DNA of 64,000 bases from Helicobacteraceae bacterium (GTDB taxonomy: Bacteria; Campylobacterota; Campylobacteria; Campylobacterales; Sulfurimonadaceae), in the NCBI GenBank assembly GCA_027023805.1, contig JALVUF010000046.1, positions 1 to 64,000 on the forward strand, in the 5' to 3' direction. The first letter of the stretch is position 1; each line of letters starts with the position of its first letter. The notes beneath the pieces are model-generated. The model was not told the origin of the DNA. It saw only the letters and a list, made by a program, of their open reading frames with translations, and made no database searches. Made by a program: the position numbers and the translations under genes. This document shows, piece by piece, positions 1 through 64,000 of the stretch.

Positions 1-17
1 ATAAGGCTGTAGTATAG

Positions 18-440
18 ATGAAAACACGCTTCACATCTTTAGTTAAAATTAAAAAAAATCAGCTACAAAAATGTGAGCTTGTGTTCGAGCAAACAAATAC
101 CGCAGTAAAATTAGCAGCCACAGCCGTAAAAGAAGCTGTTATGTCGTTAAATAACTGTAAATGTGTAAGACATGGAAAGATGCAGCAGTTTTTAGCAGAT
201 AAAACCGTGTTGGATTATCAGCGAAGGGTTGTTAATCAAAAAAAAGATTGGCTTTTGTATGCGCAAAACGATCTAGCTCTCTCAAGACAGAAACTAAAAG
301 AGGCATCGTTAGAATATGAAAAATTTAAGTATCTTGAGCTTGAAGAGATTAAAAAGATATTAAAAGAGCAGCGGTTTTTGGATGCTAAAGAGATGGATGA
401 GATAGCAATGCTTGGATACAACATCAAAGGGCGCGCATGA
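18..440 (+). CDS. FliJ-like flagellar export protein (coiled coil)
   Basis: 140-aa ORF, Lys/Glu/Gln-rich coiled coil with FliJ-like size and composition; overlaps the start of a MotE-like ORF. Confidence 0.5.
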   Translation: MKTRFTSLVKIKKNQLQKCELVFEQTNTAVKLAATAVKEAVMSLNNCKCVRHGKMQQFLADKTVLDYQRRVVNQKKDWLLYAQNDLALSRQKLKEASLEYEKFKYLELEEIKKILKEQRFLDAKEMDEIAMLGYNIKGRA

Positions 441-949
441 GATTTTTGATTATGTTTGTTGTACTTTTTAGTTATGCTTACGGGGTAAATAATAACACAA
501 CATATGATTGCACAAAAATATTTCAAGCTAAAAAAAATCAACTTTTATTACGTTTAGACCAGATTGATGAGCAGCAACAAGCTTTATCCGCGCTAAAGTC
601 GGCTACGGCTCGTTTATTGAAAAAAAAGAGCGCATTGCTGCAGGTACAAAAAAGGGATATTGACGCAAAATTGAAGTTGATTAAAGAAAAAGAGAAAGCT
701 GTTGCGCAGATGTTAAATAAAGATAAGCAAATTCTAGCTGATATTAAGTCTGCCGTAATGGGTAAAATCTCACAAACTTACTCTAAAATGAAGGCAGATG
801 CCGCTGCGGGTGTGCTCTCTGATATGAACGCAACTGTCGCTGTAAGCATATTGAGAAAACTTGATCCAAAAGTGATTGGAAAAATCTTTACACAGATGAG
901 TCCGCAAAAAGCCTCACAGCTCACTATCATGCTGACAAAAGAAAAATAA
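437..949 (+). CDS. MotE-like / MgtE N-domain periplasmic protein
   Basis: N-terminal hydrophobic segment, coiled coil, C-terminal 'LSDMNATVAVSILRKLDPKVIGKIFTQMSPQKASQLT' typical of MotE/MgtE-N. Confidence 0.65.
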   Translation: MRFLIMFVVLFSYAYGVNNNTTYDCTKIFQAKKNQLLLRLDQIDEQQQALSALKSATARLLKKKSALLQVQKRDIDAKLKLIKEKEKAVAQMLNKDKQILADIKSAVMGKISQTYSKMKADAAAGVLSDMNATVAVSILRKLDPKVIGKIFTQMSPQKASQLTIMLTKEK

Positions 950-1029
950 CGCTCAAACAGCTCTTCTCTAATAAGGATTTTACTTTTATTTGTGTAAAAT
1001 GCGCAATAAATCCTAAATAGGCTTGATAT

Positions 1030-1581
1030 ATGAAAGTTTCTCTAAAAATCGTACCGCACATTTGTAATAAACTATCAATAGATTTAAATAAAAGCGGCAT
1101 AGTAACTATGACTAAAGGTCTTGACCCTGTTGCTGCCCAGGCACAAAAAGTGTTAATACGCAGCATCAAGCAAGAGATGATGTTAGATGAAAAGGTTTAT
1201 GAGATAGTTGATGATAATGAGGAGCAGATCGATTTTTATTTAGCAGATGAGAGACAGCTTTTTTTTATGATTAAAAAGAAATTAGCACCTGAGTTTGATG
1301 TAATTTTAAACTATGAAGAGCATTTTTCAGATATATCTCATAAAATTTTAGATGAACTGTATGAAGAGGATTTGATTCATTTTGATGTAGCGGAAAATAG
1401 AATAAAAAATATCATTTATAACTCCATTACATCTTTTATAGCAGATAATAATGAGATTGATGACAAAGTACGAAACAAGCTTTCATCATATAAGCGCGTC
1501 TTGATACCCGGAACCGATGATTATGAGATAATGTATGAAAAGCTGTTTAAAGAAGAGTTGCAAAAAAGAGGTATGGCTTAA
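1030..1581 (+). CDS. DUF507 family protein
   Basis: 183-aa ORF; 'IVPHICNKLSIDLNKSGIVTM' N-terminus resembles the DUF507 family; directly upstream of carA. Confidence 0.7.
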   Translation: MKVSLKIVPHICNKLSIDLNKSGIVTMTKGLDPVAAQAQKVLIRSIKQEMMLDEKVYEIVDDNEEQIDFYLADERQLFFMIKKKLAPEFDVILNYEEHFSDISHKILDELYEEDLIHFDVAENRIKNIIYNSITSFIADNNEIDDKVRNKLSSYKRVLIPGTDDYEIMYEKLFKEELQKRGMA

Positions 1582-2717
1582 TGAAGAGCGTGTGGTTGTA
1601 TTTAGAAAACGGTATTTTTTTAGAAGCTAAAAGTTTTGGCGCAGATATAACATCAGTAGGAGAGTTGGTTTTTAATACATCAATGACGGGATATCAGGAG
1701 ATTGTATCAGATCCGTCTTACGCAGGACAGTTTATCACATTTACTATGCCAGAAATCGGTAATGTCGGTATAAACGATGAAGACATGGAGAGCCGAAAAG
1801 CGTTTTGCAAGGGTGTCATAGTCAGGCAGTATCAAGACAGGTACTCAAACTTTCGCGCACAGGATTCTCTTGCATCCATGTTAAAAAAATATGATATTTT
1901 AGGTATCTGTGATGTAGATACAAGATTTTTAACAAAGATTCTCCGCAGTGAGGGTTCTATGATGATGATTGCATCAACATCTATAAGCGATAAAGCTACG
2001 CTAAAGAGAATGCTTGAGTCTTCTGCACATATCCAAGAGATCGATTATATAAAAGAAGTAAGCACAAAAACCCCATACATACATAAACATGGTGTTTATG
2101 ACGATGTTCAATTTAGTTATACCGACGCTAAGCCAAACGGCGTTAAGATTGTAGCAATTGATTTTGGCATTAAACAAAATATTTTAAATGAACTAACAAG
2201 CAGTGGATTTGAAGTGGAGGTTATTTCACACAATTTTAGTGCAGATGATTTAATCTCAAGATTTAAAAATAAACAGATTAAAGGTGTGTTCTTATCAAAT
2301 GGACCCGGCGATCCTTTGATGCTTAAAAATGAACAAAAAGAAATTGCAAAACTCTCTAATGCAAATATACCGATATTTGGAATATGTTTAGGTCACCAAC
2401 TCCTTAGTATCGCACACGGATACGATACATTTAAGTTAAAGTTTGGTCACCACGGCGGAAATCATCCTGTTAAAAATACCATCTCGGGCGTTGTTGAGAT
2501 AACTGCACAAAACCATAATTATAATGTACCCAGTGAGATAGTAGAGATAGCTGATATAACGCATGTAAATCTTTTCGATAAAACTATAGAGGGTCTTCGA
2601 TATAAAAACAAGCCTATTTTTTCAGTTCAACATCACCCTGAATCAAGTCCCGGTCCAAAAGAAAGCAGATATATTTTTAATGAATTTAGGTCTTTGGTTG
2701 ACGAACATAGACAGTAA
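1581..2717 (+). CDS. carA: carbamoyl-phosphate synthase small subunit
   Basis: Full-length; GATase motif 'GICLGHQLLSIAHG', 'FLSNGPGDP', 'VQHHPESSPGP'. Confidence 0.97.
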   Translation: MKSVWLYLENGIFLEAKSFGADITSVGELVFNTSMTGYQEIVSDPSYAGQFITFTMPEIGNVGINDEDMESRKAFCKGVIVRQYQDRYSNFRAQDSLASMLKKYDILGICDVDTRFLTKILRSEGSMMMIASTSISDKATLKRMLESSAHIQEIDYIKEVSTKTPYIHKHGVYDDVQFSYTDAKPNGVKIVAIDFGIKQNILNELTSSGFEVEVISHNFSADDLISRFKNKQIKGVFLSNGPGDPLMLKNEQKEIAKLSNANIPIFGICLGHQLLSIAHGYDTFKLKFGHHGGNHPVKNTISGVVEITAQNHNYNVPSEIVEIADITHVNLFDKTIEGLRYKNKPIFSVQHHPESSPGPKESRYIFNEFRSLVDEHRQ

Positions 2718-2748
2718 AGTGGCACCCATAAAGTCGATTTTTAGATAT

Positions 2749-2780
2749 TTAACACAAATGTAACACTCTTAGGCTACAAT
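2749..2780 (+). promoter_or_regulatory. putative promoter with 11-bp-period direct repeat TAACAC-N5-TAACAC and -10 TACAAT
   Basis: TTAACACAAATGTAACA at 2749-2765; repeats start at 2750 and 2761; TACAAT at 2775-2780; 17-bp box identical to 14177-14193 with the same spacing to the -10. Confidence 0.6.
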
Positions 2781-2799
2781 TTGCTAAAAAAGAAGCTAG

Positions 2800-3594
2800 A
2801 TGAACGGTATAGAACTAACTGCAATTATAAGCTTTGCTCTTTTGGGCTCTATAGGTCACTGTATAGGAATGTGCGGTGGATTTATTATGACATACACTAT
2901 GGCAAAAGTAAAACCCGGCGATTCAAAAATCACACAATCTGTTTACCATTTTTTATATAATTTTGGTAGAGTAACATCTTACACGCTACTTGGCGCAGTA
3001 TTTGGTTTTTTTGGATCTTTATGGCAGATAAACCCGCTGACGAGGGCTGTCATGTTTTTCTTTGCGGGTATTTTGATGATTATCATGGGTTTATCCTTTG
3101 CCGGTAAACTAAAGTTTTTAAACTCCATTGAGATACCGCTTAGTAAATATAACTGGTTTAAGCGTATCTTTACATATCAAATGAATTCCGGCAATAAAAG
3201 CAGTTTTTTTATACTAGGCATGTTAAACGGACTGTTTCCATGCGGACTGGTTTATACAATGCTAGTTAGTGCCATTACTACAGGTTCCGCACTTTACGGC
3301 GCTCTTGTTATGTTTATCTTTGGTATATTTACAATTCCAACTCTTTTTTCATTTGCTTTTGCCATCAGTATCTTTTCAACAAGTAAATTCCGCTCTTTTA
3401 TGATACAGCTTGCAGCACTTACAATTATCATATTTGGAACATGGACAGTGTATAAAGCTTATCTTCAGTTTGACTATTGGTACTATACGAAATCATCTGT
3501 TATAAAAGCCAATGAGGCAGTTATGAAATGCGGCGCAGGCAAATGCGGCGCAGGCAAATGTGGCGTAGGAAAGTGCGGTGCACAGCAGAAATAA
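2800..3594 (+). CDS. TauE/SafE (UreH-domain) family membrane protein with C-terminal Cys-rich tail
   Basis: 'GHCIGMCGGFIMTYT...FNGLFPCGLVYTML' family signature; multiple TM segments; C-terminus KCGAGKCGAGKCGVGKCGA. Confidence 0.85.
   Translation: MNGIELTAIISFALLGSIGHCIGMCGGFIMTYTMAKVKPGDSKITQSVYHFLYNFGRVTSYTLLGAVFGFFGSLWQINPLTRAVMFFFAGILMIIMGLSFAGKLKFLNSIEIPLSKYNWFKRIFTYQMNSGNKSSFFILGMLNGLFPCGLVYTMLVSAITTGSALYGALVMFIFGIFTIPTLFSFAFAISIFSTSKFRSFMIQLAALTIIIFGTWTVYKAYLQFDYWYYTKSSVIKANEAVMKCGAGKCGAGKCGVGKCGAQQK
3526..3582 (+). repeat. in-frame 15-nt coding repeat encoding KCGxG
   Basis: AAATGCGGCGCAGGC x2, then AAATGTGGCGTAGGA and AAGTGCGGTGCA. Confidence 0.9.
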
Positions 3595-3826
3595 CCAATT
3601 ATCATATTATTTAACTTGTTACCAAATTCCCCATGTAGCTTAAATCTTTATTAAATATTCATCTTATGAAATAACTATTAATAAATAAACAAACTTTCAG
3701 ATTTGTTTGGTTATTATAGCGATGTTTATAGTTTGCAGTTTATAGCCGGCAAGGAACTCGATAAAAAAGAGCCTATCGGTTATAAAAAAGCAGATTGTTT
3801 CATTTTGATTTTTTAGGAGGCTATAT

Positions 3827-5323
3827 ATGGAGAATCGTCCATTAGAGTATGATTATACTGTCGCAAAAATGTTTATGTGGACTACTATAATCACTGGAAT
3901 AGTTGGTATGTCAGTAGGCGTATTGATCGCTTTTGAGCTCGCTTATCCGGGCGTCAATACGATTTTTGGTCATACAATCGCACAATATACGGCATTTGGT
4001 CGTTTGCGTCCGGTTCATACCAATGCAGTTATTTACGGATTTACGGTTAGTGGAGTTTTTGCCACTTGGTATTATGTCGGGCAAAGGGTACTAAAAGTAT
4101 CTATGGCTGAGTCAAAATTTTTGATGTTTATAGGAAAGCTTCAGTTTTGGCTTTATCTAGTCGTAGTAGTTTTTGGTATCGCATCGCTCATAATGGGATG
4201 GACAACATCAAGAGAGTATGCGGAAATGCAGTGGCCTGTGGTTTTGGGCGTTACTGTAGTATGGGTACTTTGGGGTATTAGTATATTTGGTCTTATCGGT
4301 ATTCGCCGTGAGAAATCGCTATATATTTCAATTTGGTATTATATAGCTACATTTTTGGGTATTGCTATGCTTTATCTGTTTAACAATGCTGAAATTCCTA
4401 CAATTTTAGCTACAGATCCGGCCGGTCAGAGCATGATAGGGAGCTGGATGCAGTCTATCTCAATGTATTCAGGTACAAACAGCGCAATGGTTCAGTGGTG
4501 GTTTGGGCATAATGCCGTCGCATTTGCTTTTACTGTTCCAATTATCGCCATGATATATTATTTTCTTCCAAAAGAATCGGGTCAGGCAGTTTATTCATAT
4601 AAGCTTTCTTTACTTTCATTTTGGGGACTAATGTTTGTTTATTTATGGGCAGGAGGACACCATTTATTGTTTTCAACCGTACCTGACTGGGTACAGACAA
4701 TGGGATCGGTATTTTCTGTTGTATTGATTCTCCCATCGTGGGGTAGTGCTATAAATATGTTGCTTACGATGAAAGGTGAATGGAAACAGGTTGCAGATTC
4801 ACCACTTATTAAGTTTATGATTTTAGCATCTACATTTTATATGTTCTCAACCCTTGAAGGTCCAATTTTGGCTATCAAATCAGTAAATGCGATAGCGCAC
4901 TTTACAAACTGGATCCCGGGACACGTTCACGATGGTACTCTTGGATGGGTTGCGTTTATGATTATGGCGGGACTTTACCATATGGCACCGCGTTTATTTA
5001 AACGTGAACTATATTCAAAATCAATCATGGCAGCTCAGTTTTGGATTCAAACTCTGGGCGTTGTTTTATACTTTACATCTATGTGGATTGCCGGTATCAC
5101 GCAAGGTTTGATGTGGCGTGCTCAAGACCAGTACGGAAACTTGGCTTATTCGTTTGTTGACGTTGTAAGAGACCTTCACCCATACTATACTATTCGCGGT
5201 GTCGGCGGAGCATTGTATTTGATAGGTTTTCTTATGTTTTCATACAATATAGTTAAAACAATTACAACTGGACGCCGTGTTGAAGAGAGCGAATTACAAA
5301 ACGCTTCTCCTATGGCAGCATAA
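3827..5323 (+). CDS. ccoN: cytochrome c oxidase cbb3-type subunit I
   Basis: 498 aa; 'QWWFGHNAVAFAFTVPIIAMIYYFLPKESG', 'GGHHLLFSTVPDW', 'HFTNWIPGHVHDGTLGWVAF'. Confidence 0.98.
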   Translation: MENRPLEYDYTVAKMFMWTTIITGIVGMSVGVLIAFELAYPGVNTIFGHTIAQYTAFGRLRPVHTNAVIYGFTVSGVFATWYYVGQRVLKVSMAESKFLMFIGKLQFWLYLVVVVFGIASLIMGWTTSREYAEMQWPVVLGVTVVWVLWGISIFGLIGIRREKSLYISIWYYIATFLGIAMLYLFNNAEIPTILATDPAGQSMIGSWMQSISMYSGTNSAMVQWWFGHNAVAFAFTVPIIAMIYYFLPKESGQAVYSYKLSLLSFWGLMFVYLWAGGHHLLFSTVPDWVQTMGSVFSVVLILPSWGSAINMLLTMKGEWKQVADSPLIKFMILASTFYMFSTLEGPILAIKSVNAIAHFTNWIPGHVHDGTLGWVAFMIMAGLYHMAPRLFKRELYSKSIMAAQFWIQTLGVVLYFTSMWIAGITQGLMWRAQDQYGNLAYSFVDVVRDLHPYYTIRGVGGALYLIGFLMFSYNIVKTITTGRRVEESELQNASPMAA

Positions 5324-5340
5324 AAGAGGGAGGAGATAAT

Positions 5341-6033
5341 ATGTTTCATTGGTTAGAAAAACATCCGTTTTTATTTGCGGTAGGAGTATTTGTAGTTATT
5401 GCCTTTGCGGGTTTGGTTGAAGTTTTACCAAACTTTGCACAAGCGTCACAACCGATTATAGGCACCAAACCTTATACTATTTTAGAGTATGCGGGTCGTC
5501 AGGTTTATATACATCAAGATTGTAATGCATGTCATTCACAGCTTATTCGTCCGTTTAAGTCATCAACAGAGCGTTACGGTCATTACTCATTAAGTGGTGA
5601 ATATGCTTATGACAGACCATTTTTATGGGGTTCTGAGCGTACCGGTCCTGATCTTCACAGAGTTGCCGATTACCGTACGATTGATTGGAATGAAAAACAT
5701 ATGATAAATCCTGAGGCTCTTGTTCCGGGATCGATTATGCCAAAATATCCATGGCTATATAAAGATCCGACAGATATAAATACAGCATATGCGACACAAG
5801 TAGCAGCAGCTGAATTTTTCCATGTACCGTACAATGTCCCGATTCCACTTAAAAACGGTAAGACAACGATTATTCCTTTGGCTCCAAATCTAGCCGCAGC
5901 ACATGCTATGGCTTTAAAAGAAGCAAAAGCTATTGTTGATCAGGGTTCTGATAAAACATTACAAGAAGATGTAGCACATGGCAAGATACCACAAATAGTT
6001 GCATTGCTTGCATATTTAAATCAGTTAAAATAG
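5341..6033 (+). CDS. ccoO: cytochrome c oxidase cbb3-type subunit II (monoheme)
   Basis: 'YIHQDCNACHSQLIRPFKSSTERYGHYSLSGEYAYDRPFLWGSERTGPDLHR'. Confidence 0.98.
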   Translation: MFHWLEKHPFLFAVGVFVVIAFAGLVEVLPNFAQASQPIIGTKPYTILEYAGRQVYIHQDCNACHSQLIRPFKSSTERYGHYSLSGEYAYDRPFLWGSERTGPDLHRVADYRTIDWNEKHMINPEALVPGSIMPKYPWLYKDPTDINTAYATQVAAAEFFHVPYNVPIPLKNGKTTIIPLAPNLAAAHAMALKEAKAIVDQGSDKTLQEDVAHGKIPQIVALLAYLNQLK

Positions 6034-6045
6034 GGAAAACAGGTC

Positions 6046-6258
6046 ATGTGGCTAACATTTTTTTCAAAACCTGATGTTCAATATACTTTTTATGCGGGTA
6101 TGGTAGTTTTTTTAGTTGTATTTATATCTGCATATACATACTATCTTTATAGCAGGCAAAAATCCGGACATAAGGATTTTGAGAAATATCATGATCTAGT
6201 TACAAAGGATAATATCTTTGATATGCCGCTTGAAGATACGGTGAGACATAAAAAGTAG
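6046..6258 (+). CDS. ccoQ: CcoQ-like small cbb3 oxidase subunit (copy 1)
   Basis: 70 aa, one TM helix, between ccoO and ccoP; 'YYLYSRQKSGHKDFEKYHDL'. Confidence 0.75.
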   Translation: MWLTFFSKPDVQYTFYAGMVVFLVVFISAYTYYLYSRQKSGHKDFEKYHDLVTKDNIFDMPLEDTVRHKK

Positions 6259-6383
6259 ATCATGGCTAAGAGATGCTTGTTAAAGATTTGAAAACTTTGT
6301 TTTAGGAAGATAGATGTTTGGTCAAAGACCGGTTTTTTTAAAAAAGATTTAAACTTGGGCTCTAAAATAAAAGGATCTAAAGC

Positions 6384-6608
6384 ATGTTGAAGAATTTGGC
6401 AAATATTCAAGCCTATACATATTTTGGGATTGTTGTTTTTTTGACTATTTTTTTATATGTGTATATATATTATCTATATAGCAGGCAAAAATCCGGACAT
6501 AAGGATTTTGAAAAATATGGCAATATGGCATTAAAAGATGATATACATGATACTCCTGTTGAGGGTATATCTAAGGATAAAAATAAAAAAGATGGAGGTG
6601 TAAAATGA
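6384..6608 (+). CDS. ccoQ: CcoQ-like small cbb3 oxidase subunit (copy 2)
   Basis: 74 aa, one TM helix; 'YYLYSRQKSGHKDFEKYGNM'; shares 35 identical nt with copy 1. Confidence 0.75.
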   Translation: MLKNLANIQAYTYFGIVVFLTIFLYVYIYYLYSRQKSGHKDFEKYGNMALKDDIHDTPVEGISKDKNKKDGGVK

Positions 6609-7531
6609 AAATTAATAAGCTCTACGTTTCAGCTATTGTGATGATCCTATTAATGTTAGGATTTACATATATAGCTGTAGGTATGGACTCTAAAAGCGCA
6701 GGCGGAGATATCGTAAACGATTTGGCGATACTTGGCGCTATCGTTATATTTAGTGCGACTATTATCGTAGCTATCAAATATGTTCGCCAGATGCAAACAG
6801 ACAAGGCAACAGGTAAATTAGCTGAAGATAATTGGGATGGAATAGGTGAATATGAAAACGAGCTCCCGATAGGCTGGTCGATAATTTTTCTAGGCACAAT
6901 AGTGTGGGCATTTTGGTACATGCTTTTTGGTTATCCCGTTAATGCATATTCTCAAATTGGTGAATACAATAAGGATGTTAAGATTTCAAATGCAAAATTT
7001 GAGAAAAAATATACTAACTTAACAAAGACACAACTAACAAATATGGGTGAGTCAATCTTTATTGTTGACTGTGCTGCTTGTCACGGACTAGCAGCTGATG
7101 GACTAAACGGAACAGCGGCTAACCTTAATAAGCGTATTCAAGTTAAAAGTGTTGAGTATGTAATAGAGCATGGCTCAGATAATCACTTATCAGCTCATGA
7201 GCTGGCTACCGGTATGCCTGTAATGTCTGCAGGACTTACAAAAAAGCAGATACATACAGTAGCTGAGTACGTATCAAATGGATTTGATAAATCAAATAAA
7301 GCAGGTGCAAAGATATTTGCTTCAACATGTGCAAGTTGTCATGGTGCAGATGGTTACGGGACACCTTATGTAGCTCCTAATATCCATACGTTTACACCTA
7401 CGCTTGTTGCGCACATTGTAGGGCATGGAAAACATGGTGGTATTGGAGTTATGCCGGCATTTAAAAATTTAAATCCGGTACAGCTTAAAGCAGTAGCTAC
7501 ATATGTTACAGCAATAAGTAAAGGAGAATAA
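6605..7531 (+). CDS. ccoP: cytochrome c oxidase cbb3-type subunit III (diheme)
   Basis: 'DNWDGIGEYENELPIGW', two CxxCH motifs (CAACH, CASCH). Confidence 0.97.
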   Translation: MKINKLYVSAIVMILLMLGFTYIAVGMDSKSAGGDIVNDLAILGAIVIFSATIIVAIKYVRQMQTDKATGKLAEDNWDGIGEYENELPIGWSIIFLGTIVWAFWYMLFGYPVNAYSQIGEYNKDVKISNAKFEKKYTNLTKTQLTNMGESIFIVDCAACHGLAADGLNGTAANLNKRIQVKSVEYVIEHGSDNHLSAHELATGMPVMSAGLTKKQIHTVAEYVSNGFDKSNKAGAKIFASTCASCHGADGYGTPYVAPNIHTFTPTLVAHIVGHGKHGGIGVMPAFKNLNPVQLKAVATYVTAISKGE

Positions 7532-7533
7532 TT

Positions 7534-7770
7534 ATGGCTGATGAAAATTTTAAAGGTTCCGGACTTTTTGCGCTAGATGGATTAAGCGGTTATTTTATAG
7601 CCGTGGCAATTTTATTGTCACTGCTTATAGGACTTAACATCTGGGGATGGCATGTTCAAAGAACAAACCAAGTTAAATATTTTAAGATAGTAAACGCTAA
7701 GCAGATTCCTGAGTTTGGAAGTCCGGTAATTGCTGCTAAGCATCGTGTTTATGTTGAAACTGTTAAATAA
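7534..7770 (+). CDS. DUF4006-like small membrane protein of the cbb3 locus
   Basis: 78 aa with one TM helix, immediately downstream of ccoP. Confidence 0.65.
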   Translation: MADENFKGSGLFALDGLSGYFIAVAILLSLLIGLNIWGWHVQRTNQVKYFKIVNAKQIPEFGSPVIAAKHRVYVETVK

Positions 7771-7779
7771 GGATATATT

Positions 7780-7869
7780 ATGATAAGAATAATAACATTT
7801 GGATTAGTCATATTAGCAATAGTGACTTTGTGGTCAGTTTTTACTCCTAACCATCTTTTTATAACTTAG
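7780..7869 (+). CDS. 29-aa single-TM microprotein MIRIITFGLVILAIVTLWSVFTPNHLFIT
   Basis: ATG at 7780 with AAGGA six nt upstream, TAG at 7867-7869; fits between flanking genes; below the length cutoff of the supplied ORF track. Confidence 0.6.
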   Translation: MIRIITFGLVILAIVTLWSVFTPNHLFIT

Positions 7870-7883
7870 TTCGGAGTTAAATA

Positions 7884-8588
7884 TTGAAAAGTTTTAGTCG
7901 GGGATTTTTTGTCCTCGTATTGTTGATATATAGTGTTACAACTGCTTATGCAGGGAAATATTTATACAAAGATCAGGTTTTCAATAAACCTGAATTTACC
8001 AAATATGTGAACAAACTTGGTTCAGAACTATACAATAAAACAGGCATATCTTTAAGATTGGTTATACTAAAAACCTTAGAAAATAATCAAACAATACATC
8101 AATATGAGAGCAATCTTATTAAGACTTTTAAGCATCCGACTATTTTACTGACTTTTTCTGCTTTAAATAAAAAGGTTGATATCATAGCCAGACCGAAATC
8201 TTTATATAAATATTTTAATAAACAGCAGGTTTTATCTCCCGCTTCATCATTTTTAAATTCTTTGTATATTGCGATTGTTTATAGTAAAAATCTTAAACAG
8301 TTTAAAGCAACGGCACTAAATGACGGTGGTACTATTATCCCTCTTTTAGCACAAAAAACAAAGGGTAAAGAAGAAACCAACAACAAATATAGTGCCGCTT
8401 TGTTTAACGGGTATGCAGATATTGCTTCACAAATTGCAAAAGCAAAACATATTACACTAAAAGCTAATGTGGGAAATAGCACACATGACATGATGGATTT
8501 ACTAAGGATTATCTTTTACGGCGTATTATTATATGCTGGTTTTAGGTATTTAAAAATTAGATCGAATCAAAAAAAGAGGAAAAAATGA
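7884..8588 (+). CDS. secreted/membrane-anchored protein, TPM-domain-like
   Basis: TTG start with GGAG upstream, signal peptide, C-terminal TM; in the cbb3 accessory operon. Confidence 0.5.
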   Translation: MKSFSRGFFVLVLLIYSVTTAYAGKYLYKDQVFNKPEFTKYVNKLGSELYNKTGISLRLVILKTLENNQTIHQYESNLIKTFKHPTILLTFSALNKKVDIIARPKSLYKYFNKQQVLSPASSFLNSLYIAIVYSKNLKQFKATALNDGGTIIPLLAQKTKGKEETNNKYSAALFNGYADIASQIAKAKHITLKANVGNSTHDMMDLLRIIFYGVLLYAGFRYLKIRSNQKKRKK

Positions 8589-9100
8589 TTAAAATTACTG
8601 ATCATAACAGATGGCCATTAATTATAACAGGAGCTCATGTGGGGCTTATCGGATTGGTTATTTGGACGATAGTGGCTGTTGGAGACAGCCATGTGGTGCT
8701 TGACCGTGCCGATATGATGAATTATCAAAAAGCAGATAGAGATGCAAATCTTATCATAAGAGATAAGATAGCTTTTGATAAGCGGTATAATATAGAGTAT
8801 CTATCAAGCCGCCTGCATCCTTCTCATGCTGTTATCGTTTATAAGGTTGTCACAAAATCAGGTAAACCTGTAGATAATGCAAAGTTTAAGATTATAGCAA
8901 CGCGTCCAATGACTGATAGGGACAACGTAACGATTACAAAACCTGTAAGTATAGATAACGGCATATATACCTTTATAACTAAACTTGACGGAAAAGGCAG
9001 ATGGAATATTATGGCTGACGTAAGGGTTCGTCGTTATGAGAGATACTATAACATAAAGACAGATACTATGGATGATAATTATGTCACAAGGACTTTTTAG
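8585..9100 (+). CDS. FixH family protein (cbb3 accessory)
   Basis: N-terminal TM 'RWPLIITGAHVGLIGLVIWTIVAV' then FixH-like periplasmic domain; overlaps the preceding gene. Confidence 0.65.
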   Translation: MIKITDHNRWPLIITGAHVGLIGLVIWTIVAVGDSHVVLDRADMMNYQKADRDANLIIRDKIAFDKRYNIEYLSSRLHPSHAVIVYKVVTKSGKPVDNAKFKIIATRPMTDRDNVTITKPVSIDNGIYTFITKLDGKGRWNIMADVRVRRYERYYNIKTDTMDDNYVTRTF

Positions 9101-9108
9101 ATACTTTT

Positions 9109-11463
9109 ATGACTAAAAATCCTATAGAGGTTTTACCTAGTTCGCGTTCAATTAGGGCTAGGATTATAGATTTTGAGAAACTACATACCTCTTTTTTACC
9201 AGATTTTATAACTATGTCGGAATTTTTAAACCGTATTTGCGTCGTAGAAGATTTTATTGTCCCAGATGCTGATACTCGTGTACTTTTTTTACTAGAGGCA
9301 TCAAATTTTAGCAACTTTAAAATTTTAAACATAGAGCGAAATTTTTTTACCTTTACTCAAAATAGTAGTTATATTTTTAATTTTTTTACTGAATTAGCAG
9401 GTGAAAAAGTAGATATTTCTTCACTTGAATTGGCTGATTCTTATGCAGAATATGAACAACATCTGGCTATTTTAAATACGCTTTATCATAGATATAAAAT
9501 GCTTTGCATGAATAATCGTATCTTGGATCCTATTTTTTTACCTTCGTTATATAAGCTAAATAAAGATCAACTTTTTTCGATGGGACATATTAAAATTTTT
9601 GTAGAGGGCTATTTGACAAATTTTGAATTTGACCTAATACATGAATGTAGCCAATACGCAGAGATTACAATCGTATTGAGTGTTACACGCTTTAGTAACA
9701 AAATGATATCAAAATTTAAAAAACTCGGATTTGATCTAATAAAAGGGTATGAGTACGAATTAGATATTGGTAAAAAACGGGTATTGTCAACCAAACTATT
9801 AAAAAACTATAGTAATATAATATGCTATAGTTTTGAGAGCAGACTTGTTCAAGTTGCATTTGTGAAGAAGATGATTTTTGATTATATCAATATTGGGATA
9901 AAGCCACAAGAGATAGTTGTTATTGTACCAGATGAATCATTTGCAAAATATCTAAAACTTTATGATAAAGAGAATAATTTTAATTTTGCTATGGGGTATC
10001 CGTTTTGTGAGTCGGATATTTATAAATATCTTGATGCTTCATGTCAGTATATAGAAATGCCGACAGAACAAAATAGAGCACGGCTTTTACGAGAAGGAGC
10101 AGATTTTTATGAAGCAGTTTCCGAGATTTACTATAAAAATATAAAAGATATAGATTTCAAAGGTCTTGTTGAGTTAGCTATAGTATCCACTAAAAGCAGC
10201 TATGAAAAGAAAATTGTGCAAGAGGAGTTGCATTCATTTTTAAAACTCCAAGATGCTTATAGCAGTTACAACTTAAAAACAGTTTTGCATATGTTTATGC
10301 AAAGACTCTCTAAGCGCACTATTGATGATATAGGCGGCGGTCAAATTACCGTCATGGGACTGCTTGAGAGCAGACACATCAGCTTCAAAGGAGTGATTGT
10401 AGTCGATTTTAATGATGCCAATGTGCCAAGACGAATCGACAAAGATATGTATCTAAGCTCACAACTGCGTGCTAGCGCGTCACTTCCTACAAGCAAAGAT
10501 AGAGAGGATCTGCAACGACACTATTATACTCTTTTGTTTAGCCGCGCTTTATATGTGAGCATATCTTGTGATTGCGACAAGGCACCGTCAAGATTTTTAG
10601 CACAATTAAATATCCCTGTAAAAAAAGTAGAAGATACTGCTGCGTATATGAATATCTTATATAAAACTCTTACGCCATCTACCGTGTTAAAAGAAGATGA
10701 GATTAAACTGCAATATGATTTTACAAAAAATACTATCTCAGCTTCATCGTTAAAAATATTGCTTGAATGTAAGCGAAGATACTATTACAAATATATCCTA
10801 AATATAAAAAAACATGAAATGGCGTCTGATTATATCAAGGAGCATGAGATAGGAAGTGACTTGCATGAGATCTTAAGAAAGATTTACAGCAAGCATAACA
10901 GATTTGAGAGTAAAGCCAAATTAAAAGCTCTGTTTGCAAAAGAGATAGATGCAATATACTGCTCAACAAACTTAAAGAAGTATCAGCTCGAATTATGGAA
11001 AAGAAAGATAGATGCTTTTGCGCAAAACGAAATAGAGCGTTTTGGTGACGGTTTTATTGTCACAAGCTGTGAACAACAATTTACATATAAATATAAAAAT
11101 ATTAAGTTAAGCGGACAGATTGACAGGATAGACAGCAAAAGCGGCGGATTGTACGTGCTGGATTATAAAAGCGGAAAATATCCATCTTATACAGCTAAAA
11201 CTATCACAAAAGCGACTGATTTTCAACTTGAATTTTATTATCTGCTTGCCTCTAGTTTGGGCGCAAATATATTAGGATGCGGGTATTATGATTTAAGCAA
11301 AGGCATTGTTGTTGATGAGGTTTTGCTCTTTAGTAAGCTTGAACTTTTAAAAAAGCATTTAGATGAGATACGGCAGACAAAAGTGATCGATTTTTGTAAA
11401 ACGGATGATACATCAAAATGCCAATATTGTGAATATATTTATATGTGCGGTAGAGCGTCATAA
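9109..11463 (+). CDS. AddB-like PD-(D/E)XK nuclease
   Basis: C-terminal nuclease motifs 'SGQIDRIDSKSGGLYVLDYKSG', Cys cluster 'CQYCEYIYMCGRAS'; next to AddA-like helicase. Confidence 0.85.
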   Translation: MTKNPIEVLPSSRSIRARIIDFEKLHTSFLPDFITMSEFLNRICVVEDFIVPDADTRVLFLLEASNFSNFKILNIERNFFTFTQNSSYIFNFFTELAGEKVDISSLELADSYAEYEQHLAILNTLYHRYKMLCMNNRILDPIFLPSLYKLNKDQLFSMGHIKIFVEGYLTNFEFDLIHECSQYAEITIVLSVTRFSNKMISKFKKLGFDLIKGYEYELDIGKKRVLSTKLLKNYSNIICYSFESRLVQVAFVKKMIFDYINIGIKPQEIVVIVPDESFAKYLKLYDKENNFNFAMGYPFCESDIYKYLDASCQYIEMPTEQNRARLLREGADFYEAVSEIYYKNIKDIDFKGLVELAIVSTKSSYEKKIVQEELHSFLKLQDAYSSYNLKTVLHMFMQRLSKRTIDDIGGGQITVMGLLESRHISFKGVIVVDFNDANVPRRIDKDMYLSSQLRASASLPTSKDREDLQRHYYTLLFSRALYVSISCDCDKAPSRFLAQLNIPVKKVEDTAAYMNILYKTLTPSTVLKEDEIKLQYDFTKNTISASSLKILLECKRRYYYKYILNIKKHEMASDYIKEHEIGSDLHEILRKIYSKHNRFESKAKLKALFAKEIDAIYCSTNLKKYQLELWKRKIDAFAQNEIERFGDGFIVTSCEQQFTYKYKNIKLSGQIDRIDSKSGGLYVLDYKSGKYPSYTAKTITKATDFQLEFYYLLASSLGANILGCGYYDLSKGIVVDEVLLFSKLELLKKHLDEIRQTKVIDFCKTDDTSKCQYCEYIYMCGRAS

Positions 11464-14168
11464 TGTTTAAGATGAATTTGGCATATGAAGCAAGTGCGGG
11501 AAGTGGAAAAACTTTTAACCTTGTGGCAAGATATCTGACTTTACTGTTTATGGGAGCATCTCCGTCTAAGATACTAACACTGACTTTTACGAATAAAGCA
11601 GCCAATGAAATGAGTGAGAGAATCACGCAGTCACTGATAGATATGGGCGATGAGATAGAGCTTGTGTGTGAGCAGTCAGGTTTTAGTAAAAAAGAGATTT
11701 TTGGTATGCAAAAACAGGTCTTAGAGCGGTTTTTAAGCGCAGATACTAAAATCATGACAATTGATAAATTTTTTACAATGATTGTTAGAAAATTCTCACT
11801 TTATCTAGCGATGCAGCCGACTTTTACTACTCTCTCATCACAACATGAGCAAAAGCTTTTAGAAGAATTTTTACAAGAATCACAAAAAAATTACCAGTAC
11901 GAGAAGTTGCTGGATATTTCGTTATTTATGCAAAAGCGAGTTAGTGATATCTTTTCTCTTTTACGAGAATTGTATGTTAAAAAGGCTGAGTTAGGAGATA
12001 TATTAAACATTAAAACCGACTTTACAAACAGTTATGCCGTAAAAGCTTTTGACGCTTTTTTGGCAATTCAAAAGATGGTTTTAGAGCATAACAGCGCATC
12101 AGCTACTGTTAAAAATTCTGTTAACGCTCAAACATTTGAAGAGTTGCTTACAAAGAGATGGATATATAGGGATACATTAAATTATTCAACATTTAAAAAA
12201 TGTTATCAACCTTTGATGGATGAATACTTAAAGCTTATTCAAGATAATGTAGTGCAGCATATGCGTATGAGAGAGCAATACTTCTTATCATCACTATACA
12301 CTCTTTTGCAGACTTTTACCAAAAGCAAACAAAAGCTGGCAAAAGATTCTTTAGAGATAAGCTTTGATGATGTGTCTGTATTTGCATATGAATTGCTAAA
12401 TTCAAGAATAGACAGTGATTTTTTATATTTTAGGCTAGATGCTAAAATAGATCATATTTTATTGGATGAATTTCAAGATACGAGTATTTTACAATATAAG
12501 ATTTTACAGCCTCTTATAAAAGAGATAGTCTCAGGCAGCGGAACGCATGAAAATGGTTCTTTTTTCTTTGTGGGTGATACCAAGCAGTCTATTTATCGCT
12601 TCAGGGGAGGAGTTAGTGAGCTTTTTGATTATGTTTGCAGAGAAAACCATATTGTAAAAGAGAGCTTGAATGTTAATTATAGATCCAAAAGCGAGATTGT
12701 ATCATTTGTAAACAGAGTCTTTGAAAGCAAAATTGCAAATTATGTACCGCAGCACCCTTTTAATGCCGAGGACGATGGTTATGTTGAAGTGGTTGAGAGT
12801 GTAGAGTTGCTTGATGACCTATATATAAAAGTACAGATGCTCATAGATTTAGGCGCCAATTTAAATGATATTGCAGTGTTGTGTGCTACAAATGATGATG
12901 GTGTTCAAATTGCAAGGATGTTTGAGCAGCACAATATCGACGTGGTAACACAAACTACATCCAAACTAATCAACCAACCTCTTGTACAAGCAGTTATACA
13001 GTATCTACACTATCAGTATTTTAAAGAAGATATTTATCGTTACAATTTTTTCGCACTCATACATCAAAAGGTGCAAAAGATCGAATTTGTTGATTTGCAA
13101 AATCTATCACTTTTACGAATAGTTGATGATCTGATTGTTAAATTTCATCTTTTTGACGGTACACAAAACCTTTTGAGTTTTTTGGAAATACTGGGTAAAT
13201 ATAAAGATATCGAAGAGTTTTTATTTACATATATGCAAGATGACACGACAGCACCGGCATCGTCATTAGAGGGCATCAGAGTTCTCACTGTGCATAAATC
13301 CAAAGGGTTGGAGTTTGAGCACGTTATAGTTATAGACAGATTTAAAAAACCGCCGGTCTCAAGAAATACTGTGATCTATGAATATAACGGCATAATGCTT
13401 GAAAATATTTATCTAAGAAGTAAAGGACGTGAGCAGATAGATAAAGCTTACGACAAAGCACTGCAAAAAGATAAAGAGTTGGCAGTTAGAGATAAGATTA
13501 ATGCTTTGTATGTTGCCTTTACCAGAGCAAAGCAAAATCTATTTGTTTTGCAAAAAGATAAAAACAGTATATTTGAAGTTTTAGACTTGCAAACAATCAA
13601 ACACGGCACCCTACATGCAAAGCATGAGAATTTGTGTGTCAAAGAAGAAGAGGTATTGGATTATAAAAGTCTAAGATATGGTCTTCAAACAGATGTGCTC
13701 TCTCAAGCTAAAGAAAAAGAGGATGACTTACAGGCCGTTTATTTTGGTTTGGCAATGCATTATTGTCTTGAGATGATGTTTTCATTTGAGATTAAAGCTA
13801 TCGATTCTGCTTTTTATGCTATGCAAAACAGGTACGGTTTTATTTTAAATAGTCATGAACTCGAAGATATTAAAAAACGCATACAAATGCTTGTATCCTC
13901 AAAGAAGTTTTTATCACTTGTCAGGGGAGATTGTTTTAAAGAGCAAGGTATGATAACAGGAAAGGAACTCCGATACATAGATCTGCTGGTTCAAAAAAAT
14001 GATGGCAGTTTTATAGTTATTGATTATAAAAGCTCAAATGATATATCCCCATCTCATATTTCTCAGGTGCGCGGATATATCAGCGCTGTTAAACAGATAA
14101 CATCTAAAACAGTACTTGGATACCTGTGCTATATTAAAAGAGATGCAATTGAGATAATTCAAGTTTAG
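11463..14168 (+). CDS. AddA-like UvrD/RecB-family helicase-nuclease
   Basis: Walker A 'YEASAGSGKTFNLVARYL', 'LTLTFTNKAANEMSERI', 'LLDEFQDTS', 'VGDTKQSIYRFRGG', C-terminal 'VIDYKSS'. Confidence 0.92.
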   Translation: MFKMNLAYEASAGSGKTFNLVARYLTLLFMGASPSKILTLTFTNKAANEMSERITQSLIDMGDEIELVCEQSGFSKKEIFGMQKQVLERFLSADTKIMTIDKFFTMIVRKFSLYLAMQPTFTTLSSQHEQKLLEEFLQESQKNYQYEKLLDISLFMQKRVSDIFSLLRELYVKKAELGDILNIKTDFTNSYAVKAFDAFLAIQKMVLEHNSASATVKNSVNAQTFEELLTKRWIYRDTLNYSTFKKCYQPLMDEYLKLIQDNVVQHMRMREQYFLSSLYTLLQTFTKSKQKLAKDSLEISFDDVSVFAYELLNSRIDSDFLYFRLDAKIDHILLDEFQDTSILQYKILQPLIKEIVSGSGTHENGSFFFVGDTKQSIYRFRGGVSELFDYVCRENHIVKESLNVNYRSKSEIVSFVNRVFESKIANYVPQHPFNAEDDGYVEVVESVELLDDLYIKVQMLIDLGANLNDIAVLCATNDDGVQIARMFEQHNIDVVTQTTSKLINQPLVQAVIQYLHYQYFKEDIYRYNFFALIHQKVQKIEFVDLQNLSLLRIVDDLIVKFHLFDGTQNLLSFLEILGKYKDIEEFLFTYMQDDTTAPASSLEGIRVLTVHKSKGLEFEHVIVIDRFKKPPVSRNTVIYEYNGIMLENIYLRSKGREQIDKAYDKALQKDKELAVRDKINALYVAFTRAKQNLFVLQKDKNSIFEVLDLQTIKHGTLHAKHENLCVKEEEVLDYKSLRYGLQTDVLSQAKEKEDDLQAVYFGLAMHYCLEMMFSFEIKAIDSAFYAMQNRYGFILNSHELEDIKKRIQMLVSSKKFLSLVRGDCFKEQGMITGKELRYIDLLVQKNDGSFIVIDYKSSNDISPSHISQVRGYISAVKQITSKTVLGYLCYIKRDAIEIIQV

Positions 14169-14176
14169 AGATGTCC

Positions 14177-14208
14177 TTAACACAAATGTAACATTTTTTT
14201 CCTAAAAT
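14177..14208 (+). promoter_or_regulatory. putative promoter with 11-bp-period direct repeat TAACAC-N5-TAACAT and -10 TAAAAT
   Basis: TTAACACAAATGTAACA at 14177-14193, repeats start at 14178 and 14189; TAAAAT at 14203-14208. Confidence 0.6.
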
Positions 14209-14235
14209 GACGGCAATACTAATTAAAGGATATAA

Positions 14236-16173
14236 ATGAAAACGATTTTGCTCGCTTTATCAGCCACTGCGCCGCTAGCGCATAGTATTACATTAAACGA
14301 CATACATGTAACCTCGTCATACATAAAACCGACAAAACCGGTAGTCTCATCCGGTTTAGCATCAACTCTTTTACAAACTCATCCTTCTATCTCTATGATA
14401 AGGCGTGCCGGTACATCTAACAATATTATATTAAGAGGTATGGATAATGACAATATCAATGTAATAGTAAATGGTACAAAAACATACGGCGCATGTCCAA
14501 ATCGTATGGATCCGCCAATCTCACATGTTGATATAAATGACATTAAAAGTATCAAAATTATAGAAGGTCCATATGATGTACAAAACCTCAACACTCTAAG
14601 CGGCGCAGTTAAGATTGGGTTAAAACAGCCAAAAAAAGGACTCCATGGCAGGGTTTATACAAACTTTGGCTCATTTGGGTACAAAAATGCAGGTCTTGGA
14701 GTTAGCGGCGGAGATAAAATCATAAAGATTTTAATAAGCGGCGCCATCGCTACAAGTGACCAATATAAAGACGGCAGAGGAGATACTCTGGCCCAGCAAA
14801 CAAAAAACAATGCATCACCAGCGCATCAGTACAACCAGGCTAATTTTAATAAGAAGGCTTATTTAAAGAAAAATCTAGCAACAAAGATCTTTTTAAATTT
14901 GACGGATAATCAAAAATTAAAATTTGGCTACACTGCCGATAGAAATAATGATATTTTATATCCATCAACTGCTATGGATGCAATTTTTGATAATACAGAT
15001 CTTTATAATCTTCAATACGATATATTAAATATAGGAAAATTTTCTAAAAAATTAACACTTAGATATTATCAGTCTGATGTAGATCATTTAATGTCAAACA
15101 GATATAGAAATTACGGCACAAAGTTAAAAGATAATCATTTAAAATCACAAACACAAGGTCTTAAATTACAAAATAGATTTAATGTAAAAGGCTATAAAGT
15201 AACAGTGGGGGCTATTGGCAGTAAGCGTTATTGGAGCGGTGCTTTGTTTGTAAACAACCGATTTAAAATAGAAGATATTCCAGATGTGGATACTTACAGC
15301 AGTGGGGCATATATCAAGATAGGCAAGCGCATCAACCACTTTTCATATACGGTAGGCTCGAATTTCAGTTTTTCCAATATAGAGTCTCCATCTTATCAAA
15401 CTAAATATTACAGCGCATTAAATGGATATATCCTCACACATTACAAGCTAGACGCACACAATAAATTGATGTTTGGTGTAGGTAAATCTTCTCGCTTGCC
15501 CGATGCAAAAGAGCTTTATTTTAAATTACCAGGCAATATGGCGGGTAATGCAAATCTAAAACAGGTATCAAATTATGAAACAGATATAGGATTAAGCAGC
15601 AGTTATAACAGTTTTTTGATAAAAACAAAAGCGTTTTATTCAAAAATCAAAAATTATATACTTTATGATGCGCAAATCAATCAAAACAACTATCAAAATA
15701 TAGATGCGTCAATTTATGGTTTTTCTGCACATGGAACTTACTTTATAACAAGCCATGCATCACTGCAAGGCGGACTCGCTTATGGGCGGGGTGTAAAAGA
15801 TACATTAGCTACAAATCAACATAGCAAAAACCTTCCAAATATCGCGCCCCTTAAAGGAGATATATCTTTAAAATACAATTATCGACACAACTCATATATT
15901 CAGGCAAAAGTTATTGCCAGCAATGAATGGAGCAAGTATGACAGTGACGACGGTGAGCAAAAAATAGCCGGCTGGTCGATACTTGATCTAAAAGTCTCAC
16001 ATGGGTTTGGTAAACATTTGCTCTTTATCGCTGGAGTAAACAACGTGTTTAATACAAATTACGCTATTAGTAATACCTATAAAGCGCTATCGCTGCTAAG
16101 TGGTGGTAGCGGAGTTATGCTGTTAAATGAGCCGGGTAGATATATTTATGCTAATTTGACATTAAGATACTAG
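14236..16173 (+). CDS. TonB-dependent receptor, OprC/NosA-like copper receptor
   Basis: Signal peptide, plug domain, 'TYGACPNRMDPPISHVDINDIKSIKIIEGPYDVQN' resembling OprC/NosA; beta-barrel C-terminus. Confidence 0.85.
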   Translation: MKTILLALSATAPLAHSITLNDIHVTSSYIKPTKPVVSSGLASTLLQTHPSISMIRRAGTSNNIILRGMDNDNINVIVNGTKTYGACPNRMDPPISHVDINDIKSIKIIEGPYDVQNLNTLSGAVKIGLKQPKKGLHGRVYTNFGSFGYKNAGLGVSGGDKIIKILISGAIATSDQYKDGRGDTLAQQTKNNASPAHQYNQANFNKKAYLKKNLATKIFLNLTDNQKLKFGYTADRNNDILYPSTAMDAIFDNTDLYNLQYDILNIGKFSKKLTLRYYQSDVDHLMSNRYRNYGTKLKDNHLKSQTQGLKLQNRFNVKGYKVTVGAIGSKRYWSGALFVNNRFKIEDIPDVDTYSSGAYIKIGKRINHFSYTVGSNFSFSNIESPSYQTKYYSALNGYILTHYKLDAHNKLMFGVGKSSRLPDAKELYFKLPGNMAGNANLKQVSNYETDIGLSSSYNSFLIKTKAFYSKIKNYILYDAQINQNNYQNIDASIYGFSAHGTYFITSHASLQGGLAYGRGVKDTLATNQHSKNLPNIAPLKGDISLKYNYRHNSYIQAKVIASNEWSKYDSDDGEQKIAGWSILDLKVSHGFGKHLLFIAGVNNVFNTNYAISNTYKALSLLSGGSGVMLLNEPGRYIYANLTLRY

Positions 16174-16238
16174 ACATTGTTACTTATCGTTACTCTATAA
16201 ATGCTATAATATTATAATATAGACAAGAGAGGGGAGCG

Positions 16239-17369
16239 ATGTTATCGTTTAAGGAAAAAGCTACTGCACTTTTAAAGAATGCAGATATTGAAATTAATGG
16301 TGGGAAGCCATGGGATATTCAGGTTAAGAATGAAAATTTTTATGAACGGACTTTTAAAAGCGGTGCGTTAGGGTTTGGAGAAGCCTATATGGATGGCTGG
16401 TGGAGCGTCGAAAGACTTGATGAGATGCTCACAAAAATCTTTAAAGCAGATTTAGAAGATGCAATAAAACCGATAGCCATGTTACCGTATGTATTAAAGG
16501 CAAGCCTTATGAATACGCAAAAAGGCAAGCGCGCTTTTAAAGTGGGGCAGGTTCATTATGATGTCGGAAATGATTTGTATAAAAAGATGTTAGATAAACG
16601 GATGACATATACCTGTGGGTATTGGGATAGTTACGGTAAGCTCAAAAAAGCTAATAATTTAGATGAAGCTCAAGAAAATAAACTAGATATGATATGTCAA
16701 AAACTTGGCTTAAAGGCTGGTGACAAGGTGCTGGATATCGGATGTGGTTGGGGTAGTTTTATGCGTTATGCGGCAGAAAAATATGGTGTAAGCTGTGTTG
16801 GTGTCTCTGTTTCAAAAGAACAGGTAAAACATGGTAATGAGACAAGAGGAGATCTGCCTATCGAGTTTAGACTGCAAGACTATCATGATATTAATGAAAA
16901 GTTTGATCATATTGTTTCAATCGGTATGTTTGAACATGTAGGGTATAAAAATTATAGAACATATATGAAAATTGTCCGGAAAAACTTAAAAGATAATGGT
17001 CTTTTTTTACTGCACACCATAGGATGCAATGTCAGTGCAAAAATGACAAATCCATGGATACAAAAATATATATTTCCAAATTCCATGCTCCCATCAGCTG
17101 TGCAAATATCAAAAGCTGTAGAAAAACTATTTGTTATTGAAGATTGGCATAATTTTAGTATTCAGTATGATTATACGCTTATGGCATGGTATAAAAATTT
17201 TAAAGAAGCATGGCCGCAATTAAAGGACAAATATAGTGATAGGTTTTATAGAATGTGGGAGTTTTATCTTTTATCGTCTGCCGCATCTTTTCGTGCTAGA
17301 CACAATCAGGTATGGCAGATAGTTTTATCTAAACGGGGTAAAGAAGACGGATACAATAGAATATGCTAG
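16239..17369 (+). CDS. cfa: cyclopropane-fatty-acyl-phospholipid synthase
   Basis: 'AYMDGWWSVERLDEML', 'HYDVGNDLYKKMLDKRMTYTCGYW', 'VLDIGCGWGSFMRYAAEKYG'. Confidence 0.96.
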   Translation: MLSFKEKATALLKNADIEINGGKPWDIQVKNENFYERTFKSGALGFGEAYMDGWWSVERLDEMLTKIFKADLEDAIKPIAMLPYVLKASLMNTQKGKRAFKVGQVHYDVGNDLYKKMLDKRMTYTCGYWDSYGKLKKANNLDEAQENKLDMICQKLGLKAGDKVLDIGCGWGSFMRYAAEKYGVSCVGVSVSKEQVKHGNETRGDLPIEFRLQDYHDINEKFDHIVSIGMFEHVGYKNYRTYMKIVRKNLKDNGLFLLHTIGCNVSAKMTNPWIQKYIFPNSMLPSAVQISKAVEKLFVIEDWHNFSIQYDYTLMAWYKNFKEAWPQLKDKYSDRFYRMWEFYLLSSAASFRARHNQVWQIVLSKRGKEDGYNRIC

Positions 17370-17370
17370 A

Positions 17371-17383
17371 GGCGCATAGCGCC
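17371..17383. terminator. GC hairpin between convergent genes, possible bidirectional terminator
   Basis: GGCGC-ATA-GCGCC between cfa (+) and the 17404 ORF (-); T-run weak. Confidence 0.3.
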
Positions 17384-17403
17384 CCTTAAGAGTTATCTAT
17401 ATT

Positions 17404-18297
17404 TTAATCATCAGAGATGTGAAAATGTAGTTGCTTTAACATTTTGTTTGGATTGTTTGAGTTTTGCAATTCAAATATAGATATTGGTTTGTTTGATTTC
17501 ATGCTTATTTTTAACTCATCAGGATTTTTAATGAAGCTTATCAATTTTTTATTAAATTGTTTACCTAATTTCTGATTGTTTTGTTTTGCCACTTGTAGAT
17601 TATTTTGCAATCTTTGTATAAGATGGTTTTTAAAACTAGATACACTGACACCTGAGCGTTGTGCCAAAATTTTAAAGATACGATTAGCTAGTGATTCATC
17701 TTTATATTTTATAGATAATGAGGTGATTTTTACACTCTGTGGAGCTAATTGCAACTGCATCATAAGATTTGGCAGCGATTTGACATCAGCTAACTTCAAG
17801 CGATAACTTATTTTACCTGCATGCTCTATATTCCAAGACATATCTTTTATGTTTAAAAACTCATCTTGCTTATGATATACATAATGAAGTTTAATGTTTG
17901 ATGTTAAACTCTTATAGCCTAATTGTTGCAATATACCTGCTGCAATAGGATTGCGCATATTTGCAGTATGTGCCGTAATACCTTCTAGTTCTATATCCAT
18001 ATAACGTGGGATTTTGTGCTTTGTATCTAGCGAATCTACTTCTATTTCTTTAATTAGAATATTTTTACCGTTAGGGGCATGTATCTTAACATTTTGTAAA
18101 TCAACAGATAATGTCCATGGGTTAAGTGAGGCATCTTCATACGTTATCATGCCGGGCGTAGTACCTGCTAAGACAGCATTTAGCTTATCATGCAAAATAG
18201 CTTTTGTTATAAGCATATATCCTACTATAATAAGTATCACAATACCGATGAAAGTCAAACGCTTGACCTGTGGCGGTGTTTTTTGTTTTATTGGCAT
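17404..18297 (-). CDS. membrane-anchored AsmA/DUF748-like hypothetical protein
   Basis: N-terminal TM then 'AGTTPGMITYEDASLNPWTLSVDLQNVKIHAPNGKNILIKEIEVDS' AsmA-like repeat style. Confidence 0.5.
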   Translation of the reverse strand: MPIKQKTPPQVKRLTFIGIVILIIVGYMLITKAILHDKLNAVLAGTTPGMITYEDASLNPWTLSVDLQNVKIHAPNGKNILIKEIEVDSLDTKHKIPRYMDIELEGITAHTANMRNPIAAGILQQLGYKSLTSNIKLHYVYHKQDEFLNIKDMSWNIEHAGKISYRLKLADVKSLPNLMMQLQLAPQSVKITSLSIKYKDESLANRIFKILAQRSGVSVSSFKNHLIQRLQNNLQVAKQNNQKLGKQFNKKLISFIKNPDELKISMKSNKPISIFELQNSNNPNKMLKQLHFHISDD

Positions 18298-18334
18298 GTA
18301 TTTCCTTTTTTGTATATTATATACTAATATTTGT

Positions 18335-19576
18335 TTATAATACTATTTTAACGCCTGAATGTTTTTGCGGCACGGGGGGTGGATACGATACTGAGTGTTG
18401 CGGCTGTATATTTGAAGAGTTCACATAATATACCGGTTTAAACGGCTGTAGTTTAGTTGGAGCAATGTTGTTTGCAAGATAGTAGTGCAGCTTGATGTTC
18501 ATTTTGTGCTCATACGCTAAAAATCTCCTTTTAGTTTTACCTCTTAGATGTTTAGTTGCTTTTTGTACTACAAGTTGCGGATTAATAGCTCTGCCGTATC
18601 TGTAAACACCAAAATGAAGATGCGGTCCGGTTGATAGACCGGTGACCCCGACATAGCCTATGACTTGACCCTGCTTAACATATTTACCTGCTTTTATACC
18701 TCTTTTGAAATGTTTTTGATGCGCATATAAAGTTACATATCCATCACCGTTTGCGATTTTTATAACATTTCCGTATCCCCTTATCCATCCTGCATAAATA
18801 ATTCTGCCTGATGCCGCGGCATGAATAGGAGTACCGACAATAACAGCATAATCTACTCCAAAATGTGGACGATAGATATGTAAAATAGGCTGCCATCTTC
18901 TAAGTGAGAATGTTGAGCTTATCCAGCCTCCTTTAACGGGGCGTATAAAGATAAATCCCTGTATCTGATGACCTTTAGCGTTATAATATCTTCCATTATA
19001 ATCAAATACATAATGATTGGTTTTGCCTGTTTGTATCATAGCTGCTTTGAGTTCGGGCATAGAAAAAGGTCTGCCAAAACGATATTTTTGATCATACACC
19101 ATGACAATTTTATCACCCTTATGAATATCTCTTTTAAAATTGATAGATTTTTTAAAGCTGTCTATAAATAGTTGAGCAAGTTTTTTAGAGTGCGTGTCTT
19201 TTATGATGTCATTATACGGTGAATTTTTGACAGTTATAACAAACCCTTCTTGTTTTGTTATGCTATTTATAGGTATAAGTTTAAAAGTTGCGGATTTTTT
19301 TGTTTTTGTTATATGGATTTGAAGCTCATCACTGATAGGTATTAAAACTTGTTCCACGTTTTTATGTGCGCCAAATAAAATCTGATAATGTACGCCCTGC
19401 CTTATCTCATCTATGGCTTGCTGGTTGCTGTTGCTTAGATTGTAATATAACGGTTTGCTAGGCAGATGATATTTGTGCAAAAATTGTAAATATGTTTCAC
19501 CGTTACCCCATCTTAAAAATCGTGCCTCTGATGCCAATAGCAAAAAAGGCAAAAATAACAACATAAACATCTTCAT
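18335..19576 (-). CDS. M23 family peptidoglycan endopeptidase
   Basis: Signal peptide; 'HFGVDYAVIVGTPIHAAASGRIIYAGWIRGYGNVIKI', 'GPHLHFGVYRYGRAINP'. Confidence 0.93.
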   Translation of the reverse strand: MKMFMLLFLPFLLLASEARFLRWGNGETYLQFLHKYHLPSKPLYYNLSNSNQQAIDEIRQGVHYQILFGAHKNVEQVLIPISDELQIHITKTKKSATFKLIPINSITKQEGFVITVKNSPYNDIIKDTHSKKLAQLFIDSFKKSINFKRDIHKGDKIVMVYDQKYRFGRPFSMPELKAAMIQTGKTNHYVFDYNGRYYNAKGHQIQGFIFIRPVKGGWISSTFSLRRWQPILHIYRPHFGVDYAVIVGTPIHAAASGRIIYAGWIRGYGNVIKIANGDGYVTLYAHQKHFKRGIKAGKYVKQGQVIGYVGVTGLSTGPHLHFGVYRYGRAINPQLVVQKATKHLRGKTKRRFLAYEHKMNIKLHYYLANNIAPTKLQPFKPVYYVNSSNIQPQHSVSYPPPVPQKHSGVKIVL

Positions 19577-19677
19577 AGTAATAAAAACCCCTTAAAAAAT
19601 TTTAAAATTATAACAAAGCTTGACTAACACAAAGGTTTATCTGCTATAATCTTTAGAAAAAAATAGGTGATATACTG

Positions 19678-20424
19678 ATGATAAAACGATATATATTATT
19701 ACTTATACTAATTAGCTCTATTGGTTTTGCAAATGCAATTGTAACATCCATTTTAACAGTTCATGGAAATAAGGCAACCGTTAAGGTAAGCAATATTAAT
19801 ATAGGCATCAGTGGGTTTATCGTCAAAGATTTAAAAGGCGGACACAGCTATATCATAAATAGCGCAGTTGTCGTTGGATATAATAAAACGAGCCATATAG
19901 CAACACTTAAGCTAGGTAAGTTTCATGAGCTAAAACAACTATATCTCCCAACTTTAAAACTAAGAGCATCAGCCGGTGATAAGGCAGTGCTTGCGTTTGG
20001 ATATGATAGAGCGCTGTTGATTGCTCCAAATAAACAAACATATTTTAAAATAACTCATGCTCTGCCTTCTTTGGAGTGGGTGCATCCGGATATTTTTGCC
20101 ATGTTGTTATCTGAAAACGGACATCCAAGACCACTTAAGAGTGATTTTACTCAGATGTGTCATATCTCATCAGTCGGACTTTTGTATATTTATCTAAAAC
20201 AAAAATTGATAACAATAGATTGTCTAAGTATGAAAGTTTTGCAGATATCACCGGCACCTCTAAAGAGCAGACCCGCACAGCTTCCGTTTTACAACCGCGT
20301 AGGCAAGATACAAAGCAACTGGTTTGGAGCAGGCAGTCACCGTTTAAGAGTATATGCGCCTTATTATTTAAAATTGCTTCAAAAATATAACAAAAATAAT
20401 GAAGAGCTAAAGGGGATAAGATGA
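19678..20424 (+). CDS. PgbA N-terminal-domain-like secreted protein
   Basis: Signal peptide and 'TSILTVHGNKATVKVSNINIGISGFIVK...AVVVGY...' resembling the Campylobacterota plasminogen-binding protein N-domain family. Confidence 0.6.
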   Translation: MIKRYILLLILISSIGFANAIVTSILTVHGNKATVKVSNINIGISGFIVKDLKGGHSYIINSAVVVGYNKTSHIATLKLGKFHELKQLYLPTLKLRASAGDKAVLAFGYDRALLIAPNKQTYFKITHALPSLEWVHPDIFAMLLSENGHPRPLKSDFTQMCHISSVGLLYIYLKQKLITIDCLSMKVLQISPAPLKSRPAQLPFYNRVGKIQSNWFGAGSHRLRVYAPYYLKLLQKYNKNNEELKGIR

Positions 20425-21803
20425 TTGACGCAAAGCATTTAAATTATTTCAAAACATTAGTAGGTGAAGAAAATATATATAGTGATACCGCGCATCTTAG
20501 GGCTTATTCATATGATGCCACTAGAGAACATTTTAAGCCTGATGCGGTTATATTTCCTAGATATGAAGAGGATGTAAGCGAGGTTTTAAAGTATTGTAAT
20601 GAGCATCAAATCATCATAGTTCCACGTGGTGCGGGTAGTGGTTTTACCGGCGGCGCACTTCCTAGTAGCGGCGGTATCGTACTTGGTTTTGAAAAGCATA
20701 TGAATAAAATATTAGATATAGATATGCAAAATATGGTAGCGGTAGTTCAACCCGGTGTTATCAATATGGACCTGCAGCGTGCTGTTGAAGCCGTTGGTCT
20801 TTTTTATCCGCCTGACCCTGCTAGTGAGAATTATTCATCTCTTGGAGGAAATGTCAGCGAGAATGCAGGTGGAATGAGGGCTGCTAAGTATGGCATAACT
20901 AAAGATTATGTCATGGCCATGCGCGCGGTTTTACCTAACGGAGATGTGATTAAAGCGGGCAAGAAAACGATAAAAGATGTAGCGGGATATAACATTAGCG
21001 GTATTTTAATTGCTTCTGAGGGAACTTTGGCCGTTACTACCGAGATAACTTTAAAACTGCTTTCAAAGCCAAAATTAACAAAAACGGCTATGGGTGTTTT
21101 TGACAGTGTTGGGCGTGCTATGGAGGCAGTTTATAAAACAATGGCAGGAGGCGTTACGCCCGTTGCTATGGAGTTTTTAGATAACCTGACCATCAAAGCT
21201 GTAGAAAAGACGTTTCATAAAGGACTTCCCGTTGATGCAGGTGCTATTTTGATAACTGATGTTGACGGTAATTTAGAGGATGATTTAGATTTTCAGCTAG
21301 CACTCATTGAGAAGATATTTAAACAAAACGGCTGCACAGAGTTTAAAATCGCACAAACAAAAGAGCAGGCTGCTGATATATGGTTTGCAAGACGAAACGC
21401 ATCACAATCACTGAGCGTTTATGGTAGTAAAAAAATAAATGAAGACATAACGGTTCCACGCTCAGCCTTGCCAAAACTACTTGAAGAGTTTGATAAGATA
21501 GCTGAGAAATATAATGTAAATATACCATGTTTTGGTCATACTGGTGATGGAAATGTACACACAAATGTCATGGTTGACGGAGGCGATAGTAAACAGGTTG
21601 AGATAGCATACAAAGCCATAAAAGAGGTTTTTGAAGTAACTATAAAGCTAGGCGGAACTCTAAGCGGTGAGCATGGCATAGGACTCTCTAAAGCACCTTA
21701 TATGAGCATGGCATTTACACAAGAGGAGATAAATCTTTTTAAGTCAATTAAACAGGCATTTGATCCAAACAACATCTTAAATCCACATAAAATGGGTCTT
21801 TAA
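20421..21803 (+). CDS. glcD: FAD-binding oxidase, GlcD-like
   Basis: 'VPRGAGSGFTGGALP', 'GGNVSENAGGMRAAKYGITKDYVM', 'GHTGDGNVHTN', 'GTLSGEHGIGL'. Confidence 0.93.
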   Translation: MIDAKHLNYFKTLVGEENIYSDTAHLRAYSYDATREHFKPDAVIFPRYEEDVSEVLKYCNEHQIIIVPRGAGSGFTGGALPSSGGIVLGFEKHMNKILDIDMQNMVAVVQPGVINMDLQRAVEAVGLFYPPDPASENYSSLGGNVSENAGGMRAAKYGITKDYVMAMRAVLPNGDVIKAGKKTIKDVAGYNISGILIASEGTLAVTTEITLKLLSKPKLTKTAMGVFDSVGRAMEAVYKTMAGGVTPVAMEFLDNLTIKAVEKTFHKGLPVDAGAILITDVDGNLEDDLDFQLALIEKIFKQNGCTEFKIAQTKEQAADIWFARRNASQSLSVYGSKKINEDITVPRSALPKLLEEFDKIAEKYNVNIPCFGHTGDGNVHTNVMVDGGDSKQVEIAYKAIKEVFEVTIKLGGTLSGEHGIGLSKAPYMSMAFTQEEINLFKSIKQAFDPNNILNPHKMGL

Positions 21804-21816
21804 ATCACACTTTTGT

Positions 21817-22932
21817 TTAAAGCCCTAAAGTAAAAGTTGTTCCCTCTTTTATTTTAGAGTTCACATCTATCTTGATATTTTCTTCATCACATATCTTTTT
21901 AACAATATTAAGACCCACGCCAAAACCGCCGGCAAGCTCTGTTGCTCTTTCATATAGCTCAAATATCTTTTTTATTTTATCTTTAGAGATGCCTATGCCC
22001 TCATCTTTAATGATAAAGATGCAATCATTGAGTTTTATGTAGATATGATGGTTGGGTGTTGAGTACTTGATGGCGTTTGAGAGAAGGTTGGAGACAAGAA
22101 GTCTGGCTTTGTCTTCATCCATTAGTTTGTTACAGTCTTGAAGCTGGGTAACAATCTCTATGCTTTTTGCATGGCAGAGTTGTTCATAAAATTTGATAAC
22201 GTCTTGTATTATGACTTTGAGATTTATCATCCTTTTTGGATTTTGGTTTATATTGAAGTTTAAATATGCCAATGATTTATATATAACATACAGCTGTTTG
22301 GTGCTGATAGAGATATTTGTAAGTATCTTTTCATCATATATTTTTTTTTGTAAAGCATGTTTGGAACTCATCTCAAGAGCAGTTATAGGAGTATTTAACT
22401 CATGTGAGATATCTTGAATAAATTGTTCTATCTGGTTTACTTTTTGATGAATAGGGCGCATAAACAGCCGTGCCAGTATCCACGATACAAACGCAATCGC
22501 TAAAAAAAACAGAAGTGTTATAAGCGTTATCTCTTTTTGCAGTTGCTTGATTTTTTTGTTGTAATTTATCGTTTTTATGATTACATATTGTATGTTTAAA
22601 TGATCCTGCGGTGATGGAGAGATGAGAGTTTTATATCCATCTTTATCAAAGTATAAGCGTTTAAATACTTTATGCTTTGATGCCGGTATCAAAGCATAAT
22701 CATACCCCTGTTCTAATCTTGGCAGCTTTAATGTTTGATGTTTCATCTCTGCATTGATAATTCTTCCGCCTATCTCATCTGCATAATGCTGCATTTTATA
22801 ATAAATAGTATTGTTTAATTCGTTTTTCTGAGCCTCGTAATACCAAAATCCAAGAAGTATGATAAATAAAAATGAAGAGCCGATATAAAGCGACAGGAAC
22901 ATATAAAAAGATCTTTTCTCTAAGCTATTCAA
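21817..22932 (-). CDS. sensor histidine kinase
   Basis: HisKA 'DISHELNTPITALEMSSKHAL', HATPase motifs; likely TTG start at 22930-22932 overlapping the regulator stop (TTGAATAG), shorter than the ORF-track extension. Confidence 0.9.
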   Translation of the reverse strand: MNSLEKRSFYMFLSLYIGSSFLFIILLGFWYYEAQKNELNNTIYYKMQHYADEIGGRIINAEMKHQTLKLPRLEQGYDYALIPASKHKVFKRLYFDKDGYKTLISPSPQDHLNIQYVIIKTINYNKKIKQLQKEITLITLLFFLAIAFVSWILARLFMRPIHQKVNQIEQFIQDISHELNTPITALEMSSKHALQKKIYDEKILTNISISTKQLYVIYKSLAYLNFNINQNPKRMINLKVIIQDVIKFYEQLCHAKSIEIVTQLQDCNKLMDEDKARLLVSNLLSNAIKYSTPNHHIYIKLNDCIFIIKDEGIGISKDKIKKIFELYERATELAGGFGVGLNIVKKICDEENIKIDVNSKIKEGTTFTLGL

Positions 22933-23572
22933 ATTTATACCCCTGAGCTCGTATGTTAACAATATGTTCTTTTCCGATATATCGTCTGAGTTCTTTGACA
23001 AGAGTGCGTACGGCATCTGCTGTTGGCATCTCATCATAGCTCCACAGATTTTGAAGCAGCTCATCAACGCTTATAACCCGTTGTCGATTTTTGTATATAT
23101 ATCCCAGCATCTGGCTCTGCTTTTTGTTTAGAACAATCTTATTGCCCTTTATATGTAATATATTTTTAACGGTATCAAAAGCTATATCTTCATCTATCTG
23201 AACTGACTGCTCAAGTCCTTTGTATTCTTTAATATTGTTGATTCTAAGCGATAGCTCTTCAAGTTCAAAAGGCTTTTTTATAAAGTCGCTGGCTCCATTT
23301 TTAAATGCCTCTTTTAGGTATTTGATATTTTGAAATGCGGTTATAAATATGGTAGGAGTAAAATCAGCAAATTCCCGTAAACTTTTTAAAAAAGTGATAC
23401 CGCTACCATCTGGTAGATTGATATCAAATATATAAAGATCAAATCTTTGCTTATCACATAATTCACGTGCTAAATCTATAGTATAAGCATGTGATACAAT
23501 GTAGCTCTCAGATAAATAATCTTTTAAAATATCTGCCAAAACAGTGTCATCTTCAAGTAGTAAAATTTTCAT
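22925..23572 (-). CDS. OmpR/PhoB-family response regulator
   Basis: Receiver domain 'LLLEDD...YIFDINLPDGSG...FITAF...KKPF' and winged-helix C-terminus. Confidence 0.95.
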   Translation of the reverse strand: MKILLLEDDTVLADILKDYLSESYIVSHAYTIDLARELCDKQRFDLYIFDINLPDGSGITFLKSLREFADFTPTIFITAFQNIKYLKEAFKNGASDFIKKPFELEELSLRINNIKEYKGLEQSVQIDEDIAFDTVKNILHIKGNKIVLNKKQSQMLGYIYKNRQRVISVDELLQNLWSYDEMPTADAVRTLVKELRRYIGKEHIVNIRAQGYKFE

Positions 23573-23630
23573 ATCGTATTATATCAAAACATGAACCGGC
23601 CAATGGCTTGCTATGCCATGGATTTAGGGG

Positions 23631-25583
23631 TTATATACCCGCTTTTAGACCGATTATCATAGTTTGTTTGTCAGGCAGCTGATAGGTTGCGGTAATATCT
23701 TGAGTGTTGCGAACCATATATCCAAATAGATAATCCCGCCAAGTTGCCATACCTTTTAGTTTGCGTCCGGGTATGATTTCTATCTGCTTGATGATGTAGT
23801 GAACTTTACTGGTGTCTAACGTAAGGTCTTGTTCTTTGATGCTAGAGAGATCAGAGGGGATATTGACACCTTGCATAAATCCATAATGCAGTACAATTTG
23901 ATAAAATCCACTGCCTAGCTTGGTTATCTCAATACGTTTGCTCTGCTCAATAGCAGGCACCTCTTCAATTAATACGGTAGTCAGCAATATCTGCTCGTAA
24001 AGTACACCTGTATGCTGCAACAAGCTTACGAGTGTGGACGGCGTGTATATCAGTCTTCCTGTTAGAAATACACCAACTCCCGGCACTCTTAGCACCTTGT
24101 CAGCTGTTATTTTGCCTATAAAAGAGGAGATGGTGGCTGATTTATTGTTAAATTGATCTTTTAACAAGGTTGAACCGCGTCGCCAGGTTGTCATAAGCGT
24201 AAACAATAGTAGAGCAATTAGTAACGGTAGCCAGCCGCCATCTGGTATTTTCATAGCGTTAGAGGCAAGAAATGTTAAGTCAATTGTGAGAAAACATATT
24301 AAAAACAGGAGTGATTTTGGCAGACTCCAGTTCCAAAGTTTGCGTACAATTGTAAACATCAGTATCGTAGTGATTGTCATGGTGGCGTTTACGGCAATAC
24401 CGTAAGCCGCTGCTAAATTTTGCGAAGTTTGAAATATAACCACGAGTCCGATTACCGCTATCATCATCGCCCAATTTATAGCCGGCACGTAAATCTGTCC
24501 ATGTGTATCAGCGGAGGTTTGCCGCACTTGAAGCGGCGGCATCCAGTCAAGGGATATGGCTTGACGAACAAGAGAAAAAACTCCGGTAATTGCTGCTTGA
24601 GAAGCAATGATAGTAGCAAAGGTGGCCAGAATGACAAGTGGAATCAAACCCCAAGACGGCACAAGATGAAAGAACGGGCTGGCTATATTTTTAGGATCAC
24701 TTAGCAGCAGGGCTCCTTGACCAAAATAGTTAAGCACTAATGCAGGTAGGACAAAAAAGAACCAAACCAAACGGATAGGCTTTAAACTAAAGTGACCCAA
24801 ATCGGCAAACAAAGCCTCACCGCCCGTGCTAACAAGAAATACAGCATATAACACTAAAAAACCGGTTAAACCGTTATGCCTAAAGAAAACAACCCCATGC
24901 CATGGATTGATGGCTGCAAGTACGATTGGAGAGTGTATGATATTTAAGATGCCCAGTGCCGCAAGGATAAAAAACCACAACAGCATCAAAGGACCAAAGA
25001 TGATGCCAACAACTGCAGTTCCCCATCTTTGAATCGAAAACAGGGCAATTAAAATACCAATAGTGACGGGAATTACAAAGCTTGCAAATCCCGGATCTAT
25101 AATCTTCAACCCCTGTACGGCACTAAGTACAGAAATAGCAGGCGTGAGCATAGCAGCACCAAAGAGCATAGTCGCACCGGCAAGTCCTAACAAAAGAAGC
25201 GTCATGCGCCTTGGTTTTGCCTCACCCGACTTTGGACGCAATAAGCCAAGCAGTGCAAAAGTACCTCCCTCGCCGTTATTATCTGCCCGTAGTACAAATG
25301 TCATATATTTGAGTGAAATAACAAAAACCAATGTCCATAAAATAAGAGACAGCAAACCTAAAACGTTATCAGGAGTAACGGGCAGTGGATTTTTACCGAT
25401 AAAAGCTTGCTGCAAGGCATAAATAGGACTAGTTCCTATATCTCCGTAAACAATACCGAGCACAGAAAGTGCGATAAGCGTAAGAGGCTTTTTAGAGGCT
25501 TTGGCAGTCGGTTTGGCATTTTGAAATTTCAATGCTTCTTCTTGAGCTTCAATCTCTTTTTGTTCAGGAGTTAGATCAGGCAT
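23631..25583 (-). CDS. kup: Kup-type potassium transporter
   Basis: 'LIALSVLGIVYGDIGTSPIYALQQAF', 'NNGEGGTFALLGLLRP'. Confidence 0.97.
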   Translation of the reverse strand: MPDLTPEQKEIEAQEEALKFQNAKPTAKASKKPLTLIALSVLGIVYGDIGTSPIYALQQAFIGKNPLPVTPDNVLGLLSLILWTLVFVISLKYMTFVLRADNNGEGGTFALLGLLRPKSGEAKPRRMTLLLLGLAGATMLFGAAMLTPAISVLSAVQGLKIIDPGFASFVIPVTIGILIALFSIQRWGTAVVGIIFGPLMLLWFFILAALGILNIIHSPIVLAAINPWHGVVFFRHNGLTGFLVLYAVFLVSTGGEALFADLGHFSLKPIRLVWFFFVLPALVLNYFGQGALLLSDPKNIASPFFHLVPSWGLIPLVILATFATIIASQAAITGVFSLVRQAISLDWMPPLQVRQTSADTHGQIYVPAINWAMMIAVIGLVVIFQTSQNLAAAYGIAVNATMTITTILMFTIVRKLWNWSLPKSLLFLICFLTIDLTFLASNAMKIPDGGWLPLLIALLLFTLMTTWRRGSTLLKDQFNNKSATISSFIGKITADKVLRVPGVGVFLTGRLIYTPSTLVSLLQHTGVLYEQILLTTVLIEEVPAIEQSKRIEITKLGSGFYQIVLHYGFMQGVNIPSDLSSIKEQDLTLDTSKVHYIIKQIEIIPGRKLKGMATWRDYLFGYMVRNTQDITATYQLPDKQTMIIGLKAGI

Positions 25584-25667
25584 ATTTTTAGTGCTCTTTG
25601 TATAGATTTTCTAAATTTTTTTATTATATCATATTGTTTGTTTGTACAAAGTACACTTAAAACTCAC

Positions 25668-25708
25668 CTCACAAACTCCTCACAAACTATCATTATAATT
25701 ATATAAAA
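25668..25708 (+). promoter_or_regulatory. putative promoter with CTCACAAA-N3-CTCACAAA direct repeat and -10 TATAAT
   Basis: Repeats start at 25668 and 25679 (11-bp period), TATAAT at 25694-25699; 39/41 identical to 28807-28847. Confidence 0.7.
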
Positions 25709-25721
25709 AGAAGGAGTCAAC

Positions 25722-26102
25722 ATGGTTTATAAGGTAAAAGTAAGATGGCCGATAGAAGCTATCAAGGCACAGCTTGAACAAAAAGCGAAAGATGTCGGAT
25801 TTGGGATCTTGGGTTCTTATAACTTTAAAAATATGTTAAAACAAAAAGGTTTTGAGATAGATAAGGAGATAACGGTTTATGAACTTTGCAACCCTGCAGG
25901 CGCATCTTCTGCTTTAAATGCATTTACGGATATCTCTGTTTATCTGCCTTGCAGAATCTCTATTTACGAAGAAGATGGAGTGACTGTACTGGCAACCATC
26001 GGAATTGAAGATATGCTAAAGACAATTGATGCTGATACTGAGTTTAAAAAACACATGAGCGAGATATTTAAAAATCTTCGTATTTTAATGAATTCCTGGT
26101 GA
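25722..26102 (+). CDS. DUF302 domain protein
   Basis: 126 aa, 'GFGILGSYNFKNMLKQKGFEIDKEITVYELCNPAGASSAL', 'LPCRISIYEEDGVTVLATI'. Confidence 0.88.
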   Translation: MVYKVKVRWPIEAIKAQLEQKAKDVGFGILGSYNFKNMLKQKGFEIDKEITVYELCNPAGASSALNAFTDISVYLPCRISIYEEDGVTVLATIGIEDMLKTIDADTEFKKHMSEIFKNLRILMNSW

Positions 26103-26115
26103 AAAGGAGAGTGAA

Positions 26116-26322
26116 ATGTTTGGATATGATATGAGCGGATGGAGGTCTGAGATGGGATTTGGCTGGATAATTATGTTGCTGATTATAGTTATATTTATAT
26201 ATTTTTTAAATCAAAATAAAACGATATCCGATGAAAGCGCCAGAGATATTTTAGATAAAAGATATGCCAGCGGCAAGATAGATGAAGAGGAATATAAAAA
26301 GAAAAAAGAAGCATTAAAATAG
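26116..26322 (+). CDS. SHOCT-domain small membrane protein
   Basis: TM segment then 'ARDILDKRYASGKIDEEEYKKKKEALK'. Confidence 0.85.
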   Translation: MFGYDMSGWRSEMGFGWIIMLLIIVIFIYFLNQNKTISDESARDILDKRYASGKIDEEEYKKKKEALK

Positions 26323-26332
26323 GAGGTGTTTT

Positions 26333-28801
26333 ATGAGTATTAAACAAAAAAATGAACATGATTATTATACATGTCCTATGCATTTGGAAATCCATGAACA
26401 TGACGAGGGAAATTGTCCAAAATGTGGCATGACTCTGGTATTGGCATCAACTTTACAAGATAAAGAGGATATAGAATCGGGCGCAGATGAACAAGATGAG
26501 AAAAATATATATTGTATTGACGATTCTTGTGAAATAGGAGAGACTTTTTATACCTGTCCCATGCATCCTGAAATCCATCAAAATCATCCAGGAACATGTC
26601 CAAAATGCGGCATGACGCTGGAAAAAGAGGTAGAAGCCCTGCCTACAGTTACAACTAAATATACATGTGCCATGCATCCAGAAATTATTCGTGATGAACC
26701 CGGCAGTTGCCCGATTTGCGGTATGGCGTTAGAGCCTATTACTGTTGAGGCAGATGAGAAAAACGAAGAACTAACAGATATGAGCAGACGCTTTTGGATA
26801 AGCACGGCTTTATCGGTGCCGCTTTTTATAATAGCCATGATAAGTGATTTGGCTCCGCAGTATATAATGCATTTTAGCATGTTTATACACGCATTAAATC
26901 CAACATACAGCATAGGGCTCAAAGATATACAGTGGATTGAATTTATTTTGGCAACTCCCGTTGTTTTATGGGGCGGATGGCCGTTTTATGTAAAAGGTTA
27001 CAACTCTATTAAAACATGGAATCTGAATATGTTTACGCTTATATCTATGGGTGTCGGGGCTTCTTATATATACAGCTTGGTGGCTTTCTTTTTTCCACAT
27101 ATCTTTCCGCCACGGATGCTCACAAAAAGCGGTTTGGTGCATGTATATTTTGAGGCGGCATCTGTTATCACCGCGCTTGTTCTTTTGGGACAGGTGTTAG
27201 AGCTTCGTGCCAGGAGTAAAACTAACACGGCTATCAAAACTTTACTGAACCTTGCTCCAAAACAAGCACACTTAATAGATAAAGATGGTAATGAGAGAGA
27301 TGTAAATCTTGAGTTAGTGCATGTAGGAGATAAGCTTAGAATAAAACCCGGAGAAAAGATACCTGTTGACGGTGTTGTTGTGGATGGACAAAGCAATGTA
27401 GATGAATCCATGATAACAGGCGAGCCTATACTTATTACAAAAACAAAAGATGACAGCATTATAGGCGCAACGCTAAATAAAAACGGCACACTTGTTATGC
27501 AAGCTACACATGTGGGAAGCGATACGATGCTCTCACAAATCGTACAGATGGTTGCTCAGGCCCAGCGTTCGCGCGCCCCTATACAGCAATTAGCGGATAA
27601 GGTGTCTGGTTATTTTGTACCTGCTGTTGTTTTATCCGCTGTTTTGGCATTTATCGGATGGTGGTTTTATGGACCGCAGCCACATTTAGCCTACGCAACC
27701 GTAGCAGCCGTTTCAGTTTTAATCATCGCCTGTCCGTGTGCATTGGGTCTGGCAACTCCTATCTCTATCATGGTTGGAACAGGTCGCGCGGCACTGTCTG
27801 GCATCTTAATCAAAGATGCAAAAACGCTAGAGACTATGGAAAAAGTAAATACCGTAGTGATTGATAAAACCGGTACTATTACACAAGGAAAACCAAAAGT
27901 CACAACCGTGATAATAGGTGACGGTTTTGATGAAGATATGGTTGTAAAATATGGAGCCAGCCTGGAGAGAGCAAGCGAGCATCCATTGGCTGATGCGGTT
28001 ATAGAGTATGCCAAAGATAAAAATATCGCCTTAACTAATGTAGAAAATTTTCAAGCAATTTCAGGCAAAGGTATTACCGGCGAGATTGACGGTAAAAAGA
28101 TAGTTATAGGCAGTCAGGATTTTTTACAAACTTTAGGTGTTGCTATGTCGAGTATAAAAGATAAAGCCACATCACTTCAAAAAAATGCAAAAGGCGTTAT
28201 ATTTATGGCGATTGATTCTAAATTTAGCGGTATCTTTGGAGTAGAAGACCCAATAAAAGAAACATCTATCCAGGCTATAAAAGAGCTTAAAGCGGAAGGT
28301 ATCAAAGTGGTTATGCTTACAGGTGATAATCAAGATACTGCCGATGCTGTTGCAAAAAAAGTGCAAGTTGATGAAGTTTATGCCAATGTTTTACCGGATA
28401 AAAAAGCAGGCGTTATCAACAAGTTGAAACAAAATGGCGATATCGTCGCAATGGCCGGTGATGGTATCAATGATGCACCGGCATTAGCTTCTGCAGATAT
28501 CGGAATAGCTATGGGTACAGGAACTGATGTTGCTATACAAAACGCAGGCGTTACTCTTATAAAAGGCGATTTGGTGGGTATCGTAAGAGTGCTTAAACTA
28601 AGCAGGGCGACTATGAAAAATATCAGACAAAATCTATTTTTCGCTTTTGTCTATAACAGCATAGGAGTTCCGGTGGCTGCAGGTGTTTTATATCCATTTT
28701 TTGGTATAGTACTTTCACCGATTATTGCGGCAACGGCTATGAGTTTTAGTTCCGTATCTGTTATCACGAACGCTCTTCGTTTAAAAAATGTAAAAATATA
28801 G
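26333..28801 (+). CDS. copA: heavy-metal (copper) translocating P-type ATPase with three N-terminal metal-binding modules
   Basis: Three YTCxMHxEI...CPxCGM modules; 'CPCALGLATPISIMVGTGRAA', 'DKTGTITQGK', 'GDGINDAPALASADIGIAMG'. Confidence 0.95.
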   Translation: MSIKQKNEHDYYTCPMHLEIHEHDEGNCPKCGMTLVLASTLQDKEDIESGADEQDEKNIYCIDDSCEIGETFYTCPMHPEIHQNHPGTCPKCGMTLEKEVEALPTVTTKYTCAMHPEIIRDEPGSCPICGMALEPITVEADEKNEELTDMSRRFWISTALSVPLFIIAMISDLAPQYIMHFSMFIHALNPTYSIGLKDIQWIEFILATPVVLWGGWPFYVKGYNSIKTWNLNMFTLISMGVGASYIYSLVAFFFPHIFPPRMLTKSGLVHVYFEAASVITALVLLGQVLELRARSKTNTAIKTLLNLAPKQAHLIDKDGNERDVNLELVHVGDKLRIKPGEKIPVDGVVVDGQSNVDESMITGEPILITKTKDDSIIGATLNKNGTLVMQATHVGSDTMLSQIVQMVAQAQRSRAPIQQLADKVSGYFVPAVVLSAVLAFIGWWFYGPQPHLAYATVAAVSVLIIACPCALGLATPISIMVGTGRAALSGILIKDAKTLETMEKVNTVVIDKTGTITQGKPKVTTVIIGDGFDEDMVVKYGASLERASEHPLADAVIEYAKDKNIALTNVENFQAISGKGITGEIDGKKIVIGSQDFLQTLGVAMSSIKDKATSLQKNAKGVIFMAIDSKFSGIFGVEDPIKETSIQAIKELKAEGIKVVMLTGDNQDTADAVAKKVQVDEVYANVLPDKKAGVINKLKQNGDIVAMAGDGINDAPALASADIGIAMGTGTDVAIQNAGVTLIKGDLVGIVRVLKLSRATMKNIRQNLFFAFVYNSIGVPVAAGVLYPFFGIVLSPIIAATAMSFSSVSVITNALRLKNVKI

Positions 28802-28806
28802 GAGTT

Positions 28807-28847
28807 CTCACAAACTCCTCACAAATTATCATTATAATTACATAAAA
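28807..28847 (+). promoter_or_regulatory. second copy of the CTCACAAA direct-repeat promoter
   Basis: CTCACAAA at 28807 and 28818, TATAAT at 28833-28838, starting six nt after the copA stop codon. Confidence 0.7.
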
Positions 28848-28867
28848 CAGCAAAAAAGGATTAAAAA

Positions 28868-29248
28868 ATGAAAACTTTGACAAAAGCTTTTATCATAACA
28901 CTACTAGGCGCGACACTATTGCAAGCTGCCGCATTTACGCAAAATATTCACAGCCATGGTGTAAGCGCTACTGTGAGTTCAAATCAAGCTCTTAGTGCGG
29001 GTTCAAACACGATAGTAGTAAAGCTAAACGGTGCGCAGTATAAAGATGCGAAAGTAAAACTTAGAGCATTTATGCCCGCTATGCCGGGTATGCCTGCTAT
29101 GAAAAGCATGGCAAAAGCGACAAACATAGGTAATGGCAAATATAGAGCTAGGTTAAATCTTGCAATGGCCGGTACATGGCAGCTTTTTATATATATTACT
29201 ACAAAAAACGGTGAACATAAACGGGTTAAAACGTTTTTAAATTTTTAA
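28868..29248 (+). CDS. YtkA/FixH-like secreted protein, CrdA-like by context
   Basis: Signal peptide; 'AFMPAMPGMPAMKSMAKATNIGNGKYRARLNLAMAGTWQLFIYI'; upstream of TolC-, CusB- and CusA-like genes. Confidence 0.75.
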   Translation: MKTLTKAFIITLLGATLLQAAAFTQNIHSHGVSATVSSNQALSAGSNTIVVKLNGAQYKDAKVKLRAFMPAMPGMPAMKSMAKATNIGNGKYRARLNLAMAGTWQLFIYITTKNGEHKRVKTFLNF

Positions 29249-29265
29249 AATACTTAAGGTAAAAA

Positions 29266-30459
29266 ATGAAAGTTTATATACTTTTGATGTTGCCTCTTTT
29301 TTTGAGTGCAACACCCATATCGGTATTAATACAACATACTAAAAATTCACATCTCTCATTAAAAGCAATTGAGCATAGAATTTTATCGATTAATTATCAG
29401 TACAAAGCAACTAAAAATTTCAAAGACCCGGTTATCTCTCTTGGACTAAGCGATATTCAATTTCAAGATTTAACAAACAGATCACTAGAGCCCATGCAGT
29501 ATTCATCTGTAAATTTTCAGCAAAGCATCCCGTTTTTCGGTAAACGCGCGGCAAATGGTAAAAAGATACTAGCTAAAGAACAAATAGCAAAGATGGATTT
29601 GCAGCAGACCATGGTAACGTTAGTCAAGGGTATAAAGATTACCTCTTATACCATTTGGCAAGCAGAGCAATTACTCTATATAACAAAAAAATATATTAGC
29701 CTAACCAAGCAAGATATTAAGCTGTACACGGCATACAGCAGTAGTGAATCTAGTTCACATATCCAAATGATTGCCGCAAGACTTTTTCTATCAGAGTTAC
29801 AGATCAAGCAAAGCAATCTGCAGGCTGTAATTAAAGGTTTATATAAAAAATTGAGCTATCTTAGCAATATGGATGTTTCACATGTAAAGCTAAATATGAA
29901 AATATATAAACTAAAACCTATAGGGTATTATCTAAAAGATATCGCATCAAATAAAGAGTATAAACTAAAACAAGCTGTATTACGCGAAGCAGATGCGGAT
30001 GTGCGAATTAAAAAATTAGCCTACTATCCGGATCCGTATGTAAAAGTCGGATATTATCACCGTCAAAGATTCAAAGATTATACCGGTATAACAGTAGGAT
30101 GTTCACTACCTATCTATGGCACACAGCATTTAAATGAAGAGCAATCGCAAGCTATGGTGTTGTCAAAAAATAGCGATATTTTAAATTTTAAAAGTGATCT
30201 TACGGCCAGGATAAAAAGAGTATATGCAGACGCACAAAGTTCTTATCAGATATATAATATTTTAACAAATCAAAGCATCCCTCAAGTCCAAGACCTTCAA
30301 CACGTAAGCAATGCTTATATAAGCAATGGGACAAGTCTGTTTGTTTATATAGATACTTTAAAAAGACAATTTATACTAAAAGAGCGCCAAATTATAGCAA
30401 ATGCATCGTACCACAGAAGATTGGCTACTTTAAATGCATTAATTGGTAGAAAAAATTAA
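29266..30459 (+). CDS. TolC-family outer membrane efflux protein, CrdB-like by context
   Basis: Signal peptide, helical TolC-like architecture, adjacent to RND genes. Confidence 0.8.
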   Translation: MKVYILLMLPLFLSATPISVLIQHTKNSHLSLKAIEHRILSINYQYKATKNFKDPVISLGLSDIQFQDLTNRSLEPMQYSSVNFQQSIPFFGKRAANGKKILAKEQIAKMDLQQTMVTLVKGIKITSYTIWQAEQLLYITKKYISLTKQDIKLYTAYSSSESSSHIQMIAARLFLSELQIKQSNLQAVIKGLYKKLSYLSNMDVSHVKLNMKIYKLKPIGYYLKDIASNKEYKLKQAVLREADADVRIKKLAYYPDPYVKVGYYHRQRFKDYTGITVGCSLPIYGTQHLNEEQSQAMVLSKNSDILNFKSDLTARIKRVYADAQSSYQIYNILTNQSIPQVQDLQHVSNAYISNGTSLFVYIDTLKRQFILKERQIIANASYHRRLATLNALIGRKN

Positions 30460-30473
30460 ACTTAGGAATAAAA

Positions 30474-31469
30474 ATGAGATATTTATTAATACTTAGCTTA
30501 TATTTATCACTTTTACCGGCTAAAGTAATAAGTGTAAGACAACTCTTTAACGTGCAAACCGTAAAAGTTAAAAAAGCTTATCAATACAGAGACATATCGG
30601 CTTATGGTTTTATACGAGCAGATCAAAACAATATATACGATATAGCTCCTAGGTTTGGCGGTTATGTAGAAAAATTGTATGTAGATAAAATCTATCAAAA
30701 AGTGCATAAAGGCGAGCTTCTAGCTACAGTTTATTCTCCGGTTGTCTTAAAAGCAAAAGATAATTATCTAAGCAGTTTAACATATACAAAATCAATAGCA
30801 AACAGATATATGAAACAAAATGCTAAAAATAGATTGAGGTTATTAAATATTCCGACAAAAGAGATAAGCACAATTGCTAAAAAATTAAAAGTTTCATTAT
30901 ATACAAATATTTATGCACCGGCAAATGGATATGTTTTTATAAAAAAACTAAATAAAGGTTCCGCGTTTAATAAAAAAGAGACAATATTTCGGATAATAAA
31001 TCTAAATGATATTTGGGTAGAGACAAAAATTGACCAAAAGCAATTAAAGTATTTAAATAAAATGACAGATTTTACCTTTAAAACTCCTGGGCTCCGCAAG
31101 ACCTTTACCGCATCAATGGTTCAATTGTATCCTGATGTGAGTTTAAAAAGTTCACGCTTAACATTAAGATTGAAGGCAAATAACCAAAACCATAAACTTT
31201 TTCCGGGGATGTATGTATCTGTTAATATGCACTCTGTTGCAAAAGAGTACTTGACTTTACCATCAACCGCCGTGATATTTAAAAATGGAAAACATTATGT
31301 ATTTACTGTTGGTGAGTATGCAGGCGAATATGACCCTCAGGTAGTTCAGGTAGAAGTGTTAGATCCGCATACTTATATCATAAAAAGCGGTCTAAAAGAT
31401 GGACAAAAAGTAGTTAATAATGCACTCTTTATGATGGATAGCGATGCACAAATTAACGGTTTGTATTAG
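30474..31469 (+). CDS. RND efflux periplasmic adaptor, CusB/CzcB-like
   Basis: 'APRFGGYVEKLYVDKIYQKVHKGELLATVYSPVV', 'DIWVETKIDQKQL'. Confidence 0.88.
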   Translation: MRYLLILSLYLSLLPAKVISVRQLFNVQTVKVKKAYQYRDISAYGFIRADQNNIYDIAPRFGGYVEKLYVDKIYQKVHKGELLATVYSPVVLKAKDNYLSSLTYTKSIANRYMKQNAKNRLRLLNIPTKEISTIAKKLKVSLYTNIYAPANGYVFIKKLNKGSAFNKKETIFRIINLNDIWVETKIDQKQLKYLNKMTDFTFKTPGLRKTFTASMVQLYPDVSLKSSRLTLRLKANNQNHKLFPGMYVSVNMHSVAKEYLTLPSTAVIFKNGKHYVFTVGEYAGEYDPQVVQVEVLDPHTYIIKSGLKDGQKVVNNALFMMDSDAQINGLY

Positions 31470-31478
31470 GAGCACAAG

Positions 31479-34400
31479 ATGATAGAAAAACTTATATCAT
31501 TTAGCGTAAACAATAAATTTCTGATACTAATAATAACACTGTTTTTAATTATGGGTTCTATCTGGAGCATAGAAAAGACTCCTCTTGATGCTATACCCGA
31601 TCTTTCACCGCCACAGGTCATAGTTCAGGTAAACTGGGGAGGTCAAAGTCCTCAGGTTATTCAAGATCAGGGTCTTTACCCGCTTATCGCACAGCTTTTA
31701 TCAACTCCTGATATTAAAACCGTAAGAGGATATTCTAGTTATGAGCATGGTTTAATATATGTTATATTCAAGCAAGGCACGGATCTGTATTGGGCAAGGT
31801 CTAGAGTTTTGGAGCAATTAGCCACTATTCAATCTCAATTGCCTCGTTCGATGCAATTGACTCTAGGGCCTGACTCTAGCGGCGTCGGATGGGTTTATGA
31901 ATATGCTTTAACATCTAAGACAAAGAATTTAGCACAACTAAGAACATTGCAGGATTATTTTTATAAATATGCACTTTTAGGTGTTGACGGTGTTAGCAGC
32001 GTTGCTAGTGTAGGCGGATTTATCCCTACATTTCAAGTAACGGTGAACAATAATGCACTAATTAGATACAACTTGAGTATAAAAGATGTTAAAAAGACTC
32101 TAAAACGCAACAATAATGATACGGGTGGCGGTATAGTTATTAAAAACGGTTATGAATGGATGCTTCAGGCAAATGGGTATGTAAAAGATTTAGATAGTAT
32201 AAGAAAGCTTGTCATAACTTCCAAAGACGGTATTCCTATTACTATAGCAGATGTCGCTAAGGTAGAAAAAGTACCAGCACCTCGTCGCGGAATGGCTGAT
32301 TTAAACGGTCAGGGCGAAGCAGTCGGCGGTATAGTTATGGCACGTTACCATGGCAATGCCTATCAGATTATTCAAAGAGTAAAACAGGAATTAAAACATT
32401 TAAAAGTAAAGGGTGTAAAAATAACTACTGTTTATGATCGTTCAAAACTCATCATAAAAGCAGTCGATACTCTAAAGCATACGCTAATAGAAGAGAGTAT
32501 AATCGTTATAATTGTTATAGCGCTCTTTTTAATGCATCTTCGTTCATCTTTAGTTGTTTTGATCGTTTTGCCACTAACTGTGGGCATAACATTTTTGTTG
32601 ATGAAAATGTTTGGTATCGGCTCAAATATCATGAGTTTAGGCGGGATCGCTATTGCTATTGGGGCAATGGTCGATGCCACGATTGTGATGATAGAAAATG
32701 CCCATAAAAGCATCTTAAAGAGCGAGGCTTCAAAAGGCTCACCGCTAACAGATAAGCAAAGAGCAGAAGTAATAACACAATCTTCCAAATTGGTAGGTCG
32801 TCCGATATTTTTTGCTTTAGCCTTGGTTGTTGCATCATTTTTACCTATTTTTGCACTATCAGGACAAGAGGGTTTACTTTTTATCCCCCTTGCATTTACA
32901 AAAACTTTTGCCATGACTGCGGGAGCTATTTTGTCAATTACATTAGTGCCTATTTTGATGATATTTTTTGTAAAAGGAAAGATTTTAGATGAACATAAAA
33001 ATCCTCTTAGTAGATTTTTTATCTGGATATATCATCCAATTTTAAATATTAGTTTAAAATTAAAATATTTTGTACTTATCATAGCTATCGCGGCACTAGC
33101 TTACATGTATCCTTTATATAAACATCTGCATTGGGAATTTTTACCTCCTATTAATGAGAGAGTTGTTATGTATATGCCTGTTACTCCTTACGGCATAAGT
33201 ATAGATCAAGCAAAAGAGATAACACAAAAAACGGATGAAATCATTAAAAGTTTTCCTGAAGTTAAAACTGTTTTTGGAAAAGCTGGACGTGCAAGTACAC
33301 CGACAGATCCAGCACCTCTTAGTATGCTTGAGACCATCATCACTTTTTACCCGCAAAGTAAATGGCCAAAAGGGATGACGTATAAAAAACTAATATCAAA
33401 AATGCAAAATGCACTTCAAGTTCCAGGTTTAGTCAATTCATGGACTTGGCCGATACGTGGACGTATAGATATGCTCTTAAGTGGCATAAGAACACCTCTT
33501 GGTATCAAAGTGTATGGTCCAAAAGCAAGTTTGCTAGAAAAATATAGTCAAAAAATACAAGATATTTTAAATAAGGACAAACAAACACTCTCTGCTTTTG
33601 CCGATCAGACAACAGCCGGATATTATGTTTATATGGATATGGATGCAAAAGCAATGCAAAGATATGATATAACTAAAGAGTATTTATTCAATTATATCTC
33701 ATTAGGATTGGGAGGTGAGAAAATCTCAACTATGTATAGAGGTCTAGCACGTTATCCGATAACGCTGAGATATAAAGAAAACGAGAGAAGAAGTCTAAGC
33801 AGCATAAAAAATATCCAGATAAAAACAAAACTTGGATTTGTACCTCTTAGTACATTTGCAAGAATCTATTATCATCAAGGACCTTCTGTTATTAAAACAG
33901 AAATGGCAACCCCGGTTAGTTATATATATATAACGCCAAAACAAGGAATTAGTCCTACACAGTACAAAAACCATGCAAAAAAACTGCTTGAGTCTCTACA
34001 ACTACCGGCAGGGTATTATATACAATGGGCAGGTTCTAGTGAATATTTAAGTGCCGCTATGAAAAAAATTGAGTGGATAGTTCCGGCAGTATTCCTTATT
34101 ATATTATTACTTATCTATTTTGCACTTAAAAAGATAATCCCGACACTAATTGTATTTTTCACGCTTCCATTTGCTCTGCTTGGCGGTCTTATCTATATTA
34201 ATTTGCTACATTTTAATATGAGTTTAGCCATTATCGTGGGATTTTTAGCCCTTCTTGGTGTGGCATCTGAGACGGCGATAGTTATGATTATATATCTTCA
34301 AGAGGCAGTTGATGAGGAGCAGGCAAAATTTAAAGACAAATTTGGTTATAAAGAGTTGCATTATGCAATATATATCGGTGCGGTTCAAAGGCTGCGTCCA

Positions 34401-34613
34401 AAACTTATGACCGTTTTTGCAATCATAGCAGGCTTGCTGCCTATTATGTATTCTCATGGCGTGGGAAGTCAGATTATGCAGCGTATTGCCGCACCTATGA
34501 TAGGAGGAGTCCTAAGCTCTGCCGTGCTTAGTCTTATTATTATCCCAATTTTATTTACAATCTATAAAAAATGGGAGTTAAATAAAAATAAAAAAGAGCT
34601 ATCGGTTAAATAA
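31479..34613 (+). CDS. heavy-metal RND efflux permease, CusA/CzcA-like
   Basis: 1044 aa; 'MIEKLISFSVNNKFLILI', 'TPLDAIPDLSPPQVIVQVNWGGQSP', HME-RND signatures. Confidence 0.96.
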   Translation: MIEKLISFSVNNKFLILIITLFLIMGSIWSIEKTPLDAIPDLSPPQVIVQVNWGGQSPQVIQDQGLYPLIAQLLSTPDIKTVRGYSSYEHGLIYVIFKQGTDLYWARSRVLEQLATIQSQLPRSMQLTLGPDSSGVGWVYEYALTSKTKNLAQLRTLQDYFYKYALLGVDGVSSVASVGGFIPTFQVTVNNNALIRYNLSIKDVKKTLKRNNNDTGGGIVIKNGYEWMLQANGYVKDLDSIRKLVITSKDGIPITIADVAKVEKVPAPRRGMADLNGQGEAVGGIVMARYHGNAYQIIQRVKQELKHLKVKGVKITTVYDRSKLIIKAVDTLKHTLIEESIIVIIVIALFLMHLRSSLVVLIVLPLTVGITFLLMKMFGIGSNIMSLGGIAIAIGAMVDATIVMIENAHKSILKSEASKGSPLTDKQRAEVITQSSKLVGRPIFFALALVVASFLPIFALSGQEGLLFIPLAFTKTFAMTAGAILSITLVPILMIFFVKGKILDEHKNPLSRFFIWIYHPILNISLKLKYFVLIIAIAALAYMYPLYKHLHWEFLPPINERVVMYMPVTPYGISIDQAKEITQKTDEIIKSFPEVKTVFGKAGRASTPTDPAPLSMLETIITFYPQSKWPKGMTYKKLISKMQNALQVPGLVNSWTWPIRGRIDMLLSGIRTPLGIKVYGPKASLLEKYSQKIQDILNKDKQTLSAFADQTTAGYYVYMDMDAKAMQRYDITKEYLFNYISLGLGGEKISTMYRGLARYPITLRYKENERRSLSSIKNIQIKTKLGFVPLSTFARIYYHQGPSVIKTEMATPVSYIYITPKQGISPTQYKNHAKKLLESLQLPAGYYIQWAGSSEYLSAAMKKIEWIVPAVFLIILLLIYFALKKIIPTLIVFFTLPFALLGGLIYINLLHFNMSLAIIVGFLALLGVASETAIVMIIYLQEAVDEEQAKFKDKFGYKELHYAIYIGAVQRLRPKLMTVFAIIAGLLPIMYSHGVGSQIMQRIAAPMIGGVLSSAVLSLIIIPILFTIYKKWELNKNKKELSVK

Positions 34614-34815
34614 TACCGAGCTCAGCTAAAATAGGTTCCATCTTTGCAGATAGAGCCACTAACTCTTTGTATAAGATGCCCTCTGCTTTATCTTCTTCAA
34701 TCCATTCATCAATATGTTTAATACTTTGTGATTTTTCATCTTGCGTCAAATCTTTTGAAGCGCTCACTGCCGACTTTATTTTTCTGACTGTTTCATGTTT
34801 TTTTGACATATCCAT
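34606..34815 (-). CDS. small hypothetical protein
   Basis: 69-aa charged helical ORF in operon-like order with the next ORF. Confidence 0.5.
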   Translation of the reverse strand: MDMSKKHETVRKIKSAVSASKDLTQDEKSQSIKHIDEWIEEDKAEGILYKELVALSAKMEPILAELGII

Positions 34816-34818
34816 CCC

Positions 34819-35028
34819 CTAATAATTTTTATATTTGCCATCGGCTACATCTTTGGCTATTTCCGCTAATTTGTCCTGAAAAATTTTAAGGAGTTTTTGA
34901 GCTAACTCCTGATCATTTGCTTCGGGAATATCCCAATCTCCAATTTTCATATAGTCATGAAATAAACCTTCAATATCGCCTTTAATCTCTTCTTTCGTTT
35001 TTGCGAGTTCTTTATCTATTACATCCAT
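34819..35028 (-). CDS. small acidic hypothetical protein
   Basis: ATG at 35026-35028 preceded by AAGGAGA on the minus strand; shorter than the ORF-track start. Confidence 0.55.
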   Translation of the reverse strand: MDVIDKELAKTKEEIKGDIEGLFHDYMKIGDWDIPEANDQELAQKLLKIFQDKLAEIAKDVADGKYKNY

Positions 35029-35070
35029 AATTGTTTCTCCTTCTTGTTTATGTTCAAGCACTTATGAAGT

Positions 35071-36153
35071 TTACATTATTTTAGCTTGATTTATTATATG
35101 CTCATTTATATTTTTTGCCAACTCTTTGGTTGATAGTTGCGTGATATTATACGATTTATCGCATTTACCTAATGTGCCGTACATATCAGGACTTGTGTGT
35201 TTAAACAGAGCAATCGTGCAAACTTTTGATGCTGAGGCAAGATGCATAGGTCCGGTATCACCGCATATAAAGGCATTTAGCGTAGATAAAAAAGCACCGA
35301 GTTTTCGTAAATTTTTTTCATTAAAAGTTATAATATCAGGCTCTAGCGGTTCTTTGATATCCGGAGATAATATATCTATAAAAACAAGATTATTATTAAT
35401 GCTTCTCATGTTTTTTACAAAATCAAGCCACCACTGGCTATCTATCTTTTTTTCAAATCTAGCACCTCTAAAGAGTGCTATAACCATACTGTTATTGTGA
35501 AAACCATGCTTGCTAAGAAGATTTGCTACAATATCTTTCGCATGTTTTTTTTCATTTTCTTGCAAACTGATGGTTAATGTCTGTTCATATTTTGTGTTGG
35601 TTTGAAAAATATCCATCAAGGCTAGCGGTTTTAGCGCTTCGTGTCTAAAAAGTGTTGTATCTGGCGTACATCTGTTGACCGGGTTCCATGTATCATATTT
35701 ACATACACCTAGTTTGTATTTTCCTTTTGCCAGTAAAGTCGCTAGTTTGTCACTGCTAGAACCTGAATTTGGAGTAATAACAAGATCATATCTTTTTGAG
35801 CGCAACTGTTTTATGTATTTGATTAGGAAAAATGGATTTTTTAACAGTTTTCTTGGAAAATCATACACGCTTTTGACATTGATAAAACCATCAAAGAGCA
35901 CCTTTGTGAAACTAGCACCCACCAGTATGTCTATTTTTGCATCAGGCATCTCTTTTTGGAGTGCTGATACAAGAGGGGTAATAAATAGTGTATTACCGAT
36001 ACGATAATTGATTCTTATGATTAAAATCGAGTGTATTTCATTTTTATCTATTTTTGTATTTTGAAATTTTGATTTGTAAAACAAAGATATAAAACGGTTA
36101 AAAATTTTTTGAAAGACTCTGCGAATTTTTGAATGAAGGGGAAGGGAGGACAT
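35071..36153 (-). CDS. glycosyltransferase family 9 (heptosyltransferase-like)
   Basis: 'LIIRINYRIGNTLFITPLVSAL', 'FICGDTGPMHLASA'; likely ATG at 36151-36153 rather than 36234. Confidence 0.85.
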   Translation of the reverse strand: MSSLPLHSKIRRVFQKIFNRFISLFYKSKFQNTKIDKNEIHSILIIRINYRIGNTLFITPLVSALQKEMPDAKIDILVGASFTKVLFDGFINVKSVYDFPRKLLKNPFFLIKYIKQLRSKRYDLVITPNSGSSSDKLATLLAKGKYKLGVCKYDTWNPVNRCTPDTTLFRHEALKPLALMDIFQTNTKYEQTLTISLQENEKKHAKDIVANLLSKHGFHNNSMVIALFRGARFEKKIDSQWWLDFVKNMRSINNNLVFIDILSPDIKEPLEPDIITFNEKNLRKLGAFLSTLNAFICGDTGPMHLASASKVCTIALFKHTSPDMYGTLGKCDKSYNITQLSTKELAKNINEHIINQAKIM

Positions 36154-36158
36154 GTCTG

Positions 36159-37871
36159 TTAAGCCTTTACGGTACCGCTGTAGAGGCGTTGGTACTCTTT
36201 TGATGAGCTTAGTAACTGCCGGTGAGATCCGCAATCGGCAATCTCTCCGTTTGTGAAAACAAAAATTTTATCCGCATCTTCTATAGTGCTAAGACGGTGG
36301 GCAATTGTTATGGTGATCTTATCTTTGGCATAATTTTTAAAAGTTTTTAAAATTCTCTTTTCGCTCTCATTATCAAGCGCACTGGAAGCTTCATCTAAGA
36401 CAAGTACTGAGGCGTCTTTATATATTGCTCTGGCAATAGCTATGCGCTGTCTTTGACCGCCCGAGAGGTTTGCACCCGCCTCACCCATCATCGTATAAAT
36501 ACCATCTGGTAGATTTGTTGCAAATTCATATGCATCTGCCTGCCTTAAGGCTTGTATTACTTTCTCTTCATCCATGTCGTGCCCATAGGCAACATTGTGC
36601 GCTAGTGTATCTTGAAGTACATATACTCTTTGTGATACGACGGCTATTTTTTCACGAAGAGCGTGAAGATTGTACTTTTGTATGGGAATGCCATTTATCC
36701 TGATTTTACCGTTACTGGCATCATAAAACCGAACCAATAGATTAATAATAGAGCTTTTGCCTCCGCCACTATCTCCGACAAAAGCAATATGTTGAGGTTT
36801 TAAAATATTAAAATTTATATCTCTTAATGCTTGCTTTTGTTCATAATGCAAATCCACATGTAAAAACGAGATACTGTTTATCTCATCTTTTAGCATGATA
36901 TCACCATCTTTTATTTTATTGTCAAGATCCATGACGGTAAAAATCCGTTCACTGGCGGCAATTGCATCCTGCATTTTTGAATAGATAATACCAAGACCAC
37001 GCGCCGGTTGAAATACAAGCCCGACTGCCGTTAAAAAAGAGGTAAAACCTCCTACGCTCATGTGTCCGGCATATACTTCTCTTCCACCCATATAAATAAC
37101 CATAGCAAGCCCGACTGATGCGACAATTTCTAGTATAGGAGATGATAATTGACTAGTATAAACTGATTTGATATTTATTTTAAAAAAACGCCAGTTTTCT
37201 TGATTAAATCTTTGTATCTCATACTCTTCTGTTGCATTTAATTTAATCATTTCAGCGTTATTAAATACCTCGCTAAGTCTTGTTACCACGTCGGCATTTT
37301 TTTCCTGTGAGCGGTGTGATAAACGCTTAAGACGTTTAGCAATCAAGATTATGGGGATAATTACTAAAGGAAGTACGATCAGGGCAAAAAATGCCAGTGT
37401 TGCATTAAGATAGACAACATACCCAATTAGTGCAATAACCGTCATAAGTTCACGCACAAATTCTGGAAGCATAGAAGAAACAAAATACTGCACTCTGTTT
37501 ATATCGTTTGTTATACGTGATATCATCTCCCCGCTTCTGTTGGCATAAAGATAGGCCATATCTAAAAAAAGTATTTTTTTTAGAAGTCTTGTGCGGAGCT
37601 TTGTTATAATATGCAGTCCGATATAATCTATAAAAACGCTTTGTATGTATCGTCCCGCACTTTTAATAACATAGATAATTATTAAACCCACAGGGATAAT
37701 GATGAGCATGTTTGCGTCATGTTTGATAAACATCTGGTTTATCATGGGCTTCATAATATAAGCCGTTGCCGCCGTTGCGCTGACGGTCATTATTATACCT
37801 ATGAAGATAAAGAAAAACTTTAACTTATAGCCTTTTATGTATGGCCAGTAATGTCGGAATGTATTTTTCAT
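36159..37871 (-). CDS. MsbA-like ABC transporter (fused TM and ATPase domains)
   Basis: 'FVGDSGGGKSSIINLLVRFYD', 'NLSGGQRQRIAIARAIYKDASVLVLDEASSALD'. Confidence 0.93.
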   Translation of the reverse strand: MKNTFRHYWPYIKGYKLKFFFIFIGIIMTVSATAATAYIMKPMINQMFIKHDANMLIIIPVGLIIIYVIKSAGRYIQSVFIDYIGLHIITKLRTRLLKKILFLDMAYLYANRSGEMISRITNDINRVQYFVSSMLPEFVRELMTVIALIGYVVYLNATLAFFALIVLPLVIIPIILIAKRLKRLSHRSQEKNADVVTRLSEVFNNAEMIKLNATEEYEIQRFNQENWRFFKINIKSVYTSQLSSPILEIVASVGLAMVIYMGGREVYAGHMSVGGFTSFLTAVGLVFQPARGLGIIYSKMQDAIAASERIFTVMDLDNKIKDGDIMLKDEINSISFLHVDLHYEQKQALRDINFNILKPQHIAFVGDSGGGKSSIINLLVRFYDASNGKIRINGIPIQKYNLHALREKIAVVSQRVYVLQDTLAHNVAYGHDMDEEKVIQALRQADAYEFATNLPDGIYTMMGEAGANLSGGQRQRIAIARAIYKDASVLVLDEASSALDNESEKRILKTFKNYAKDKITITIAHRLSTIEDADKIFVFTNGEIADCGSHRQLLSSSKEYQRLYSGTVKA

Positions 37872-37875
37872 CTAT

Positions 37876-40044
37876 CTATTTGAGTAATCCAAGTCCAATT
37901 TTATTGCCTTTGAATTCTAAAATTTGTACTTTTATCTCATCGCCTTCACTTAGGACATCAGATACTTTGTTTACTTTTTCATCAGATAATTTAGAAATAT
38001 GCAATAACCCGTCAACCCCGTCTGATATCTCTATAAAAGCACCGAAATCTACAATTTTCTTCACTTTGCCGTTAACGATATCACCGATTTTAAATTCAAC
38101 TTGATTTTGTTTTGCTGATGATGCTATTGAGCGTATATGCTCTTTGGCTTTATCTATTTTATCGGTGTCTGTGCCTGAGAGCTTAACTTTTCCGCTTTTT
38201 TTGTCAATATCTATCGCAACTTCAAACTTTTCTATAATCTCACGTATGGTTTTGCCTGCTTGACCGATAATGCTTCCTATAGTACCGGGGTCGATGTGAA
38301 AAACATGGTTTACGGGAAGTACACCGTCGTTAAATTCTATATTATTTACAGCTTCTTCCATGATATTTAAGATATGAGAGCGCCCCTCTTTTGCCTGATA
38401 TAGTGCTTCTCGTAAAAGATTCAAGCTTATTCCGCCTAGTTTAATATCCATCTGCATAGCGGTGATGCCGTCTTTAGAACCGGTTACTTTAAAATCTAAA
38501 TCGCCGTCATGATCTTCTAATCCCATGATATCGCTTAAAATAGCATATTTATCGCCGTCGCTAACCATTCCCATGGCGATTCCGGCTACCATATCTGATG
38601 TATCAATATTAGCAGCACGCAAAGCCATATAACCGCCACAAACAGTAGCCATAGAAGAAGAGCCGTTTGATTCAAGCACCTCTGATACTAAGCGAATTGT
38701 TTCGCCATTTAAATTAACAATACACTCTAAAGCACGTTTTGCCAAGTTTCCGTGACCTAGCTCTCTTCGCCGCGGCGCACCGATAGGTGAAGCCTCTCCA
38801 ACTGCAAAACCGGGGAAATTGTAATGAACCATAAATGATTCATTTTGAGTTTTATCATCTGTTAAGTTTTCATACATCTGAGCATCTTTAGGACCGCCTA
38901 GCGTTAATGTAACCAGTGCTTGCGTTTGTCCTCTAGTAAATAAGCAAGAAGAGTGTGCCGATGGCAGAAGATTTGTACTTATAGATATGGGTCGTATTTC
39001 GTTTAGCGCTCTTTTATCTGCTCTAATATTGTCTTTTAATATCATACTGCGAACTAGATCATGTTTTACTTTTTCTATTGCATGTTTTAGTGATAATTCT
39101 GACCACTCCGGCTGCTGCGGCATAATTTTTTTGCGAAGCTTTCTTAAAGCGGTTGAGCGCTCACTTTTTGCCATCTGAGCAATAGCGGCTTTAATCTCAT
39201 CGAGATGATGTTGTACAAGATATAGAACTATCTCTTCATTAACAACATGGCTGGTTAATTCAAGCGGTTTAGCGTCATGGCAGAACCTTTGCAATTCTTT
39301 TATATAAAGAGTGTTTGCATTGAAGAGTTCTTGTTGTGCTATTTTTATAATTTCTATGAGTTCATCTTCGGGCAAAGCATTTGATTTATGGATACTTAGC
39401 GTTTGAGATATTAATGTAGGATCAAGAAGAGGGTCAATGATAGGCGAAGGCAAAATCTCATCTGAGCCTAAAGCACACATCTCAATCATTAAAATATCAT
39501 CCTTTGTACCTGAGAGATATAAGTCCAGCGTTGAATCGGAGAGTTCGCTCATGGTTGGATTTAAAATAATTTTATCATCAACTTTTGCAACTCTTACCGC
39601 GCTAATAGATGTTGAAATATTTATATCTGAGGTATAGAGTGCAGCTGAGGCCGCATTTAATGCCAGTACCTGTAAATCAACCTCCGCATCTGCGCTTAGG
39701 ACTATAATGCTGATTTGTGTCGGGTACCCAAATCCTTTTGGAAAGAGTGGGCGCAATGATCTGTCTATTATGCGTGATGTTAATGTTTCAAAGTCACTTG
39801 GTTTACTCTCTCGTTTGAAAAATCCGCCCGGTATCTTCCCTGCGGCATATGATTTCTCAATATATTGCACCGTTAGAGGTAAAAAATCATCCTCGACTAC
39901 TTCAGTTTCATCAACAACAACAGTGGCTAAAATAATCGCATTTTTACACTTAACCCATGCTGCGCCGTTTGTTTGACGGGCAACTGAATTAAAAGCGTAA
40001 CTCTCCTGTTTGTTTGTTAAATTTAATGTTATATCATATGTCAT
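37876..40044 (-). CDS. pnp: polyribonucleotide nucleotidyltransferase
   Basis: Two RNase PH domains, KH and S1 ('VNGKVKKIVDFGAFIEISDGVDGLLHISKL'). Confidence 0.97.
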   Translation of the reverse strand: MTYDITLNLTNKQESYAFNSVARQTNGAAWVKCKNAIILATVVVDETEVVEDDFLPLTVQYIEKSYAAGKIPGGFFKRESKPSDFETLTSRIIDRSLRPLFPKGFGYPTQISIIVLSADAEVDLQVLALNAASAALYTSDINISTSISAVRVAKVDDKIILNPTMSELSDSTLDLYLSGTKDDILMIEMCALGSDEILPSPIIDPLLDPTLISQTLSIHKSNALPEDELIEIIKIAQQELFNANTLYIKELQRFCHDAKPLELTSHVVNEEIVLYLVQHHLDEIKAAIAQMAKSERSTALRKLRKKIMPQQPEWSELSLKHAIEKVKHDLVRSMILKDNIRADKRALNEIRPISISTNLLPSAHSSCLFTRGQTQALVTLTLGGPKDAQMYENLTDDKTQNESFMVHYNFPGFAVGEASPIGAPRRRELGHGNLAKRALECIVNLNGETIRLVSEVLESNGSSSMATVCGGYMALRAANIDTSDMVAGIAMGMVSDGDKYAILSDIMGLEDHDGDLDFKVTGSKDGITAMQMDIKLGGISLNLLREALYQAKEGRSHILNIMEEAVNNIEFNDGVLPVNHVFHIDPGTIGSIIGQAGKTIREIIEKFEVAIDIDKKSGKVKLSGTDTDKIDKAKEHIRSIASSAKQNQVEFKIGDIVNGKVKKIVDFGAFIEISDGVDGLLHISKLSDEKVNKVSDVLSEGDEIKVQILEFKGNKIGLGLLK

Positions 40045-40122
40045 TTTATTCCTTAAGTAAGAGGGTATAACTAAATCTATGGGATTGGTGATTCTCTTTT
40101 GCTGATTATACCAAATAAAGGC

Positions 40123-42282
40123 TTAAGTCCCTGTGGCGGCTTGCGGTATCCTGTAGTTAAATTGAGATCCTCCGATTGGTTTTAAGACAATAGTAAAGAG
40201 TATGTATCTGCTGTCAATGTTTTGAGCCTGGCCGTTGGCTGTTAGAGTAGGCTGTGTGTTTTCAACATAGCTAAGTCCAAAATCCCAGCATCTCTTACTG
40301 TATAAAAATCCAATAGAGGCACTTTTTTTTCTTCCTGCTTCTAAGTCGTAGTTAAATGAGGTAAAGTATCTGTAGTGATTGTTGTAAATATATGTAAAAC
40401 TAGATGTAAAGTATTTTGTATATTGCGTAGTTCCAGGCATATTTAAAAAACTGTTGTTGTAAAGATATGAAAGCGCTAGAGAGATTTTAGATTTGTGATA
40501 TCCAATTGTGCTTAAGCTTTTTGCTATAGCTGACTTTGTATGGTTGTAAAATGTATCATTATAAATATTTAAGCTGCTTGTTATGTTGTAATTTATCTCA
40601 TTTTCCAAATTTCCAAGTGTTTGTGTGCCGTGATTGTATGTAACTTGTTGGGAAGTTCTGTCATATAAAAACTGTTTAGACTCTTCATTAAAAAAGTATT
40701 GGGTTATATTAAACTGCAAAGCATTGACGATATTGTTGACGTTATAAAACAGGCAATTCGCAGATGAAGGATTTGTGCTACATTCGTTTTGTGCTATTTT
40801 ATAAAAACCATCACTACTGCTCGCACCCTTTTGTGTATATGATGCGCCGACTGTGATGGTATGAGTCACTTTTTTATAGGCTTTTGTTAGTGCGGTATTA
40901 ATATCAAAAACATTATATTGTCCATATAATTTTCCGGTTTGGTAAATATCTTTGTTTACGCTTGATGCAGGGTTTGCTGCAGATGAAAATGAAATATGTT
41001 GGGCGTAAAAATGAGATGTGTAGCTAAGGTTTAGATAATTATCAAATAAAGATGTCTGCAGTGTCAAAGGGGCGTTTAGGGTTGTCTGCTGTGCATTTTT
41101 ACCGAGCTGGCGATACAGAGTATTGTTTTGTAAATCTACATCATATAAAACGTGATTTTTTAAAAAGCCTGAGAGATAATGGTGATATTGCAGTGTAGGT
41201 AAATTTTGCAGGGTGGAGGCATTGCTAGCTTTGGACAGATCAAGATAATAGCGAAAGTATGCTCCATAATAATTTTTGTTGGTGTTGTAAAACATATTTA
41301 TTTGTGAAAGTACCTGATTGGAGGTGAGCGTTTGAAAAGTGTTGTTGTTTGCCAGATTGATAAAGTTTACATCATTCATCCAGTCAATATCTGCGTATAA
41401 ACCCGATTGCCCGCTCAAATCAGAGTTAAACCAGTCATTTATAAAGTCTGAGTTGGTATAGTGCAGATGATATCCGTAATGGCTTTTGTGCGCAAGATTG
41501 TGTGCTGCGGCATAGCTGTTTTTTTCCTGAAAATAACCGGTTGTAAACTCTCCTCTTGAGTGAGTAGAATCCACAAACCTAAAAGTACCGTACAGTCCTT
41601 TTCCACGAAGTGTTCTTATTTGAGGTCTAAACTCCATATCCCACCAGTTATCTACTGCGATATAGATTGGCTGTTGATAATAAAATCCCTCGTCCGATGA
41701 AACTCCAAAAGAGGGGATAAGCAGACCTGAACGTCTTTTTTTGCTTAAAGAGTATCCAAAATAAGGTGTATAAAAAATAGGGATATTATAAAGATACAAG
41801 CGCGCATTAAAAAGGTTCATCCATTTTGTTTTATCGTTATAAGATGAGGATGAGAAAGCTATTTTCCATAACGGATCAACAGGGTTGCATCCTGAGAGCA
41901 TACCTGTTTTGATATGCAGTTTGTTATTTTTTATTTTACCTTTTTTAGCGCTCATCCAAAGATCTGACTTTTGATCTAACAGATAAAGAGGCATAAACTC
42001 TTTTTCTTTATTGGCAAGGTTTAATTTAGCATAATTTCCAAGAAGTTGATAGTTGTTGCCTTTATTTACTTTTACATGTCCAAAAAGCTGTAAGATTTTA
42101 TCTTGACGATTATAAATAGCATCGTCAGCGTTTAATATATAATCTTTATATAGTACGACCACATCGCCGTTTGCTCTAACTAAAGTTTTACCGCCTCCAA
42201 TTTTACTTGCGTAGATTTGGACTTTGTCTGCTGCTATGAGTGATATTGAAACTAAAAGAAGCAGATAAAAAAATTTATACAT
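40123..42282 (-). CDS. lptD: LPS-assembly protein
   Basis: Signal peptide, OstA-like N-domain, 'IFYTPYFGYSLSKKRRSGLLIPSFGVSSDEGFYYQQPIYIA', beta-barrel. Confidence 0.9.
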   Translation of the reverse strand: MYKFFYLLLLVSISLIAADKVQIYASKIGGGKTLVRANGDVVVLYKDYILNADDAIYNRQDKILQLFGHVKVNKGNNYQLLGNYAKLNLANKEKEFMPLYLLDQKSDLWMSAKKGKIKNNKLHIKTGMLSGCNPVDPLWKIAFSSSSYNDKTKWMNLFNARLYLYNIPIFYTPYFGYSLSKKRRSGLLIPSFGVSSDEGFYYQQPIYIAVDNWWDMEFRPQIRTLRGKGLYGTFRFVDSTHSRGEFTTGYFQEKNSYAAAHNLAHKSHYGYHLHYTNSDFINDWFNSDLSGQSGLYADIDWMNDVNFINLANNNTFQTLTSNQVLSQINMFYNTNKNYYGAYFRYYLDLSKASNASTLQNLPTLQYHHYLSGFLKNHVLYDVDLQNNTLYRQLGKNAQQTTLNAPLTLQTSLFDNYLNLSYTSHFYAQHISFSSAANPASSVNKDIYQTGKLYGQYNVFDINTALTKAYKKVTHTITVGASYTQKGASSSDGFYKIAQNECSTNPSSANCLFYNVNNIVNALQFNITQYFFNEESKQFLYDRTSQQVTYNHGTQTLGNLENEINYNITSSLNIYNDTFYNHTKSAIAKSLSTIGYHKSKISLALSYLYNNSFLNMPGTTQYTKYFTSSFTYIYNNHYRYFTSFNYDLEAGRKKSASIGFLYSKRCWDFGLSYVENTQPTLTANGQAQNIDSRYILFTIVLKPIGGSQFNYRIPQAATGT

Positions 42283-42724
42283 TTATGACCAATGTTTTAG
42301 CGGTTAAATCATGCCAGGTCTGTCTGGTCGGGTTTAACACACCCCATAAAAAACCCAGGTAAAAAATCATTTCACTTACAATTCTAAAAACCGCTCTGTT
42401 AAAAGATGCAGTTAAGGATGGTTTTTGCAAGGTCTTAATATCTATAATTTTTATTTTCATGACCATCTTGCCAAGAGTAGCGCCGTACATGTAAGCAAAA
42501 AGAGTTTGATATATAATTTTGAGCAGCATATATACTAATATATATGAATCCATGATATTTATCATCTGAACTGAAGATGTAGCTTTTTCAAAATCATTCC
42601 AAATGATAAAAATAAACACAACAGACATCAAAAAATCATCTATAATAAAAGCAATAAATCTTTTTAAAACAGAAGCCAAAGTTAGTTGGTGCATTTCTAG
42701 TAGATTGTGAATCTCTTCATTCAT
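42275..42724 (-). CDS. RDD family membrane protein
   Basis: 'LKRFIAFIIDDFLMS', 'YGATLGKMVMKIKIID', 'RQTWHDLTAKTLVI'. Confidence 0.85.
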   Translation of the reverse strand: MNEEIHNLLEMHQLTLASVLKRFIAFIIDDFLMSVVFIFIIWNDFEKATSSVQMINIMDSYILVYMLLKIIYQTLFAYMYGATLGKMVMKIKIIDIKTLQKPSLTASFNRAVFRIVSEMIFYLGFLWGVLNPTRQTWHDLTAKTLVINV

Positions 42725-42735
42725 ATTATGTATCT

Positions 42736-44001
42736 CTAAAGAGCTTGGTAAGCTATATCGGTACGAAATTTTTTACCCGCAAAATGCACTTGACCACACA
42801 ACATATATGCTCTATCTCTTGCCTCTTTAACGGATGCGCCCAAGCCAACACACACTAAAACTCTGCCGCCTGTTGCGTATAAAATATCATCTTCTTTTTT
42901 AACACCGGCGTAAGAGATATGAGTATTATCCGATATCTCTTTATGTACGATTTTATCTACGATTATCTCAGCAGACGTAGAGGCGGAGTATGGATAATTA
43001 GCGCTTGCTATCACGACACCGACTGCGTATTTATCCTCAAACTCTACATGTAGATTGTGTAAATCACCGGTGGCGGCTTTATAAAACAGCTCACTTGCCG
43101 GCGTTTTCATAAGAGGCATAAGCACCTCGCACTCAGGATCGCCAAATCTTACATTAAACTCCAGTGTAATAGGTTCGTTTTTTACTACCATAATTCCTAT
43201 AAACAGCACGCCGCGAAACGGAGCCTTTTCTTGATTCATCCCGTCTAATGTAGGGCGTATAATTCTCTTTTTTACTTTTTCATATAACTCATCATGTGCT
43301 AGTGGAGTAGGTGCATAAGCGCCCATGCCGCCGGTATTTGGTCCCTCATCGTTGTTGTTTAATCTTTTATGATCTTGCGCTGCTGGCAAAAGTATAAAAT
43401 CTTTACCGTCACATACAGCAAACATGGACAGCTCATACCCGTCTAAATACTCTTCAATAACGACTCTGTTTCCAGCATCTCCAAAACTCTCACCGCTTAG
43501 CATTTTTACAACTGCATCATTTGCCTCATCAATGCTTTGCGCGATAATTACGCCTTTGCCGGCACACAAACCGTCAGCTTTAACGACTATAGGAGTTTTT
43601 AGAGTTTGAATAAAAGATAATGCTTCTTTAGCCGAAGATGTTTGAATATAGCGCGCAGTAGGTATAGAATATTTGGCTAAAAAATTCTTCATATAAACTT
43701 TTGAACCTTCCAGTCTTGCTGCGGCTTTACCCGGCCCGAAAATTACCAGTCCATCACTTTGAAAGATATCAACTATACCCTCTACCAGCGGAGTTTCAGG
43801 ACCTACAATGGTTAGGTCTATGCTGCTTTGTTTAGCAAAACCGGCTAACTGTCGGTAATCTGTGATATCGATATTTTCACCTAATGCATCGGTAGCTCCA
43901 TTGCCGGGCGCAAAATATAATCTGTTTACGGCCTTATCTTTAGATAACGCAAGCCCTATAGAGTATTCACGTCCTCCGCTTCCAACAATCAAAATATCCA
44001 T
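42736..44001 (-). CDS. purD: phosphoribosylamine--glycine ligase
   Basis: '[15 protein letters not shown]', '[12 protein letters not shown]', '[11 protein letters not shown]', 'ARFGDPE'-like motif. Confidence 0.97.
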
Positions 44002-44085
44002 TCAAATTCCTTGTAAAAATCTCTAAACTAATCCATTTTTTAATAAATATCTGATGTACGCATGTCTATAGAAAAGCATGATATT

Positions 44086-44330
44086 TCATCTAGTTTCCTC
44101 AAAAAGTTTACTTTTTGTAGCTTTAGGGGACGTAACATCAATAAATAAATCAGGTTAAAAATTAAAGTACCCAAAGAGGCGTCTCGCACTTAGCTTTGGT
44201 TCTCAAAGCCTAACAATAGCGAAGCGAGAATTTTTTTAGGCGGCAGCATCTCAGCAGAGTAAACATGCTTCAAACGATATCACCGACACACAAAAATTAC
44301 TACGTAATTCGCTTTACGAATCTGTAGAAC
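44086..44330. other. structured intergenic region; candidate ncRNA or repeat remnant, orientation unresolved
   Basis: Nested stem TCTCGC(44182)...GCGAGA(44229) enclosing TTAGCTTTG-GTTCT-CAAAGcCTAA and followed by T7 on +; second hairpin CTAC..ATTCG-CTTTA-CGAAT..GTAG at 44300-44327. Confidence 0.4.
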
Positions 44331-44407
44331 CCCTTATATACGATTGTTCGCACTCTTTAGGAATTATAATTATACACTTTTTTTTCTTACTTAGATATAA
44401 TACCAAT

Positions 44408-45505
44408 ATGAATTATTATGAAGCTGAGCTGCGCGCGCTTAAAAAGTCTAATCGTTTTCGTAAGAGAGTTTTGGTTGATTACTCAGTTAGAGATTTTGCA
44501 TCTAACGACTATCTGGGGCTGTCTAAAAACAAGGAGATGCACGCTTTTACATGTAAACAACTAGCGTCAAGCCCGTTGCACAGTCCGACATCCTCCATGT
44601 TAATAAACGGGTACCATCAGATACACAAAGATTTTGAGAAATTGTTGTGCAAATTAAACAGGTTTGAAGATGCCATAGTTATGGGAAGCGGTTTTGTGGC
44701 AAATATAGCACTTATCGAGAGCTTGGTCAGAAAAAACGATACATTATTTATTGATGAAAAGTTTCATGCCTCAGGAATGCTCATTGCGAGGCTAGAGTAT
44801 TTACATGTAAAGGTGTTTCATCACAACGATGCGGATGAGCTAAACCGACTCCTTTGCGCATCTAAAGCCAAGAGAAATATTGTAGCTGTCGAGGGTGTGT
44901 ATTCGATGGAGGGAGATCTGCTAAATAAAGAGATTTTTAATATTTGTGATGATCATGACGCCATATTAATCGTTGATGAAGCTCACAGCAGTGGAGTTGT
45001 TGGAGAGAATTTATTGGGGGTCTTTGAGCTTTTTGATATACATGTAAAACCAAATTATATAAAAATGGGCACGCTAGGCAAAGCATACGGCAGTTTTGGC
45101 GCATATATTTTATCATCTTCGCATATTATTGAATATCTGATAAACAGAGCCAAACCGATCATATATGCCACGGCGCTTTCACTATATGATACACTTTTAG
45201 CACACAATAATTTAGAGTATATTATAAAAAACAAACAGAGTATAACAAAAGAGCTAAATATCAGACGTAAAATGGCAAAGGAGCTTTTGGGAATTGAGAG
45301 TAAATCTATGATTATCTGTATCTCTGTGGGTAATAATCAACAAGTTATGCAGATTCAATCACAGCTCAGGGGTATGGGGTTTGCTATAGGTGCGATAAGG
45401 CAACCGACAGTTTCCAAAGCTATTTTGAGAATCATACCAAACCTCTCTCAAAGCGCGGATGATTTTTTAGAGCTTTGTAGGTGTATAAGCACTCAAAATG
45501 GATGA
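44408..45505 (+). CDS. class II PLP-dependent acyltransferase, 8-amino-7-oxononanoate synthase-like
   Basis: 'DFASNDYLGLSKNKEM', 'VDEAHSSGVVGENLLG', 'KMGTLGKAYGSFGAYI'. Confidence 0.87.
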   Translation: MNYYEAELRALKKSNRFRKRVLVDYSVRDFASNDYLGLSKNKEMHAFTCKQLASSPLHSPTSSMLINGYHQIHKDFEKLLCKLNRFEDAIVMGSGFVANIALIESLVRKNDTLFIDEKFHASGMLIARLEYLHVKVFHHNDADELNRLLCASKAKRNIVAVEGVYSMEGDLLNKEIFNICDDHDAILIVDEAHSSGVVGENLLGVFELFDIHVKPNYIKMGTLGKAYGSFGAYILSSSHIIEYLINRAKPIIYATALSLYDTLLAHNNLEYIIKNKQSITKELNIRRKMAKELLGIESKSMIICISVGNNQQVMQIQSQLRGMGFAIGAIRQPTVSKAILRIIPNLSQSADDFLELCRCISTQNG

Positions 45506-45632
45506 TATATTTATAATATATATTAGACAAGATTGCAAAATCTGGTACAATGGCATCCGCATTAGAAACTTTATGGCAGATATATAAAAAACTATGGATT
45601 AACGCTAACCGTATTGATAGGAATTTGAAAAG

Positions 45633-47573
45633 ATGAGAAAAATCTTTATTTTTGTAGTCGTTATAATTATTATAATGCCTTTGGCTGTAGTATTATATTA
45701 TGCTACTACTTTTAACTACAATTTAAACAAAGTTATCCATTATAATCCTCAGTTAACTACAACGATTTATGATACAAACGGTAAAAAAATTGCCAATCTG
45801 TTTGGCAAGCAAGATAGATTTTATGTTTCGTTTGACAAGATACCGGCACGCATGATAGAGGCTATTGTAGCCACAGAAGATACAACATTTTTTGAAAATC
45901 CAGGTATCAATATATCGGCGATGTTTAGAGCTTTAATCAAAGATTTAAGAGCTCATAAAATTATTGAGGGAGCAAGTACGTTAACTCAGCAGTTAATCAA
46001 AAATGTTTTATTAACTCCTAAAAAAACTATTTCACGAAAAATACATGGTATTATCTCCGCGCTTTTGCTTGAAAGAAGCCTGAGTAAAGATCAGATAATA
46101 ACTAGGTATTTAAATCAAGTTTATCTGGGTCATGGTTATTACGGTATTAAAACAGCCGCACTTGGATATTTTCATAAATCATTACAGGATTTATCATTAA
46201 AAGAGATAGCTATTTTAGCCGGATTACCGCAGGCACCAAGCTTTTATTGCCCTACAAAAAATTATCAAATCTCATTAGCACGCGCCAATCATGTTTTGCA
46301 AAGAATGTATGATTTGGGCTGGATTAATAAACAAACTTACGATAAAGAACTAAAAGCGCAGCCAAAAGTTTATAATACCTCATTGACGCAAAATAAAGCA
46401 CCTTATGTCGTGGATGAGGTTGTGCGAAGGTTAAAAGGCATTATCCCAAATATAAAAACGGGCGGGTATAAAATCTACACGACTATCAATTTAAAGCTGC
46501 AAAAAAATGCAAGAGATGCACTGCTTTATGCTTACAATAGAACATTAAAACGACTTCATAGAGAATATCATGATGCCAACACCTCCGAGTTAAACGGCGC
46601 AATGGTTAGTCTAAATCCAAAAAATGGTCATATATTAGCTCTTGTCGGCGGTATTAATTATTATAAAAGTTCTTATGACAGAGCGGTTATGGCGCAAAGA
46701 CAGCCCGGTTCGGCGTTTAAACCGTTTATTTATCAAACGGCGATAGACCTTGGATATTCAGGTGCGTCACTTTTGCCTGATGTTGCCAGAAGTTATGATT
46801 ATGATGCAAACGGTACTGTTATTAAGTGGCAGCCGCAAAACTATGAAAGAAATTATGAAGGATTAATCACGCTACGTGAAGCTCTTATTCATTCAAAAAA
46901 CTTAGCTACGATTAATCTTGTTATGCAGATAGGTTTGCCTGAGATGATACGGCATTTGCAAAATTTTGGTATAAAAAATATCCCAAATAACTTAACGCTG
47001 GCTTTAGGGTCTATCACCCTGACCCCTCTTGAGATGGCACATTATTATACCTCATTTGCAAATCATGGTATTCAAACTACGCCGATATTGATAACTAAAG
47101 TAATTAAAAACGGAGAGATTGTATATCAAAACCAGGCTAAGCATAGATATATAACATCCCCGCAGCAGACTTTTATACTTACAACTATTTTAGAAGATGT
47201 TATAAAATACGGGACAGGCGGGTACGCATATACAAAAGGAATACAATTAGCCGGTAAAACCGGTACGACAAATAATGATGTGGATGGTTGGTTTTGCGGG
47301 TATTCTCCAACTATCGAGACTATTGTATGGTTTGGAAATAATAATAACAAACCCATGTACCCGGGAGAGACGGGGGGAAGAGTTTCCGCACCCGCATTTC
47401 ATTATTTTTATAAAAAACTGATTCAAGATTATCCGCAAGTTCAAAGAAAGTTTATACAGCCGCCGGGTATTATTAAAGTAAAAATAAGGGGTAAAATGGA
47501 GTATTTTAGCCATATCTCAAAACCGCCAAAAACCTCAGGGATAAAACAGCAGGAAAATCAGTTAATTTTTTAG
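45633..47573 (+). CDS. penicillin-binding protein 1A family
   Basis: Glycosyltransferase 'ATEDTTFFENPGIN', 'GASTLTQQLIKNVLL'; transpeptidase 'RQPGSAFKPFIYQTA', 'AGKTGTTNNDVDGWFCGYSP'. Confidence 0.96.
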   Translation: MRKIFIFVVVIIIIMPLAVVLYYATTFNYNLNKVIHYNPQLTTTIYDTNGKKIANLFGKQDRFYVSFDKIPARMIEAIVATEDTTFFENPGINISAMFRALIKDLRAHKIIEGASTLTQQLIKNVLLTPKKTISRKIHGIISALLLERSLSKDQIITRYLNQVYLGHGYYGIKTAALGYFHKSLQDLSLKEIAILAGLPQAPSFYCPTKNYQISLARANHVLQRMYDLGWINKQTYDKELKAQPKVYNTSLTQNKAPYVVDEVVRRLKGIIPNIKTGGYKIYTTINLKLQKNARDALLYAYNRTLKRLHREYHDANTSELNGAMVSLNPKNGHILALVGGINYYKSSYDRAVMAQRQPGSAFKPFIYQTAIDLGYSGASLLPDVARSYDYDANGTVIKWQPQNYERNYEGLITLREALIHSKNLATINLVMQIGLPEMIRHLQNFGIKNIPNNLTLALGSITLTPLEMAHYYTSFANHGIQTTPILITKVIKNGEIVYQNQAKHRYITSPQQTFILTTILEDVIKYGTGGYAYTKGIQLAGKTGTTNNDVDGWFCGYSPTIETIVWFGNNNNKPMYPGETGGRVSAPAFHYFYKKLIQDYPQVQRKFIQPPGIIKVKIRGKMEYFSHISKPPKTSGIKQQENQLIF

Positions 47574-47576
47574 AGC

Positions 47577-49241
47577 TTATGAAAAAGCTCTGTTTAGCGC
47601 GCAAAATAAAGCCTTGATGGAAGCTATGGTGATATTGCTGTCAATACCGACACCAAAGTATGTATCCATCTGTGGGGTTTGTATCTCTATGTACGCAACA
47701 GCATCGGCAGAGCTTTGCTCTCCTCGTGAATGCTCTGAATATGATTTTATAGAAAATTCATGTTTATACTCTTTTGTGAGTGCATTTTTGCATGCATCAA
47801 TAGGTCCGTTTCCCTTACCTTTAGATATGATTTGCTTGTTATTGTACATGTAAATAAGTTCGCATTGCGTTATGTCGTTTGCTTGCGTTTTGCTAATAGT
47901 AAAATTAACCAATTCTAAATCATTTTTTATTTGCAGGTATGTTTTATTAAATATAGTAACGATTTCATTGCTTGCTAACTCCCTGCCTAATTCATCCGTC
48001 ACTCCTTGAATAATTCTGCCAAACTCAGGATGCATCTTTTTTGGAAGCTGATAGCCAAATTCATGCTCAAGCACATAAGCAACCCCGCCTTTGCCCGATT
48101 GTGAATTGATGCGTATAATATCTTCATACGTACGCCCTACATCTGCCGGGTCAATGGGGAGGTACGGCACTTCCCATTTTGGATCTGTTTTTAGTTTTTG
48201 AAAAGCCAAACCTTTATTTATAGCATCTTGATGTGAACCGGAGAATGCGGTATAAACCAATTTTCCTACATACGGATGTCTGCAGTGAGTGTTAATTTCT
48301 GTGCACTCTTCGACAGTTTTTACAACCTTGTCGATATTTGCAAAATCCAAATGAGTATCAACTCCTTGCGTTGTCATGTTAAGAGCCAGCGTTATGATAT
48401 CTACGTTTCCTGTCCTCTCACCGTTACTTAAAAGCGTTCCCTCAACCCTGTCGGCTCCGGCTAAAAGCGCAAGTTCAGTAGCTGCTACGCTTGTGCCTCT
48501 GTCGTTGTGTGTGTGAGTTGAGATAAGGATATGTTCACGGTCATTAAGATGCCTGCCCATCCATTCTATCTGATCGGCATATATATTTGGTGTGGCAGCT
48601 TCAACGGTAGCTGGGAGGTTGATAATTACCGGCCGCTCTTTGCTAATGCCCCATCTTTTTGTAACTTCGTTACATATTTTAGCGGCAAACTCAAGTTCTG
48701 TACCGGTAAAGCTCTCGGGAGAGTACTCAAGTATAATCTCGCCATCATGAGCGGCGGCATATTTTTTAACTAAATCAACTCCTTTTAAGGCTAAACTGAT
48801 TATCTCCTCTTGCGATTTTTGAAATACGATTTTTCTCTGCGCTATTGATGTAGAGTTGTATAAATGCACAATTGCCTTTTTTGCACCTTTTAGCGCATCA
48901 AAAGTCTTTTGTATAAGATGTTCTCTTGCTTGCACCAGCACCTGAATGGTAACATCGCCGGGTATAAGATTGTTGTCAATAAGATGTCGTAAAAAGTCAA
49001 ATTCTACTTTTGATGCTGATGGAAATCCTATCTCTATATGCTTAAAGCCAATATCTAGTAAAAGTGAAAAGAGTTTTAATTTTTTATCTAAATCCATAGG
49101 TGTTATAAGTGCCTGATTTCCATCTCTTAGATCAACGCTACACCAAATTGGTGCTTTTGTGATGGTATTTGAAGGCCACTGTCTATCCGGTAAATCTATT
49201 TTTGGGTATGGGTTATATTTACCCTTTGGTATGTTTTTCAT
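47577..49241 (-). CDS. leuA: 2-isopropylmalate synthase, type 2 (LeuA2-like)
   Basis: 'APIWCSVDLRDGNQALITPMDLDKKLKLFSLLLDIGFKHIEIGFPSAS', C-terminal regulatory domain. Confidence 0.94.
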   Translation of the reverse strand: MKNIPKGKYNPYPKIDLPDRQWPSNTITKAPIWCSVDLRDGNQALITPMDLDKKLKLFSLLLDIGFKHIEIGFPSASKVEFDFLRHLIDNNLIPGDVTIQVLVQAREHLIQKTFDALKGAKKAIVHLYNSTSIAQRKIVFQKSQEEIISLALKGVDLVKKYAAAHDGEIILEYSPESFTGTELEFAAKICNEVTKRWGISKERPVIINLPATVEAATPNIYADQIEWMGRHLNDREHILISTHTHNDRGTSVAATELALLAGADRVEGTLLSNGERTGNVDIITLALNMTTQGVDTHLDFANIDKVVKTVEECTEINTHCRHPYVGKLVYTAFSGSHQDAINKGLAFQKLKTDPKWEVPYLPIDPADVGRTYEDIIRINSQSGKGGVAYVLEHEFGYQLPKKMHPEFGRIIQGVTDELGRELASNEIVTIFNKTYLQIKNDLELVNFTISKTQANDITQCELIYMYNNKQIISKGKGNGPIDACKNALTKEYKHEFSIKSYSEHSRGEQSSADAVAYIEIQTPQMDTYFGVGIDSNITIASIKALFCALNRAFS

Positions 49242-49282
49242 TTAAAAAACCCTTTTTTTGAGTTAAGTTACGCAATTATAAC

Positions 49283-51304
49283 TTATTTTGTGTACTTTGA
49301 CGCAATGGCTTTAATGATATTATCTGCATTTTTGCTATATGCAAAACAGTTGTTTACCATGCAGGCCATATATTTTGCATTATTAGTTGCTTTATATAAC
49401 ACAAGAGGGTATCTATTTTTTAATTTGTATTTTAAAATTTTCAATTTGGTTTTTGTAGCTTTTATGCCGATAAAACCTTTTTTATATTTTTCATATTCAA
49501 TAACTGTCTGTGGAATCAACCAAGTATATCTGTTTAATAATAGTGAATTTTTAACAAAGATCGTTTTAGCCATATTTTGATACGATAAGTTTTCTCGTAA
49601 AATGGCGAGTTTTAATAAATTATCTATCATGACAGCTAATGGACTTACATGTGCATTATTAAAAAGTGTTGCTTTTATTTTGAACGGCTTGATTGCGATA
49701 TACCAGATATGATGTTTGTAAAATTTTCTTATAGCTTGTTTTATTAAAGTATCGGCTAGAGTTAGATATTTGCTTGTCAAACTTTTTTCATAACCTGTTA
49801 TAAGAGTTTGGATTAAAAATGAATAATCCTCCAGATTTGCTTTTATGTGTGGTACGTATGTGCCTATTTTTTCATGATAGAGTGTGTGCTTTATATATAC
49901 CGCACTGATTAAACAATCTAGAGACTTTATCGCTATGTCTTGATAATGACGGTTTAAATCACCCGCCAAAAAAAGCGACTTAATATATAAAGAGTTCCAT
50001 GACGTTAATATTTTTTTATCAACAAAAGGATAAGGGTGCTTTCTTCTTAGTGCTAAAAGTATCTTTTTAACCAAGGCGATATCAGGCGGTTTTTTAATAA
50101 AAGGATTGATATAGATGTTGCTTTGATTATCTTTAAAATCACCGTTTTTGGTAATACCGAGATAGGCAAGTGTTGTTTTTATATTTTTTATGTCATGTGA
50201 AGATAATGCTCTTTTAGCGTTGTTGTAGGTGAAAAGATAGTATGCTCCTTCTTGGAGCTGTTTTGTTTTAGGATTATAGCTGTCTGCGTCAGTTGCGCTG
50301 AAATAGAGATTATTTTTTTGAAATCTTCTTTGCATAAAAGCTATTGTTTGTTTGATTACATGTAGGTATAATGGTTTTTTAGTAATACCATAGGCCTTGA
50401 TGTAATCTTGCAGTAGTCCTGCATTTGTATATAGCATCTTTTCAAAATGCGGATCAATCCATCTCTCATCAGTAGTATATCGAAAAAATCCGCCACTTAA
50501 TTGGTCATATATACCACCCTTTGCCATTGTGCTGAGCATAGAAGTTGCTAAATGAAGCGCTTTTGCATTTTTTGATGTCTGATAGATAAAGATTAGAGCA
50601 TTGATAGTGCTTGCATGCGGAAACTTTGGTTCTATATTTATGCCGGGATTGTTTTTATCATACTGTTTGTTTATACCTTTTAAAAATAATGATGCTATAG
50701 ATGATGTTATTTTTGTTGTAGGCAGGCCGCTATCTTTTGATATCATGCTTTGAAGCTGCACAATTTTTTTTGCAGCATCTTTAATTTTGCTATTGTTGTA
50801 TCGGTGTAGTTTTACAAAATATTGCAACAATGGCAACAATCCAATATATCCGTCTTTAGATTGTCTGGGCAAATAAGTAGCGGTAAAAAAAGGCTTTGCA
50901 TTTGGCGTCAAAAAAACAGTTAAAGGCCATCCGCCACTACGTTTGTGCATCATTGTGTAGATGGATTGAAAATGTCTATCAATGTCCGGTCTTTGTTCTT
51001 TATCTACGGCGATAGATATATAATACTTATTTAAAATCTTAGCCACTTTTAAATTTGAAAAAGATTGCCGCTCCATCTCATGACACCAGTGACATGTGCT
51101 GTATCCTATAGATAAAAATATAAGCTTATGTTCATGTTTTGCTAAAGCAAATGCCCCTTTATCCCACGTATGCCAATGAATTGGGTTGTGTGCATGTTGT
51201 AGTAAATAGGATGATTTGGAATGGATTAATGAGTTTGTGTAAGTATATGTTTTTGCTTCAAGACTAAAGATAAAAAAGACAAGCAGCGGGATAATTCTTA
51301 TCAT
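49283..51304 (-). CDS. DUF255/YyaL-like thioredoxin-domain protein with signal peptide
   Basis: '[46 protein letters not shown]'; ATG at 51302-51304 gives '[17 protein letters not shown]' signal peptide. Confidence 0.88.
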
Positions 51305-51335
51305 CAAGTCTGCTTGTTTTTGTATATCACAAGAG

Positions 51336-52292
51336 TTAAACTCTTGCCTCTTCACGCCTTTGTAGAGACTCCCAAGTAGCATCGACACGATCTTGCCACT
51401 CTTTTATCATATGCTTATACTCAGCCTTAAACAGATGTTTAAAACGGCCTTGCGCAGCCAGATACTCCTCAACAGGAACTTTATGTTTTGGGCGATATGT
51501 AATATTTAATTCATGACCGTCAATTATCTCATAAAGAGGAAATACAAGAGAGTCTGTAGCTAAATCAGATATCATCATTGTATCTTTTGGATCAAATTTC
51601 CACTCCGTAGTACATGGACTCATAGCATTAATAAAAACAGGACCTTCAACATTTAAACCATGTTGAATCTTTTTGACCATATCCTTCCATTTATTTGGTG
51701 CAACTTGTGCAGAATACGGTATATTATGTGCCGCCATAATAGCAACCATATCTTTTTTATTTTTTTTCTCACCGTAGCTTTTTCGTCCGGCCGGTGAGGT
51801 TGTAGCACTGGCACCTATTGGAGTAGCACTTGAGCGCTGACCTCCGGTATTTGCGTAAACCTCGTTATCAAGCACGATATACATCATGTCATGTCCACGT
51901 TCCATACATCCTGAAATCCATTGAAATCCAATATCGTAAGATGCTCCATCACCACCAAATGCCACAAATTTTGTACTTCTGTCAGGTTGTTTTAGGCGAC
52001 CTTTTTTCTTAAGCGCCTGATACATAGCTTCAGCTCCGGCAACGGCAGTAGAGCCGTTTTCAAAACCTATGTGTATCCAAGATGCATCCCATGATGTATA
52101 TGGATACACAGCTGTACAAACTTCCAAACAACCTGTTGAAGATGCTAAAATCAAGTCATCATTTGTTGCATTTAAAACTTCACGAACAATAATAGAGTGT
52201 GCGCAACCCGGACAAAGAAGGTTTGCACCCTCAAAACGATCTGCCGATGTTGAGAACTCCTTTAAGTTTTTTATTTTTTTCACTTCACCCAT
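51336..52292 (-). CDS. porB: pyruvate:ferredoxin oxidoreductase beta subunit
   Basis: '[16 protein letters not shown]', TPP motif '[16 protein letters not shown]...[13 protein letters not shown]'. Confidence 0.93.
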
Positions 52293-52301
52293 AAGAATCT
52301 C

Positions 52302-53525
52302 CTATAAAAATGCCAGTTTCGGACCGCGAACACCGATAAACTGCTGTAACTGAGTTGTAACTTTTCCTGCATCCGCATTAACCTTAAGCTCTTTAAATAG
52401 ATCTCTTAAATGCTCTTTAGTTAAGTCACGTCCGCCTAAACCATATACATAACCGGATAATGCTGCTTTGGTATCTGTGTTAAAGAGTGCGCCTGCTATT
52501 TCGTTAAAAAGCATTCCGGGCGCTCCATTTGGAGATGAACGGTCAAGTGCTCCTATGGCTTTGAGGTCTTTTAAGGCATCAATAACCTCTTTAAAAGGAA
52601 ATGGGCGTATAACTCTGATCCCGACTACACCTACTTTCATTCCTTGGTCTCTTAATTCCTGTGCCACTTCACATGCGGTTTCAACAGAAGATCCCATACA
52701 CACAACCGCAACTTCCGCATCATCCATGTTGTATTGCTCAACCATGTTGTATTTGCGTCCGGTTAATTTTTCAAAAGCATCAAATGCCTCGTGAATTCTT
52801 GGGACTACATTTAACATTAAATCTCTGTGCTGTCTTGCTTTATGCTCAAAGTGCCAATCTTCTTCAGCTTGAACACCATGAGTTACAGGGTGATCTAAAT
52901 CAAGCATATCGTTCATCGGCTTAAATTCACCTACAAAATTGTATGCTGCATCGTCAGTTATTGTTTTGACTCCTTGGGCAGTGTGTGATGTTAAAAATCC
53001 ATCCTGATGTACCATAGCCGGAAGCCTGACGCTATGATCTTCTGCCACTTTAAATGCTATAAAATTTAGATCATATGCTTCTTGTGCGTTATAAGCATCA
53101 AATTGAATCCATCCGCTATCACGACCTAGATACATATCTGAATGATCACCGTTTACATTAAGCGGAGCCGCTAAGGCACGGTTTACAACGTTTAAAACGA
53201 TAGGCAGACGCATACCAGATGCCTGGTATAGTGTTTCTACCATAAGAGCGAATCCTTGACTTGACGTGGCAGTAGCCACTCGTCCACCGGCCGCAGAAGC
53301 TCCGATACATCCACTCATTGCAGCATGTTCTGATTCGACCATAACAAACTCACCCTCTATATATCCGTCTGCTAAAAATTTTGCATAACCCTCAACAATT
53401 GGAGTTGACGGAGTAATAGGATAGGCTGCAACAACGTCTATTTGAACCTGTCTCATGGCCTGTGCAACTGCAAGGTTTCCGTCCCATACTTCAATATCAC
53501 GCAATTCTAGTTTATCAAATGCCAT
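52302..53525 (-). CDS. porA: pyruvate:ferredoxin oxidoreductase alpha subunit
   Basis: 'VAAYPITPSTPIVEGYAKF', 'ESEHAAMSGCIGASAAGGRVATATSSQG'. Confidence 0.93.
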   Translation of the reverse strand: MAFDKLELRDIEVWDGNLAVAQAMRQVQIDVVAAYPITPSTPIVEGYAKFLADGYIEGEFVMVESEHAAMSGCIGASAAGGRVATATSSQGFALMVETLYQASGMRLPIVLNVVNRALAAPLNVNGDHSDMYLGRDSGWIQFDAYNAQEAYDLNFIAFKVAEDHSVRLPAMVHQDGFLTSHTAQGVKTITDDAAYNFVGEFKPMNDMLDLDHPVTHGVQAEEDWHFEHKARQHRDLMLNVVPRIHEAFDAFEKLTGRKYNMVEQYNMDDAEVAVVCMGSSVETACEVAQELRDQGMKVGVVGIRVIRPFPFKEVIDALKDLKAIGALDRSSPNGAPGMLFNEIAGALFNTDTKAALSGYVYGLGGRDLTKEHLRDLFKELKVNADAGKVTTQLQQFIGVRGPKLAFL

Positions 53526-53923
53526 TATTTTTCTCCTTCATCTTTACTAGGCCAAGCGGCAAGAGCCTGCTCTTCATCTGTTTGCTCTGAATACATAAGC
53601 AGTGATTTTGGATTTGTAGGGCATACTTCAACGCAAATACCGCAGCCCTTACAATGATCCATATCAATGCCGATCATCTTTTTATCACGGGAGATAATTG
53701 AGATATCGGGACAATATACCCAGCAAAATTGACAGTCTATGCAATAATCTTTATTAAACACGGGTTTTTTGATACGCCAATCGGCAACACTCGCGGTAAA
53801 CGAGTTGTTTGACGAATAATCTCTATCTTCTTGCAGCGTTAACGCAACATCCTTTGCTTCACCGTTAAAAGAACGAAGCATCGCACCTATTTCAAATTCA
53901 TCCCATCCTTGTTCTGCCATCAT
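53525..53923 (-). CDS. porD: pyruvate:ferredoxin oxidoreductase delta subunit (2x[4Fe-4S])
   Basis: 'CIDCQFCWVYCPD' and 'CKGCGICVEVCP'. Confidence 0.92.
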   Translation of the reverse strand: MMAEQGWDEFEIGAMLRSFNGEAKDVALTLQEDRDYSSNNSFTASVADWRIKKPVFNKDYCIDCQFCWVYCPDISIISRDKKMIGIDMDHCKGCGICVEVCPTNPKSLLMYSEQTDEEQALAAWPSKDEGEK

Positions 53924-53930
53924 TTACTCC

Positions 53931-54488
53931 TTATTTGACTTCATCATACGCGCGTTGAATTGCAAGCATATTTGCATCAACAATCTTTTGAGGCAATTTT
54001 GCTAAAATACGTTTCATATTCTCTTTAAAAAATTCAATATCGTACATTTTAGAAATTTTCATAAACGCACCAAGCATCGGTGTATTTGGAATAGCGCGTC
54101 CGATAGTCTCTTGCGCTATTTTGATACAATCAACGGTATAAACTTTTTTACCTGCTAATTTTGGTTGAGACTCAATAAGCTCTTTTGTATTCATATGTGT
54201 TGTTATGATATATGTGGTGTTTTCTTTATCATTTATCGTTACATCGGTCGTATATACCAATGCAGGGTCTATAACGAAAATATAATCAGGATTCATATAT
54301 TTTTCATGATTTTTTATTGGCTTTTCATCAACACGGTTATAAGCAGTCATTGCTGCACCGCGTTTTGCAGATCCGTAAAATGCAAAAGCCTGTACTTCTT
54401 TACCTGTTGTCGAAACCACATCGGCCAATCCTTTTGCGCCGGTTACAGCGCCTTGTCCTGCACGGCTGTGCCACCTTATTTCTAGCAT
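53931..54488 (-). CDS. porG: pyruvate:ferredoxin oxidoreductase gamma subunit
   Basis: 'EIRWHSRAGQGAVTGAKGLADV', 'NTPMLGAFMKI'. Confidence 0.93.
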   Translation of the reverse strand: MLEIRWHSRAGQGAVTGAKGLADVVSTTGKEVQAFAFYGSAKRGAAMTAYNRVDEKPIKNHEKYMNPDYIFVIDPALVYTTDVTINDKENTTYIITTHMNTKELIESQPKLAGKKVYTVDCIKIAQETIGRAIPNTPMLGAFMKISKMYDIEFFKENMKRILAKLPQKIVDANMLAIQRAYDEVK

Positions 54489-54605
54489 AATTTCCCCTTG
54501 CTCTTAAGATTTAAAAATTATTGTGTGTTATGTATTTTAGGCAACTTGGTCTTAAATACAGCTTGTTTGAGTCATAATATTTTTAAAAGTGATAAAAATC
54601 ATCCT

Positions 54606-55244
54606 CTATATCAGTGAGATAATTTTTTTGACGGCTTCTAATGCATTTGGTTTAATTATATTAGTATATTTTTGTAACTCTTGTGTAGTCTCGTATTCAC
54701 CGATAACGCCCACGCCCCTAACATTAGCATTGATAGCGCATTGCATATCCATTCTTGTGTCTCCTATCATCCAGCAATTACTTTTATCTACATTTAAGAA
54801 ACTAATAGCCTTTTCAATAGGTTCGCTACTTGGCTTTGGATTTATGACATCTTCGCGTCCAATTAAAGTATCAAAATACTCCATGAGTTTAAAATGTTCC
54901 ATTAAAACTTTGGAGTACTTTGATGTTTTTGTAGTGACTATGCCTAGCGTTGCATGTCTGCTTGCAAGCATAACGGCTTCTTTGGCAAAAGGGAGTAAAG
55001 TTGTTTTTTCGGTGGAAATTTCTCTGTAGTGCTCTTTATATGCGTCAACCATATTATTTATCAATTTTTTATCTTTTAAACCGATTTGTTTATACATTAC
55101 ATCAAGAGGATGACCGATTTGTGCTTTGATATGGTTATCGGGTGGACAAGCCATACCGTAAAAATCATACGAATAATGAAAACTTTGCAAAATGGCTTCT
55201 GTGGAGTCAATAAGAGTGCCGTCTAAATCAAACAATATGGTCAT
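54606..55244 (-). CDS. HAD-family hydrolase, phosphoglycolate phosphatase-like
   Basis: 'ILFDLDGTLIDS', 'GIVTTK', 'GDTRMDMQCAINA'. Confidence 0.88.
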   Translation of the reverse strand: MTILFDLDGTLIDSTEAILQSFHYSYDFYGMACPPDNHIKAQIGHPLDVMYKQIGLKDKKLINNMVDAYKEHYREISTEKTTLLPFAKEAVMLASRHATLGIVTTKTSKYSKVLMEHFKLMEYFDTLIGREDVINPKPSSEPIEKAISFLNVDKSNCWMIGDTRMDMQCAINANVRGVGVIGEYETTQELQKYTNIIKPNALEAVKKIISLI

Positions 55245-55828
55245 TTTTTAGCACTTAGTAAAAAAATATCATATTGCCTATTCTCTTTTGTGACGGTGTA
55301 GATTTTTGTATATTTTATATCTTTAAAGTTATGTTTTTTTACTAGTTTTGTAAGATCTTTTTCACTAAAACCAAAATGATGAACGCCTTCATTGTCCGTA
55401 TGAAAGGATCCATCTTCACTCATAAGGTCAATTATTGCTATATATCCATTTTCATCTAGTAATTGATATAGTTTATCAAACAAAATGTCAAGATCTTTTA
55501 TGTGGTGCATTGTCATAGAGCTGACGATACCGTTAAATTTTTTATCCGTTTGAAATTTGGATATATCTTGATGCAGTGTTTGTATGTTTTTAATATGCAG
55601 TTCATCTAGCTTTTGCAGCATTTTCTCTGATGAATCAATTGCCAGTAACTCTTTTACATGTAAAGCTATTTTTTTGCTTAAAAGTCCGGTGCCTGCTCCA
55701 AAATCAATGACACTGTCCTCTTTATCTAAATCTATATTGTTAATTATTGCATTGTAGGCATTTTGTGCAATTGATTGTCTCATGCTTGATAAATCCCACT
55801 CTTGTGCTTTCTGGTTAAATCGGCTCAT
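55241..55828 (-). CDS. class I SAM-dependent methyltransferase
   Basis: 'VIDFGAGTGLLSKKIA', 'MTMHHIKD'. Confidence 0.88.
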   Translation of the reverse strand: MSRFNQKAQEWDLSSMRQSIAQNAYNAIINNIDLDKEDSVIDFGAGTGLLSKKIALHVKELLAIDSSEKMLQKLDELHIKNIQTLHQDISKFQTDKKFNGIVSSMTMHHIKDLDILFDKLYQLLDENGYIAIIDLMSEDGSFHTDNEGVHHFGFSEKDLTKLVKKHNFKDIKYTKIYTVTKENRQYDIFLLSAKK

Positions 55829-55990
55829 GCAGCTTCCTTTTTATTGTTTTTGAGATACTCTTTATAATAGCAAATTAAAGCTAAAAGGTAAATATAAGAT
55901 TTTATTTATAACAGCAGTATTGACACTAGAGATAGAAGTTTATAAAAAAGAAAGATTTTTACTACTAGATGGTTGAAAAATTACCAAATG

Positions 55991-56014
55991 AAAAAGCGTG
56001 TAAAAACACTTTTT
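55991..56014 (-). terminator. intrinsic-terminator-like hairpin after rpsI
   Basis: Minus strand AAAAAGTGT-TTTTAC-ACGCTTTTT just downstream of rpsI. Confidence 0.45.
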
Positions 56015-56033
56015 GCAGTCGGTAATAATATGA

Positions 56034-56426
56034 TTAACGTTTACTAAACTGAGGAGAACGGCGTGCTTTTTTGAGGCCCGGTTTCTTACGCTCAACAGTA
56101 CGTGAATCACGAGTTATCATACCCTCAGGTTTTAAGATTGCTCTAAAAGATGCATCATATTTCACAAGTGCGCGTGAAATACCATGACGAAGTGCATCAG
56201 CCTGTCCGCCGAAACCGCCTCCTAGTGTAGTAGCCGTTATATCAACTAGTGTGTCTTGCTTAGTAAGAACTAAAGGCTGTTTAACGCGAAGTTTCTTTGC
56301 CTCTAGTCCACCTAGCCATGCGTCTAGTGAAAGACCATTGATTACTATTTTCCCACTGCCTGGGGTTAACCACACTTTTGCTATTGAAGACTTACGGCGT
56401 CCCGTTGCATATATTTTTTTTGTCAA
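56034..56426 (-). CDS. rpsI: 30S ribosomal protein S9
   Basis: '[20 protein letters not shown]...', C-terminal '[19 protein letters not shown]'. Confidence 0.98.
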
Positions 56427-56436
56427 CTCTAGCTCC

Positions 56437-56859
56437 TTACTTCGCTATTTGAGCAGTATGAGGATGATTTTCGCCCGCATACACTTTTAATTTTTTGAGC
56501 ATTTTTGCACCTAATTTTGTTTTTGGTAACATACCGCGAGTGGCAAGCTTAAATAATTTTTCAGGATTATTTGCCAGCAACTCTGTCATTTTTACACTTT
56601 TTGTCGATCCAAAATAACCACTGTGAGTATAATACTGCTTATCGGCAATTTTGCCTTGACCGTTAAATACTGCTTGTGAAGCATTGATGATAACGACATA
56701 ATCGCCACAATCGATATTTGGAGTGTAATACGGTTTGTCCTTACCGCGCAGACGTGTCGCTACTTCAGTTACGATACGTCCAAATGTTTTTCCTTTAGCA
56801 TCAATCAAAATCCATTTTTGTTCAATCTGCTGAGGAGTTGCAATTTTTGTAAATTTCAT
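56437..56859 (-). CDS. rplM: 50S ribosomal protein L13
   Basis: '[45 protein letters not shown]'. Confidence 0.98.
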
Positions 56860-56941
56860 ACTTGAACCTTCTGCCTATTTAAAGTGGCAAAATTATATCT
56901 GTATAAACTTATAATTAACTGAATTTAAGTCTTTTATAAGT

Positions 56942-58249
56942 TCAAATAAGATGAATTGTCCTTTTTGTAATTTTTCTATATATAAGCTCTATAATAAAAG
57001 AAAAAACAATCATGCCTATTAAGATATATAAATGAAAGCGTGTTGCGGGATTGCTTGCTACTTTTAGGCAAAGCACTACAATTGCAGCAGCGGTAAAAAG
57101 TGCGGCTGTTATTGATATCCAGATGTTACTGTTGGTTTGTTTTGCAAGTTTTGCATTTGCAATGTTTATAGCCATAAAAATCAATAAAAAACCGGCACTG
57201 CCCATAGTCGCAATTGCGTCAAGAGGGATAAAGTTTGCAACAAAAAGCGCCAGTGCAGCTGCTATTAATGTACCCTCGAAATGTTGGTTGCGTATCTCTT
57301 TCTCAAGTCCTTTTGGCAGTTCCCCCGTTTTTGCTATGATATAAACAAGTTTTCCGGTGCTTTGAAACGTAGCATTTATCGCCGAACTTGTTGCCATGAG
57401 TGCTGCTATGATGATGCCTGTAAAACCCACATATCCAAGGCTTTGCGAAGCTGCTAGCGAGAGTACGTCACTACTGGCCTTTTGCACCTGCTCAAATGTC
57501 AAATGACTAACTGTGACCATGGCTATTAATACATAAAAAATCATAACAATAAATATGCCACCTATATATGCAATGGGTAAGGAGCGTTTTGGATTTTTTA
57601 CATCTTTTGCCAAATTTGCTATGAGCTCAAAACCTTCATAATTTAAAAAAATAAGCATAGCACCCGCTATGATAGCCAGAGCCGATGGATATGTGTGAGA
57701 TGAGAGATGGCTCCAGTGCATAGGAGTTATAAAGCCCGCAACTATAAAGATTCCAAGTAAAACAAGTTTACTGATATTGAAAAAATTCTCTATTGGAATT
57801 GCCAATTTCCGGTCAAAAAGATTTACTATAATCAGCATAACTATTACAAAGTTGATAAGAATATGAAGATAGATAGTTTGGTGAGCATGGGATGCAAAAC
57901 TACTGCCGTAGCTTCCAAACGCATAAGCATAGATTGCAACTAACACAACATAGCTAAACATTAGCAGTATATTTGCAGCCCCTGTGAGTATTCCACTCCC
58001 ATATGCTCTGTTTAAATATGTTACGGTTCCGCCTTCTCCAGGAAATTGAAGTGTTAATTTTAAATATGAATAGCCGGTAAGCAGGGCTACGATTCCAGCA
58101 ATCAAAAAAGCAATCGGCGCGGCACCTTTGGTGATGTCTATACTAAGACCCGTGACGGCAAATATACCGCCTCCTATCATGCCTCCTATGCCGACAGACA
58201 TAATAGAAAAAGTTCCGAGTTTTTTGGTTTTTTGGTTGTTATCGTACAA
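56942..58249 (-). CDS. APC-superfamily amino acid permease
   Basis: 'GTFSIMSVGIGGMIGGGIFAVTGL', ~12 TM. Confidence 0.9.
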   Translation of the reverse strand: MYDNNQKTKKLGTFSIMSVGIGGMIGGGIFAVTGLSIDITKGAAPIAFLIAGIVALLTGYSYLKLTLQFPGEGGTVTYLNRAYGSGILTGAANILLMFSYVVLVAIYAYAFGSYGSSFASHAHQTIYLHILINFVIVMLIIVNLFDRKLAIPIENFFNISKLVLLGIFIVAGFITPMHWSHLSSHTYPSALAIIAGAMLIFLNYEGFELIANLAKDVKNPKRSLPIAYIGGIFIVMIFYVLIAMVTVSHLTFEQVQKASSDVLSLAASQSLGYVGFTGIIIAALMATSSAINATFQSTGKLVYIIAKTGELPKGLEKEIRNQHFEGTLIAAALALFVANFIPLDAIATMGSAGFLLIFMAINIANAKLAKQTNSNIWISITAALFTAAAIVVLCLKVASNPATRFHLYILIGMIVFSFIIELIYRKITKRTIHLI

Positions 58250-58293
58250 TACAATTCCCTTATGTCAGGGAATTATAGCTAAATATTTATAAT

Positions 58294-58764
58294 CTACCAA
58301 TTGATAAATTTTAAAAATGCAGATAAATTATCATCCCATAATCCAATCATATGGACAAGATTGGCTTGTGTGATTCCACCAGCTGTTTCAATATCACCCT
58401 CAAGTCTTGCATGCCCGTCTTTTGCGGTATAGCTATCGCTAAATCGTCTTGTTGCATTCCATTTTGAGGCTTTTTGCGCACTCAGAGGGGTTGCAAATGG
58501 AACATAAAATTCAATTGATTTACAAGTCTTGTTACCCTTGCTGCCATGACAGGCGTAAAAATATATATAGTTAGTAACACCTTCCATTTTCGTAATAACT
58601 TTGGGATCTCCCCCGCTGTCGGTAGTTAATCGTGCAGAGTAACCTAGTTTATGTAAAACATTTACAACATCTTGTCCCTGTATCCCATCATATATAGTCA
58701 TGCTCCAAGACATCGTGATAAGAACCATTAAAAATCCAACAATACGAATCATCTTCTCCTCCAC
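58294..58764 (-). CDS. YbjN-domain-like secreted protein
   Basis: Signal peptide; 'GQDVVNVLHKLGYSARLTTDSGGDPKVITKMEGVTNYIYFYAC'. Confidence 0.6.
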   Translation of the reverse strand: MEEKMIRIVGFLMVLITMSWSMTIYDGIQGQDVVNVLHKLGYSARLTTDSGGDPKVITKMEGVTNYIYFYACHGSKGNKTCKSIEFYVPFATPLSAQKASKWNATRRFSDSYTAKDGHARLEGDIETAGGITQANLVHMIGLWDDNLSAFLKFINW

Positions 58765-58838
58765 TGTTTCTTTTTATTGTTAAAAATTATTATTTATTAA
58801 CAATAAAGTAATTATATTGTAATTATTTTTAAAGCCTG

Positions 58839-59864
58839 CTAAAGTGAAACAGTTTTAGCAAATTGCATACTCACGCAGTGTAGTGAGCCGTGTTGGCGTA
58901 TTAAAACAGAGCAGTCTATGGGCACGATATCTCTGTTTAGAAAAAAGTTTTTAAAGATTTTGATTGCTTCATTGTCTTGTTTGACGTTATAAACAGGTAC
59001 TAAAACAGCACCGTTTATCATTAAAAAATTGGCATATGTTGCGGGGAGCCTTTCATTATTATAATAGATGGCTTCGGGCATGGGAAGAGGTATGAGATTG
59101 AGATTGTATTTGCCGGCAAATGTTGTTAGTTGATTTTGCATCTGTTTTAGTTCGTTGTAGTGTTCATCTTTTTCATCTTCACATGTAACGTACATAATGG
59201 TTTTTTTATCAACAAATCTAGCAAGTGTGTCTATGTGTGAATCGGTATCATCACCCACTAAGTATCCATGGTTAAGATATAAAATATCACAAGCACCAAA
59301 AGTTGATTTTAAAAACTGTGTCATACTGTTTTTATCAAAGTTTTTATTTCTGCTTAACATACATCTTGATGTTGTAAGAAGCAGCCCCTCGCCATTACCC
59401 TCAATTCCGCCGCCTTCTAAAATAAAATCAATATTTATCATCTCATTTTCGTAAAAATCGGCAATTGATTCAGACATTTTATCATCTTTGCTTGCATCAA
59501 ACTTACCGCCCCAGCCGTTAAACTTAAAATTTAACAATTTTATCCGTCCGTTATCTAAAACGCTAATGGCGCTGCAGTCTCTGGCCCAGGTATCATCTGT
59601 TTCATATTGTATAAATTTAAGATTTGTCTTATTTGCAAAATTTTGTTTGATTTGCTCTACGCTGTTGCATATGATGACACATTTTTCATACCTGCTGATT
59701 GCCTGTACAATGTTTACAAATGTTTGCTTGGTTTCATCCAGATAGTCGTGCCAATCGGTGTTTTGATGAGGAAAAATGATTTGGATAAAACTTTGCGGTT
59801 CAAATTCGGCTATAAAGCGTTTTGATGTTTGCTTGTAATGGGATATAATTTCATTATGGCTCAT
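58839..59864 (-). CDS. agmatine deiminase family protein
   Basis: 'TDDTWARDCSAISV', 'FKFNGWGGKFDASKDD', 'EGGGIEGNGEGLLLTT'; likely ATG at 59862-59864 with AGG on the minus strand upstream. Confidence 0.9.
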   Translation of the reverse strand: MSHNEIISHYKQTSKRFIAEFEPQSFIQIIFPHQNTDWHDYLDETKQTFVNIVQAISRYEKCVIICNSVEQIKQNFANKTNLKFIQYETDDTWARDCSAISVLDNGRIKLLNFKFNGWGGKFDASKDDKMSESIADFYENEMINIDFILEGGGIEGNGEGLLLTTSRCMLSRNKNFDKNSMTQFLKSTFGACDILYLNHGYLVGDDTDSHIDTLARFVDKKTIMYVTCEDEKDEHYNELKQMQNQLTTFAGKYNLNLIPLPMPEAIYYNNERLPATYANFLMINGAVLVPVYNVKQDNEAIKIFKNFFLNRDIVPIDCSVLIRQHGSLHCVSMQFAKTVSL

Positions 59865-60872
59865 ATTAACCTCAATAAAAAAGCATTTTTTAACAATCTT
59901 GATATTATCGCACAATTATCATCATCCAAAGATAAAATAGCGATAGTTTTAAAAGATAATGCATATGGTCACGGTCTATTGCAGATGGCAGCTTTATGCA
60001 AAGAGTACGGTATTAAAAAAGCGGTTGTAAGACATGAAGCTGAGGCTGAAGTTGTAGCAGAGTTTTTTGATTATATTTTAGTTTTGACAGGTATTGCGGA
60101 TGTTATGCCCGCTAATACCGTTTATACCGTAAACTCATTAGATGCGATATCTAAATTTCCAAGCGGTGCTAAAGTTGAGATCAAAGTTGACAGCGGTATG
60201 CATAGAAACGGCATTGGGGCTAACGAAATTAAAGAAGCTTTTAAGATGTGCACTGGGCATGGTTTACATGTAAAGGGTGTTTTTACACATCATAGAGCTG
60301 CAGATGAGCTCTCCTGTGAGTGGTATATCCAGGAGGAAAATTTTAAAAAGATAAAAGAGATTGCTTTGCAAGCGGCTAAATCATACGGTATAACTAAGCT
60401 GTCTTTTCACTCTCAAAATTCAGCAGCACTGTTTCGCGCAGGAGAGTGTATGCATGACATGGTTAGAGTGGGTATAGCCGCTTATGGATGTTTAGAAAAT
60501 AACGATACATTATTTACGCATAATTTAGAGCCTGTTTTGTCCTTATATGCTTCAAGACTTGCAACAAGAGTGTTGCAAAAAGGTCAAAAAGTCGGATATG
60601 GCGGTATGTTTGAAGCAGATAGGCAGATAAAAATCAGTACTTACGATGTAGGTTATGCAGATGGATTGCTACGCTTGGCTTCTAATAGATACACTACTGC
60701 AGATGGCTATAAAATACTAGGAAAGATATCTATGGATAGTATTTCAGTTAACAGCGATGAAGAGAGTATTTGTGTTTTTAATAATGCTTTGGAGTATGCC
60801 AAGAGTTGTGATACAATAAGTTATGAGATTTTAGTTGGTATGGGAGCGTATATCAAACGAATCATAATTTAA
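59856..60872 (+). CDS. alr: alanine racemase
   Basis: 'IAIVLKDNAYGHG', 'KVDSGMHRNGI', 'MVRVGIAAYG', 'KISMDSISV'; ATG at 59856 chosen over upstream TTG. Confidence 0.93.
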   Translation: MAHINLNKKAFFNNLDIIAQLSSSKDKIAIVLKDNAYGHGLLQMAALCKEYGIKKAVVRHEAEAEVVAEFFDYILVLTGIADVMPANTVYTVNSLDAISKFPSGAKVEIKVDSGMHRNGIGANEIKEAFKMCTGHGLHVKGVFTHHRAADELSCEWYIQEENFKKIKEIALQAAKSYGITKLSFHSQNSAALFRAGECMHDMVRVGIAAYGCLENNDTLFTHNLEPVLSLYASRLATRVLQKGQKVGYGGMFEADRQIKISTYDVGYADGLLRLASNRYTTADGYKILGKISMDSISVNSDEESICVFNNALEYAKSCDTISYEILVGMGAYIKRIII

Positions 60873-60884
60873 TTAAGGTGTATA

Positions 60885-61919
60885 ATGCACAAAACTGTTT
60901 ACAGATTTTCTGTTATTTTGGTTATCTCTATAATAATAGGTTTTATTTTTTATCTCTTAGAGTCAATTTTAGTGCCCTTTATTATAGCCTGGTCATTAGC
61001 GTTTTTACTCCATCCCATTGTAAATAAAATATCAAAATATATGCCTAGGTGGATATCTATCATACTGCTTTTTGGTTTTATATCTTTAGTTACTGCAGGT
61101 ATTGTTATAGTCCTTTTACCTACGGTAGAACATCAGATACATGTATTTATGGCAAATATGCCTGTATATTCCAAGCGACTCTATCATGCGGTTTCAATTT
61201 TTGACAGTCATATGAAAATAGCACCTACAAAACTATTTTCTGCTATAGGTTCGCAGCTGAGTGTTTTTATTGCGCATATTATGTCGGCTCCAAGTCGCGT
61301 TATCAATACCGCCAGTTCATTTTTTGGATTACTTCTTGATTTGATGATTATACCTATAGTTGCATTTTATCTGCTGCTTGATTGGAAGAATTTACAGGCA
61401 AATCTTATGCGTTTTATACCACAGGCAGATCATGTTAAAGTGTTTGCTGTTTTAAATAGAAGCAGTTATATTTTACGCAGGTTTATCCACGGAGAACTTC
61501 TTGTTATGACGGTGACAGGCATTGTTTATGCTGTAGGTCTGGAGTTAGCAGGTGTTCCGATTGCTTTACCGATGGCAATCATTGCCGGACTTGTTTGTGC
61601 TATTCCTTTTGCTTCGCTTTTGCTTGTAGCATTGCCGGCGTTTGTATTTGCGTTGCTAGAAGCAGATATAAAGATGCTGGTGATTGTTATGGTAACAATT
61701 TTTATAGCTGAATTTTTAAACAATCTTGTGTTAACACCTGTTCTTGTAGGCAGATATGTACAGATTCATCCAGCTATAGCTTTGCTGCTTGTTCTTAGCA
61801 GCGGAGTGATATACGGCATCACGGGCATGGTATTGGCTCTTCCGATAGCCGCTATTATTACTTATGAATTTTTATGGAAAGATGCTTATGCATCTGGGTC
61901 TAAGGAAATATATCAATAG
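60885..61919 (+). CDS. AI-2E family transporter
   Basis: 'LLESILVPFIIAWSLAFLLHPIVNKI', 'LTPVLVGRYVQIHPAIALLLVLSSGVIYGITGMVLALPIAAI'. Confidence 0.9.
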   Translation: MHKTVYRFSVILVISIIIGFIFYLLESILVPFIIAWSLAFLLHPIVNKISKYMPRWISIILLFGFISLVTAGIVIVLLPTVEHQIHVFMANMPVYSKRLYHAVSIFDSHMKIAPTKLFSAIGSQLSVFIAHIMSAPSRVINTASSFFGLLLDLMIIPIVAFYLLLDWKNLQANLMRFIPQADHVKVFAVLNRSSYILRRFIHGELLVMTVTGIVYAVGLELAGVPIALPMAIIAGLVCAIPFASLLLVALPAFVFALLEADIKMLVIVMVTIFIAEFLNNLVLTPVLVGRYVQIHPAIALLLVLSSGVIYGITGMVLALPIAAIITYEFLWKDAYASGSKEIYQ

Positions 61920-63083
61920 TCCCAGTCCTGCTAAAAGAGAAAAAATAATCGCTAAGGCATAGATTGGGCCAAAAGGCAAAAGACTGACTCCCACATTGGA
62001 GAGTGCGGCAATACCCATCTGAGAAAACCCAACCATAGCCGATGCCGTGCCTGCTGTATTTTTAAACGGTATCATGGCTATTGAGATAGAGTTTGGAACT
62101 ACTAATGCGATACCTGAAAAACTAAGCATTATTGGCAAAAGTGTACTGTAGAGATATATAATTTTAAAATATCCAGATAGTGCCAGTAAAAAAGCACCAA
62201 AAACAATAAGCAGTAATCCAAACTTTACTATAAACCAAGAATGATATCTTTTCTCTAGGTATATACCCGCAAATGAGCCTATGGTAAAAGCGACTAAAAC
62301 ACCGATTGCAACTACGGCAATCCATTTTGATGATAATCCAAGAGTATGTGTCACAAGTGCCGGACCCTCTGTTAGGGATGTGTAAACCACTCCTATGGCG
62401 ATACCGTTTATAAAAATAGCAGGAAAGAAATCTTTTTGTGCAAATAGTTTTATATAATTGTGCCACAAAAAAGAGGGGGATAATTTTTGCCGCATATCAG
62501 GCATATGTGTCTCAGGAAAAAACAATAAAACTGCTACTAAAAGCAAAGAGCCAAGGATTAAAAGTATAAACATGTTGGCATGCCAACCGTATCTGTCATC
62601 TACTATGGCACCTACAATGGGTCCGGTCGCAGGGGCTAGGGCAAAGGCTGCATTAATTTTAGTATAGATGATATCTATTTTGTCTTTATCAAAACTGTCC
62701 CTAACAGCGGCGGAACTTATGATAGCACCGGCACAAGAGCCTAAACCCTGTAGTGCGCGACCAAGAAGCAGCAGATCAAGAGTATTGCTGATGTAACACA
62801 CAAAAGAGCCGGCGGTAAAGAGTAAAGCCCCCCACAGAGCTACCGGTTTTCTACCAATTTTATCTGAGAGAGGACCATATAAAAGCTGCATAGCGGCATA
62901 TGCCAACAGATACACGGTCATTGACTGCTGTACCGCTGTATATGTTACATGTAAATCATGCGCTATTGCGGGCAATGATGGTGTATATTCCGTATCTCCA
63001 AAGGGTCCTATGGAGGTCATGAGTATCAATATCCAAAGTGCAGGCATGCTGCGGCGAAAAACGGATGAGCGTAATAAATTCAT
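61872..63083 (-). CDS. MFS transporter, Bcr/CflA-like
   Basis: 'LYGPLSDKIGRKPVALWGALLF', 'LGRALQGLGSCAGAIISSAAVRD'; 48-nt 3' overlap with the preceding gene. Confidence 0.9.
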   Translation of the reverse strand: MNLLRSSVFRRSMPALWILILMTSIGPFGDTEYTPSLPAIAHDLHVTYTAVQQSMTVYLLAYAAMQLLYGPLSDKIGRKPVALWGALLFTAGSFVCYISNTLDLLLLGRALQGLGSCAGAIISSAAVRDSFDKDKIDIIYTKINAAFALAPATGPIVGAIVDDRYGWHANMFILLILGSLLLVAVLLFFPETHMPDMRQKLSPSFLWHNYIKLFAQKDFFPAIFINGIAIGVVYTSLTEGPALVTHTLGLSSKWIAVVAIGVLVAFTIGSFAGIYLEKRYHSWFIVKFGLLLIVFGAFLLALSGYFKIIYLYSTLLPIMLSFSGIALVVPNSISIAMIPFKNTAGTASAMVGFSQMGIAALSNVGVSLLPFGPIYALAIIFSLLAGLGLLIYFLRPRCISIFP

Positions 63084-63145
63084 ACGCCTATTTTAGCATA
63101 ATTTACACACTGTAGCTGTAACAGCTAAGTGTGCATAGTATCAGT

Positions 63146-64000
63146 TTATAGTTTATAATCTATATTTGGCTTAAGCGGCGCTTTTGGGGGCTTTGGTGTA
63201 GAAGATGTTGATGCTGGTATCTTAGGATATGCAAGAGCAGGTCTTTTTCCGGTCAATGATTTAAAAAACTCTTTGATGAGGCGAGCTTGTTTATTTGTTA
63301 CTTTTATACCTAACTGTATGCGCCCCATCTCTTTTATGGCACCTGTTATGGTTTTTTCCGCACCGTTATGAAAATATGGGGCTGTCTTTAAAATATTTCT
63401 TAGTGTCGGCACTTTTACAAGACCGTTTTTATTGCCTTTAAAGTTTCCTATATTTGCAAATTTATATTTTGCATATATACCAAAAGGCTGCATCTCTCCA
63501 CCTAGGTTTATACCGTTATGGCAACTAACACATCCTAATTTTATAAAAGTTTTTAGTCCTTTTTTCTGCACAGGAGATAAAGCGTTTTTATCACCGTTTA
63601 AAAATTTATCATAAGGTGCGGGCGTAACTAGAGTTCTCTCAAATGATGCGATAGTATCGGCTATGAGGATAAAAGTTATCTTTTTATTACCGTATGCTTT
63701 TTTAAATTCTTCTCTGTATTTAGGGATAGATGTCACTACTTTTACTACATGAGTTTTAGTAGCTGCCATCTCAAACGGTGCCTGAAGAGGACCTTGTGCC
63801 TGAGTTTCAAGATTTTTAGCTCTGCCGTCCCAAAATTGTCGTTTGTTAAAAACTGCATTATACACGGTAGGTGAGTTTAGATGATGGATATTATGACGCC
63901 ATTTGTTGCCGATCGCATCAGGTAGTCCATCAGCACCGTATAACCCTATATGGTGACAAGCATTGCAGCTTAAATGCTCACTTCCTGAGAGTCTCGGATC
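63146..64000 (-). CDS. cytochrome c peroxidase (partial, truncated by window end)
   Basis: ORF stays open to the window edge: ...SGSEHLSCNACHHIGLYGADGLPDAIGNKWRHNIHHLNSPTVYNAVFNKRQFWDGRAKNLE...; second heme 'GCVSCHNG'. Confidence 0.9.
   Translation of the reverse strand, partial: DPRLSGSEHLSCNACHHIGLYGADGLPDAIGNKWRHNIHHLNSPTVYNAVFNKRQFWDGRAKNLETQAQGPLQAPFEMAATKTHVVKVVTSIPKYREEFKKAYGNKKITFILIADTIASFERTLVTPAPYDKFLNGDKNALSPVQKKGLKTFIKLGCVSCHNGINLGGEMQPFGIYAKYKFANIGNFKGNKNGLVKVPTLRNILKTAPYFHNGAEKTITGAIKEMGRIQLGIKVTNKQARLIKEFFKSLTGKRPALAYPKIPASTSSTPKPPKAPLKPNIDYKL

Follow-up and report, generated by a model that had tools for sequence, protein, structure and literature searches.

Two direct-repeat box types at copper efflux and copper acquisition genes of a Helicobacteraceae bacterium, probably two regulons on one promoter layout

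Four promoters in the window (the whole stretch of 64,000 nucleotides that was analysed) carry a direct repeat immediately upstream of the -10 hexamer. This pattern is real, specific and linked to copper, but it occurs as two box types at two classes of genes, and we consider it likely that the four promoters represent two copper regulons, one for efflux and one for acquisition, which would use a common promoter layout and separate regulators. These two regulons replace the single, local copper-homeostasis regulon that an earlier note on this DNA had proposed.

Four sites and their spacing

The four TMACA-N6-TMACA sites (M = A/C) described in the earlier note were all found at their coordinates, with half-sites beginning exactly 25 and 14 bp before the -10 hexamer (Table 1). 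Site 2750 reads TAACACAAATGTAACA..TACAAT and site 14178 reads TAACACAAATGTAACA..TAAAAT, while sites 25669 and 28808 both read TCACAAACTCCTCACA..TATAAT. The full pattern including the -10 was expected 0.02 times per window against the four occurrences observed, and none of 100 shuffles contained four; without the -10 requirement the repeat was a weaker signal, with 4 occurrences in the window where 1.1 were expected. We also carried out the genome-wide scan that the earlier note had suggested. The assembly (1.64 Mb, 99.96% complete) contained exactly four exact matches, all of them in the window and within one 26-kb stretch, and the reversed pattern gave 0 matches in the whole 1.64 Mb. Since only four matches exist, at copper-linked promoters, and the reversed control gave none, the pattern does not occur at background frequency without a bias to metal genes. 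Among 110 distinct orthologous sites the half-site period was almost always 11 bp, and TANNNT was present at offset 25 in 80/90 TAACA sites and 19/20 TCACA sites (99/110 together). The fixed geometry is real and specific.

Table 1. Boxes and genes of the window, with the evidence for each assignment
Feature	Coordinates	Strand	Evidence
Acquisition-type box TAACA-N6-TAACA, -10 TACAAT at 2775-2780, before DsbD_2 gene	2749..2780	+	kept in 24/50
DsbD_2 (TauE/SafE-type) membrane protein, Cys-rich KCGxGKCG tail	2800..3594	+	Pfam PF13386, E=2.9e-50; translation
ccoN and ccoO, cbb3-type cytochrome oxidase	3827..6033	+	NCBIfam TIGR00780, TIGR00781, above cut-off
Acquisition-type box TAACA-N6-TAACA, -10 TAAAAT at 14203-14208, before OprC-like receptor	14177..14208	+	kept in 72/90
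OprC-type TonB-dependent copper receptor, CxxxM (GACPNRMD) and HxM (HLM)	14236..16173	+	OprC structures; motifs
Sensor histidine kinase, partner of the CrdR-like regulator	21817..23067	-	Pfam HATPase_c, 2.1e-21; orthologs beside regulator in relatives
OmpR-family response regulator, candidate CrdR for TCACA	22925..23572	-	Pfam Response_reg and Trans_reg_C; synteny; co-occurrence
Efflux-type box TCACA-N6-TCACA, -10 TATAAT at 25694-25699	25669..25699	+	pattern scan
DUF302 protein	25722..26102	+	Pfam PF03625, E=5.5e-14
Small membrane protein, SHOCT-like, 68 aa	26116..26322	+	ORF; SHOCT by eye, not by profile
CopA-type copper-exporting P-type ATPase	26333..28801	+	TIGR01511, 600 bits (cut-off 397)
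Efflux-type box TCACA-N6-TCACA, -10 TATAAT at 28833-28838	28808..28838	+	pattern scan; kept in 24/50 orthologous promoters
crdA-crdB-czcB-czcA-like operon (YtkA, OEP, HlyD-type fusion protein, RND pump)	28868..34613	+	

Two box types and two gene classes

The two pairs of sites in the window are different motifs: sites 2750 and 14178 share TAACACAAATGTAACA, and sites 25669 and 28808 share TCACAAACTCCTCACAAA. In the 110 distinct sites the half-sites are TAACAC or TCACAA, the consensus sequences of the two box types are tTAACACTnATGTAACACT and TCACAAACnCCTCACAAA, and repeat bases 2, 6, 7 and 10 differ systematically between them.

We then examined 190 orthologous promoters from 151 genomes of the family, which were picked by homology of the encoded protein and not by the motif. 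The promoters of OprC-type receptors had a TAACA box with a correctly placed -10 in 72/90 cases and those of DsbD_2 genes in 24/50, and a TCACA box in none (0/90 and 0/50). The YtkA/CrdA promoters showed the opposite, with TCACA in 24/50 and TAACA in 0/50, so that neither box type was found in the gene class of the other; roughly one in two DsbD_2 and YtkA genes lacks a box. Reversed-sequence controls gave hits of mixed type in 8/90 OprC, 1/50 DsbD_2 and 1/50 YtkA promoters.

A tally starting from the motif, in which the gene behind each site was read in eight genomes of the genus, showed that 22/31 TAACA-TAACA sites precede genes for TonB receptors, ExbB or DsbD_2 (one receptor assigned by eye) and 9/31 precede other genes. 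Thirteen of the 15 TCACA-TCACA sites stand before copper-efflux genes, namely the YtkA/RND operon, DUF302 or small Met/Cys-rich, SHOCT-like and multicopper-oxidase-like genes, several of them recognized by eye. The copper link of the boxed promoters holds across the family, and the pattern is not merely local, since relatives have the same boxes at the same genes at scattered loci. A stricter TAACA pattern matched 16/299 genomes of the order, every one in the family of the window, so that the box, at least in the form searched, seems to be characteristic of this family. No TCACA box was found in the viral contigs scanned.

The acquisition box

The TonB-dependent receptor behind site 14178 matched only OprC structures in the PDB (E~2e-27), and its score against NCBIfam TIGR01778 was 171 bits, below the 472 cut-off; therefore, we describe it as OprC-type rather than as the equivalog. 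The CxxxM and HxM copper motifs were present in 30/30 OprC orthologs checked, as CPNRM and HLM in the window receptor. The DsbD_2 gene lies just 5' of ccoN in the window and also adjoins ccoN in genome G031. The C-terminal Cys-rich KCGAGKCGAGKCGVGKCG repeat of its product (3520-3594) may be a tail that binds metal. TAACA boxes in relatives also precede genes for ExbB-ExbD/TonB and for NosL, a copper-delivery protein, and in two genomes (G019, G034) DsbD_2, OprC and NosL are encoded together in a cluster that carries TAACA boxes. Another TAACA-boxed cluster (L457) combines exbB-tonB with genes for a TonB receptor, a DsbD_2-like protein and a ferredoxin-like membrane protein, and L021 shows the exbB end of it.

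In OprC, CxxxM and HxM are the copper ligands; the receptor NosA is repressed by copper, and how P. aeruginosa down-regulates oprC is entirely unknown (PMC8610252). The receptors studied here are like OprC and NosA in being TonB receptors with the CxxxM-HxM copper site, and differ in the conserved promoter box that we propose for the OprC-type genes. Neither box, TAACA or TCACA, was found described in the literature searched, and the acquisition box appears to be undescribed there. We infer that copper scarcity is its signal: the OprC-type receptor, DsbD_2 beside cbb3 and, in relatives, ExbB-ExbD-TonB and NosL would be expressed when copper is scarce, and the box would be read by an OmpR-family regulator different from that of the efflux genes.

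It is rather unlikely that TAACA is instead a copper-independent box for TonB and envelope energy or for starvation (PhoB-like or other), with an indirect link to copper. The genes behind the box also include those of TonB receptors with no assigned substrate, those of ExbB/TonB and a few unrelated ones, the candidate regulator described below lies within a TonB-energising cluster, and the PhoP boxes of B. subtilis look similar. However, the most conserved TAACA targets are OprC receptors with the full copper site and DsbD_2 beside cbb3, to which the NosL clusters are added, and no pst gene was among the downstream genes read behind boxes.

As to the regulator of the proposed acquisition regulon, the genome itself encodes eight OmpR-family regulators for which full proteins were read. 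The lead candidate for reading TAACA, which we put forward tentatively and at somewhat less than an even chance, is encoded at G000:C27:10802-11464 in a pyrC-RR-HK-exbB-exbD cluster, and the choice rests on the TAACA boxes found before genes for TonB receptors, ExbB and TonB. This cluster was kept in 30/30 loci examined, and the regulator was found in 138/151 genomes, most of the 13 without it at the threshold being incomplete. Its recognition-helix motif GAIRVYINR is nearly invariant, while the protein is only ~50% identical. The adjacent kinase (L220/L471 and 29 relatives) is short and apparently has almost no periplasmic domain. In genome G010 this regulator and OprC are present and a TAACA site is absent, TAACA sites persist in some genomes that lack the regulator, and in g7 genomes, including G013 and G039, a regulator of a different clade lies directly before OprC with the TAACA box between them. 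Presence/absence profiling returned several OmpR regulators common to all genomes checked. A further regulator (L214), which we take to be HP1043-like, was judged unlikely to read TAACA because HP1043 is global and its half-site is different.

The efflux box and the promoter layout

The products of the operon at 28868..34613 matched YtkA (2.1e-19), OEP (1.1e-25), HlyD_D23 (7.6e-48) and ACR_tran (3.4e-209) in Pfam. Pfam and synteny together reveal a CrdRS-type arrangement, an OmpR-family regulator and a histidine kinase with crdA-crdB-czcBA. In relatives, the gene of the CrdR-like regulator lies next to, or divergent from, efflux genes with TCACA boxes (L104, L115, L124, L140, L155, L161); regulator and kinase orthologs are divergent from the crdA-like operon with a TCACA box between them in L115, L124 and L140, behind the boxed DUF302 operon in L104, and near copA in L008. 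The regulator was scored as present at a best E <= 1e-65, which gave 44/151 genomes. Among the matches listed, a TCACAWAC box occurred in at least 27/44 genomes with the regulator vs at least 4/107 without it (p=2e-14, kinship ignored); 17/44 genomes have the regulator and no such box among these matches, and three of the four genomes with a box and no regulator at the threshold are incomplete. TAACA sites, in contrast, were independent of this regulator (43/44 with vs 102/107 without, p=0.67, among the matches listed). In addition, sister genome G006 has no CrdR-like regulator, YtkA match or listed TCACA site, and keeps three TAACA sites. These two results call for two regulators or more.

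The efflux box is probably a CrdR box, and thus of a known kind, belonging to the CrdR-like two-component system at 21817-23572. In response to copper, CrdRS of H. pylori activates crdAB-czcBA (PMC9696931), and by analogy the crdA-RND operon and DUF302-SHOCT-copA would be switched on at high copper. H. pylori CrdR reportedly binds a 21-nt sequence at crdA (PMC9927306, citing Waidner 2005), a length that, as given in this secondary account, would fit two 11-bp half-sites. The apparent likeness to CrdRS (CrdR being HP1365) consists of the OmpR-family regulator with its sensor kinase and the YtkA-like/OEP/MFP/RND operon; unlike CrdRS, the regulator here is also tied to DUF302/SHOCT-copA and multicopper-oxidase-like genes.

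It is improbable that both box types (TMACA) are read by a single copper regulator that would activate one set of genes and repress the other. The common geometry, the four exact sites within 26 kb and the frequent location of OprC genes near crdA/crdRS (L115, L124, L140) agree with it; however, the box types did not cross in 190 promoters, they differ systematically at the four repeat bases mentioned above, and TAACA occurs without the CrdR-like regulator in G006 and in the family table. The single regulon of the earlier note was rejected on these grounds: the types never cross, TCACA tracks the CrdR-like regulator and TAACA does not, and G006 keeps TAACA without that regulator or TCACA.

Other box variants were observed. 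A third variant, TTACAT(T/A)AATTTTACACTT, has the same spacing and lies beside a histidine-kinase gene, before a cytochrome-c-like protein (L105, G006:C43; L116, G001:C1:1987378). TCACAATNNNTTCACAAT boxes precede small proteins of ~92-109 aa, one of which carries a CxxCH heme motif, close to kinase genes (L150, L162, L166; G018, G113, G091); this box probably belongs to another regulator rather than to CrdR. A TAACATTCAACTAACATA box is located directly 3' of a regulator-kinase pair, before an outer-membrane efflux-like protein (L182, L183; G012, G029), and a TAACACTCnGCTAACAG box precedes a Gly/Met-rich, secreted-looking protein of 85-86 aa in two genomes (L085, L092).

The earlier note had compared the repeats with the binding sites of OmpR/PhoB-family dimers, and this comparison fits: direct half-sites in tandem, offset by roughly one helical turn, occupy a fixed place over the -35, as in promoters of OmpR/PhoB-type activators. 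A dimer of this family would bind both half-sites, which follow each other at 11 bp, one helical turn, and end 9 bp before the -10, at the normal place of the -35; there the dimer would recruit RNA polymerase. The Pho box (PhoB/OmpR family) likewise has tandem half-sites with an 11-bp period over the -35. It differs from the boxes described here in half-site sequence and in strand orientation relative to the promoter. The H. pylori activator HP1043 recognizes a pair of direct TTTAAG hexamers that have a 5-bp spacer and whose centres differ by one helical turn; the pair is located at -42 to -26 of promoters lacking a -35 (PMC8345958, PMC5253667); C. jejuni promoters also have no clear -35 (PMC3656092). 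The boxes share with the HP1043/HsrA box the direct hexamers, the 11-bp period and the position in place of the -35 just 5' of the -10, but their half-sites are TAACAC or TCACAA and not TTTAAG, and they number a few per genome, whereas HP1043 is a global, essential regulator. Since they occupy the same place as HP1043 sites, we infer that activation by the predicted bound dimer is the most likely outcome, although repression may occur at some promoters. A basal promoter element, or conservation by descent alone, with no regulator, is a very improbable explanation of the repeats: the regions are orthologous and Campylobacterota promoters have periodic A/T tracts, but the box is kept among receptors ~35-45% identical while spacer bases vary, the sites listed in the 151 genomes (at least 477 TAACA and at least 169 TCACA) far exceed the reversed control, and the boxes are concentrated at particular gene classes.

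A broader possibility, which we favor somewhat less than its negation, is that TNACA-N6-TNACA-N9-TANNNT is a generic chassis of the family, in which paralogous OmpR-family regulators recode mainly base 2 and the half-site flanks. The import and export boxes would then be sister boxes with separate regulators, TCACA being assigned to copper efflux, TAACA to copper acquisition, and TTACA and TCACAAT to cytochrome-c-like genes beside their own two-component systems.

The control of copper efflux is well studied, and that of outer-membrane copper import is not. The TAACA box before OprC-type receptors, DsbD_2/cbb3, ExbBD-TonB and NosL provides a concrete regulon and a candidate regulator for testing, in a group of bacteria with an important part in sulfur oxidation and denitrification. 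The boxes are predictive genome-wide in a phylum whose promoters lack a -35, and separate switches for import and export would make the control of bacterial copper import testable.
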